Of a DNA stretch of 64,000 nt, positions 1 to 64,000 are shown in pieces. A program made the translations under genes and the position numbers. Below the pieces are notes generated by a model. It worked only from the letters and a program-made list of their open reading frames with translations, was not told where the DNA came from and did no database searches. This DNA is from Owenia fusiformis (taxonomy: Eukaryota > Annelida > Polychaeta > Sabellida > Oweniidae), in assembly GCA_903813345.2 (NCBI GenBank), contig CAIIXF020000007.1, positions 32,229,564 to 32,293,563 on the forward strand, in the 5' to 3' direction. The number at the start of each line of letters is the position of its first letter. Within the stretch, counting starts at the first letter, position 1.

Positions 1-184
1 AACATTTATTCCCGTTACTGAAACAAAATTTCATATCACTTATATCATACATTGTGAACATTAAAAAAATATAGAGAAAAGACAAATTTTGGGGAAATTG
101 CAATTTATATATACTGTACAATCTTTAAATCATAAAATATCTGGAAATGAGAATTTGCTGATGTAATGTTCACTGTACAGAATG

Positions 185-598
185 AAATTCTCACCTGCAT
201 TAAGTGCAAATTCTCACCTGCATTAATTGCAAATTCTCACCTGCATTACATGCAAATTCTCACCTGCATTAAGTGCAAATTCTCACCTGCATTACATGCA
301 AATTCTCACCTGCATTACATGCAAATTCTCACCTGCATTAAGTGCAAATTCTCACATGCATTACATGCAAATTCTCACCTGTATTAAGTGCAAATTCTCA
401 CCTGCATTAAGTGCAAATTCTCACCTGAATTAAGTGCAAATTCTCATCTGCATTACATGCAAATTCTCACCTGCATTAAGTGCAAATTCTCACCTGCATT
501 ACATGCAAATTCTCATCTGCATTAAGTGCAAATTCTCACATGCATTACATGCAAATTCTCACCTGCATTAAGTGCAAATTCTCACCTGCATTAAGTGC
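185..598 (-). repeat. 23-bp minisatellite made of the SLC5 exon-4 splice donor
   Basis: About 18 tandem 23-bp units. Read on the minus strand, each unit carries TTAATGCAG|GTGAGAATT, which is the end of coding exon 4 of the SLC5 gene followed by its 5' splice site. The unit nearest the exon (position 586/585) is the functional donor and the array then runs into the intron. Variant units have CATGTAATGCAG instead of CACTTAATGCAG, and a few have GATGAG or GTGAG-to-ATGTG changes. There are no unique spacers, so it is not a CRISPR array. Confidence 0.93.
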
Positions 599-2776
599 CA
601 GAGATGGGGCATAAAGGACAACTGACATATACAGAATCTGTAATTGTAAAGTATTTACATGTAGTTTATACAACAGTTATGGAAAATACATAGTGAATCT
701 AGGATTTTTCATGTACATGTTCATAATTCAACGGAATTCAATAATTGGCTAAACTTTTAGGATATGTGAATAATTAAAAGTCTCAGCCTCTTATAATCAC
801 AAAATGATACCAAATTACAAATGTCTGAATTCAATTTTTGTGCCTAAACTTACCATTTGCAAGGAGAATGTCATAGATCCTGCAAGTCGCACACCTTTAC
901 TAAACCTCAACTCCAGGTACTAGAATACACAGAAAATACATTTGAGAGCAGGTTTTGATAGAAGTTTATGAAGTAGTATTCAAAATCTCTGGTGATTTCA
1001 GAATGAACTTTAAAATTGCTGAACTTCTGGTAGCTCTCATTCCTCACTAGAAAATATGTCTACCCGAGGATAAAGAGAAGTCCTGATCAACACAGAAGCA
1101 GCTGATAACTTAAAGACTTTCACAAACGGAGGTTGGAGATGTAGGGAACATTTGGAGATATAAAGTTAGCAGCTGATTTCAGTTTTCCAGTTTCAGACAT
1201 CATGAAACAAGTGATAGTGAGCGAGCAAAGGCTGTTCTATTAGATCAGTCAGCTTTTGAATCAGGTAAGCCATGCTGCTCTTACTATAGTTGCTACGGTA
1301 ATAAGAAAGTGACTTGAGACTTGGGCTGATTTCAATTCTTCTGGTCAGAATAATTCACCAGATGGTACAACATGAGTTTATACAATGATAACCATAGTAG
1401 CAAGATACCTACCTCATAAGCTGAAGTTAGGCCAAGGTTATAGAAGATTGGGATGTAAATATGTGCAGCACCAGGGATCACAAGGAAGTAGCTCAGCTAG
1501 AAGAGAGAATAACAACTTGAAATAATCAACAAACAATCTGGAGCTGTCTTCCCTAAAGGCCTCTACAGGATAATAGAGCTTTGCTATATAGCTTCGAAAT
1601 CCTGGGGAATGTTGAACTACTAGTAGGTACATTGTACATGTACCATTTGTGTTCTTTTTGATGCCATGTTTAAAGATGAATTACTCTTTTAATGATCAAA
1701 ATCTGCATGTCAACAAAACCACCTAGTTGTTTGTCAATAGACTTTATGCGAGTAAAAATGCTCTTGATTTACATCATTAAATATACAAAATTTAGTCAAA
1801 CTAATATATTTGAAATCAACATGTAAAATTACATCTAGCAATGTGGTTTCAAAAAATGTATATCAACTTTGAAAATCTTAATTTCTTCTAGGTTCTAGGT
1901 TAACTTCTAGGTCGGGAGATTCCTCATAGACCCCATGTTATAAAATCACAAAAGAGGAAATATCTTGTCTTGTATTCGACAGATAATAATCTTTCTTTTA
2001 CTGGATACATTTTGCCAGTTTCTCCAAATAAAGATGTGGTATTCTTGTATTGTAGTGTATTGTATTTTGTTTACCACCAATCAAGGTGAGTAATACCTGT
2101 GTATATCCTGTATATATACAGTCGTAATTTGTGTACTTAACCTTGAAGATAGACCCAGAAACCCCTCCTTGAAGGAACCCTGTATTGATAATCATTTAGT
2201 CCTCTCTTGCCTGTTTAATAGCAGGAATTGTTTTTGAAAATCAAACATTAATTGCAAAAATACATGTCCGAAATCATAACAAACAAAAAGGTTTCACAGA
2301 GGTGGTTTTCTCAAAAAAGGCAATAAAATAGGAATAAGGAAGAAGATGTTAGACCAAACTTTGCCCCGATAGCTCAGAAAAGGTAAAATTTATCAATTTT
2401 TCTCTCCACAGTCCTTGTAGCCGCTTTAAATTAAGTCCTCTATAGCATTCTACATGTAGACAATCTTCCTGTTCATACTCACAACAATGTAATTTCCTTA
2501 CAAAAGAAAGTAGAAAAATCATAATACCCCAATGATCATATACTGTGTTCCATATGTGTAGACTTCTGATGGCGTCCCTAGTAGCGTGATAGCAGACATG
2601 AAGCTGGCTAGTAAAGATAGCGCCACTGGTAGCACCTGCATTTGTCGATTAGCAAGTAAATATTCTTGAGTTGTTTTTTGCTTTCCTCCAATAAAAGCAT
2701 ACACAATCCCTATGCTTGCTGAGATTAACAGCACCAGAACAAACACAACATAATCTGCGGCTCCAAAACCACTCAT
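586..2776 (-). CDS. SLC5 family sodium-coupled monocarboxylate transporter (SMCT-like), 5' part
   Basis: Four phase-consistent coding exons: 2776-2528, 1496-1413, 919-854 and 637-586; the rest lies left of the window. The start at 2776 gives MSGFGAADYVVF, the usual N-terminus before TM1 of SLC5A8/SLC5A12/SLC5A6. Family signatures follow in order: YAFIGGKQKTTQEYLLANR in the first loop, ALSLLASFMSAITLLGTPSE (TM2, unwound sodium-site helix), IPIFYNLGLTSAYEYLELRF across exons 2/3, and ILYMSVVLYAPSLALNA in exon 4. Family members cotransport sodium with lactate, pyruvate or short-chain monocarboxylates (or vitamins for SLC5A6) at the plasma membrane; the exact substrate cannot be called from this half. 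All introns are GT-AG. The exon-4 donor lies inside a minisatellite made of copies of itself. The gene is divergent from GTF3C4, 5.2 kb away. Confidence 0.92.
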
Positions 2777-5700
2777 GATTACTGTAGTGGTGACTTTACG
2801 GAGAAAACAATAATGTAGAAAACTTTTTATGATTCTTTTTGTTCAATGTTCATTGGAAATCAGTCCTTACATGTATTTGATAACCTTGTTTCACACTCAT
2901 AGTAATACTGAAAACTTGTTTGGTACACCTCTGCCTATGCTGGGTTGCAGCAACTAAGCTGCACTTTATCAAAGAGCAGTGCAGTGCAGTAGATGTGGAA
3001 AATGTTTAAGTTAATTACATAATCCTGCAAAGAGCCGTCAAAACCTGCTTCTACAATTACACATTTAATTAGTTCACACACATCAGATCCTTTAATTTAT
3101 AAGTTTATTATGTCTTCTCCAAATATTTATCCAAAAGTTGTCAAGTCGTCCATATGTCCCATCCTTTCTTCACTTATGCTTCTTGCAATTCTGGTACTAA
3201 ATATCTGTTCTTTTATTCCTTGAGTAAAGTTGTTTCTCTGATTTACTTTGAGCTGCAGAATACTGTAATGTCCAGTCATACTGAAACACTGTACATGTGG
3301 CAATAAGACCAAAGCATCTTAGTAGGCCAATACAGTGCAAAGGACTTCAATAGGTCAATGCCAGTTCAAATTCCTTAAAACCTCCAGAATACATTAAGGG
3401 AGGATGATCCTTGACTGAAGACAGCATAGTATTTCAGCTTGAAGGAGAACCCTCTTTAAGGATAGAAGCTGCCAGTGGAGCATCTCTGCAACACACTTGA
3501 GATCTTCCAATCTCTGGAAATAAACACAGATTTTAGATGTATGAATTTCAATGCAAACTGTAGACTAGATGCTAATTAAGACAAGGTAAAGACTCCTGAA
3601 GTATGACCCTTCCAAAAAGCTTTGCGCCATCTATCCTTTTTATATTAAATTATAATATTAGATTTTTTTTATCATCTTTCATATTTATTGTAAGCACAAG
3701 TCATTTAGATACAATAACAAGGGGCAAAGCGCTGTAAGCATTAGATGTCCCCTTATATAAATAAACAATAAAGTACAATATTCATTTTAACCTGGAAGTC
3801 ACCTGTAAATGGTAGAATGCCTTGCAATGAAACAAAAGATAGGAGGGCTGCTGATATCCTGGGGGGGGGGGGTAGTATGTTGAAAAATGGAAACAGGTCA
3901 ACATACTACATACTATATTAGATATTATTATATTAAATTATTTGATCTATTCTATCCCTGATTTGAGATCATCAAGATCTCACAACAATTAAAAGTGTAA
4001 CATCATATGTAAAATCAGATGGAGCGAAGTGAGGCCAGCTAGCCAAGAGAGATCCTGGGAAGTTACATGTACATATTGATATCTATAACATATTATCATC
4101 ATTTCGACCCATGCAGGGTGAAATTTGAAAAGAATACAAAAAGTTAAATTGAACCTCAAAGTAATGAGCTGCAAAAACATAGAGGAATTCTTGGTGCTGA
4201 TTGGTGCATACTAAGCTGTTATTAGACACTTTATTTCTGGACAAAATGTAAAATAAAAGAAAGCAAGACAAATAAGACAATTTAAAAAGAAGATATTCAA
4301 CATTTGACATTTGAGCCATTTGTGCATTTTGAAAATTTGATCAGCTTTCTTAATCAGTAAAATCAGTTTGTTGTGCAAATAGGCACATTTATTAGAAACC
4401 AATAGGAATATATAGAGTGTTCATGACAAATATCTGAACACACTATTTCATATAACTGCAGTGCATTATATCTCCAATCACTGCATCCATGGTCACACCT
4501 GTGTGGTTGTGAAGGTGACAACTTGACTCTACAGATTGAAATTGATGCTTTGCCAACTTGACCCTTGCAAAAAGTTTCATTGAAAATCTGTTCTTATAGC
4601 CTTTTGTGATTTTGTATCTTCTAAGTGACATGGTAGAGAATATTTTGCAATTTGTGAAAATAATTTAAGCCAAAGATTTGCATTGTGGAATGATCATTCA
4701 TTTCAGGAATTGTTTCCTAAAATTATTACTCGATGCTGCACAACTCGTGCAAATTTTGGAAAGCAACACCTTCAAGGAATGGTCATTCCACATTGCACTG
4801 TGTACAGTGCTTAAATCCTTAAACATCTGAGCACCATTTTGGAACAAAATGTACACTTCAAAACTCACCAAATAAAGTGCATGTAAGGATAACTTTATAT
4901 ACTCTGAAATAATTGCATTGTTTTATACCATAATATACATTTCACCATATATTGTATCTAATGATTGGTTTTGGAAGTACTGAAGTACAGGCACTTGCAC
5001 TGGTCACTATCAAGTGAAGGTATACCAGCCGTCACGTTTGCATCAAAGATGGCGGACAGGAAGTGTCGATTTCAATATTTTTAGTTTCATTGAATTAAAG
5101 GTGCAACAATTAGTTCAGAGGGGTCATTAAACGATCATGGACCGGTGTCAAAATATATTTAATTTTGGATATTCCATATTTTTATTATCTCCAAAGAAAT
5201 CATCCCACCTGCATGAACATCATTTCAGCTGATATTCCTCTTGAAACGAGTCGGATCTTCAAAATCTATAAGTGCGACTCCTTTTATAAAAGCTTTGAAC
5301 TGAACTTACACTGCTTAACGCTGAAATTTGTAGTTTATCAATACATGTTAAGAAAATAGGTATGTTTAAAAAGATTTTAAGCCAAATGTTGCCCTGATAG
5401 TTCAGAAAAAAGAAAAAAAATTTGAATTTTCTATCTACATGCCTTGTTGCCCCTTTAACCTCTTGAATACCCAGAATGACGGATATATCTGTCACAAATA
5501 AAATCCATTTGGAACCCAGAGCGACAGATATATCTGTCACAGAATTTTTCACTAAAACTGCTCTAACTTTGGCATTTTTTATCCAATCTTCACAACTAAT
5601 GTTTTAGAATGTATGTAATGGGTCTATGTTTACTCTTCTTATGAAATCAAATATCAAACATAGTGTTTTTAGATGTAAATATCCAGAAAACTAGCAGAAA

Positions 5701-5974
5701 ATGAAAAATGCTCTGGTTTCAAACCCTTTTTAGAGGCTGGTATTCAAGAGGTTAAACTACTTTATAGTAGACGTAATGGTTTGATATTTGAACTAAATCA
5801 GACTATAAGACTATTAAAGACTTATGTAACTAACTTGCCCATGACAATTTTTCTTTATTCCTTTTTGCTTTGAATCTTTAATGCCATGGCATTAACTCAC
5901 AACCTATTATGTAACTTTTCACCATGTAGAATTTTAAAATATTAAGCATGAAAATTCATTTTCATGATGGATGA

Positions 5975-6292
5975 ATGGAGCCCAATGAGAAAAATGACTT
6001 CATCTTAATTATTTTTTATTGTAGTGGCGCAGTTTTCTTGAAATTCACAGAAATGATTCCTAATAATAATATAAATATTTTGACAAGAAATGAAAAGATT
6101 AAGCATCCTGTTTATGCAAAATATAGAACATTTTTATAATGGAGCCCAATGAGAAAAATGACTTCATGTCAATTATTTTTTATTGTAGTGGCACGATTTT
6201 TTTGAAATTCACAGAAATGATTCATAATGATAATACAGATATTTTGACAAGAATTGCAAAAATTTACCATCCTGTTTACGCAAAATATAGAA
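5975..6292. repeat. Tandem duplication, 164-bp period, two copies
   Basis: Copy 1 starts at 5975 and copy 2 at 6139. Both open with ATGGAGCCCAATGAGAAAAA and continue in parallel to AAAATATAGAA. They have diverged by scattered substitutions. The short open frame in copy 2 is not conserved in copy 1, so it is not a gene. Confidence 0.8.
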
Positions 6293-6959
6293 AAAAGCAA
6301 GATATTTACAAAAATCTGTGGAAATAGATATAAGGGGTGACTTTCCTCTTTCACATGGAATTTTATATTACAGGGTAAATATAATTTTGGTACTGGTTTG
6401 ATTTTTATATCAGAAATTATTTCTTTATTATAACTTGCTTAAATAATATACAATTAACATATTCCTTTATTATTGATCAGTGTAATAATTTATTTCATTC
6501 TTCAATCAACAGTAATGACAAAATACATTTTATGCAGTAAGTAAAATATCACAATAATTTTAATCAAATTAAAAGCATCCCATTATTGATATCTTTTAAA
6601 CCCATTACATTCAATGGTTCAAATATGTTTAATTTGGTCATGTCATCTAATTCTTGGGAATCTTGAGATAAATAAGCAAGAAAGATATATATTCATGTTT
6701 AAATGGATCAATGACAAGGATAATTACAAACAAATATTTCCAAATTTCTTCCAAACAGTTGAAAATAGACATAATTATGATACAAGAAATGAGAAAACTT
6801 TTGACAAACCAAAAATTCGCACAAACTATGGATAATCAAAAAGCGTGGTTTTTTGATAGTTTAATAATATTTCTATGCGTATTGTGTGGGTTAGGTGCAT
6901 CATATTTGATAAATCAGTATCTGAAAGTTTGATTTGAGTACTTTTACATTAAGCCCCAA

Positions 6960-7290
6960 TCACACAAATCACTTGAATGTCCTGCGACATCCCGGCCGCA
7001 AATTTAGGTGGATGTCCCGCGAAATCCCACGAATTTAGGGCACTTTGTCTAAAAAATCTGTCCCCCTGTGAAGTCTTTGGTGATAACGCTGTTAACTGTC
7101 CCGCAATTAGCATGTTTTCACTAGAATGGTCCCGCAAAATCCCGCGAATTTGATCAAAATTTGACCTATCGCGCAAATCCTTTAAATGTCCCGCAAAATC
7201 CCGCAAATTTAGGGGGATGTCCCGCAGAATTCAGCGAATTTTTGGCACTGGGTCTAAAAAATCTGTCCCGCGAGAAAACCTTTGGGGGTT
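6960..7290. repeat. GTCCCGC-rich degenerate repeat block
   Basis: Iterated GTCCCGC(A/G)AAATCCCGCGAATTT motifs. A roughly 50-bp segment containing GTCTAAAAAATCTGTCC recurs with a 206-bp offset (about 7031-7080 and 7237-7286). It is GC-richer than its surroundings. It looks like a degraded dispersed repeat rather than coding sequence. Confidence 0.7.
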
Positions 7291-7559
7291 GACAGTACTG
7301 TCTACTTTTCCAAGATTTAACCTTCACGTTGTGATTTGTCAATGGAGGTACCTTTTTATTAACTAATTTTCACGAGGCAAAATGAAAGTACTCTAAACAA
7401 CAAGTACACGTATATACAGGAAAACTAAAGATATTACCCTAGCTTGTTTACCCACAGGCCCAGGAAGATTTAAATCCCCCCCCTCCCAGTCACTGTATAG
7501 CTGATGTAAACCTAATACACAGTGAGTGGGAGGGGGATGAACTCTTGTTCGCGTGTCTG

Positions 7560-7685
7560 CACAGTCTATATGCAGTTATGATTTGGGGCAAGCCCAAATC
7601 ATTAGTCTAGTCTACCTTCTCTGGGAGAAGGTAGACAGACTTATGATTTGGGCTTGCCACAGATCATAACTGCATGTAGACTGTG
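7560..7685. repeat. Near-perfect inverted repeat (about 60-bp arms) upstream of GTF3C4
   Basis: Arms 7560-7620 and 7624-7685 are nearly complementary, meeting at a 3-base loop in TTCTCTGGGAGAA. Both contain GATTTGGGCTTGCC or its complement. The end of the hairpin lies 275 bp before the GTF3C4 start codon, within probable promoter or 5'UTR sequence. It may be a small fold-back transposon. Confidence 0.85.
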
Positions 7686-7959
7686 TGTTTACCTGTTCAA
7701 ACTTTTAAAAACTTTTTTGCGACGGCGACTGATGTATCACGATTTTCTTTCAGTCAGATCTGATTCAGTCAGATTTTTACACCGGGAAACCAATTCATCT
7801 GTGACAATTGTGCAAATAGTATATTGTTTCGTATTCCACCTATGCTAAACATCATTATGTTTGATGAAATTTACAGAATTAAATAAAATGGAAGTATGAA
7901 TTTGACTAGGTAATATCGTGATAGTATAAGCGTAGACATATGTTTGAGTCCTTTCCAAA

Positions 7960-10900
7960 ATGAGCTCAGAAATCTTGGGGTTGCAGACAAAAGTGGTCCG
8001 CACAGGAAAAGTACTTGACTATTCAGATGAAAATAAAATCACAGTTTGCGAGCAGTACGGAGTCCATGTACTGGTATGTATATAATGTTTGAAAAGCACA
8101 CCGTATATGCACTTGTGGTGTGTAATCTCTATTATCGCCCATCCGTAGACTAATAGATCTAGTAGACTAATACTTTTATAACTTTTAGGTTACTTTCGTC
8201 TAGTTTTACTCTCTGTTTATCTGTAGGCTAGCTGCAGTAGTACAGAATTATCAGTTATCACATGTTTCAGCATATAAAGTGTCTTTATATAATACAGCAA
8301 AATGCCGAGAAAACAAATCCTTGCTGTACAGTAAAATTTGAATTTAAAAAATAAGCAATTAAAGGACCATATTGAAACAATATATTTAAAAATAGAAGCA
8401 TTTATACATGTCCTAACTTTTGTATATTTTAGTTTGTTTTGTAGTTTAGCTATCATATCTATGGCCTCTTATATTTTGATGCTTCTCTGCCATGTTATTC
8501 TTGGAAAAATTAACATGGCTGAAACTCCCTGAATTACAAATAAAAGGGCCAAAGCTTTACTGCACATTATATATAACAATCTGAAATATACAAAAGTTAG
8601 GACAAGTACATATGTTTCTTTTTTATATACTGTTGCAATATATGTATATATATGTAATATATGTAGCAAAAATTATGTTGATATTTTTAAAAGTTGTTTT
8701 TTTATGAAATGCCGATATGGTAAAATCTGAATGGGAAAAAAAAGCGAATGCATTCTGTTCGGTCTTTGCAACGCGATTGTCGTTCATGTCACACATTTGG
8801 TCCGAAGTATTTACACCTAACTGAAGTCATATCATTGCTATTGACTCCATAGTGATACAGACCACCGTATCACATGAAAATGAGTCACGTGCCATGTGAT
8901 ACGGAAAATGCATCATCACAATTGACCAATCAAAATGCTCAGACACTCCTGTGATAAAGTTACTTATCAAAATTACCAGAAATACAGAGTAATGAACAAA
9001 ATCGCACAATTGACCAAATCAAAATGGTTATTAACTCCTAATTGACCAATTAGAATGCTTAGAAACTCCCAACCATGTGATGATAGTCTATGTTGTCAAG
9101 TAGAAATAAAGCTAGGGGAAGTAACAAATATGTAAACCATTTACTTCAGTGTAGGGTGGATCATTACATTCTGTATTTCAACTTTTTCTCAGATCTTAGT
9201 GCTAATTAAAGGAAATAACCACTAACATGCCCTTAACTTATAAAAAAATTTCAGCTCAATCTGCCAACGTTTAGACCCCCCTCCCCCACTGCATTTTCTG
9301 ACGAGTCGCTGAAAGTGTCAATATCATCATGCTTGAGACCCATTTTCTACCAAAGGCACAACATTGATTTTCATCAATTTTATTTGAATAGTTGTTCAAT
9401 ATGTTATTGATCCATGGTAAAACCTAAGAGATGGTACTTTGCCTCATTTCTGAGAAAATAATTATTTGACCATTGATTTTTCAGAATGTGCTATGTATAG
9501 TGATGCTAACCTGCGTCAGTTTTTAAGCAAGATTCAGGCATTTAAAAAATAAGTTTTATAGGACCTATGATCCTCAAAATTATAGATGCAGCAGATCAGC
9601 TATCAAGTTTCACTTCTTAAAGGTTTGGGACCATACATATTCTAATCATTGGAGTTATGGTCACCTAAAGATGGTAAAAATCCATTCACATGGAACAATT
9701 TAAAATCCCTTCCATTTTTAAAGATCAAAAATGAGGCAAAGTACCATCTCTTAGGTTTTGCCACAGATCAAAAAAATATTGAACAACTATTTAAATAAAT
9801 TTGATGAAAATCACTGTAGTGCCTTTGGTAGAAAATGGGTCTCAAACATGATGAAATTGACACCTTCTGCGACTTTCAGATAATTTTAACATGGTAGTGA
9901 ATGGGCATCAGAAAATGCGGTAGGGGGTCTAAACATTGACAGATTGAGCTGAAATTGTAAAGTTAAGGCATCCTATATCCTTGGCCCAAGAGTAATTCAT
10001 TGCATTACATTACATGATCTGCTATGAAAGCAGAAAAGGACCGATCTTGAAGGATGAGTTAAGGGCACATGAGTGGTTATTTCCTTTAAATAGCCCTAAG
10101 ATCTGAGAAAGAGTTGAAGTGATTAGTACAGTATTGTGAGTTTTGATTGAACTGTGATTTGGTCATTTGGTAATTTTACAGGTCACCGTGTCATCCACCT
10201 TCTTATAACTATTCTCGTGGCATTTCTAGTCGCTATCCACACTCTATTAAATTTGTGCCCATGAAATTGAAATACCAAAAATCACTGCTTACCCTCTATC
10301 CCTAAATGTTTCAAACATTATTGTCATTATTTGGCCATATTCAAAGTATCAGGGACGTCTGTATAATTCAAGAGCTCCTTTTATCACTGGTTTAAATATT
10401 TTCTCCATAAGAAACAAATACGGAAATTTTGTTTAAATAGGAAATTGACATATCACCAAGTGTGAAGGGAGTTCAACCAAGGGTCATCAACCAGTTTATT
10501 CCTGCAGAACCTTCTCTAACATTTGATGTTGGCATCACAGCAGAGGATCTTCAGAAAGAGAAACACAGATGTAAGTCATTTCCACCTGGTGATCACGTTT
10601 GGTTTGTACCTGGGGGTTTGTAGTGCATCAACCATTTATTGATCTCAACCAAGTAGTGTAGATAAAAACGCTCAAATGACATTTGAAAACGTACTTGTTA
10701 TTTTTTATGTTGTTGTGAACTTAGAAAATCCAGTTATGACCATTGAGACATTGTTAGTATTGAACAAACAATGGCAGCCCTTATAGATATAGCACCCTCA
10801 TTGAATGGGAGACTACAACTACGAGACAGAGTTAGATTTGTGAAGTTGATAAAGGCAACATGATCATTTTTAGTAAATTGTTGGGTGGCCCATGTCAAAA

Positions 10901-13900
10901 GCCTCATTCATATCACTTCATGTATGTTATAAGCAAACATGTTGAAGAAACTATTCCAATATGCCATGTATTGACAAACTCCACATAAGTACAGTATTTT
11001 ATGTACATATTTTTTGTTTCAGTACCTCAAGTTGAATTGACATTAGAACACAGTATGCTCCCAGTGACATCACCTGGGAGTACTCAACCATTCCTTTCTG
11101 CTATTTGGTCACCAACTGCAGTTGATCCAATGAAAAGGTAAATGTAATAACTGATATGATTAAATAGAGTTGGACATGAGCAATGATATAATTCACTATT
11201 TTGAATTGATTAGTGGAGTAAATAGAGCACCATACATACACACTACATGTATGTGGCACTCTGTGCTGCACTTAATGTTATTTAGTGTTGTTATTTTAAA
11301 TCAAATTGGAATTAAACCTCCCTTCTAAAACCAATGATTCTTTGGGGATTATCTTGTGGGCTTAACCTTACTTTGTGAGTTTCAGATGTATGTTTGCCAG
11401 TGTGATACTGGACCATCATGTCCTTATCTATGGTCTTGGACCCTGATTAGTGGAGTGTTACCTAATTTTGTGATTTTCAGATGTGTGTTTGCCAGTGTGA
11501 CCCTCGACCATCATGTCAGAATGTACAGTCTTGGAGTGAGCAACTGTCGTTGGAAATGTGTAAGTCAATTATAAATTCATCAGACTAATCTATTAGTTTC
11601 TCAATTTCAACCAGATGTTAAAATATTGTCATGTTTTCAAATGCATTTTCTAGTTGTGACACATTTTCCTTTATGTATTTTCAAGGTATGTGATATAACT
11701 CAAGTTTACTATGAGCACATTAATCCCATTCTCTCTATGGGGTCCATTACTCATAGTAGAGCCTCTAAGTACAAACAACTTATGGAGAAACTCTGTTGTG
11801 TCGGTAAGTAAGAGTTCTCTATTATATAATAAGTCAGTGTCTAAGAGCATACAAATTGTCTTTCTCAAATTAAAGCCCTTGGTTTATTTCTAAACACAAT
11901 ATTACATGTATATCAAATTCAACATATGACTTTGGCCAATGATACTAGTGACATTATAGTTGCTTTGTTTATTTTTTATGTAATACCCTGAATCATATTA
12001 TACCCTGTATCATATGTTACCCTGAATCATATAGTACCCTGAATCAAATAATACCCTGAATCATATGTTACCCTTAATCATATAATAATCTGAATCAATA
12101 ATACCCTGAATCATATTATACCCTGAATCATATAGTACCCTGAATCATATAATACCCTGAATCATATAATATCTTAAATCATATGTTACCTCGAATCATA
12201 TAATAACCGAATCAGATTATACCCTGAATCATATGTTTCCCTGAATCATATGTTACCCTGAATCATATGTTACCCTGAATCATATGTTACCCTTAATCAT
12301 ATCATAACCTGAATCATACAATACCCTAAATCATATATTACCCTGAATCATATGTTACCCTTAATCATATAATGCCCTGAATCATATAATACCCCAAATC
12401 ATATGTTACCCTGAATCATACATTACCCTTAATCATATTTTACCCTGAATAATACAATACCCTGAATCATTATGTTACCCTGAATTATATGTACCCTGAA
12501 TGCTTAATATGCTAGTCACACAACACTCCCCTCTGACTATAATATCTGATTTTACAGTTTTGATTCTGATAGGATCTCAATTGTGGCTTTAATGGTCTTT
12601 TTATTATGAGTTTGGATGTGCAATGAATGTTAGTTACTTACAATGTATAAGCAGAACTATTCTGACTACATATTCCGATATGAACAGATCAAAGAATCAT
12701 CTCTACTTTTAAGAGTCTATTTCACAAAGTTGGGCTCTTGACAAGAGTAGGGAATACATATATTAAAGTGTGTTAATGTGAAGCAAACAATTTTGTTTCT
12801 TCAGATGTGACTTGGTCCAAGCTGTTCAATGAAGATGCATCTAAGCCCTACTGTTATCTGAGTTGTGCCATGAGGAATGGAGATATTGTCATATTCAAGG
12901 TTCACACACCTTGTCTCGACAGGTAAATATATTACATTAGAGCATCAAAGCAAATGCGCAATCTTTTGCACAACTATTTGGTCATAGTTTGTAAGTGATT
13001 ATTTGTAACAGCTTAAAGTAACTCTTCATTTCATGATAAACATCGTGATCTCAAGATTGTTACCATTTATTATCCCACCGAACGAAGTTCGAGGGGGATA
13101 TAGAAAAGCCGTCCATCCATCCGTTGTCCGTCCGTCCGTTCGTTCGTCCATCTGTTCGTGTGTCCGGGCAATAACTCAAATACCGGTTGACAGATTTCAT
13201 TCACATTTTATAGGCTTATGCCTTATGGGTGTAGGACCTCTGCTTGAGAAGGAATTTTCAATATGGCCACTAAATTCAAAATGGCGGCCATTTTTCGGAA
13301 AAAATATAATCTTTGATTACTCAAATACTAGTGGATGGATTTGGTTGAAATTTTATATGCTGTTGCCCAGGTACAGAGGAGCCTTGCTGAAGAAGACATT
13401 TTCAAGATGGCCACCATATTTCAAAATGGCGGCCATTTTTTGTAAAAAACGTTATCTTTGATAACTCAAGTACCATAGAATGGATTTGGATCAAATTTTA
13501 TATGCTGTTGCCTGGGTACAAAGGAGCCTTGCTCAAGAAGACATTTTCAAGATGGCTACCATATTTCAAAAAAACGTTATCTTTGATAGCTCAAATACCA
13601 TTGAATGGATTTGGTTCAAATTTTACATGCTGATGCCTAGGGACATTGGAGCTCTGTTCGAGACGGGATTTTCAAGATGGCAGCTAAATTTCAAAATGGC
13701 CGCCATTTTTCATAAAAGAATGTAACCTTTGTTAAAGTACCAGTTGACGGATTTTGATTAAATGTATATACTGATGCCTTTGGACATAGGAGCTCTGCTA
13801 AAGGAGAAATCTAAAGATGACAGCTGAATTTCAAAATGGCAACCATGTTTCATAAAAACACAATCTTTGCTGTTTTTCTAGTTATAAGAAAACATACCGA

Positions 13901-16900
13901 ACTAATGATTGTATGTGTATGTTTACAATTAAAATACCCAGTATTGAGAACTGGTTGAGATGCATGTACATGTATGAACAATATCTCACTGACATTTGGC
14001 ATTTCTTTTATCTTGTAAAGTACAACAAATCTGGCATATTTTATTTGCAAACAACTCCAGCATAGCTGTTACCATCACAGAAATTATAATTGTAAGTGTG
14101 TTCTACATAATGTGCTGTCAGTTCATACTGTGTACAATAATCCACGTTGTCATAGATACCATCAGATGCCACTGTGAAATCATTGTCAAAGTCACACTGT
14201 CCAATGTGAGCTTCATTGCCAATACAATCAACATTAGTTATCCAGGGCTTGTATTCATGTGTAAGATTGCCTTGTGTGGAAATGTATACAGATGCATTAT
14301 GGTAAGGTAGTCCAAGTTGTCGGCAGACTACTCTTGCATCTCTCTCGTCCCAACCAGAGGCACATATGGGGTGTTTATTAGGCTCATTTGATACGTGGTC
14401 AGATATCAACAGATGATCAAGTGTAACCAAACCACTGGAGTTGGTTTTGTCAGTTTTTGTTAACTTCAAAGACAGTTTTCGACAGAACACTGCAGCTCTC
14501 AAACCACCTTCAATGAACCCTTCATGCATCAATAAAAATAAATAACTCTTAAAGAAGTGTTACCCTAATATTTTCTCTGTCAGTTACCTTGAATAGTAAA
14601 TAAACTCTGATTTTTTCAGTTGATAGGGAGTTTAAGCTTGCATATAAAATTGAAACACCAACCTATACGTATGTCCAATCGCCCATACAAATGCAATGCT
14701 TAAATATTTTCCATTCACGTTTGGGTTGTGAAAAACATTGCAAGCTTAAACTCCCTATTGTAGTGTACAGTGTACTTGCTTTTGGTTTTGGTATAAGTTG
14801 TTATGTAATTTTAATGATACAAAACACAGAATGCTGTAGAAATGACTGTACTGTTTTGCAAATGTTGTTTCTTAATTATCTCTAAGATTTATTTAAGTTC
14901 TCTAATGACTATGTAACTGTGTAAAGGATGGTGGGGAGGGGGATGATAGTCTATCAAAAACATTTGATTTTCTTCAATAGATATCTAATGCTAAAATTTA
15001 GCCCCATATTTATACTTAAACATTTACTTGAACATGTGACATTGTCTCCATGTTTGAAAGTGCAATGTGCCAGACTCATTTCATCCCCTGTGCAGTTAAC
15101 ATCACTTAACACAATCTTGTCTCCACCAAGACACTGAAGCATTGGGAACTTGTCCACAGCTGCATCATTAACTGCATCTTCATTGTAACCTTGAAAGCAG
15201 AACATTCAATGTTGTCTATGTGGGCCTAAGAATTCATATCAGGCTTGGTGGGAAGTATGTCACTTTACTAATTATTGGTAATGAAGAAACATACAAAGAT
15301 TTGTAGAGGATGGTCGATTGGTGTTCTGTTGCCCTTTGTGCTTTCTACTCCCAAATTATGTTTGATTGCAACCACCATCAAATGAATATTTGGGGTTTGT
15401 TGGTTTTTAGCATGTTTTGTGTTCTCTAGCTAATAGTCAATTGTTACCCATTTGTCTGCAGACAACCTTTGCTTCATTTCTGGTCCACTTCTCTCCACAT
15501 ATTGTAAGTGGCTGCTTGTTAGTGTCATGGCTTTTAACTAGTACCAAGCCATTATCAATTGTATAGCCAGTCAATGTAGGCTGCAGGTATTCATGGAAAT
15601 CTGCACAAAAATATGTGACAATTTCTTCTGAAACATCTGTACACCCTTTTGTACCACTAAACCAGTGAATGAAAGTAATAGTGTAAAATTTGAATAGAAC
15701 ATGGCTGTTTACCTGGATTATGTTCAAAGCAGGATACACCAAGGTCATAGTGAAGGTCATGTGTACAGTTATTGTCATGGATGTGACAGAGATGGAGGGA
15801 TGGGTATCTATGATTACAGTTTAGCTCAATGCCTGGTTTTGATGTTCCTCCCCCAAAATAGCCGCTATATGGATGATCCCTCGCATACTGCCCTGGTCTC
15901 TTGAGCTTTCTGCAGATTGTTTCGGCAACAATTTCTTTTGAGCCATCTCCTTTGCGAAAACATACACGCTTCCATTTGCCTTCATGCCATATTTGGGCAT
16001 GTCCTGAGTATTCATCAGGTCCCCCTACTAGTCTGGCTTTCATGGAATCATCAGCACATGACATAAATACTCCACCATTTCTCTGACAGTTCATATGTTC
16101 GGAGTCATGTTCAAATGAAATAACCTTCCACTCAGAAAAATTACATTCACTGAGATTAGTTTCATTGCCATGGCATGTCATATCAGTTAATAGTACTCTG
16201 TTCACCTTTATATCAGTCCTGAAGTGTTCCGCATGATCTGGATTGTATCCCATTTGTCTACATGCCACCCTAGCAGCTCCACCGTTCCAGTTTGGATTGC
16301 ACATTGGGAAAGAAACGCCATTTAGATTCACAAACATATCACCAGTTTCATTGTGATTGTCCAAATGAATGTTGATCTTACTTTCTAAAATTTAAAAGTA
16401 AAAATGATAGTAGCAGAAATGCTTGGGTGGTCATGAATGTTCTTTTGCTCCACTTAATATATTACTTCAATTCAAATTTGCAAAAAATCATTATATTGTT
16501 TTCAACATGTGCAACTCTCTGCAACTACCTGTGCCATATCTTTCATAGTGGACTCCATTGAAAGGGGAGTCTGTGACTTTAATAGGGTGAAAATGGATCA
16601 GGGATGAGCATTTCAATAAGGTGACAATTTGTTAGAATGAGCACCTCAATACTGGGTGACAATGGGTTAGAATGAGCACCTCAATACTGGGTGACAATGG
16701 GTTAGGATGAGCACCTCAATACTGGGTGACAATGGGTTAGAATGAGCACCTCAATACTGGGTGACAATGGGTTAGAATGAGCACCTCAATACTGGGTGAC
16801 AATGGGTTAGGATGAGCACTTCAAATCTGGGTGACAATGGGTTAGAATGAGCACCTCAATACTGGGTGACAATGGGTTAGAATGAGCACCTCAATACTGG

Positions 16901-19900
16901 TTGACAATGGGTTAGGATGAGCACTTCAATACTGGGTAACAATGGGTTAGAATGAGCACCTCAATACTGGGTGACAATTGGTTAGGATGAGCACTTCAAT
17001 ACTGGGTGACAATGGGTTAGGATGAGCACTTCAATACTGGGTGACAATGGGTTAGAATGAGCACCTCAATACTGGGTGACAATTGGTTAGGATGAGCACT
17101 TCAATACTGGGTGACAATGGGTTAGGATGAGCACTTCAATACTGGGTGACAATTTATTAGAATGAGCACCTCAATACTGGGTGACAATGGGTTAGAATGA
17201 GCACCTCAATACTGGGTGACAATGGGTTAGAATGAGCACCTCAATACTGGGTGACAATGGGTTAGGATGAGCACTTCAATACTGGGTAACAATGGGTTAG
17301 AATGAGCACTTCAATACTGGGTGACAATGGGTTAGGATGAGCACTTCAATACAATGGGTTAGGATGTGATCCCACAGTGTCTCAGAATTTTATGGAGAAA
17401 TATGAAAAACCTCAAGAGCAAAACTAAACTCATGCTTTGTTTTATCAATGGCTTCATTTTTCATATCTTGTAAGTTACATATAATAACTAAATTGGTCAA
17501 GTCCTGATAGGATCATATGAACTGTTTGTTTTTACATGGGCTCATTTGCCCATTGGTTTATGTGATGTACATATTACAGAATGTAAAACACTCATGGCAG
17601 GGTTCTCACCAGGAAATTTTTAGACCCCGGGTTTTTAGCGATATTGTGACTACTTTTTTCGCGTTATCGCGACTTCTTCTCCCTCATGTGAGATCAGAGA
17701 TATCCTATCAATATACTTTTCAACATACTTCTTAAGATTATCTTGCTATTTTAATCCCAATATTTAATTCTAAAAGGTTTCTGACTTCCTTTAGACTCAC
17801 GAAAAAACACTTTAGACTCCGGAAAAGCTATTAGAGAATCTCCGGAGTCTAAAAGCCTTGTGAGAACCCTGCATGGTGTCTGCTCCTGCAAACATAAGAG
17901 AATTATATATATTGTTACTTTACACTTTATGTTCACAATGTGTTACATGTATTTTATAAGAAAATATTGAAGTTAATTCCTGAGTTCCCTCTGAGACGGC
18001 TGTGGCTATGGCCCTGAAATTGTGACAAGAAAAATTTCAACAATTTCAACTGGTTTTGATATTTTCTTAGGTTGTTTAAGCTATTTATCATTAACAGCTT
18101 GATCTTTAACCTTGACAAAATTTTTGATTAATAAATTCAGATTAAAATACCTGGTTTATCTGGGCAAGATAGAAGCAACATTTTTTCTTTATCATGACAG
18201 CGTGGTCTTGTTGATATGCACTTAGCCAAGCTATCTTCATTGCCCAGACATCGACCAACTTGAAACCAATCATGATTTACCATATCGGTACTTGTCTGTA
18301 TTGCCTTCGCATATCGTGATTCCATTCCTAGTCCTTTACAGGCTACTCTCAATGTGCCGGTTTCCCATTCCTTTAAGCATACACTCGTCCATCTCTCATT
18401 AACTAATACCTCCAGTTGTCCTGTTTTGCTATCACTCACCTGTTCTACAAGTCTCAATGGAAGCCTACAGGTTATAAAAACCATACTTGGTTGTCTATCA
18501 TATATATATGGTTCACCCCATTTTGTATGGTCACAGTTAAATATTGTGTCCTCATCCCCAGTACAGTAAACATCAAACATCCATGTAATCGTTGATATAG
18601 GGATATGTGTATGATCTATTGGGATGGACATTGCATCAGTAGTGCCATATCCCAATTTGTGACATACAACATCTGAAGCATTGTTCAATATGACATTCTC
18701 GTCACTTTGAGGTTGCCGTAGAGCTATTCCACCCCATACACCAAATTTCTTCATTATAAGTATTCCAGAGTAATTGTTAATCCCAGCCAGCATGATTTCT
18801 GGAGGATTATCTGAACAATATAAAGTTTATTTTGATTTTGGATGCTGTCTTTGATTGCTTAGTGTATGAGCTTTAATAGGCAATTAGTAATCCATGAATT
18901 ATTGCATACCATTACATGTACAAATCTAGAACTCTAATAAAGTACACAAAATAGGCAAAATAAAAAAATACTATGATTCTTAATTAGGAATCGTTAAATG
19001 ATGCATCTCACCTCTTGAGTTATTATTTTGACATTTGATACTAGCATATTTTCCTCTTTTACACTTGGGCAACCACCATATATCTAGATTACAATAGCCA
19101 AATATACATGGCCAATGTATCCACCATGTATCCTGCTTGTTTTTTCCAAAGTATGCATCACCAATGATGATTGGATTAACTGGCTTAACTCCCAACAGAG
19201 AACAGAAGTGTTCTGCAGCCTTTGGGCCGAGGGTTGAAGAATAACAGACTGATAGCCATCGTTTATTCTTGTAGACTTCCAGCCTTCCTGATGTATTGGT
19301 GCCATCTCTAAGTCGTATAATTGTTTTACATGTTGCCACAGCATCATTTCTTTTCTGTAAATCAGACTATGTTAAAAGATTATGTGCTTGGAACTTGATT
19401 ACATGTGTGGAAATACATGTAGATTAAAAGCAAAAACTGGAAAAGATAAAAAAAGTGCATTCCTATATTGGTATATATCTCTTCAATTGACAATTTACCA
19501 ACATCCCTCTTCTAAATTATTTCAACCCTATCTACTGAGTGATGGTTGGGTATAATCCAAATGTGTACCCTACAACGCTTGCTGATGTCCATGCTGCAGC
19601 TAGAGATATTGTCCTCAGTACCATTACATTGGACATTTCTAAATATATACCCAGCTTCCCTTCCATTGCCATATACTGGAGGATTCTTCTTATTTGAGGT
19701 TAAATCATCTGAATAAAAAAAATCTGCACAGATATATTAATTCCTAATTCACTCAAATTATTGAATCTCAAAAATAAGTAATGTTGGGAAACTGCAACTA
19801 TAATGGTATTTTATTGTATTTATTAAACATTACTGATATCATATATTACCATGTTACTTCAATCGAGTTGGAAGTTGATCAGAAAATTACAGGATCAGGA

Positions 19901-22900
19901 AATTCTTAGATGATAAAACTACAATAATTTTAAGTATGATCAAGTAAAACCATGTATGTGGACACCTTATTTATTGTAATTACTTAAAGGTCCCATCGAA
20001 GAACATGCGAAAGATGTTCATACAATCAGAAAGTCTTATAAGTGAGCACTCCATGGGCACTTTTAGCATTGTTCACTTTAGACATGTTTTACTCATATAT
20101 ATGCAGATTGCAGTTCACTTACCATATGTAAGTACTAGTGTCTCATCAGGATTAAAGGCCAATTGCCTACATACAACTCTTGCATCTTCAAGTCCCCATC
20201 CAGAGTTACATACACTTCGCCATGCACCATTGTAATATATCTGAACCCTTCCATAATTCTCATCACCACCAATTAGCCTCACTTCATAATCTTTTTTGTC
20301 TCCATCATCTGAAATGGAGAAGTTCTGTATTAAATTATTGGAATTGGCCTGAAAATTGATTTCATATAGTTGAGACAGTACCTAATCATAGTCATCAGGT
20401 ATATAGTCATCAGGTATATAGTTATCAGCTATATAGTCATCAGGCATATGAGTCTGCTGCCAATGAATTAAATAAAGTAGGCTTGGAACAAGTGTGTTAA
20501 ACATATAAATAGAACAAGAACCTTTTTTTATTTATTAAATGTTTGCATGTGAACACACAAAAGGTCCCTTATTTTTGGATGCCTCATTGACTGTCTTCTT
20601 ATTAGAAACAGATTTTATTATATATTGTAATCGGAGAATTATATGATTGTCAAGAAATGAATCTCATCTTAGAGATCTCATTGACTCCCATATTACACTT
20701 TACACTTTTACACTATTGCACTTTTATCCCATGAATACTAAATATATATGGGGATAACAATACAAGATAATTTTAGGTACGCGCCACTAATATTGTATCC
20801 AACTGATATGACGTGATATCCAATTATATATGATGGATACTATTTTTTCATTTCGTTTTGAATTTAGCACCAAAAATGGTTTGCCAAATAACAGCCTTGC
20901 CTCATTCATCTGCTGGAATATAGTTCCAAGCATTAATTGTGTCCTTGTTAAAATGATTTGAATGTTTTCATGCAATCACTTTGTATAAAACCAGACTTGA
21001 TGTAAAATTTCTTGAAGAATTTTTGACATTTTGAAATCAAGGTGAAAAACTAAATGTGAAAGACATTTACCCGGATATGGATAATTATTGTCAAGACTTC
21101 CATAGGATAAATAGGATATCCTATGATCATGTAGCTCTGAGACTGAATAAATAGAGAATGTCCTATGATTTTCTTATTTTATCCACTTGTAGATAAAAAT
21201 GATATTTCTCAAAAATCATAGGATGTCCTCTATTTATTCAGTCTCTGAGCTACATGTACATGTATGTTCATTTATTTTGCACATGTTTTATTGTACATTG
21301 TTAATTGCTAGATGTAAATATATCAAGAAATCAATTTAGATTAACTTCAATGAACAATTGTAAGTAGTCCTAAGTTAGTAGATTTTGAGATTAGCGAGAT
21401 GAACTGTTTACCTGCTTTGATCCTGTGTATAGATGAACTAAACAACAAAATTACTGTATGTAAAACTGTATGTAAATCCATATCCTTTCTGCCGTTCCTT
21501 TCTAATGTAATTCATTCATATTTTATGTTCAGTTTATGCTTCACCTGATTAGATTATAGAAATGTCATGTAAGAATATTACTTTTATTTATGTGTGTTAA
21601 CTGCATCGATATAGTTTTATGAACAATAAAAGAAAGTTATTGCATAAATTACCAGTGCACCAACCCATGATTTTTAATGTGAAACAAAACTACAGATATT
21701 TCTTATGAGTTAAATGCCATTATAATTTATAATCATAAATAATAGCTTCTGTTACATTAAAACCTGTTCATAAGAACACTTGCCAAAGTGAATCCTTTCA
21801 AACATGAACACTATTCATGTGTCATATTTTAGATATCCTCCTCCCTATCCTATGTTATCACCTAGTGTGAATGGCTCTCATTGTTAACAAATCCTGACAG
21901 TTCTGATGTTCTAACAGACACTAATTTTGACGATATCGTGTCTAATCTGCATAAAGTGTATTTCAAAATGTGTGTAATGGGTCTGTGTTTGTGAGGCTCA
22001 CCCGCCTCATTGCCTCATTCCATCACCTGCCTCATTGCCTCACCTACCTCATTCCATCACCTGCCTCATTGCCTCACCTGCCTCATTCCCTCATTCCATC
22101 ACCTGCCTCATTGCCTCACCTGCCTCATTCCATCACCTGCCTCATTCTATTACCTGCCTCATTGCCTCACCTGCTTCATTGCCTCACCTGCCTCATTCCA
22201 TCACCTGCCTCATTGCCTCACCTGCTTCATTCCCTCACCTGCCTCATTCCATCACCTGCCTCATTGCCTCACCTGCCTCATTCCCTCACCTGCTTCATTG
22301 CCTCACCTGCCTCATTCCCTCACCTGCTTCATTGCCTCACCTGCTTCATTGCCTCATCTGCCTCATTCCATCACCTGCCTCATTGCCTCACCTGCCTCAT
22401 TCCCTCACCTGCTTCATTGCCTCACCTGCCTCATTCCATCACCTGCCTCATTGCCTCACCTGCCTCATTCCTCATTGCCTCACCTGCCTCATTCCCTCAC
22501 CTGCTTCATTGCCTCACCTCTCACCTGCCTCATTCCATCAACTGCCTCATTCCATCACCTGCCTCATTTCATCACCTGCCTCATTGCCTCACCTGCCTCA
22601 TTCCATCACCTGCCTCATTGCCTAACCTGCTTCATTCCCTCACCTGCCTCATTCCATCACTTGCATCATGGCTGCCTGTTTCCATGCTGTTATTCAAAAG
22701 GTTATGTGCTGTTCACTAGTTGGGAAGCAGAATAATCCTTGATACCACATAACCATTTGTTTTTGCTTTGATTATAGAAATGATATTGAAGTTCAGACGA
22801 CACTTCATACCAATAAAACATTCCCAACAGAAGTAAAATGGTGTTCTTCCAACATTTTTCCAGGTAAGCTTTCCAATACATTAATATAGGCTGAAATAAA

Positions 22901-25900
22901 TAGAATAAATACTTCATCAACTGTTTTATTCTACTTGTATGTCAGTGGGACATTTATGAATGAAATAATTGGAAGCTTTTTTCTGAGAACATGATTTCTT
23001 TTGTTTATTTTGAAATCATATTTTCATTCTAAAGTGTTCCCTTTAGAGAGCTAGAGGCATTCATTGTTCACATATATACACAGGTTTTTCCTCAACTCAA
23101 ATACCTTTGTTGCGATTTTGTTCATATTTTGTACACATGTGCCCTATGAGAGTACAAGTTCTGCTTGAAAGCCAATTTTCCAAATTTTCACCATTTTTAT
23201 GTTTTTTACTATAACTTGAAAAGTAGTGGAGCAATTTTGTTCATATTTGACATGTGAATACTCATGAGCACTGTCTCATGACACTAGGCGGCTATTTTAA
23301 AAATGGCTGTCATTTTTACATTTTTTACTATAACCCGAAAAGTAGTGGAGCGATTTTGTTCATATTTGATATGTGAATACCTTAAGCATGGCACATTGTC
23401 TAATATCACTTTGGGGAGTAGTCTGTCATTTTGAAAAAGATTTATTTTACATTTTGTATTAGAACTCAAAAAGTAATAGAGTGATTTTGTTCATATTTGA
23501 TATGTGAATACCCATAAGCATTGCATACTGTCTTAAGACATTTTGGGTAGTAGGTGGCCATTTTAAAATATGGCCACCATTGACATGTACGTGTGTGCTA
23601 TTTTTAAAATTTTTTTACTTCTGATGACAACTTGGCTAGTGAGCAACCATTTTGAAAATGGTGGCCTTTCTTATGTGTGTTATTTTATGATATTTGCTAT
23701 ATATTTCGTTTGTAAAAATGCCAGCCATTTCTGTTCGATGGGATTCGCTATGCTTTGGCGTTGCCGTTGTTCTGGTTTAAAGTATGTCCATATTACATAT
23801 TGTATTATCATAACTATTTCTAGATAACCTATTGGTTATTGGCTGGGCTGATGGACCAATCAAACTAATCCAAATGGATCAAACTAAATTCGAAACATCA
23901 GCATCTGGTAATGAATGCATGGGCCAGGATCAACCATGTGCGCCATCTATTGATGTGTGGGAAAATGAGGATGATATAGGAGTTGGGCACTTAGAGTGGG
24001 CGGAACAGGTAAGCTGAGTATATACATCACTATTATTAATGGTATGAAGCCTGAACCCAGGATTCCAAAATCCATTCAATTGTATGGAGGAGGCTATATG
24101 TGATATAGATGACATGAGGAGGTCAAAGGAGACCAGAGAATTTTAGGAAAGATTGATTGACTCTGATATTAACGAGAAAATTGCATTTTTGATTATATAT
24201 GAAGTTCTGAATTGAGTCAATCTCCTCCCTAAGATTTCTCCTCAAGTGGGTGCAAAATACTCATTTGGACAATACTTAGTCAAACTCTCAATATCATTAT
24301 TAACTCGCATGTTGAGCTTTTCCAATAGCTTGCCTGTCCATCCATCTATCCATTTGGACAATAACTCAAATACTGTTGGGCCAATATTGTTTATATTTTA
24401 TATGTATATGCCTCATGCGAGTACACGTTTTGCTTGAAATCAGATTTTCAAAATGGCTGCCATTTTAATGTATTTTAGTCACAGCATATAAAACTGTATG
24501 ATTAATATGTTTTTTTTTATGCAAAAAGCTACTGTATTTCTATTACCCTCCCCCTTTACCCTTTACCATTTACCCTCCCCCTTTACCATTTACCCTCCCC
24601 CTTTACCCTTTACCCTCCCCCCTTTACCCTCCCCCCTTTACCCTCCCCCGTTTACCCTCCCCCCTTTACCTACCCTCCCCCCTTTACCTACCCTCCCCCC
24701 TTTACCTACCCTCCCCCCTTTACCTACCCTCCCCCCTTTACCTACCCTCCCCCCTTTACCCTCCCCCCCTTTACCCTCCCCCCCCTTTACCCTCATCCCT
24801 TTACCCTCCCCCCCATTAGCAGTGTCAGGTCAAGAGACAAGGTTGGTTTCATGCCTAAGCTCTGCCCAGCCTAGACACAAGCTCTGACTAGACCCTAGTC
24901 GAGCTCCAGAACACCTCATTAAGCAATCACTGGTGTACTGAGTTGTAGCCCTGTATGTCACCCTCCCCAATGGACACCCCGATCCCAGACACGAGCAGTG
25001 TCAGGTCAAAAGACAAGGTTGGTTTCACCCAGCCAATGTCAGTGATCTGACATATCAACCATGCCTAAGCTCTGCCCAGCCTAGACACAAGCTCTGACTA
25101 GACCCTAGTCGAGCTCCAGAACACCTCATAAAACAATCACTGGTGTACTGAGTTGAGGTCCAAATATTCTACTGTTTGGTGACAAGGTAAATAGGAAAAT
25201 CATAATTAATGACTTCAACCATTTTAACTTTGAGTTATGTTTTCAGCATTTCAATAAGAACCACTGACATATACAATCATTGAAGAACACAGCTTTTAAC
25301 ATTGCAATTTCTCGAATGTTATGATTCATTTTATTAGTTAAGATGTTATAGGATTGATTTAATAATATCATTTATTGCTTGCTTGGTCATCCAATTTGTC
25401 AGATTTGGCAGGTTTGCACCTGGGAGGAGGTGAAGAATTACACTAATGAACTTGTTTATAAATTGCTAATTTAGTTCTCAGAATGAAGGTGTCGAAAATA
25501 TCTAATTACTGAGTGTATTAGTTGGATTGAACTTTTCTGCATTGGATTTATGTAAAATAATATTTTGCATTGAATATCTACAGTCCTAAACAAACAATAA
25601 ATTGGGTATTGTAACTTTTCATTATTGCAAGTTAGAATGATTATGAAAGTAAGTTACGATATTGATGTCATGAATGTGTTTAGAAATTGTCTATTTAGAT
25701 ATTGTTGCAAGGAAATTGATGGTTGGTTACATGTATATGCCTGTTTAAAACTAAATAAATGGGAGGTAGGTGTTCACTTATAAAGGATCACAATCTGTGC
25801 ACCAGAATCTGGAGAATCATTTTGGTATAATCACCACCCAAACATAACTTGGATCTCACATTCACCAAAGAAATATTATCACAATCAAATGACACAAATT

Positions 25901-28900
25901 CATGTAAATAGTAGTTTTATGAAGTGATTTTGAAAAAGAAGTCAGCAAAAACATATATCTGCTGTTTTATTGTCCCCCATTTTAGCTATCATTGACATGT
26001 TCAGCAGTCTGTCTGTTTGTCAACTAAAGTGCTTCATTTTAAAAGCTCTGTCGATGGGATTCCTATTTTCCTAAGTTTTTTGATTCATCATCACTACAGA
26101 AATCCCTCTGTGAGTACTGGTTCAAAAGCTCACATATTTTCAAAATGGCCACCATTCTAGCCGCGGAAAATTCACATTTGGACCATTTAGTAGCTTTATA
26201 AATAATTTCAGATGACGTCACTTAAAAGTAGTTCATGAAATAATTTTAAAAAAAATGTATGTCCTCTTTTTTATTGTCAGCCATTTTAGCTATTATTCTC
26301 CTTTTCTCATTTTTAGCAACACCATGTGAGTCCTGTACCCATGGTACTATTTTTTCATATTGGTGCCAATTGGTTTTTGATTGGGTGCAAGCATATTTTC
26401 AGGTTCAGAATTGGACACTCTACCTAATATTGGTGAGAAAGAAATGCAATATAGCATCTTTAGTTAATATCATAAAGAAATGCAATATGGCATATTTAGT
26501 TCATATTATAAAGAAATGCAATATAGCATCTTTAGTTTATATCATAAAGAAATGCAATATGGCATATTTAGTTCATATTATAAAGAAATGCAATATAGCA
26601 TATATAGTTCATATCATAAAGGAATGCAATATAGCATCTTTAGTTCATATTATGAAGAAATGCAAGATAGCATCTTTAGTTAATATCATAAAGAAATGCA
26701 ATATAGCATCTTTAGTTCATATCACAAAGAAATGCAATATATCTTTAGTTCATATCGTAAAGGAATGCAATATAGCATCTTTCGCTCATACCATAAAGAA
26801 ATGCAATATAGCATCTTTAGTTCATATAAAGGAATGCAATATAGCATCTTTCGCTCATACCATAAAGAAATGCAATATAGCATCTTTAGTTCAAATCATA
26901 AAGAAATGCCATATAGCATCTACAGTTGCCTCATTGGCCATCAAATATATACTCTAATATATACTCTATAACAACTCTCATTGTTGCACATGAAAATGCA
27001 ATATTCTTGCAGGAGTTTCATTAGCAGCAGGCAACAGGTGATTTTCACTGGTTGTATTCACAAATTGAAATCCCCTGTTGTTTTGAAGGACTTCAACTTT
27101 TCCATGTTGAATTTATGATTTCCATTATATTATATGTTAGTTTTGCCTGTTGTTTTCATTTCAATCAAAGTTTAAAATCATCATACAAGTATTTAGCCTG
27201 TTGTGAGAAATTCTGGTGGAACATATGTCTTGTATAATTGACATTCTGATCCAGTTAGGTACATCATAATATTCATTATGTTTCAGGACTGCCTATTGCT
27301 GGCTTTAAAAGGAAACTATCTAATATGCACAAAACTGGCTGCTGAAGCTAATAGGGCTGTTGTTATAGTTTGTCAGAGCATACTGCAGGTCAGCGACTAT
27401 CTGCCTCCCACCCGTGTAGTATACAACAAAGGCAAATGCTATATTACTACGGTGGATAGGAGCATCACTATGTACACAATAGAATCTCAAGACAATGGTG
27501 AGAAATACGACCATGTACAGTGAATTAATATTTTTATGTTTTATTATATGCTCTGAATGACAAGTGTAGATTTCTTAGTTGTCTTCCATCTTTTGTGGCA
27601 GTCTGTTTAACATTTGTGTGTTTCAAAATGTTCATTTTTCATTCATGTATTTCTAAATACATTTATATCATATGCATGCCATTCCTGTAGCCAATGTAAT
27701 TGCATAGATTTGCGAAAAGTGTTTACATTGAATGAACATGCATTTTTCAGATATTCAAATACAGAAACAAGGGGATGAGGAATTGGCAAGCAGTAATCCC
27801 AATAAGACATGGGGGATACACGATGTCTGTGTTTCAAAAAACCAAGCACTGCTTGTTTTTATTGAAAGGTAAATATTATGTTCAGATACATACAGTATCC
27901 CATTTCCAGGTTATAACTACATTTTGACAGTTCATATCTTACATATTAATGATTTTAGTCTAAATATTTTTTGTGACTTCAACAATAAGGTGACATTTTG
28001 TCATGCCTTTTTAAAAATATTGGTTTGCTCATTTCAGTATTGTGACATATAAGGACCACCTGGCCAAAAATCCATATATTAAGGTGCAGCTACTCTCCAG
28101 GTTTTCGCAAGATCAGTGTCATCAGCTTCTTAAGGAAGATGGTAAGAAAACTAATACGTTACTTAATTAGGAATTACATCATATAATTATATAAGTTTCA
28201 TTTATTATTGCCATAATAACTTTTGTAGCAAATTGTACATGTGCAAAACAGAACAAATTTATTTATCAGGCTCATTGTAATTGAGGATGGGGCCAGGTGA
28301 TACTGCCCCCCCCCCCCCCACCTGTGGCACTCCACTTTGATGTAATCATCTTGGAGTGTCTTAGAGGACAAACACACCTGGGAGTGTATCAACTGATTGA
28401 ATAACTCTTTGCCAATTTCAGGTGACTTTCAATCAAGGAAGGACATCTTGGAGTGTCTTAGAGGACACCAATGTAGCAAACACACCTGGGAGTGTATCAA
28501 CTGATTGAATAACTCTTTGCCTATTTCAGGTGACTTTCAATCAAGGAAGGACATCTTGGAGTGCCTTAGAGGACACCAATGTAGCAAACACACCTGGGAG
28601 TGTATCAACTGATTGAATAACTCTTTGCCAATTTCAGGTGACTTTCAATCAAGGAAGGACATCTTGGAGTGTCTTAGAGGACAAACACACCTGGGTGTGT
28701 ATCAACTGATTGAATAACTCTTTGCCAATTTCAGGTGACTTTCAATCAAGGAAGGACATCTTGGAGTGTCTTAGAGGACACCAATGTAGCAAACACACCT
28801 GGGAATATATCAACTGTCCAGATAAAGATGACTTGGAGAAACAAAGCTATTTCCTCAAGATTAACAGGTATGTCTCCATGGTAAACCAAATAAGATTCTG

Positions 28901-31900
28901 GAAATGCTATTTTTAATTCAATATTATGTTTTTGAATATTTGGAAACAAACAGAATTGAACCTATTGGAAAACATTGTAATGGTTCAACAATTAATAAAG
29001 ATAATAAAGATTAATAATAAAATCAATTTAAAGAAAGCAGTTGTGCAAATACTGTATTGAAGTTCTAATCAACCCAGCTATGTTCCACTACATATTGAAG
29101 TCACATAGCCCATTAGCATTCTCCTGGTCTGAATATGAAGTTCTACTCAACCCAGCTATGTTCCACTACATATTGAAGTCACATAGCCCATTAGCATTCT
29201 CCTGGTCTGAATATGAAGTTCTACTCAACCCAGCTATGTTCCACTACATATTGAAGTCACATAGCCCATTAGCATTCTCCTGGTCTGAATATGAAGTTCT
29301 ACTCAACCCAGCTATGTTCCACTACATATTGAAGTCACATAGCCCATTAGCATTCTCCTGGTCTGAATATGAAGTTCTACTCAACCCAGCTATGTTCCAC
29401 TACATATTGAAGTCACATAGCCCATTAGCATTCTCATAGTTTGAATGTGAAGTTCTACTCAACCCAGCTATGTTCCACTACATATTGAAGTCACATAGCC
29501 CATTAGCATTCTCATAGTTTGAATGTGAAGTTCTACTCAACCCAGCTATGTTCCACTACATATTGAAGTCACATAGCCCATTAGCATTCTCCTGGTCTGA
29601 ATATGAAGTTCTACTCAACCCAGCTATGTTCCACTACATATTGAAGTCACATAGCCCATTAGCATTCTCATAGTTTGAATGTGAAGTTCTACTCAACCCA
29701 GCTATGTCCCACTACATATTGAAGTCACATAACCCATTAGCATTCTCTTGGTCTGAATATGACCTCCTGTTTTAATCCTTGTTTTCCTTTCAGATTTATT
29801 GTACTCAATGAGTTAGAGCAGTTAAAGTTTGAATGCCAGACCAGACAAATAATACCAGATGTTGCATTTCAAAAAATAGAAGTAAGGCCATATTTCTATA
29901 TTTCACTGCATTTGTATATGATTTGATGCCAGATAAGAAATAGATTTCAAATGGCACTGATATCCAGGCCAGGGTGACACAAAAAGTCGGCCCTTGGTAT
30001 CATCAAATAACTGACAATTATTAGAGCCTCCATAAGTTCTGACAGTGAAACTCTAGGAATTGACAAATATATCGTCTGATAAGTTTGTTAATCAATGTGG
30101 TGCATTCATAAGTGGTATTTGTGTTATCTTTAGGCAAACACAGCTTTGACTTCTGCAATAGTGATCGAGTGGCCAATGTAGCGATTGTACTTCTTTCAGT
30201 CTTAGGATATTCATCATCTGGCGTGTTGAAATACAGGTGCTTTTAGCAACCCATATCAACTTATGAGATCACTTTTTCTTTTCAGGATAGAATGAAGGTG
30301 CTTATCAGGGATCTGAAGAACTTTGAGAAATCTCTACATCTTCTTTTTGCCTCAAAGTATGTCCCCAAATTGATGCAATACCCCAGTGATGCCATCTCAG
30401 ATTTTGGTGAGTAAGATTATGAGTGAAGCCAACTTAAATATCATCATCTGATATTGATTTAAGTTTTATGTCTTTCTAAGTTGGGGAATCAAAGATCGAC
30501 AATAATAGTGTAAAATGTATGAAATGATTTATTTAGATAAGGGAGTTAATGATGCTCAAAATGTCACAAATTGATCACTATATTATACAGTTACTATAAA
30601 GTCAATGGTTTTGTGCTAAGGCTATGGGACATAAAGGGACCTTATTTGTTTCCAAATACATTCTTGTAGGTGACACATCTGATAGCACAGATACTAGTTT
30701 TCTTCATGAAAAAAAATCAAAATTCTGCAAAAAATTCTGCAAGAAAAAAAGCAAATTCTGCAAGGAGAAAATCGAAATTCTGCACAAATTTTCAAAAAAA
30801 GTCAAAATTCTGCAATCTTTTAAAACAATGAAAATTGACATAGCAAGGGATTTACCTTTCTAGGTAAGAACTGCGCGTCATTAGCGAACTCGCTTTAGCG
30901 AATTTAAATGTGATAGAATGTTGAATTTCACGGTGAAATCGTACTTGTACTCAATAATGATTGATTGTTGGACATAAACAGACACTCTTCAAATACCCCG
31001 CAAAGGTAGGAGATCGTAAAATATGTAATTTCTGGAAATTCTGGTAATTCCGCGGGATTTTCATGAAAATCAGGGATTCTGCAAAAAATTGAAGTTTTGT
31101 CAAACTCTGTCCACGCCGCGGAATTACGGAATACTAGTATCTATGTGATAGGTTCCCTGAAGGCCCACCCTGTGGGGTAAAAAAGAACTACATAAAATAA
31201 CCCTCCACAGCCACGCCCGGTGATCGTGAATATGGGACGGAGGGGGGGAGCAGGCAATTTCTGCTAGGAAATTCAACAAATCTGGAAGATTTATTTTTTC
31301 AAGAAAAAGTTTACTATTGAATTGCTAAATGGATAGGCGCACGATATGGTAGAATATGTTAGGTTTTCTGGGATTTTTTCTGAAACGATACGCATCTAAG
31401 GTATGAGATCTATTAAAAAAGGCGCAGGGCCATCAACAGGCACAAATCAACGTTTTTGCTATAAATCAAGCAACAATGGTCTGGACGACCTGTAATAAAT
31501 ACTTGTAAGTGATGTTATCATAACTAAATTAATGTCATTGCTGAATTTATAAAATGAGTTTCCATATGTGAAATAAAAAATAATCGAAAATAATGAATTT
31601 GGGACGGAGGGGGGGAGGGGACGGAGGGGGGAGCAATATGTATATAAGACATGATTAGAGATGTTTCGCGACTTTAAGTCCTTTTACTCCAAATGTCCCC
31701 ATTTTTCAGTCTCCAGGGGTATATCATCCAGTTTCTTACTAAGTTAATGAGTTCATTTTTCAAATACAAGAATTCGTGTGAAGTTGTTTCACTTTATAGA
31801 ATTATTACTCCCCCCCCCCCTCCGTCCCCTCCCCCCCTCCGTCCCATTTTAATTATTTTCGATTAATTTTTATTTTACGTATGAAAACTTATTTTATAAA

Positions 31901-33395
31901 TTCAGCAATGACATTAATTTAGTTATGATAACATCACTTACAAGTATTTATTACAGGTCGTGTAGTCCATTGTTGCTTGATTTATAGCAAAAACGTTGAT
32001 TTGTGCCTGTTGATGGCCTTGCGCCTTTTTTAATAGATCTCATACCTTAGATGCGTATCGTTTCAGAAAAAATCCCAGAAAACCTAACATATTCTACCAT
32101 ACCGTGCGCCTATCCAATTAGCAATTCAATAGTAAACTTTTTCTTGAAAAAATAAATCTTCCAGATTTGTTGAATTTCCTAGCAGAAATTGCCTGCTCCC
32201 CCCCTCAGTCCCATATTCACGATCACCGGGCGTGACAGCAGAGTTAGAAAAAATATTATTTTATCAAATAAAACCCTATTGTCACACAGGTATTGATAGT
32301 AAAATTGATTTAAATGTGATGAATTAGATATTTCCTAATTATTTTATGGTACAGTACTGTTTTCAACTTCAAAAAGAAATCCTAACTTATAACATGAAGT
32401 ATTAACTCTCCATGTGTTCCATTTTAGGCAAGGTGACTCTCTCAAGACTGCAAAGTATACAGGGTTCAGAGGAACCAGTCCTGTCTGAATTGTGTGATAT
32501 TTGCCAAATGCAGATAGACTTCACTGATACAGGCACTTCAGTTTGTTCTAATGGGCATCCATTTAGTAAGTTTTGAATCAAAATATCAGATTTTCAATGA
32601 TTTCAATATAGAGATTGAATATTGTGTCAGCTAAAACAGCTTGACTTATCCCATAGTTAGGTTTTGAATACCCTGAATCCCCCAATGGCTAGCCACACAA
32701 TCCTCTTATTTTAACAAATGAGATAAAAGAATTCATACTCCTATTTCCAATCTCCTATTTTCAATCTTCTATTTCCATTCTCCTATTTCCAATCTTCTAT
32801 TTCCGATCTCCTATTTCCAATCTCCTATTTCCAATCTCCTATTTTCAATCTTCTTTTGTCATTCTCTTTTATCTCTGTGCAACTATGTACATGTTCATCA
32901 TTTTGCACAAAATGATATTAAACCTACAAATTGCCACTTATCTGCCACATTTGTTTTTATTAAACTTTTAGAACGGTGTTGTTTGACGCTGAGCTCTTGT
33001 CAGAGCATACGTTACAGATTATGTCGGACATGTGATGCTCCATCTATTAATTTAGATAAAGGTAGGTCTGTTACCTGAATAGCTTTAGTAATGTTTAGTC
33101 ATAATGCCTTGCTACACAATTCTTCACTAAACATCATGGGATGGCGATGGGGTTTGTACAACTTTTAGATTAAGATTAAAATGGAAGAGCCCCAAACCTG
33201 AATTACTTGTTTTCAAAAATGCAGATTTTTTGCCTTCAGTATATTGTTGATAACAAAAAGAGCAAAAGTGTTAGATATGCATTTTAAACATTATAAATGT
33301 GTATTATTATTATTACAGACCTTGAACAAGGGATGGAAGAACTTTTACATGAGAAATGTATTTTCTGCGATGACATCTTTGTATGGAAATGGTAA
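7960..33395 (+). CDS. GTF3C4: General transcription factor 3C polypeptide 4 (TFIIIC90), complete, 17 exons
   Basis: Exons: 7960-8073, 10441-10570, 11023-11137, 11481-11559, 11686-11803, 12805-12922, 22778-22863, 23824-24008, 27287-27497, 27751-27868, 28038-28141, 28735-28867, 29794-29881, 30286-30406, 32428-32565, 32972-33061, 33319-33395. All junctions are GT-AG and in phase; the total is 2025 nt, 674 aa. TFIIIC90 is a subunit of the RNA polymerase III assembly factor TFIIIC. Evidence: an N-terminal propeller-like region (TFIIIC_delta type) with VLDYSDENKITV, ASVTLDHHVRMYSLG, LLVIGWADGPIKLI and WGIHDVCVS, and a C-terminal zinc-binding domain with CDICQ, VCSNGHPF, RCCLTLSSCQSIRYRLC and a last CIFC pair. 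It is somewhat shorter than the human protein. Intron 6 (12923-22777) contains an entire SRCR gene on the other strand. Exons 4 and 12 are preceded by duplicated copies of their own acceptors. Confidence 0.95.
9176..10119. mobile_element. Fold-back (long terminal inverted repeat) element in GTF3C4 intron 1
   Basis: About 0.94 kb with long, imperfect inverted arms (roughly 9176-9455 and 9730-10119). Matching landmarks are TTTCTCAGATCTTAG near the left end with CTAAGATCTGAGAAA near the right end, and AGATGGTACTTTGCCTCAT with its complement internally. There is no coding sequence. The right arm has an extra segment near 9990-10060. Non-autonomous MITE or fold-back type, divergent and therefore old. 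Confidence 0.85.
11370..11560 (+). repeat. Duplicated GTF3C4 exon-4 acceptor and exon start
   Basis: A diverged copy of the exon-4 junction lies 95 bp upstream of the real one. The decoy reads TTTCAG|ATGTATGTTTGCCAG with its AG ending at 11385. The real site reads TTTTCAG|ATGTGTGTTTGCCAG with its AG ending at 11480. Similarity continues through GACCATCATGTC and GTCTTGGA. Only the downstream copy keeps the frame (CVFASVTLDHHVRMYSLG) and ends in a good donor at 11560. Confidence 0.85.
11981..12505. repeat. 17-bp minisatellite in GTF3C4 intron 5
   Basis: About 30 units of TACCCTGAATCATATGT with single-base variants and some 1-bp indels. It occupies the middle of the intron and does not resemble either splice junction of exon 5 or 6. 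Confidence 0.95.
13070..13860 (+). repeat. Dispersed repeat family with internal AAAATGGCGGCCATTTT units
   Basis: Begins with TATCCCACCGAACGAAGTTCG and a (TCCG)n-like stretch, then about four irregular units of 110-140 bp, each with a GGCGGCCATTTT box and a 'GGATTTGG..CAAATTTTATATGCTG' segment. Long open frames here (13033-13461, 13480-13725) are a consequence of the repeat. I recognise this as a common kind of non-autonomous interspersed repeat of marine invertebrate genomes (memory, not searched). Confidence 0.75.
14040..14045 (-). terminator. Poly(A) signal AATAAA overlapping the SRCR stop codon
   Basis: On the minus strand the final codons read TGC AAA TAA followed by AAT, so AATAAA overlaps the stop codon. 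If used, the 3'UTR would be only about 15-30 nt. A longer UTR using a later signal is possible. Confidence 0.4.
14041..21481 (-). CDS. Secreted scavenger receptor cysteine-rich (SRCR) repeat protein, complete, nested in GTF3C4 intron 6
   Basis: Exons on the minus strand: 21481-21412, 20308-20123, 19708-19569, 19354-19012, 18810-18151, 16384-15713, 15636-15448, 15189-15028, 14519-14041. All junctions are GT-AG and in phase; total 2901 nt, 966 aa. Exon 1 encodes a signal peptide (MDLHTVLHTVILLFSSSIHR). Eight SRCR domains follow: one over exons 2-3, one in exon 4, two in exon 5, two in exon 6 and two over exons 7-9. Typical markers are GGDENYGRVQIYYNGAWRSV, ARVVCRQL, ARVACRQMGYN, LTDMTCHGNETNLSEC, VNCTGDEMSLAHC and a final AGVVCK. 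Domains 2, 4 and 6 lack the usual VCRQLG form. No transmembrane segment or other domain was seen, so it is probably an extracellular binding or innate-immune type protein; its ligand is unknown. The minisatellite at 16598-17368 fills intron 5. Confidence 0.93.
14623..14758. repeat. Small element with 20-bp perfect terminal inverted repeats
   Basis: The 20-bp arm ATAGGGAGTTTAAGCTTGCA at 14623-14642 is exactly complementary to 14739-14758, flanking about 96 bp of AT-rich DNA. It lies in SRCR intron 8. It is compatible with a miniature inverted-repeat element. Confidence 0.8.
16598..17368. repeat. 35-bp minisatellite in SRCR intron 5
   Basis: About 21 units of a 35-bp repeat containing GGGTGACAATGGGTTAG and ATGAGCACCTCAATACT. 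Two alternating variants (AGAATGAGCACC and AGGATGAGCACT) suggest higher-order amplification. No relation to the flanking splice sites was seen. Confidence 0.96.
21128..21256. repeat. Inverted repeat, about 45-bp arms, SRCR intron 1
   Basis: Left arm 21128-21172 and right arm 21211-21256 are nearly complementary; GAGACTGAATAAATAGAG pairs with CTCTATTTATTCAGTCTC. A short direct AGGATAAATAGGATATCCTATGAT-type stretch precedes it. Probably a MITE remnant. Confidence 0.75.
21985..22668. repeat. CACCTGCCTCATT minisatellite
   Basis: About 45 short units built from CATTGCCTCACCTGC and CATTCCATCACCTGC blocks (15 bp each). Because the period is a multiple of three, all three plus-strand frames are open over 190-250 codons; these are not genes. 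Read on the minus strand, nearly every unit contains GGCAGGTGA, which resembles a 5' splice site. The array lies 0.5-1.2 kb upstream of the SRCR start codon. Confidence 0.95.
23085..23730. repeat. Degenerate repeat of about 115-120 bp with AAAATGGCNGCCATTTT boxes
   Basis: Three to four irregular units with 'ACTATAACTTGAAAAGTAGTGGAG', 'GATTTTGTTCATATTTGA' and 'ATTTTAAAAATGGC'-like segments. It resembles the family at 13070-13860; further pieces lie at about 24290-24480 and 25970-26170. Confidence 0.7.
24541..24816. repeat. Pyrimidine-rich CCCTCCCCCTTTAC repeat
   Basis: Tandem TTTACCCTCCCCC units of 12-18 bp, almost pure pyrimidine plus A on the plus strand. Such a polypurine/polypyrimidine tract can form non-B DNA. 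It lies in GTF3C4 intron 8. Confidence 0.92.
24825..25157. repeat. Direct duplication of about 120-160 bp
   Basis: Two copies (from about 24825 and about 24997) share AGTGTCAGGTCAAGAGACAA, GCCTAAGCTCTGCCCAGCC and CACTGGTGTACTGAGTTG. The second copy carries an additional internal segment near 25030-25065. No coding potential was seen. Confidence 0.85.
26436..26925. repeat. 36-bp minisatellite in GTF3C4 intron 8
   Basis: About 13-14 units of a 36-bp repeat (AAAGAAATGCAATATAGCAT then CTTTAGTTCATATCAT). The 36-bp period keeps a long frame open (26259-26957), which is a repeat artefact rather than a gene. Confidence 0.94.
28349..28734 (+). repeat. Tandem copies of the GTF3C4 exon-12 acceptor and exon start
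   Basis: Three complete decoy acceptors, each TTTCAG|GTGACTTTCAATC, have exon-side starts at 28422, 28530 and 28638; the real exon starts at 28735. Spacing is 108, 108 and 97 bp; the shorter unit lacks CACCAATGTAG. A fourth, partial unit lies at 28349-28410. Every decoy reads the exon frame as far as ATC AAC TGA, a stop, where the real exon reads ATC AAC TGT CCA. The unit contains about 26 nt of intron end and about 80 nt of exon. Confidence 0.95.
29050..29760. repeat. 78-bp minisatellite in GTF3C4 intron 12
   Basis: About nine units of 78 bp containing TTCTACTCAACCCAGCTATG and CACATAGCCCATTAGCATTC, with two variants (CTCCTGGTCTGAATATG and CTCATAGTTTGAATGTG). The array stops directly at the polypyrimidine tract of exon 13. 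The period is a multiple of three, so it creates an open frame that is not a gene. Confidence 0.95.
31212..32234. mobile_element. 1.02-kb fold-back element with about 420-bp inverted arms, GTF3C4 intron 14
   Basis: Left arm 31212 to about 31633 and right arm about 31809 to 32234 are highly similar inverted copies around a spacer of about 175 bp. The termini are CACGCCCGGTGATCGTGAAT and its complement. The bases ACAGC occur immediately outside both ends (31207-31211 and 32235-32239), consistent with a 5-bp target-site duplication. G-runs with GGGACGGAGGGGG lie near both ends of each arm. No transposase frame is present, so it is non-autonomous. In the pre-mRNA it would form a very long hairpin. 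Confidence 0.92.
32738..32866. repeat. 12-14-bp pyrimidine-rich repeat
   Basis: About nine units of TCTCCTATTTCCAA with variants, in GTF3C4 intron 15. Confidence 0.85.
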
Positions 33396-36300
33396 GTAAA
33401 ATAGCATTCCCTTTTCATTGTACTTATATCTTTATTTTTTTGATGTCAAACTTAGCTTGTATTCGAGATTTTGTTCGTGATTTCTTGAAATCTCGTGTGA
33501 CTTTTGGCTTCCCATGGAGGGTGCCGTATTGTAGAAACCAGGATGTAAATGTCACGTGACTTCAAATCTCGCACCCTGAGGTGAGGTGCAAGTTGTTGGT
33601 GACAGCATATGCGAACGGGAACCATCCTATGCGAATTGACACGTACCTTCGAAATTTACTTTGATCTGTGTGTAGTTTGTTCAGTATTCTATGCTACTTA
33701 TAACACAATTCATGTGACATTTCAACATTGCTTTGGAATTTTGCAAAGTGATTCAGATCAAGTGTAACTCTTTGTGTGACACTTGATAGAACAAGTGGGT
33801 GTGTGAATGAATATAAGTTATGTAAGAAAATTAGCTGTTAATATAACATAGATTGAAAACCCCATACGATGATGCGAGTTTCCAAATGAAGGATGCATAT
33901 TTCGAATATTTTGATTAGAGTTTCGAATCATGTAGTTCGAGTGTCGCATCAAATGGTTTGACTTTTCACATGGATCATGTATTGTCCAATTTTGATACAA
34001 AATAAATTCCATATGAATCAGTCCACATTGCACATTGAGAGTCCATGGCTAATTAAATTATATTTTACTTTCATCATTGAGTTTTAAAACAACATCAAGT
34101 ATGAACGTTTTTTTGTATCTAGAATAAAGTTATAAGATAAGACAAGACAAATATGTAATGAGATATGTTTTTAAAATTTTGGAGATTTTTATAATCACAA
34201 TGAAGATGTTTGCCTTTTGCCAAGTATTAAAGATGGCGCCTTGATATTACATTTTTAAGCAGTAATAAATCTTGAGAATAGAAGTACATGTACACAAACA
34301 TACCTTTCAACTTATATTTTTATTCAGTGAATTTTTTTGTATTATATTTACTTTATTTTTTAACCTTTATTATTCACTGGTGATATATCTTTATGAAGTA
34401 TACTATGGTAAGATAGTCTCCCATCTAGCCAAGATAGATATAAAGTTTCATTTATTAAGTTAATAATTCATAGTAAGCATAATTTTTAAACTAGATAATG
34501 AAATTTAATCTGCATCATGTGAGTAATGTTAAACATATTGTTAAACTAAGTTAAGGCAAAAAAGCATTAGAATAGGGAGCTCTCTTTAAAGTTGCTGTGG
34601 GTTTGATGTTGAACACTTTTTTCTTATATCGTTTTTAATCGAATCAAACTTCTTTGGTGGCCAAGAGCATCTTACGCACTTCATCTAAGGAAGTGTTTTT
34701 ATGAAGTCATCCTCTTGCAGTCAAATTATTCTTTAGAGTTTCAATGACAAATAAAATGCTCACATATGATCATGCAAACTAACTTTGTACCGTACGCTTT
34801 AATAACTAATTTTTAATTGAAAAATTCCAAGATTTTGAGCTTTGTTAATTTTCTGAGATTTGAAATTAGGGCCATTGCTGTAATACAGTTTTGTGCTAGT
34901 TGTAAGGTGCTGACTTATTCTATCCTATGTATAAGATAAAACAAAGACTCATCTCGCATGTATAGCACTTGAATTCACTTTACAAGTAAAGCCTTTCTTC
35001 CGGTCATAGAGATCATATTCTCTCTAACTAGATCAGTGACGAAAACTCTTACATTAATTGCTTGTACGTCAATGAAATCAAATGGTTCTTTGTTATGCTG
35101 GCACACCATTTCGGTTGAAAATTCCTGTTAAAATCAGGCATCACTGAAGAACAAAAATGAGAAAGATAGTATTTTTTATTGAAATGAATAAAGTAGTTCA
35201 AAAAGTCTGGGAAGTGAGGTTGATGATTCTGGAAGAGTATTCTTAATTCTGTAAATGGAGACGAAAGGTTCAATAGTACTCTTACTAACTAACTGTAGCT
35301 TCTATTATAGTTTCTTGTCCTTTTAATGAATATGGAAGAGTGAATTCAGAGTACCTGCTATACTTTCATAATTATCTGAAAACCTCCAGCAAATAATATT
35401 CTGTTTGGTTGTCTATACTGGCAGACCGAGTGTAACATCATAACACGGATGTCTTGAGATCAACGATTTAACATTTGATTGATTTAAATAAGATGCTTAC
35501 AGGCCAGTTACTAATCATCTTGCATCATTTAGAAAAAGAAGTCTAGAATACAGGTACACTCTACATTACAAGATATTAGACCTTCCACGAGTGCTCCCAT
35601 AGTGATGGTTTTCATTCTGTTATTTTAGTTTCATTTGAGGTATTTTCAGAAACAACTTATTCAGTGAGTCATTTGGCCTTCATGTTGTTTCCTCTCAAAC
35701 TACACTCTACTGCTCAAATAATTACACTTTCTTTGTTATCAAATTACATATGATTGATCCAGAGCTACTTGTTTCATTGGAAGAGTTATTTGGCTTTCAG
35801 GAGACAATGAAAATGTGTTCAGAATGCAATTTGTTATATTCCCTTGGCCTCCAAAAAACTGATTGAAATCAATTTTAAGCAAACCTTTGCTAGAATATGA
35901 TATAAAATATCCCACGAAGGGCAATTAATTTGATAAGAATTCAGAGTTACCCTTTGATGACATTGATCCCTCTCATGGAAATACAGTTTACATAACAAGA
36001 ATCAACTATATTTTCACAACAAATAAACAAAATTATGAACCATATCATCCATCAATCATGTCCAATTATGTTCAGTTTACTTAAAGAGTTATTTTACCAT
36101 CTTTATCATAAAACCTGCTTGCTCTTTATATAAGCAAATATAAACATGTTTGGTTTTCTGAATGAAAAATGGGGAGTATTGTAAAAAACATTTTGAAGCA
36201 AAACAGGATTAATATTCACAGAGGTATTTTTGATGAAAATGATGAGTTCTGTAATGTTAGAATTTGGCTGTAATATTTAGACTTTAATATTTGATAAAAA

Positions 36301-38717
36301 TGCATGCCTTGGTTTGATCTTTGGTGTGGTAAATTGTTTCATAATTAAATGCTTGCCTATCTGTTACAGATATTTACAGATGTTGGGCTATCCATGGTTA
36401 CTCTGTTATCAACCTGCAGCCTGGCTAACTAACTCAACACATATGTGGAGATGTAGGGAGAGAGATACTCCACACAAATTGGTGAACATATGAAGTTAGT
36501 GAAATAGCTCACATTGAACCAGGTGTATACAGTGTATTGTCCAAAGGGAAAATGTCGTACGTGGCTGTGAGGTATTCCCCCTGGGAGACAGTGAGCTATT
36601 TTCTGATGCGGCACTTTGTGACTATGTGTTGATGTGGTTGTGTCATTACTCCACAAAATTATGGAATTGCCACTTTTGAAATTGATTAAATAGCCCAGGT
36701 GCGCAGGCCCAAGAGGAGAGTAAATTACCTGACTGAGAGGCATTTCCTTCAGAGAAATGATGAGATGATGTGACTATGTATTGATGTAGCCAGCTATGTG
36801 TTGATATGACTATTTCATCAGGAGATTTTAGAGATGGGAATATCTCATTCTGGAGATAATGGGACCATTGAGTGTCAATGCCTCACTCTGGACAGTAACA
36901 ATAAGAACTGTTAAAGCACAATTCTGTATGATAGCTGAGGCACAGAAACTGTTCTCATAAAATCTCTTTATGCTTTTATGAATGGGATGAAATATGAATC
37001 CACCAGGTTTTGTTTAAAAGGCATGAAACCATGAAATTGCTTTATAAAACTACATGCATCTGTTGTGAAATTCAGCTGTATCTATGAAAAGCTTTTCTTC
37101 ATACTGGACCAGATTCATTCTCCTACAACTAAATATCAAGCAGAGCAAATACAAAACTTTTTTATAGTAATGGAAGTAAATCTTTGTTAAAATAATTTTT
37201 ATTGTTGTTTTCAAGTGTATTCTATACATGAATTCATGACATCTATGACAAGGTATGGACTCAAAAGCCTCATGTGCTTCAGCTCTGCTAAATAGCTTGG
37301 TGTGATTCTCTCTGGTAGGAACATTTAGAAAATGTGTAAAAGCCATCAAGGAATTTTCATGTTTTTGTAAAACAGACTGGTTCCTGTATTTCATGTAAAA
37401 TAGGCCTTGTTGTTTATAGCAACACAGTAAACAGAATTTCAATCCTGTGAATGTAGTTAGTAATTGAACATCCACCTTGTTCTTTACTAGTGCAGTAAAT
37501 CTTTGTGAATTCAATAAACTATTTCCAAAGAGAAAGAGACATATCTTATTGTAATTCAACCTCAACATTCATTTTTATTTCTCAATTAGCAATTTGAGCT
37601 TTGATCTATATCTGGAGATTGATGTGCCTGGATTGCATTGAATTTGATACTAGCAAATGAAATGGAATGGGATGGAATACATGAAATGGAATGGGATATA
37701 ATGGGGATGAAATAGAACATAAACATCTAAAAAGAAACTTTCAAGAAGCAGACGTGGGATTAAAAAACTATTTGTCACTTCCTGCTGTTTAAGAAATACA
37801 TACATATTTCAACTTCATTACTTCAACAACTGTTCTCAGAGTTTCTCCATGTAGCAACCTGTCAAAATCATTGTTGTAATTTGATATATGTATATATCTA
37901 TGGAGTTTCTCATCAATATAGAGCTGAGGCAGCATTTGGAAATGCATGATTTTATAAAACTGGAAAACATAAAACCCAAGAATGTTGTATGTGTAAGTCT
38001 TGCTTCAAGCCCTTGTAAATTACCACAACTGGAGATGAACTAGATAAGAGGGGGTCTATTTAAATATATTTTAGCATGATTTACAGGGTTTGCTTTTTTC
38101 CTGAGTTAGTAAATGCTGTGTAACCCACTATGTTAAACCTGGAGCCTAATTGCAATATTGGTAGATAATATAATAGTCATGTAACTTGGATAGCCTAGTA
38201 GACCACCTTATAAGTTGTTGCAAGAGAAAAGTTGTGCAAAGCATTCAAGTTTTGCAAATCATACAATTTCAACATACACGTTGTCATGAATTATGCCCAT
38301 TTGCTATGATATATTTTCCTATACATGCTGAAAAATAATCTGGCTCAACAAGATAAAAGTCCATGTCAGTTGCACCCTGTCCGGACACCCTGTCTCCAAA
38401 CACTGCAATTTAGATTTACTAGGTCATGTGATCCCAGATTAAGGTAGACTGAGTAGAATGATCAATCCAGTAGCTAACACCTTTCAATACATGTAGTTTC
38501 ATTTCGCTTCTGTAAAAGAGAACTTCATCCGTCCTCAATTCGTATGTCCCAATCAGTGCGTAGTAATACACCCCATGCTGACAGATCGCCTAAAATTACA
38601 TTCGTATGATGCGAGACTCGACATTCACCGGGAAATTAGAAATTAGAAAAATTTTGCCACCCATGAAGCAAATTAATTTTTTACTGCTTTATAAATGGTG
38701 AATGACAGTCATATTGA

Positions 38718-38997
38718 GTATAAATAGTAAGGCCTGTAGGTCCGATTCCCCCTGGTAGCATTAACATTGGTCTCGTATATGTCATGAAATTAATATTTGA
38801 AACACAACTAGTATTCGATTATGATCGGGCAAAAGTATGATGTGTACTTCAAGGTAATAAAGTAATACTAGTATCATACTAATGTCCATCATAAGTTCGA
38901 ATAATAGTTGAGTTTCAAATATTAGTTGTGTGACATGTACGAGACCAATGTTAATGCTACCAGAGGGAATTGGACCTGCAGGCCTTACTATTTATAC
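38718..38997. mobile_element. 280-bp inverted-repeat element (MITE-like)
   Basis: Arms 38718 to about 38825 and about 38893 to 38997 are inverted copies. The ends are GTATAAATAGTAAGGCCTG and its complement; internal landmarks are GGTAGCATTAACATTGGTCTC with its complement. There is no coding content. The target-site duplication is not clear. Confidence 0.85.
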
Positions 38998-41262
38998 ATG
39001 TTTTTTGTGTTTTGGAAAATTCGATACGTGATGTATATTTTTTAGTTCTTGAAAGAAATCTAAGAAGAAATTTAAATAACCCTCTCTTTAGTGAACACCT
39101 ATCGACACTGGACGTTCTTTCTCGGCAAAAAGATGTTCAATATTGAGGTTTTACTGTAGTTATACTGCTGCCTTATGCTGTATTTTATGATACCAACGAT
39201 CGCATTTGCTCCACCCTTCCTTCCTTAAGACGATGCAGAAAACGATGTTATTTGTGTTCTCAAGCCCAGCAAATACCAAAATCGAAAGTGCCCTTGTTGA
39301 GAGTGACATTTCTCAGATGAAATATGAACCCAAAGCTCACTTTGAAAACTGCAGGGTCTAAAATAAGCTAGCTTGTAATGTGCTTACGTCTCCGGATTAT
39401 CCCCTAAGACGCCACATCCAACCTTTCTAAAGATATAGAAAAGTTGATGTGCTCATCAGCGTTCTAAAGTTTTTACTCTAATCGTTTTGCACCTGGAACT
39501 TGTGCGGAGAACGAATGCAACTTATCATATGACGAGTACAAAAATACTAAAATGAACAGGTATGGACAATGATCGACAGTATCGCATAGATTTGACGAAA
39601 ACGCAATTAGATTTACCTACGCCAAAATAAGTAAAAAATTAGTTGATTTTTGATTTGTTGATTTGAGTAAAATAAAACAACTAGATATCATTTGTGATAA
39701 GTGATATGAAAAAATGGCTTTTGTCACAGTCGTTTCTGTTTTTGATGGAAGGATTTCTGCAATTTATATTTTGATGATACGAAGTATTCTTTCTTTTTCC
39801 AAATTCTTTAATCAAGGATTCTACTTTGCCTCTGCTTCTCTCGCAATTGAAAACAGGAGCTGTAATAGACAGATAGAGTAAAACAATATTCCAAAGTTCC
39901 AAACCACTGAAATCAACCCTAGTTTTAAACAAGGAACTTTAAAGGTATGTACAGGCACAAGGGAATTATAGTTTTTACACTTGTTTAAAATCGTTTCATA
40001 ACGGTGAACTCCCTCGGTTTTTGGTGTCGAGATGATCGTTCATTAATTCTCATGCCCATTCTTATTTATACAGGCCTGATACGCAAAACATATATTATTT
40101 TTTGACTTATCTCTTGTTTACTACCAAATTGTACTACCCGTTAAATTAGCCGATATGTTTGGTATTATATTCAGCTTAAACAAATAGTCACATTGATACG
40201 TCCTTGATGATAATTTTTTCTCTAACTACCTCTGCAACAAAATACTGATAACTAATAACGAGAAAAATCACGAATAGGATGGTCCTGTTATTCAGCCATC
40301 TGACCTCCCATACACAAATCAGGCATCACACTGTTCTAAGTAGCCGGTTGCCGATAGCGAGTTGTTCATTAGCAGCTAGAAAAGGGAGGGAATTTTTTCT
40401 TCATATTGTTGTTTATGAAATCCAAGCTGCGGCTGCCTGTCTAGGATTTACCAGACTGCTTGGCGCCTCGGCTAATGATGTCATTAATCCACCAGCTGAA
40501 GCTAAAACGGGAATTCTTCGTGAATTCTGACAGCGATCAGCTTCCCCGTTTATTTACATAGACTGCCATTTCGTTTGGATAGGTTGGCGATTTCCGCACG
40601 CAGTTGAAGACTATACCACTTGTCCAAATAAACTTCTTGCTCACTCTCGCTCGTGATTGGTGAATGCATAAACATTTAGGTGCTTCTAAAAACAGAGTCG
40701 ATGTCAAAAACTCCTGGGAAACCCCGGCGCCTAGCTGCACCTGTGTAAGGTTTCCAAACATTCTAGCTTAATGATCGCGATTCATCCCTCTGTTTTAAAT
40801 GCCAAGAAAACATTGTAAACCTTAGCGCGCTGATCATTCCATCACCAGCAAAGCAATACTTTAGTTAACATTACGTCCAATACAATGGGAGGTAACTAAT
40901 AATGAAGGCTTCAATTGAGACGCGAAGACGTCCGAACGTGAGCGTGACGTGATCTTTTAAACCTTGGAATAATCTTAATCTAATCTTTAATCTTAACTCA
41001 AGGTTAGAAATAAAAAACTAATGGCAGGAAAGGCCTAAATTGTGTTGTAGTTTGTACAAAAGTACTACTTTTATGATTAAACACCAACTCTAGCAAACAG
41101 GTGAAACAGTTTTCAAGAATATCTCACAAACGCGTCCAATAAATTATTTAGGTTTTAGCGGCCTCATTTTCCACACTACTAGCGTTCAACAATCATAGTA
41201 TTTTGTCCAAAAGCTGGTGGTTTCAGCTGATATATACTAGGCTATATTTTTCTAACCCATAG

Positions 41263-41357
41263 CATCGGGCAGTGGTAATCAGGATGTTAAGGCTCTCCAA
41301 AGGAAACTCGAGGAATATGGATTTTATCCAGAGCGACAATCTGCTCCTCACCAATGA
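41263..41357 (+). other. Possible small terminal coding exon (weak)
   Basis: A good acceptor context (CTAACCCATAG after a T-rich tract) is followed by a 30-codon frame reading SGSGNQDVKALQRKLEEYGF and then YPERQSAPHQ before a TGA. The composition and amphipathic DVKALQRKLEEYGF segment look like real protein in otherwise AT-rich non-coding DNA. No upstream exon was found and I do not recognise the family, so it could be a chance frame or an exon remnant. Confidence 0.2.
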
Positions 41358-44300
41358 AGAACTTTAGCATTGGTGTTATTTTGTGAATCTGTTATATATT
41401 TTGAAGGTATCTGATAGAATTTTTAGACATAGGCTACTTTTTATTCAGAAATTAATTATCGAGTTCGGTGAGTGGCAAAATCTTATCGACAAGTACACAA
41501 AAATTCCATATGACTTGAAACAATGTTCTTTTTTCTTGACTTCGAACTCCATTGTTGGATCCACACTCTCGACTTATCCCTTGGAATAAATTAGAATTAA
41601 CACTCACCTCTTTCATCCTTGGTGCCATACGAGTATCTGAGGCTAGTAGTGAATACTATTGGAGAAGGAGCTCTATTTTACAGAAGCGAAATCAAACTAT
41701 TAAAAGCGAATATTAATGTCTATAAATGATATATCATTACATCATTCATTACCAACCAAGGTATCTCAACATATTTTAGTCTATTAGTCGCAACTTGTCT
41801 TATAGACAACAAAATACACAGGACGGCAAAATTACCCAGACACGGTCAAATTTATCAATCTTGCATTTGCTGGTAGTAAACATATCGAACTAAAGGTTCT
41901 TCCAACTAAGATTTTGAGTTGTGGGAACTATAGCTTCAGGAAATAGAACTGTAGTGAACTCAACTATGGCAACACAATGGCACTTTCTTCACAAATCACA
42001 TTTAGGCTAAATATAAGTGTTATGCCATGTTTCATGAAACTCTCTGAGTGTTCTGAATAAAAGGAGCTCTATGCAATACTCAAGATATTCATACAAACTG
42101 TTTTAAGAAATCATCGTTTCATCTTCTCTAGGGATTTCATCAAAAGTGAAAAGATCGTGTGAATCGTTTTTTTTATTTCGTAAAATTATTGGGCAAGAAG
42201 CTTCAAGAGTATGTGTAATTCTTTGATATTTTTCTCCAAATTTCTTGAAAACATCAATAAAGATTAGAGTTCTACAAAATCATATAAAAGACTTTAGGAA
42301 ATGTTCAGACTTCCCCTGTTCCACGTGTTGCATCCAATATTCATAGCTTTCATTCCCTTTCCAAGATGAATTAAGGTGTTTTGATGGATAGGGTGTTTGT
42401 TTTGCTATCACTTTACGTTCATATCAACAGGAGAGATAAGAGCGACCTATGAGTTTCAGAGCTTCTACTAGACAGGTTCCTACAGCTCTAATGTAAAAAG
42501 TGCAGCAGAAAGTGAAATGTACCTGTAGTGTTGAAATCTGTTTCCTGACTAGTGTTGCATCAAGACACTCTACCCCCCCCCCCATTTCTTCTATCATAAA
42601 GGGAGAATGGACGAGGTGGGATGTGTGGGACCAGGTCCAGGCCTTTCCTGCTCACGGGGTCCTTATATCAAACATTCACCCGAAAGATAAACAAGAACAT
42701 TATATTAATTAATTAATATCTATCAGTTTGCAACCTTACGTATTCCTGTTTGATAATTTCATATTTACTTTGAAGAATTTTTGTAAATATGGAACTAACA
42801 AATTGAATGATGGCATGCGTACTGAAGTGTAATGCTATACAATGTGACATTCAGATTTTTGGATAAGATACAATCTCGGTTTGAGAAAAAAGTAGGACAA
42901 TGTATAAATAAACTTAATCAGTTGATGAAAAGTAAAATAAAACTAAAAATGTCAAGAATCTTTTCTCTATGAACTGATTCTTGGTTTTTATGATCTTATC
43001 ATGAAAACACTGCTTTCTGTTTGTAACTTTTCTTTTATTTCTGTATTTTATAGCATCATTTAATATTACTTGGCTTAAAGTTTGATTTTTATGTAGATAA
43101 CACAAAGAAAGCATGGTCCAGAAACAAACAGCTATTGATATATAACAATAATATAATAGTCTAACACTAGCCGACTATTAAACGCAATTGACAAGTGTTT
43201 CAGAAATAGATTTTTCTTCTGTCCTAAATTGCGGACCTTTTGATGTTTGGGTTTAATGATCTAAAACAAAAGACGTTAACTAAACTCACGCGTTTCTATT
43301 TGTCATTAACTGATTCATATCTGCTACTATCTGATAATTTGAGGAAACAAACTTTAAAGTGTGGCAGGCTACTTCAGATTGCATATATTACACACTTAAT
43401 AATCTAAGACTACTTCATTGATAACCATGTTAATATATTGAATAAATTATCCATTAAAACAAAAAGGGAAGTTTCGAATTAGCAATTCATTTTCTAAGGT
43501 CGAATTAATATGATCAGATAAAGTTTAAGTTCGAAACAAAGCTGATATATCCCAACATCCTTTGTCGAAAATCAGGGTTTTGATTGGTCACATTGAGATA
43601 AGTGGAGCTAATTATGAATGGGTCATTGTGGAGAGATTTTGAAGATATACACTGACTTTTGTTAGTGGTTTCCTGCGTGCCCTTTTGGACCATTTTCAAA
43701 AATCATTATTTCCGTTCCACAATCAACCTTACAGAAAGTATAACTAAAGTTATTAAAATTAAAATCCATGCTCAACCTTGTCCATATAAAATTGCAACCC
43801 CAATAATTAGTAAAAACTCATGAAAAAGCTTTTCTGTGAATCAGTTTCTAAGGGAAGATTCTTATTGGCGTTGAGATATACATCACCTCTGGCGCTCTTG
43901 CTACCGGAGCAAGATCATCGGGGGATACCGCACGCTCACCATCATTTTGTTTCTGGACCCCCCCCTCCCCTCCCCCTCTATCTACTTCACTTCAAGCCTC
44001 TGCATGGCTGATGCCTGGACCCCTTCACATCATATACTTCTTTCATGATGCAAACCTTTATTTAGAGAAAATCTATACAGTACTGACATCCTGATTCTCT
44101 GTTTTCCAACAATAAACTTTTAAAACGGAGAAGAAATGAGTTGATATGGTCATGGTTGTTGAAAGCCCATGATATGGTTTATCAAATAAACTGTATTAAA
44201 TAACTTTAGAATAAGTTAGTTTAACATCCTTTTATCATTTAATCATGTTGGAATACTGTATGTGTACACATCTTGATACACAAGGATTCAGTTGCTCCGA

Positions 44301-44519
44301 CCATGCTCCAATTCAAACTTGTGTTATAACTAAACACCTTGGAAGTCGAAGATGATGTGTATATCGGTATGTGATCATTTATATATTGCACCCATACATG
44401 CCTCATAAAATATTCAGAGACATGATAATCCAAAAATAAGTAAACAAATGATTGTTAAAAAAATCTTTCTTGGCAAATGTTGAATGTACAACAAAGCCCT
44501 TATAGAAATTTCAACTTGG

Positions 44520-44934
44520 CCAGCATTGGACCAATCATTTAACACTCTGCGTGTACTCTAAATCACAAGCACCGAGATGAGCAAGATAAGATCTGTTTCT
44601 ATGGCCAATCGGCGAGGAATCCCCCTAGAAGGCGGTATAGATTACCGCAATGAGCTTCTATGAACAAGTGCTTCAGCAGCTGATCATTCTGAATTCTCTC
44701 CTCAACTTATCAACAGCCTGTTTTATTATAGAGCTCTGAGTTTGTTTGACAACAACACGTGTTAGAGACTTTAGGCTCATACTGGTGATATAGCACCGTC
44801 AACTGCGACAAGTGTCGGCCATAGTTCTACTCCTAACGTGGGAAAATCAACATTTTCGATAGGACTTTTCAAAACAAAAGTGGTTATAATTGAGAGAAAT
44901 CGACATTCTGAACATTCGTAGGTGTTAAGCTGTA
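44520..44934 (+). promoter_or_regulatory. Putative Twist proximal promoter / 5' leader
   Basis: Before the Twist start codon are two CCAAT motifs (about 44530 and 44603), a GATA-type AGATAAGATCT (about 44584), a perfect Rel/NF-kB consensus (GGAATCCCCC at 44616-44625, read GGGGGATTCC on the minus strand, fitting GGGRNWYYCC), a CAGCTG E-box (about 44677) and a palindromic CACGTG E-box (44756-44761). No convincing TATA box or start site was identified. These are motif matches only. Confidence 0.35.
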
Positions 44935-45474
44935 ATGGTACCAGAGAGGGTAATGGATTGTGAACAGAGATTCAAAATGGAAAAAGATGAGAGTTACCAT
45001 GACAATCAAAGTATCGGAAGTGATGACCAACTCAATGACTATGAAAATGACGAGAATCTTAGCATGCATCAATCAAGGAAACGTACTTTGGACATTCTTG
45101 GAGATGATTTTTGTACAAGCCCCGATGCCATGAACAAGAAAAAACGAAAAGTATCAACCTCTCCCCAATCGTTCGAAGATCTTCAAACACAACGCGTTCT
45201 TGCAAATGTCCGGGAAAGGCAACGTACCCAGTCACTAAATGAAGCATTTACATCGCTGCGAAAAATCATACCGACTTTGCCATCGGACAAACTCAGTAAA
45301 ATCCAGACTCTAAAACTTGCTACACGATACATTGACTTTTTGTACCAGGTGTTACGCAGCGATGACCATGACTCGAAGATGGCAAGTTGCAGTTATGTGG
45401 CACATGAAAGACTCAGTTATGCTTTTTCTGTATGGAGGATGGAAGGGGCCTGGTCGGGAATGACTGGACACTGA
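44935..45474 (+). CDS. Twist: Twist-family bHLH transcription factor
   Basis: A single-exon CDS of 179 aa. The basic region and helix-loop-helix lie at residues about 82-142 ([20 protein letters not shown], then [20 protein letters not shown] and [17 protein letters not shown]), essentially the Twist consensus. The Twist-specific C-terminal WR/Twist box follows at about 156-174 ([18 protein letters not shown]). A lysine-rich KKKRKV nuclear-localisation-like stretch lies at 68-73, after an acidic N-terminus. Twist proteins bind E-boxes as dimers and specify mesoderm and mesenchyme. The start at 44935 was chosen as the first in-frame ATG; Met7 or Met15 are possible alternatives. The glycine-rich linker of vertebrate TWIST1 is absent. 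Confidence 0.97.
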
Positions 45475-45511
45475 CCTAGCTAGGAGGGATAAAATATAAT
45501 ATATACAAATG

Positions 45512-48500
45512 GTAAGTCAACATTTTGAATTCGCGTAGCTTATGATAGAAATGATGGAGAAACTACAAATGCGTATAAGTTAAAAGAAGATTAAAAACGG
45601 TGAGTCGGATAATATATTTTCAATTAACAAGTGCGTGATACAGGGGTTGCCATTTTAGTAAAGGGTGTAAATACGTTTTTGTGCTTGATACAGGGTATAT
45701 TTAATGGAAAAGGTTAAATTATGATGTTGAATTATTGGTGTCTATCATATATTTAAGAACTGCCATCTACCCAATATCATATACTTTGGATAAGATTTAC
45801 AATCTCTAGATCTTAGTCAATGGCATGTTGCACCTCAGCCTTTAATTGGCGATATTCGCGACTATTAATTTTCGTGATTTTTACACAATCGCGAAAAGCA
45901 CGAAACTAAATTGCACGCCTAGTCGAGACTCAATGATACAATCTTCAAAACATAAAAATATAAAATAAGCAACATGATTTTAGTGCAATTATCCACGAAA
46001 TAGTATTCATCACTCTAACAGAAGTGGATCGTAGAAAATAGTTTAGTACCTCTCTAGTTGCAACCTTAGCGATGCTCTGATAGTAGAGAACAATCGTGCC
46101 TAATCTCAGGTTTATACAATTAAATAAGGTATCAAAATTATCACACACAAATCCCTAGGACAAACCTGACTGCTTGTGAGTACCGAAATCAATCCCCTTG
46201 AAAAAAACAGGTGTCCAGTGTTGTCATTTTGTTAGAGCTCTGTCAATATATTAGTGGCTTGAGAGTAGCGATAAATTCTGAACCAATATTACGAAAAGAG
46301 GTACCCAAAATGTGTATTAACTGATAAGACACACGTAACCATGGTAAACAAAACAAATGTACCGACATACCAACACGTATTCGTATAAATTGTAGATAGA
46401 TTATCATGTCCAAGTTTAATTTTATGAGTGTATCGTTCATAGCCAATAAAATATGATCATCACTTATCTTTGCTTACCGAAAATTCATTTTCTGAATAAA
46501 CATTATTGGTTCAGTTTAAAGCAAGTGAAGGTTGGATCAGGTGTAGAATCAACAGCTTGTTTAGGTTTTAGCATTTCATCTGCATGGTGCCTTTTTAATA
46601 ATTTATTGATAAATAAATTATTGATTTATCATTAATTATTCATGGAAAAATCTTAGATATGGTTAAGTTGAGAGCAAGATTAATTGTAAAAATGACTAAC
46701 ATTATTTTGTTCACTCATTCTACGGAGGACTGATCATTTTTTGAATAATTTGGTAATGATGTGATTAATGTAATATGTTTGTTATGTCCTTCAAAATTGG
46801 TTAGGACGCATTTTTTCATCCACGGGTGTAATATCCCCATGTAATTGCTCGAATTTATTCATTTTATGTTTCTGTTTAATTATGATTAATTGCTGTTTCA
46901 TTCTCTTCTTGAAAGTTTCTTGATGACCCAGAAACAATAAAAATCGACATCCAAGCCGTTCACCTGTATCCACGTTCCAAATCAATTACTTCTGAAGTTA
47001 GTAGCTTAACCAAATTAGGGGGAGATTCAATGTTTACCAGTGGCATAAATCAAAGACTTTAAATAAAACTGTCAGAGCCAGTTAGGCTGAAATGTAGATA
47101 ATATCACAAGTTGAAATGACTTAGCTAGGATACTACGTAGTTTCCGAGTTCCAAGACCCGTGGTTTTCCGACTACTAGCCTCTGTGCAAAGTCAACTCCC
47201 ACTCTTGGAAAATAAGTCTACACAAATAGCATAGGGTGATTTATAATAGGTGTTTCAAGGCAATCACCAGTATATCTGTTTCTACCCATATCAATTAGCG
47301 TTTGATGACTAAAAACACGCGTTTACTATAAAGTCACTCCAAAATCAAAAATATTACTCTTTCGACCATTCTGATTGAACAGAGTTCCTTAGTCACTACT
47401 TTCCTTTGTACCTGACAATACAGATCATGGATCCTACAATGGCTTTCGATAGTTTGATTTCGCTTATTTCAGAGAGCCTCACTCTGGGTATCAGGTTATC
47501 TTAATATCAAGTTTGAAATTGTTCAATTGTTTTTCGATGGAAATCAAGCAAGACTTTATAAGTACTTATCACACGTTCGAACTGTCCATTATGGAAGGGT
47601 CCTAGTTATAGTTCGCAAGAGTGTTGAGTAGTGTCAGAAAAATTCCTATCCATTTATTATAAAAATCTTTTGGTAAGGTTCTGACATTGCCCATCAATTT
47701 TTAATAATCGGTAACATTTGAGTGATATTTTTATTAGTATACATCGGACTATTATTCACCTGGCATGAAAATATGAGACAATCGTTTAGAATTATGTCAA
47801 CATTTAAAAGTGCTATAATAAAAAGAAAAACAGCAACGTTGTACCCTTCTGTGTTCTACTAATAACCAGTGACACTCTCCCATGTTAACACGCATACCAA
47901 AGTGACACAATTTTAAAACATTTTCGCTTGTAACTTGTTCTCCCGGACGGCTGTGTTGCATCCGTCGCCCTTCATGTCTAACTTGTTCTGTTACAAATGC
48001 CTTATTTATTTTATCACTCGTAATTTTACTTCACAAAGATCAGCAGTTCATGCGTCTTGAAAGCACAAATTGTTGTAGTTTCAACAACTACTAAGATCAC
48101 ATTGAACATCGGCTGGTCGTGTGTTTACCAATACAATAAAACTTCTAAAACAGGACAAAAGTGACAAAACAAGAAAACCACTAGTTCTAAATTACAGCGT
48201 TGGAGTCAGTTAGCATGATTGAAGCCAACTATATGAAAGAGTTTAGCAAGTGATCTCCGTGTCCCATCAATCTTCTTTAACTATTTCCACTGAAGCCGCA
48301 TGTCGCTCATAAATTCATCATAATTCCTAATGTTGTCTATCTCATGTGAAAATCATACCAGCAGATTGCAGAAGCAAATATTTTTTAGTTTTCCCACGAA
48401 TTTGGCTAAGACAGGGGTATTGAATGTCACGGTAGCTCATAGAGCGGGTATAGTGTATCTGTAACCCGTTGCGCAGACTGCCAAATTATACACCTAATCC

Positions 48501-48862
48501 CAACATGTTTTTTTCTCGCGCAGTCAGAATTTTGTTCACCAAGAAGATGAAACATCCAAAACACATACTTCATTTTTAAATCCTAATTTGTTTTACATCT
48601 ACTTAAATGTTCCATTAAATCTGATGATTCTTAGTAATGTACGTACTGTATGTAAATATGACTTCTTCATAAAAAGTACGTAATTAACATTTTCAAGCTC
48701 AATAATTACTATTTATTTACATCGAAATGATTTACACTGTTGATTGGTAATATGTCTTTTTTTATTTCTTTATGATTATTTAGGAATTAATTGTACTGAT
48801 TAAATACGATTTTACGTTTTACGATAAAAGCGTTTATTTCATGTGTGCTTTTTTAATTTCAG
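45512..48862 (+). other. Probable 3'UTR intron of Twist
   Basis: A strong donor, ATGG|GTAAGTCA, lies 37 nt after the stop codon. A strong acceptor, CTTTTTTAATTTCAG, ends at 48862. An intron in the 3'UTR is the known gene structure of vertebrate TWIST1. No coding exon was seen in this 3.35-kb stretch. Confidence 0.6.
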
Positions 48863-49735
48863 TCGATCTGTGTTCAAGACGTAACGTACGTGATGTGCCG
48901 GAAAGTGCCAAATACTATTGTTATGCTTGGAGCCTGTGCAATACAGAATATGGTGACCATGGAAACAAGAGTAACTCTCTTCTGTTACCATGGAAATTGA
49001 GCTGTCGTTGAATATGATGAATGACGTCATCAACTCAATGCGTTATCCGTACCATATCACGATCGAGAACTCAACTGCTGGTGACTTTGGTGAATAAGAG
49101 AAATGATCTTTTCTAACACTGGTTGAATGCACTGGAAGTACTTTACACTCCCCCGACAGAATTAAAGATGCTTTTAGGCCAACCATAAACTGACGTAGTA
49201 CCAGTTGATACCAGATCTGCAATCTAAAATCGAGGATCCCGCCGTGAAAATAAATTAGTGACTTTTCAATATCCCACGAAATCATCTTATTAAATAGACA
49301 AGCAAAACATGTTGAAGTACTTATCCACATGGATTAAAATCATTGCGGATTGAACAGTTGAAATAATATCTTACTGACACTAATGCGAGAGCATTGTGTA
49401 AGCTTTTCAATGCGTTTTGATAATCCTCTTTACCATGAGGAATATTCATCCTCCGAACGCAGGGGTCCGGGGCGTTTTCACACGTTTTTTCCCAAAAGAA
49501 TTTATTCTTGGAGTTATGGCCCTGCGCTCGGATGATTTCAATTATTATTGAGTGATATCTTAGAAGTGAGAAAATCAGAAATCGTAAGGCAATTTAATTT
49601 ACACTAAGCAAATAATATAAATTGTAAATAGTTGTACAGATATGAGTGAGTTGTAAATGCGAACTGGTGCTAACATTTCATACGTGTATATATTCATTGT
49701 AGAGACCAATAAATCATTTAATTATTTCATTTGAC
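48863..49735 (+). other. Probable Twist non-coding 3' exon
   Basis: Begins after the acceptor at 48861-48862 and would end shortly after the AATAAA at 49708-49713. It contains a small imperfect hairpin at 48957-48993 (CCATGGAAACAAGAG pairing with CTCTTCTGTTACCATGG). No open frame of note was found. Confidence 0.5.
49708..49713 (+). terminator. Candidate Twist poly(A) signal AATAAA
   Basis: AATAAA in the context GACCAATAAATCATTT, followed by T-rich sequence. It is the best-placed signal downstream of the putative 3' exon acceptor. Confidence 0.45.
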
Positions 49736-49739
49736 ATGA

Positions 49740-49830
49740 TGTTCTTGGTTACCCTTTGCATTCATTCGACTTCACTTCTAAAACGAGAGCTAACTAGACT
49801 TTGCGCGCAGGGTAGTTCTTGGTATGGTCT
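49740..49830 (-). repeat. Dispersed repeat family (four copies in the window)
   Basis: A conserved block, GAAGTGAAGTCGAATGAATG followed by CAAAGGGTAAC (minus strand here), recurs at about 57585-57620, 58085-58165 and 62155-62205 on the plus strand. Two copies share an upstream AGTCTAGTTA..GCTCT segment. This suggests the end of a SINE-like or other interspersed element. Confidence 0.7.
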
Positions 49831-51921
49831 ATTCAGGATTCACGTTAGGTTAACCTTAAACGGTGACGTTAATCATACATTTACTTATTTTTACAATTCT
49901 ACATAGCCAGACGCGTGACATCGGAATCGTAACCCAATTTCATCGTACGCGTGGTCCAGTGAGTTTATTACACGTTTGTTTATTTGTTGTTTGCTGGAGA
50001 CATGAATATACAGGGTGGTCTTAAAGAGTATTTGTTTAAAGGCCCTATGTAAAGTATAAACCACGATGAGTTGTATTGTAGCATTATCCAATATTAATAA
50101 AATTCGACAGAGAAAATTTTTTTAATTTCAAAAATTCAGTAGGCAATACTTGGATCAATACAGAGCGGAGAAAAATCAAGATCACAAAATAAGGAACATT
50201 GCGATGGTCAAAATACAGTCATGATGCACATGTAAAGTTGTAGAAACAAATAAATCGACAAACATATGCACAGATCAATAAACAAACAAACAATCAAAAT
50301 AGGGCCATATATACACGCGTATAATAGGATGATCGTTTACTAAGGTAAACACAAACAAGAATGCGGGAGATGAAAGACTCGAAGGAGCATAATGCTTCAA
50401 TTAAACCAACCTTCACATCTTTGAATTCACGTATCAATGATATCAGCTCTTAATTAATGTTGATAACATTATCTTTTCCTTATCTCTTGCCAACTTTATC
50501 GTCTAAGAATAATTCTCCAATGATAAAACTAACGCGATGATCTCAAGATCAAGTGGATCTCTCGGATCCACGTCTAAATTGGGTTGCTTTGATCATGCCG
50601 ACGCATATATCTTAAAAATTTTAATGCGAGAAAAAGGATTACCGTTCAACAGATAAAATATGATCATTTGATCTTATATATTCACACTCGGGAATCATAA
50701 TCTTAGTGATAATTTTTCATGGTTTTATTTATCAAGCTGTTATTAGATTAGTTTAGGGTTTGTGTGTTGATTGTCTGTGAGATAAAAGGGGGTGGAGGGG
50801 GGGGGGGGTTGGCGATTATTTCGAATCAGGTAATATGCATATTCACTTGCATTGTCATGACGCGCAGCTCGCCAACATTAGACATACATTTTCTGCCGAT
50901 TATAGGATTCAGACTGACAAAGTAAGTTGTAAAGTTGGATGCGATGAAGTTGTTTGGTACACAGGACGAGTCGTTGCACCTGTTCCGACAACAGATCTAA
51001 CGAAACATGCTATCTACACGGTTGTGCATCAAAATCCGTCAATAACTGCCTCCAAATCCTTCTTTACCCAATTCCTCTCACACTTATAATCGATTAATCT
51101 TATTTTAACAATCGTCGTACCTTGGATACTTGTGAGACTGGCGGGGACTGGGGCATGAAGCACGTCTCGATCTACCTAAACCAACACAGCACTTATCGAG
51201 TACCGAATCTAAATACACAGTTTAAACAGAACGTAAAATCATAAGTTATACAGTTAATTTACTTGTTAAGATGGATCAAAGTGTTTGGGGTTAAATTAAA
51301 GATAAAACACACTCGATTAGTCATTTTGTGTTCTCACTGTATATAAGCATGGCATCTGATGAAACAGAACAGGTGTGTCAGAGAATGCTACAAATACTTA
51401 ACATGTACAATCAGAGAAAATTCACAAGTTAAATCAAAATTTTCTTTTTTTGTGGTTGAATAAATTCTGACCTGAGACAGTATTTATTTTGGCATACGTG
51501 AAACCTGTGTATGTCGAACATTTTTTGCCGAGAAAAACGTTCAGTGTTGATAGGTGTTCACTACAGAGAGGATAATTTATACAGAAGTCAGTAGAGTATG
51601 TGCGGAGGAAGGGTGTCCACAAGAGACAGGTGTTCACTAGAGGGAGAGAGAGAGAGAGAGATGTTCACTCAGATAGGTTTTACTGTACTTTATATGCATT
51701 GTGGGGGTTGCGTTCTTTTGCTTTTCAAATGTTGGTCATTGTGCTATCATCAATATATACACTCTATATTTTGGTTGTGTTCCCACCTTACCATATCACA
51801 TAAAGATCGAGTCAAATATTATTGATTTCAGTTGTACTGCAATCAGCTGACTGTAATTTAATGTTATTTTATTCGTATATATCGAAATGAATAAATAGTA
51901 AAAATAATATCAAGTATTTTT

Positions 51922-51975
51922 TTCGAGGTCTCCTCTGCAGTAGGAGCGTAGCGACTACTTTGCGGGAGACCTCGA
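51922..51975. repeat. 12-bp inverted repeat at the edge of a duplicated block
   Basis: TTCGAGGTCTCC at the left is complementary to GGAGACCTCGAA about 28 nt further on. The motif GGAGACCTCGA recurs inside the duplicated block (about 52471 and 53434) near CTCGACTCGAGGAG, which is itself palindromic. Confidence 0.75.
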
Positions 51976-53819
51976 ACCATTGATCACGTTTGCTCAGGTT
52001 TGCTCGTTTGCTGCGTTTGCTCCTGTAATTATTCACTTCTTCACCTCTTTAAAATGTGATTTCAATCAGTTGATCAAATTTTCGAACTTTGACCTCAAAT
52101 TCAAATATTAATATTTATTAGAAAAAATACTGACTCATTCTTATATTTTTAAACGTCTTTCAAATAAAGTGAAATGAAGCCAAAATCAGCTAAAATTATG
52201 CAATGTCGTAAAATGGCGTGACTGGAATATGATGCAATCACCTGTGACGTCAGACACGTATTGCCGCATCAACAACTAAACAAACAATTAACATAGACTT
52301 CACTGATTGGTTTAAAGATTCTTCGCATCATTTGTGACGTCATAAACATGTTACCCAACCAACAACTAAACAAATAACAAATTGGCATATAGGTTCGTTC
52401 AGTGCAACGCTCTTGAATCAGTTATAAACAGGATAATCAACAGATAAGAGGGTCAGGCATTTTTTTGACTTGGAGACCTCGACTCGAGGAGTTTTGCTGC
52501 ATTTTCTTGTTTTATCATGGTCAAATCTACAACATAATTATTCTGTCTATGCAATTTACTGTAGATAAGTTGAAGCTTCGCACACAATTGCACCATCTAT
52601 ATATGATCAAACGATATAAATGCTCTACAGGCCTTAGAATTCTTTAAGTCCAGGGTATTTCATTATATTACCGTCCCCCCATTCTGATACTCATAGCATC
52701 TTTCTGTTTCACTTGAAACATCTCATGGCTGAGCCGTCCCCAATCCAAAGTCAACTCTAAATCACTATAAAGCTTATTCAATATTCAATTATTCTTAGAG
52801 AAGCAGTAGCCATGCCGTAACGCAAGACTGGCCACACGGCCACCGTACATCAAATGTGTTAACATCCAATAACGTCCTGGTTGCTAAAGTGAGGAAATCT
52901 TACTTGATTATGGGAGCTGCTGGATATATCTGCTCGTGACTGACTATTTACTTTGCGGGAGACCTCGAACCATTGATCACGTTTGCTCCTGTAATTATTC
53001 ACTTCTTCACCTCTTTAAAATGTGATTTCAATCAGTTGATCAAATTTTCGAACTTTGACCTCAAATTCAAATATTAATATTTATTAGAAAAAATACTGAC
53101 TCATTCTTATATTTTTAAACGTCTTTCAAATAAAGTGAAATGAAGCCAAAATCAGCTAAAATTATGCAATGTCGTAAAATGGCGTGACTGGAATATGATG
53201 CAATCACCTGTGACGTCAGACACGTATTGCCGCATCAACAACTAAACAAACAATTAACATAGACTTCACTGATTGGTTTAAAGATTCTTCGCATCATTTG
53301 TGACGTCATAAACATGTTACCCAACCAACAACTAAACAAATAACAAATTGGCATATAGGTTCGTTCAGTGCAACGCTCTTGAATCAGTTATAAACAGGAT
53401 AATCAACAGGTAAGAGGGTCAGGCATTTTTTTGACTTGGAGACCTCGACTCGAGGAGTTTTGCTGCATTTTCTTGTTTTATCATGGTCAAATCTACAACA
53501 TAATTATTCTGTCTATGCAATTTACTGTAGATAAGTTGTAGCTTCGCACACAATTGCACCATCTATATATGATCAAACGATATAAATGCTCTACAGGCCT
53601 TAGAATTCTTTAAGTCCAGGGTATTTCATTATATTACCGTCCCCCCATTCTGATACTCATAGCATCTTTCTGTTTCACTTGAAACATCTCATGGCTGAGC
53701 CGTCCCCAATCCAAAGTCAACTCTAAATCACTATAAAGCTTATTCAATATTCAATTATTCTTAGAGAAGCAGTAGCCATGCCGTAACGCAAGACTGGCCA
53801 CACGGCCACCGTACATCAA
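51956..53819. repeat. Near-identical tandem duplication of about 0.9 kb (two copies)
   Basis: Copy 1 is 51956-52853 (898 bp) and copy 2 is 52949-53819 (871 bp), with 95 bp between. By eye they differ only by a 27-bp insertion in copy 1 (AGGTTTGCTCGTTTGCTGCG plus TTTGCTC) and two substitutions (A/G near 52449/53410, A/T near 52571/53533). The ends are TACTTTGCGGGAGACC and CCGTACATCAA. No coding sequence was seen. It is either a very recent duplication or an assembly artefact joining two alleles. Confidence 0.95.
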
Positions 53820-56005
53820 CATTGACAACGGCTCTACGGTAATCGCAGATTTTCTATCTCCACACAATAGGATAGTTTCTAAATAGCAGAAAAATCAATG
53901 AAATCTCGTGCTGCCATCTTTTATTCAGCTTTTAACTCGGGCTAGAGCTCCATTCATTTACATGCTAAAATCTTGGAAAAGTGGCTTAATTTCATGATTT
54001 ATCAAAGTGTGTTTGTTGAATCTGTATAAAACTTGAAAGATATACCACATGATAACCCTGTTTATGTACATGATGTGATTAAACATGCAAATGTTGATTG
54101 ACATACAAATAATCCACGGATTTAAAGAATTTTAGCATTGCATCTATGGACATTTGGCCCAAGTTTTTTTAAATTGTTATAGAAAATTATTCAAATTACA
54201 TAACTGTGTAAATCAAAGCTATTAAAGGAGAAAACATTTCACTGAATTCAAATATGCCATTTAAAAGAAGGTAATGTAAGTCATTAGAGGTCTAATATGC
54301 AAGTCTCTTAAAATCTCACGAAAAACGAGATTTAGCGAGATTTCAAAAGCTATATGGAAACTATACTATTGCGCTATCATGGCTGCCGCAGGAAATGTGA
54401 CTGCTTAAATTCGTGACCGTGGAAATTGTACTGCGGTCGTAGGGTTGCTTTTGGCCGTAGGCTGTGACTCAGGCATGAGTCATTAGCTGCCATCTTTATG
54501 TTATAATTCATCCAAATGGGTATTCTCCAGTCTTTCTTTCTCTGCTACATATTGTGCTTCAATATTTAGCATACTTCTCCTTCATGTCTTTACTAGGGAT
54601 AAAATATATGTTGTAGGGTCATATCTAGCACACAACGTGTCATTTCTTACAGATGTACGATACAACATTTCTAACAGATGTACGATACAACATTGACTCA
54701 AAACATGTCATATTCTATCAGATCATTGAAACATCATCTTGCAGATATCTAAAACGTAGTACTTACTTTACAGTGTATGATCTGATTCGGTAACAAATTG
54801 GAGCAGCATTTTTGGCACAAGTGTGTCAGTGCTTGCTTCAATAAATACATTCAGTCAGTGTAAGATGATTCCACCATAATCTTTTGGGGGTCACCCTGTA
54901 TCGTCTGCGTCTGTATTTAACATCATTTGACAGTGAGGACGCATAGGCAAATGAAATCATCATTATTGAAAAGGTTATACCAAGAAGTGCGTAAATAGGA
55001 CAAGGACATATCTTAGTTTTGATTTATGTTTGACATGTAGGTACCACTGAAAGTTTGATTCATATGTATTGTCTGGCTTCATAGTGAAAGAGAAACAAGA
55101 ATCAAAATACTTTCAGTAAATTAAATGTAAACCAGTAATCTTATGCCAATCGCTATTTTCCTTCCTGCCAGCGACATTGACGAGAGGTTCTGGTAAGCAA
55201 AATAGGTGTATTGATATTCTACCGATGATGAAACGCAATAATGAAATTATATCACTTCGCTGAATGTTATATTGCCTTTTGTATTATTACATTTATGAGT
55301 CCTGCCATAATTCTTAATGCGTGTTAATGTTTATTTTGTAGAGGGGAAATTGTAACCGGTCTAGTCCCTTCCAGATCTACATCACCTGTACGGAACATTC
55401 CATTAGTACTCTATATTGCCTATTTACACTTGCAACAGATGGTTATATCCGCGAGATAATGTCGCATATTGCATATTTCATCCATGAATGTTCATGCTTT
55501 TCACAATACAATTACAAGAAATGAATTTGATTTAGCATCTCTTGACTTACGCGCATGAAGACGACATAATGCGATCGGTGAAAATGTCCGTACCGTCAAT
55601 ATATTCAAGTCTAAGATAAAATAGATTAATTTTATGGATGGGCTGAAGTATGTACGACTATTGTTAGTGATAAATGTCACGTGACACCGACATCGATTTT
55701 ATTTGAATAATCTATATATTTATTAACAGGAACATCCTTACATTTAGCTACATGTAGTTTAGGATGAAGCCACATATGTTATAATCTAACATCATTTTAC
55801 AAGAGACTGCATTTAAATGAGGGTATTACCCTATGAGGGATATGTGACATTCATCAATGGAACAATTGATAATAGTATTTAAAGTAAAATTTTATATAGA
55901 CTGCTGCAATCGTGTGCTGAAGCAACAGTTAATGCTAATATTATTACAAATGAACAAAGTACACCATCATTTCGCTGACACTGGATTATAATAAGAAATC
56001 TTTTC
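53820..56005. other. Region upstream of the calexcitin-like gene
   Basis: No exon was recognised. A 24-bp direct repeat (CAGATGTACGATACAACATT) occurs twice at about 54652-54693. A TATATA-containing stretch, TTTTATATAGAC, at about 55889-55900 lies 105-115 bp before the start codon and is a possible TATA box. Confidence 0.4.
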
Positions 56006-59000
56006 ATGGGAGTTATGGAGTTCTTTAGAGATATCTTTAAGAAGGTTGAGAATTTATTCGATTCCATGGGACTCAAGAAATATGAACTCTCCGACTTTCA
56101 GAAGAAGAAACTTCTGCATGAATTCCACACATTCTATGGTACGTATAGTGTACATTTCATACATTCAATGGTCCATGGTACATATAGCCTACATATCACA
56201 CATTCTATGGCACGTATAGCCTACATTTCACACATTCTATGGTACGTATAGCCTACATTTCACACATTCTATGGTGCGTACAGCCTACATTTCACACATT
56301 CTATGGTACGTATAGTGTACATTTCACACATTCTATGGTACATGTAGCCTACATTTCACGCATTCTATGGTACGTATAGCCTACATTTCACACATTCTAT
56401 GGTCCATGGTACATATAGCCTTACATTCTATTGTTCATATAGTCTACATTTTACACATTCTATAATACATATAGCCTATATTTCACACATTCTATGCTAC
56501 GTATAGCCTACAATTTCCACATTCTATGGTGCGTATAGCATTCATTTCACACATTCTATGGTACGTATAGCCTAAATTTCACACATTCTATGTTACGTAT
56601 AGCCTACATTTTCACATTCTATGGTACGTATAGTCTACATTTCACACATTCCGTGGTCCATGATACATATAGCCTACATATCACACATTCTATGGCACGT
56701 ATAGCCTACATTTCACACATTCTATGGTCCATGGTACATAAAGCCTACATTTCACACATTCTATGGTACGTATAACCTACATTTCACACATTCTATAGTA
56801 TTAGTACATATAGCCTACATTTCACACATTCTGTGGTACGTATAGCAGGCATTTCACACATTCCATGGTACGCATAGCCTGCATTTCACACATTCTATGG
56901 TACGTATAGTCGACATTTCACACATTGTATGGTACGTATAGCCTACATTTCACACATTCTATGGTACGCATAGCATACATCCTTTACATTCTATGGTACG
57001 TATAGCCTACATTTCACACATTCTATGGTATTGGTACACATAGCCTACATTTTACACATTCTATGGTACGTATGGTCGACATTTAACACATTGTATGGTA
57101 CGTATAGCCTACATTTCACACATTCTATGGTACGTATAGCATGCATCCTTTACATTCTATGGTATGTTTAGCCTACATTTCACACATTCTATGGTATTGG
57201 TACATATAGCCTACATTTTACACATTCTATGGTACGTATGGTCGACATTTAACACATTGTATGGTACGTATAGCCTACATTTCACACATTCTATGGTACG
57301 TATAGCATGCATCCTTTACATTCTATGGTATGTTTAGCCTACATTTCACACATTCTATGGTATTGGTACATATAGCCTACATTTTACACATTCTATGGTA
57401 CGTATGGTCGACATTTAACACATTGTATGGTACGTATAGCCTACATTTCACACATTCTATGGTACGTATAGCATGCATCCTTTACATTCTATGGTATGTT
57501 TAGCCTACATTTCACACATTCTATGGTACGTATGGCATACATCCTTTACATCCTATGGTGGTACCTCTCAACACATGCAATAATAGTTAAGTCAAACGAA
57601 TGCAAATAGTAACGTAGGGTATACCAATGGAAACAAAAACACTGTGGATAACATACGGTACCCCCTCCTGGAATCAAGGATGTGGAAACTTATTGAGGAC
57701 TTCGTGATACGTCGTATCCTCGTATCTTTGGTCTTGTCGTAATAATGACTACATGTATACGACCAATCACGATCGACAGAGAGTCTCTTATCCTTCCGGA
57801 TATTTCCGTTTATTTTGTAGTATTAGTCACGTGCAGACCTACATGCAACAAGTAATATTAAACATACCGCTACAATTCCATACATTTTATACTAATACAA
57901 TAAATTCATGAAACACAAACTTTACTCCACGATATATCAATAACTCTATCTAACTATAACTAAGTAAAGGTTATCAGTGCTATTACTATATTAATTCAAC
58001 AAATGATAATACATTTTGCAGAACGCTCTTCTACAACATAATGTTAATCATAGACCTTTTTGTTTGGAAATACAAATTTGTACCCTGCGTGCAGAGTCTA
58101 GTTAAACTACAAGACGAAGACGAAGCTCTCTTTTAAGAAGTGAAGTCAAACGAATGCAAAGTGTAACAAATTTGGGGTGTGCAGTGTATTTAGCTGTCAT
58201 CCTCATGAGAATAATAGAGTAAATAAGACTTATTAAACCAATTATTGTAAATTCAAAGCATTTCATATATGTAGTATTTAATATATGTGCCTTGGATATA
58301 GTCGTTTTCTGGATTAATTATTCAATAGCCAAGTAATAATGTTATTATGATGGCGTTGACTAACACATGTACGTTTGAGTGTAGTCTATTCTCTAGGGTA
58401 CTCTTTGAAATGGATTTTCATGAAAACGTATTTTCACGAACTGTAAATTCAAATGAATTGTTAGACATCATACAGTATTTTATTGTATTGTATTGTATTT
58501 TATTGTGATGTATTGTATTGTATCGTATAATATTATGATTGTATTTTTGTATATTTCCTCCTCCAGGGACAGTACATTTAATATGATAACATTTTAATTA
58601 TAGAATACAGTAATATTTACAAACGAAAACTATTGGGAAATACAGAGCTTGGCCAAAGTGCAATTGTTTCTGGCATTCGGTAACATACTTTGAATCAAAA
58701 TTCAATTTCATCCCTAGTCTCAATTTTCATACCCTGATATGATGCTCAGTATATCAAATTATAATATACTGTATCGTCGACTCAATTACACTCCCATCTT
58801 TTAATCAATGTAATGAATATTTCTATTGACCTAGGACCTACGGGTAAACTATTCAGCTTGTAATGTAGTTGGCAGCCTTTGTTTATAACAGCATCATTTA
58901 ATTTATCGCAACAATACAACATCTGTAGTCGGGAATGCCAAGATGAAATATCAGTTTTATGACAGTTCAATTCTGACTTAATCAGAAATAGCAATTGAAT

Positions 59001-62000
59001 GAGTCATTAATGAAGATAATAGCTATATGTTCTGATGTACACTCCCCTCCATAAGTTTGGCAACCCTAGGTCCCCCATTGAACTACGCGTTAAAGCCCCT
59101 TTACGTTTGAATTTTTATTTACTTACCCTGCGATGAAATTACTTATAATATTGATGGAAACTTGACTTTATTTCCAATACCTCCAAATTTCCCCAATTTT
59201 TTCCTCAATTATAATAGGTCGAAAACTGATGACAAATATGATGAGTTTTTAAAAAACGTCTTTCCCATGTAAACCAATGGGAAATGGTGGGTTAGGGGCA
59301 AATCAGACATCAGGATATCTATTCAGCAAAAGATCCAGCAAAAATATTTTTATATAGAAAATTAAATCGTCTAACTTTTTGTGCACTAAGTATTTAGTTT
59401 ACTTGATGAATATTAAAGTAACAGGGCTTCAAAGTCATTTTAAAAATCATTTTTCGCCTCCTGCGTTATTTCAATGGGAAAGTTTTTTTTGGAAAACAAT
59501 TTTGACTTTAAAGACCTATAACTTTGTTGAACCTGACGAAACGTATCAATTTTTTGTTAATAACTTGTATTTTTGTAAGGACTCGGATGGATGGATATTC
59601 TGTCAAATGGCTTGCGGCAAACCTACCATTTCCCATTGGTTAACATGGGAATGTCGATTTTCAAAAATTCATCAAATTTATCATCAATTTTCGACCTATT
59701 GTTACTGAGGAAACAAATTGAGAACATTTGGAGGTATTGGAAATAATGTCAAGTTACGTTTCCATCAATGTTATAAGTATTTCTATAGCAGGTTAAGTAA
59801 ATAAAAATTCAAATGTAAAGAGGCTTTAACACGTAGTACAATGGGGGAGCAAAGGTTGCCAAACTTATGGAGGGGGTGTATTTAAACAACAATGGTAAAT
59901 GCATTGACCAGGAAAGTGTATCACAATATCTGAAATAAACTGATTAATAAAAACAAAGATCTTTCGCATCTCCTACTGTCACCTTCAAGTCGTCATCATC
60001 ATTTCATCCTTCATATTCATTCACTTTTCATTCACGTTTATCAATTTGTCTCTTACACGTTTTCCAATCACGTTTCTGCCCTATATGTACACTTGTACAG
60101 GGTGGTTCAAAAAATGGGACACTCGTATTTCTAAAATAAACAATGATTGTATTTATGAAAACATGTCATATTATATATACCAGTGGATATGGAATTCACT
60201 TTCCTTTAATTTGGTATATCATAATTTCAAATTTATTATAATACATGTCAACCAGCGTCCATAATACAAATGACGTCATTTTCGTTGCAAAAACAAGTTT
60301 TTTTCTACAGAAACAGATGTTCAACGTGTCCTGCATTTTGATCAATTATAACCCCCAATATTGGCCTAAACTGATCAGTAACATCATTGATATGCTGTTG
60401 AGACAGTGAATTCCACTTCTCAACAATTCTGTCCTTTAAGGACTGAAAAGATGTAAGGAGTTCATGATACACTCCCCATATGTGGCAGTCGCAGACGTTG
60501 GCATCAGGTGATCTGGAGGGCCAGTGATAAGGGGGTATGAATCGAGGCACATTCTCCTTTAAATATTTTACTGCCTTGTGGGATCTATGATTTGGAGCCC
60601 CTTCTTGTTGGAAAATGTAATTAACAGAATATGAGATCAGGAATAAGTCCTCAGTGCAGGATATATTGAATCGTCCCCTTAATTTCTCCCTCAAACCAGA
60701 ACACCCAATGCTAAATTCTGCCACGTATGAGGAGAACTAACAGCGTTGGTGTACCATAAACTTCGTACATCTATTCAGTCCTTTAAGGACAGAATTGTGG
60801 AGAAGTGGAATTTATTCTTTCAAAAGCATATCAATGATAAATCAACAAGTTTATATTTGATCAGAATAGTGGACATATTGAGCTTCTGCTTATGTTGACA
60901 AAAAACTTTTGAAAAACCGTTTTGAAACGAAAATGACGTCATTTGAATTATGGACACCGGTTGATAGGGATTATAATAAATTTGAATTTATGATATACCA
61001 AATTATAGATAAGTAAATTCCCTATCCACTGGTATATAATATGATACGTTTTCATTCATAATATCAATTTTTATTTTTGAAATACGAGTGTCCCATTTTT
61101 GGACCACCCTGTATATTTTATTGGTGAATATGTCTGTAATGTCTTAGGTCGATTGACATTATTACATTTTTGTTAATTGTTATTTATTAATTTATGCAAT
61201 AAATACTGGAAAAAGCAACCAAATGCAACGGTTATTATTAATTCGGGATGATGCTTAACTAGGTTTAAACGTTTTATGTATCACTTATAGTTTCAAAATA
61301 ATCACTCAAAATACTGTATGGTTCTGTATGCATATAATATGTATATTCCAGATGCTAACAAGGATGGCTGTCTGGAGTGGAAAGATCTCAATTTGGCTAG
61401 AGAGGTGAGTAGAAGTCGTTTCATTCAATTCATAAAACCTATTTATGTCATCATTTGACACCAATACTGTATGCGTAAATGATAATCTATTGCATTTATG
61501 AGGATCATCCTCGACCTCGCAATAAAATACACCCATACCTCAACGCTGATTTTCCCTGCATGTTTCCTTTGGTTAATATCCGCGACCATCCCAAGGTTCT
61601 GCCCCTGTCGGTATGCTTCCCATTTTGAATAAATCACCATGTTATGTTTTTCCAAAGCAGAATCCATATTTATCATGATTGCCCAAAAGAATGCATGTTC
61701 ATTTTCTTCACACATTTGTGTGTAACATCCATTTATAAAACCCAGGTGTCTCCCTTGCCCTTTATGCCCCCAATAATGATATGTGGAAGTAATTTTACGA
61801 CATACATACTATTGAATTTTTCAGAACATTTGCAAAATGAATGGATGGAAAATAGATTCAGAAAAGTACAAACATGCGCAGGAGTTGTTCACGGAGATAT
61901 GGCGTTATCTGCAGGATTCCGCTGATGGGGACTTTGATGGTAAAGTTACAGAAGATGAATGGGTAAGCAGCTAAATAGTCTACCAAAGTTACGTTACTAC

Positions 62001-63631
62001 TTACGCGTCTTGGGCCATAGGTGATAAACTAAATATACCGTATTTACACGTACTTGTAGTTGTCACGCTAGTATAGGTCTCCCAACCATCACTTATAATC
62101 ATGAAAAAGCACAAAAGGAAACATTTACCTTGGAAAAGTCTGGTTATAAACTACGGAAACGAAGCTCTCTTTTAAGAAGCTAAGTCGAACAAATGCAAAG
62201 AGCAGTTACTACTAAAGAAGCCAGAAAATGAACTACATTTTGGAAGACAATGAATTTGACATCAATTTGTGAGAGAACTCACACTTTCATTACTTCCATA
62301 ATTCTGACGAAATCCATTTTGTATAATCAACATGGATGCATATAATTTTGTTTTTATTTTTGAGTAATTTCTTTAAATTATTATCAAAATTGAAAAGTCC
62401 AAATTTTCTTGGAATGCGTACGAGTACAGGAAGCATTTTTGAAATTCCAATGGAATGCTCATGTATAATGTATGTATGAATAATAGGAAAATGCATACCA
62501 TTCTCTTGAAGGTTCTTGTTTCGACTGATGATATTTATTGAGGTCAAGATAGTATTCGTAGATATTCTTTAAATATATCCAGTTTGTTAAAGTTTTCAGT
62601 CGATGTACAGGAAATCAAGCATGTAACGTTGAATGTTTTCAGACAATTAATCAGAAACAAACGTAACAAGAAACAAACCACTTACTCGTGTCTAGGATGA
62701 AGGAAACAATTCACATCTTCATCCTAGCTCGTGTATAAGACGATATTATACGATTATATGGAAATACAGTCATGCGTGTATATGTGTGTATACTAAGAAT
62801 ATGAAAATTTATACTAAAAGCAGCAGTTAAATTTCTGCAATGGGGTTCTACAATTCCCCTAGCATCAATTTGACGTTCGTTATATGACAAGATTGATAAT
62901 ATACGTATCAAAACATGGAAGTATGTATTAAAACATTGCTTATAATTTCTTTTCATTTCAATAATTTCCCGTTGGTAATAAGAGGTGCACACTTTGTAAT
63001 CCGAGTGGGAATTTTGTTCAATTAAACGTACTGGTTTGATTTAATTCACTGTAATGTATCTTATGGTGACAGCGGCGGGTCACCTTACACTTCGTGCTGT
63101 ATCATTATTAAAATACAACACTGAATACATGACGAATGATGGGAACACATATGTAACGATAAACCACGTTTTCAGCTTCGCTCTCCGGATTTGTTCCGTT
63201 CGTCACGTGGTTGAAGATTCTATTCTTTTCAGTTGTTGATGTGGCAAGGTCTTATCTTATTCTTGATCCACAGCTTCCAGGATTCGTTGTGTTTGTTACT
63301 ACCATTCTATTCTTTTCAGTTGTTGACGTAGCAAGGTCTTATCTTATTCTTGATCCACAGCTTCCAGGATTCGTTGTGTTTGTTACTACCATTCTATTCT
63401 TTTCAGTTGTTGATGTGGCAAAGTCTTATCTTATTCTCGAGCCACAGCTTCCAGGATTCGTTGTGTTTGTTACTTATAGTTGACCATTCCATTCTTTTCA
63501 GTTGTTGATGTGGCAAGGTCTTCACAGAGACCATCTTCGGGCAGTTCGAGAAGGCAAGGCTGAAGATGATAGTATACCCCGATGGCTCGAGAAATACATA
63601 GAATATAGATTCAATTTATATGATAGGACAG
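56006..63631 (+). CDS. Calexcitin / sarcoplasmic-type EF-hand calcium-binding protein, 5' part
   Basis: Four phase-consistent exons: 56006-56138, 61352-61404, 61825-61962, 63502-63631; the gene continues right of the window. The protein so far begins MGVMEFFRDIFKKVENLFDS and then matches the calexcitin family: LSDFQKKKLLHEFHTFY, EF-hand 1 with loop DANKDGCLEWKD (its first Asp codon is split by intron 1), NICKMNGWK, EF-hand 2 with loop DGDFDGKVTEDE, then LLMWQGL, IPRWLEKYIEYRFNLYDRTG leading into a third EF-hand. Calexcitins are neuronal calcium and GTP-binding proteins in molluscs, and relatives buffer or sense cytosolic calcium. The N-terminal extension of about 30 residues is unusual compared with squid calexcitin. 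Intron 1 begins inside a minisatellite and holds two transposon copies. Confidence 0.9.
56120..57560 (+). repeat. 32-bp minisatellite made of the calexcitin exon-1 splice donor
   Basis: About 45 units of CACATTCTATGGTACGTATA followed by GCCTACATTTCA. CACATTCTATG|GTACGTATAG is exactly the last exon-1 codons plus the 5' splice site (56138/56139), so each unit repeats the donor. Between about 57027 and 57525 five-unit blocks form a 166-bp higher-order repeat with three copies, marked by ATGGTATTGGTAC. Units vary in the donor core (GTACGTATAG, GTACATATAG, GTATGTTTAG). Confidence 0.95.
58472..58545. repeat. (TATTG)n-type microsatellite
   Basis: Imperfect TATTGTATTGTATTT repeats in calexcitin intron 1. 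Confidence 0.85.
59040..59878. mobile_element. TA-flanked non-autonomous Tc1/mariner-like element
   Basis: Long terminal inverted repeats begin CACTCCCCTCCATAAGTTTG and end with the complement (CAAACTTATGGAGGGGGTG). TA dinucleotides flank both ends (59038-59039 and 59879-59880). Inverted similarity extends more than 250 bp inwards on each side. There is no transposase; the open frame at 59379-59708 is within the arm and centre and is not coding. Located in calexcitin intron 1. Confidence 0.88.
60098..61111 (-). mobile_element. Mariner-type transposon remnant with long inverted arms
   Basis: The ends are CAGGGTGGTTCAAAAAATGG and the complement of the right end, TGTCCCATTTTTGGACCACC then CTG, flanked by TA (60096-60097, 61112-61113). 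Arms of about 340 bp (60098-60445 and 60774-61111) are inverted copies. They include the 3' end of the transposase gene, so the right arm carries a second, mutated and inverted copy of codons for LKDRIVEKWN. This indicates an internal inverted duplication of the 3' half of an autonomous element. Confidence 0.88.
60305..60724 (-). pseudogene. Truncated DDE transposase (Tc1/mariner, DD37D-like spacing)
   Basis: An open frame of 139 aa corresponding to the C-terminal half of the catalytic domain. It has FQQEGAPNH (family form QQDGAPxH) and WPSRSPDANVCDCHIWG (family form SPDLNPxDYxxWG). The second catalytic Asp is replaced by Glu. Between it and the last Asp there are 37 residues, as in the DD37D group rather than classic mariner (34). 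The N-terminal DNA-binding domain and the first catalytic Asp are missing. Not expected to be active. Confidence 0.88.
63211..63501 (+). repeat. Tandem copies of the calexcitin exon-4 acceptor and exon start
   Basis: Three decoy acceptors, each TTCTTTTCAG|TTGTTGA, have exon-side starts at 63233, 63320 and 63407 (87-bp period); the real exon starts at 63502. The decoys share only the first ~18 nt of the exon (TTGTTGATGTGGCAAGGTCT) and then diverge into TATCTTATTCTTGATCCAC. The second decoy has GACGTAG, putting a stop in the exon frame. The 87-bp period keeps a 90-codon frame open, which is an artefact. Confidence 0.94.
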
Positions 63632-64000
63632 GTATGTATATAATGTACTCAAAATGTCACTTAACATAACGTGAACCATTAGGAACAAGTACAAGAAACA
63701 TACATTACATTATTTTTTGAATACTGTATAGTGACGGTACAGACCGAAGTGTATTGAAGGTACAGGCCGAAGTACAGTGAAAGTATAGGCCGAAGTAAAA
63801 AGTATAAACTGAAGTATAGTGAAGATATAGGTCGAAGTATTCATGTGCCAATATCATGGAGTTTTCACCGTGTAATTTTAAGTTTCTCATGGGTTTCATT
63901 TTGGGTAATTACCATTTGTACAGTACATAGCTTCTGGGCTCATTGAATTAGTAGAACAAGGATACCATGTTAACATCTTATCGTATGCAACTACTCTGTA
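63632..64000 (+). other. Calexcitin intron 4 (partial)
   Basis: Starts with the donor GTATGTATA after exon 4. It contains a short degenerate repeat of about 20-24 bp around 63730-63840 (GTATAGGCCGAAGTA units). No further exon was seen before the window ends. Confidence 0.7.

Follow-up and report, generated by a model that had tools for sequence, protein, structure and literature searches.

We analyzed a 64,000-nucleotide stretch of Owenia fusiformis DNA (here, the window) in which tandem arrays lie against splice junctions of three genes, those for an SLC5-type transporter, GTF3C4, and calexcitin. An earlier note on this DNA had described five arrays as built of the very splice site that they adjoin, and all five were confirmed, four with TRF and one by alignment of its two copies; TRF at a score of 50 misses the pair of copies at GTF3C4 exon 4. 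Junctions were placed by homology, reading phase, and eye. Each array crosses its junction (two donors and three acceptors), and every unit contains both exon-edge and intron-edge bases, as had also been claimed. TRF matches of 78 to 92% in the four arrays that it detects show that the copies have diverged from each other.

The SLC5-type transporter is encoded on the minus strand, where an exon at positions 586 to 637 (translation, ILYMSVVLYAPSLALNA) ends at 586 and the intron runs from 585 downward. The donor array (185 to 598, detected by TRF) consists of 18 copies of a 23-bp unit, 13 bp of exon and 10 bp of intron, with TGCAG/GTGAG at the junction and ALNA encoded by the exon part. The copy at the exon end would be the working donor; GT is retained in 15 of the 17 other copies of the site, here termed decoys. 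The joined exons matched a Na-dependent multivitamin transporter (phmmer, 1.6e-22), with the alignment stopping exactly at LALNA, as well as Pfam SSF (3.6e-9). Positions 1 to 184 are dissimilar to the array, and the acceptor of this intron lies beyond the window edge.

Two acceptor arrays are found in GTF3C4, on the plus strand. The first, at exon 4 (11481 to 11559; CVFASVTLDHHVRMYSLGVSNCRWKC), spans 11356 to 11535 and holds two copies (11356 to 11440 and 11450 to 11535) 95 bp apart, whose alignment places a decoy acceptor at 11385/11386 and the putative working acceptor at 11480/11481. The copies are identical in 69 of 86 columns, with a local score of 102, whereas 200 shuffles gave 38 at most. 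Exon 4 is compatible in phase with exons 3 and 5, and the joined exons that include it matched Pfam TFIIIC_delta (2.7e-14, residues 63 to 181). The second array (28349 to 28816; TRF span of 28369 to 28816, with a partial copy starting near 28349) adjoins exon 12 in the earlier note's numbering, located at 28735 to 28867 (DFQSRKDILECLRGHQCSKHTWEYINCPDK...). Its 108-bp unit (70 bp of exon and 38 bp of intron) occurs in four copies, with acceptors at 28422, 28530, 28638, and 28735, the last being the apparent working site (28734/28735), at spacings of 108, 108, and 97 bp; all three decoys retain AG. A PDB search with GTF3C4 exons, this one included, returned no relative, and the placement of this exon is by frame and by phase, which is continuous with the exon ending at 28141 and the next exon near 29795. 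The sole Pfam match of the joined downstream exons was zf-TFIIIC. The intron directly after the exon at 28735 contains a further array, of 78 bp or 26 codons (29058 to 29762), which reaches neither junction and has a frame open across about its first five copies. Several SRCR-like open frames, recognized by eye on the minus strand at 14041 to 19366, inside the long GTF3C4 intron, apparently represent a nested gene.

Calexcitin, also on the plus strand, carries the longest series of copies. The coding part of exon 1 (56015 to 56138; MEFFRD...EFHTFY/G) was assigned by phmmer to calexcitin 4ndb (whole-sequence E value of 1.4e-5), the aligned stretch being LSDFQ..FNTFY, with EFHTFY opposite VFNTFY, and downstream an open frame resumes the EF-hand loop, DANKDGCLEW. 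The donor array (56122 to 57560; TRF, 56122 to 57542) has a 32-bp unit in ~43 copies and a 166-bp higher-order repeat; the likely working donor is at 56138/56139, and 34 of 39 decoys keep GT. At exon 4 (63502 to 63631; LLMWQGLHRDHLRAVREGKAEDDSIPRWLEKYIEYRFNLYDRT), TRF detected an acceptor array with an 87-bp unit in 3.4 copies (63217 to 63522), in which acceptors at 63233, 63320, and 63407 precede the presumed working one at 63502 (63501/63502; spacings of 87, 87, and 95 bp). AG is retained in all three decoys, and the exon part of the unit encodes LLMWQGL. The alignment of this exon to calexcitin SLPEWLTKYMNFMFDVNDTSG is weak and partial. An open frame on the minus strand at 60305 to 60736 resembles the end of a mariner-type transposase.

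The earlier note knew of no named system like this, but the arrays match the description of the "mirages" of amphioxus. Passages of two papers (PMC3087553 and PMC3902484) describe these as tandem repeats over exon-intron boundaries in Adh3, in the globin genes BflGb6 and BflGb9, and, added in the second paper, in TnC and PGBD5, with units of 10 to 72 bp (Adh3), 60 and 108 bp (PGBD5), and 150 to 160 bp (globins). According to the same passages, AG/GT is intact in many copies, and regular splicing is reported to be undisturbed. Length instability, somatic or between haplotypes, is a further attribute of mirages, one that the Owenia arrays would presumably share. The Owenia arrays likewise cross boundaries at donors and acceptors, with AG/GT in most copies. 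Within the portion of the open-licence literature consulted, mirages are named in amphioxus, and related boundary duplications are described in human, potato, and fission yeast; in the portion on earthworm metallothionein intron minisatellites, there is no mention of junction-spanning repeats. The arrays described here are real and widespread, and they belong to a kind of repeat that already has a name.

Our preferred explanation, to which we assign a probability of about 0.8, is that these mirage minisatellites were born as ordinary minisatellites with a junction in the seed and were tolerated. A segment of 20 to 260 bp that straddled an exon-intron border by chance would have been duplicated in tandem, through slippage or unequal exchange, and would then have grown like any minisatellite, with the copies coming to lie in the intron, each bearing a splice site flanked by its exon and intron edges. 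Such a change would be nearly neutral, because in this mechanism the copy adjacent to the intact exon remains functional and in use, and the remaining splice sites would drift as idle decoys. Slippage or unequal exchange, near-neutrality, and use of the exon-nearest site are the parts of this explanation that we infer from the sequence. The last of these had been put forward in the earlier note, and it fits the reading frame and phase of the genes, plus homology for most of them. The arrays appear to be harmless. In unit size, copy number, and divergence, they resemble ordinary intronic minisatellites, which are common in this genome (221 kb of the sample described below contain 74 arrays) and from which they differ only in the inclusion of a junction in the seed.

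The order of events can be read from the copies themselves. The exon parts of the arrays at SLC5, calexcitin exon 1, and SMC4 (a gene found in the genome search below) are shared with distant relatives, and the exon side is therefore older than the array; because every copy holds both an exon edge and an intron edge, the junction preceded the expansion. This speaks against the suggestion that the arrays are intermediates of intron sliding or of intron birth by AGGT duplication, a route for which precedents exist. Passages of PMC4974935 set out the AGGT model, where a duplicated exon segment supplies the two splice sites of a new intron, together with fission yeast examples and a tandem duplicate with splice signals that crosses an intron-exon border in potato RdRp. 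In passages of PMC3087553, the amphioxus authors suggest that mirages can seed new introns, and passages of PMC2812944 state that boundary minisatellites in human may cause novel introns. The Owenia arrays share tandem duplication of splice signals with such Rogers-type intron gain but show no sign of a new intron; instead, an existing intron has been lengthened from one end. All five window arrays occupy one intron end and are separated from the other splice site (or, in the case of SLC5, from the window edge) by 184 bp or more of non-array DNA. The far ends of the two GTF3C4 introns lie outside the arrays (donor sides at 28142 and 11138, arrays from 28349 and 11356), calexcitin intron 1 continues beyond 57560 to past 61 kb, and the exon 4 acceptor array starts only at 63217. 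As far as the window reaches, none of its five introns takes both splice sites from the duplicated segment. We regard intron birth or sliding as very improbable here. The human minisatellites, which expanded in segmental duplications, resemble the Owenia arrays in their position at exon-intron boundaries (with units of about 30 bp); passages of PMC2812944 associate them with changed gene structure, possible novel introns, and often alternative transcripts, whereas the Owenia coding exon looks unaltered.

An assembly artifact seems extremely unlikely. Tandem arrays pose difficulties for assembly, their copy numbers may be inaccurate, and one mirage was misassembled in the amphioxus draft, according to passages of PMC3087553. 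Against this stand the divergence among copies noted above for the four TRF arrays, the occurrence of arrays in unrelated genes on chromosome-sized contigs, and the resequencing that, in passages of PMC3902484, confirmed similar repeats in amphioxus PGBD5.

We then considered the decoys as a set, using 14 arrays, the 5 of the window and 9 from the genome sample (the L177, L155, L171, and donor-motif arrays were left out). GT or AG is retained in 92 of 100 decoys, and by a generic matrix, 54 decoys equal or outscore the working site. Such values might be expected of ladders of decoys selected to tune splicing, as the earlier note had suggested. However, an open in-frame message would result from only 2 of 99 decoys with GT/AG, and multiples of three are not favored among the unit lengths (4 of 14 arrays, including the 108-bp unit of the array at 28349). 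Conservation was assessed in 9 of the 14 arrays (97 decoys; the 11481, L022 donor, L040, L093, and L095 arrays were omitted), and the majority base was kept at 184 of 194 GT/AG positions (94.8%) and at 1,611 of 1,746 other positions up to 10 bases from the junction (92.3%) (P = 0.25). In these nine arrays, the GT/AG dinucleotides of the decoys thus give no indication of selection in either direction. A comparison with the working copy instead (92 kept, 76 expected) proved to be biased, and the difference was gone when decoys were scored against their own majority base. A selected ladder therefore has very little to recommend it, and the decoys fit idle copies, as expected of tolerated minisatellites, better than they fit a series of isoform-producing sites.

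To estimate how common mirages are elsewhere, we sampled exons by domain, irrespective of repeats. The genome comprises 498.3 Mb, with ~478 Mb in 12 contigs of 32 to 62 Mb and GC contents of 35.6% and 34.8% in samples, and in this it differs from that of amphioxus, which has 19 chromosomes and a GC content of ~41%. The sample drew on protein kinase (103 of 144 matches), myosin head (92 of 92), and DEAD-box (45 of 52) matches; among the kinase matches, full-length or intronless, stop-rich, and near-identical copies were for the most part dropped. With flanks, it covers 254,750 bases in 157 loci, with 184, 180, and 64 domain-internal edges, respectively, or 428 in all. At 33 kinase edges out of 184, the matrix detected no splice site close to the edge of the model, so some counted kinase edges are not junctions, although one of the 33, the donor of locus L040, is a clear junction by eye.

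TRF arrays cross 9 of the 428 domain-internal edges, or ~2% of those in the kinase, myosin head, and DEAD-box sample. Three are donors (L022, L040, and L093) and six are acceptors (L022, L057, L095, L107, L113, and L177). The kinase exon of L022 (G000:C5:68921-70277) has a mirage at both ends, with an 86-bp unit at the acceptor and a 71-bp unit at the donor. The other donor arrays have units of 54 bp (L040, about 44 bp of it exon) and 34 bp (L093, a marginal case with an exon overlap of only four bases), and the other acceptor arrays have units of 51 bp (L057), 259 bp (L095), 61 bp (L107), 32 bp (L113, with 14 to 15 decoys), and 88 bp (L177). Beyond this strict count, we noted arrays at a donor at the end of a kinase domain (L083) and at the acceptor of an unmatched exon (L171), as well as two diverged copies, seen by eye and absent from the TRF list, at another acceptor (L155). 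An array on the donor side of L113 was left uncounted because its first base lies some 8 bases into the intron. A looser TRF setting on the kinase sample gave 133 arrays with several weak junction overlaps that resembled noise, and these were set aside.

Are junctions hit more often than other intron DNA? The earlier note held five of about 32 introns to be far above chance. In the window, 27 arrays with a summed unit length minus 7 of 923 predict ~0.9 junction units, compared with 4 found by TRF, but this expectation uses 64 junctions (the ~32 introns of that note) and a window singled out for these very arrays. For the sample, on the assumption that arrays can start at any noncoding position, we multiplied the edges by the sum of (unit - 7) over nonexonic bases, which requires the junction to lie some 4 bases or more from either end of the unit. 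The nine observed edges compare with 6.15 expected from all arrays (ratio, 1.46; P = 0.17) or 4.22 with the junction arrays removed (ratio, 2.13; P = 0.03). By base coverage (4.6% of the sample), 19.6 crossed edges would be expected, more than the 9 seen, although an array could scarcely extend over the exon side without harm.

We complemented the sample with an independent, genome-wide search for three tandem copies of a strong donor motif, with the reversed motif as a control and arrays counted by eye. For CAGGTRAGT, 173 matches were listed, and the first 100 of them (contigs C1 to C7:31.3 Mb; 279 Mb) contain 15 arrays, compared with 6 control arrays in the same 279 Mb (9 in all), where the ratio of single sites (8,880 motif and 6,072 control) predicts 8.8 motif arrays; this difference by itself has a P value of 0.18. 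The second motif, AAGGTAAGT, showed no excess (about 6 arrays with 7,133 single sites versus 12 control arrays with 11,820), and both motifs combined gave a ratio of 1.47 (P = 0.15).

The flanks were read for 20 of these arrays, 15 CAG and 5 of the 6 AAG arrays, the sixth AAG array being excluded as spread over several kilobases. In 11 of the 20 (L122, L127, L129, L130, L131, L132, L133, L135, L136, L138, and L140), the first donor copy closes an open reading frame. L129 is SMC4 (3.8e-32), with the alignment end coinciding exactly with the donor. Ten of the eleven exons (all but L122) were compared with Pfam, yielding matches to BTB (1.2e-14), ERAP1_C (5.5e-10), and PF15874 (7.6e-8) and weak matches to P450 (0.09) and Sortilin-Vps10 (0.12); three exons were unmatched, and the SMC4 and L127 pieces matched only unrelated families, weakly. 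L138 had a single, seemingly unrelated PDB match (E = 0.06). Database support is firm (<1e-7) for 4 of the 11 exons, and the other 7 are putative exons by open frame and reading.

Taken together, the sample ratios and the donor-motif ratio indicate at most a mild excess at junctions, well short of the earlier note's impression; a strong mutational bias is not borne out, while a mild one may exist. A true hot spot, in which sequence motifs, R-loops, or nucleosome edges raise array starts at junctions about twofold or more, could account for the ratio of 2.1 in the sample and for the CAGGTRAGT arrays. Against it count the drop in the ratio once all arrays enter the expectation, the coverage-based expectation, the P value for CAGGTRAGT by itself, and the second motif, and we think it rather unlikely. 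Purely random seeding, in turn, leaves a possible residual excess, of up to about twofold, unexplained. A broader proposition, that mirages are a genome-wide protostome feature affecting ~2% of junctions (or thousands of them, should the sample reflect the whole genome) and that junction DNA is duplicated ~2 to 3 times more often than other intron DNA, is offered only tentatively, as doubtful on the present counts. If true, mirages would not be a peculiarity of amphioxus, nor would their placement be wholly random, and they would provide a standing stock of unused splice sites.

The new element is the estimate that ~2% of sampled junctions are affected, in a lineage other than amphioxus. To our knowledge, this is the first frequency estimate for junction-spanning minisatellites. 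Compared with the amphioxus mirages, the Owenia set has a measured frequency (9 of 428 edges), includes one 259-bp unit, and reaches ~43 copies, and its splicing is predicted from sequence. If the exon-nearest site is used, the spliceosome passes over up to dozens of similarly strong decoys, and these genes offer ready-made tests of exon definition and of the frequency with which junction duplication yields new introns.

Three further repeats were noted. Window positions 13247 to 13696 and L091:1098-1866 (gene-oriented) seem, by eye, to belong to one internally tandem, dispersed repeat, GGATTTGGATCAAAT...TATATGCTG. A kinase exon is tandemly doubled in L073 (G000:C10:2256396-2257705; profile positions 101 to 149 and 101 to 143), the first copy running into a stop codon. 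L090 (G000:C9:37986009-37994334) contains 12 separate matches to nearly one myosin head piece (profile positions of about 18 to 84) within 8.3 kb; these make up a large cluster of exons lying in tandem in a single myosin gene, and the exons may be mutually exclusive.
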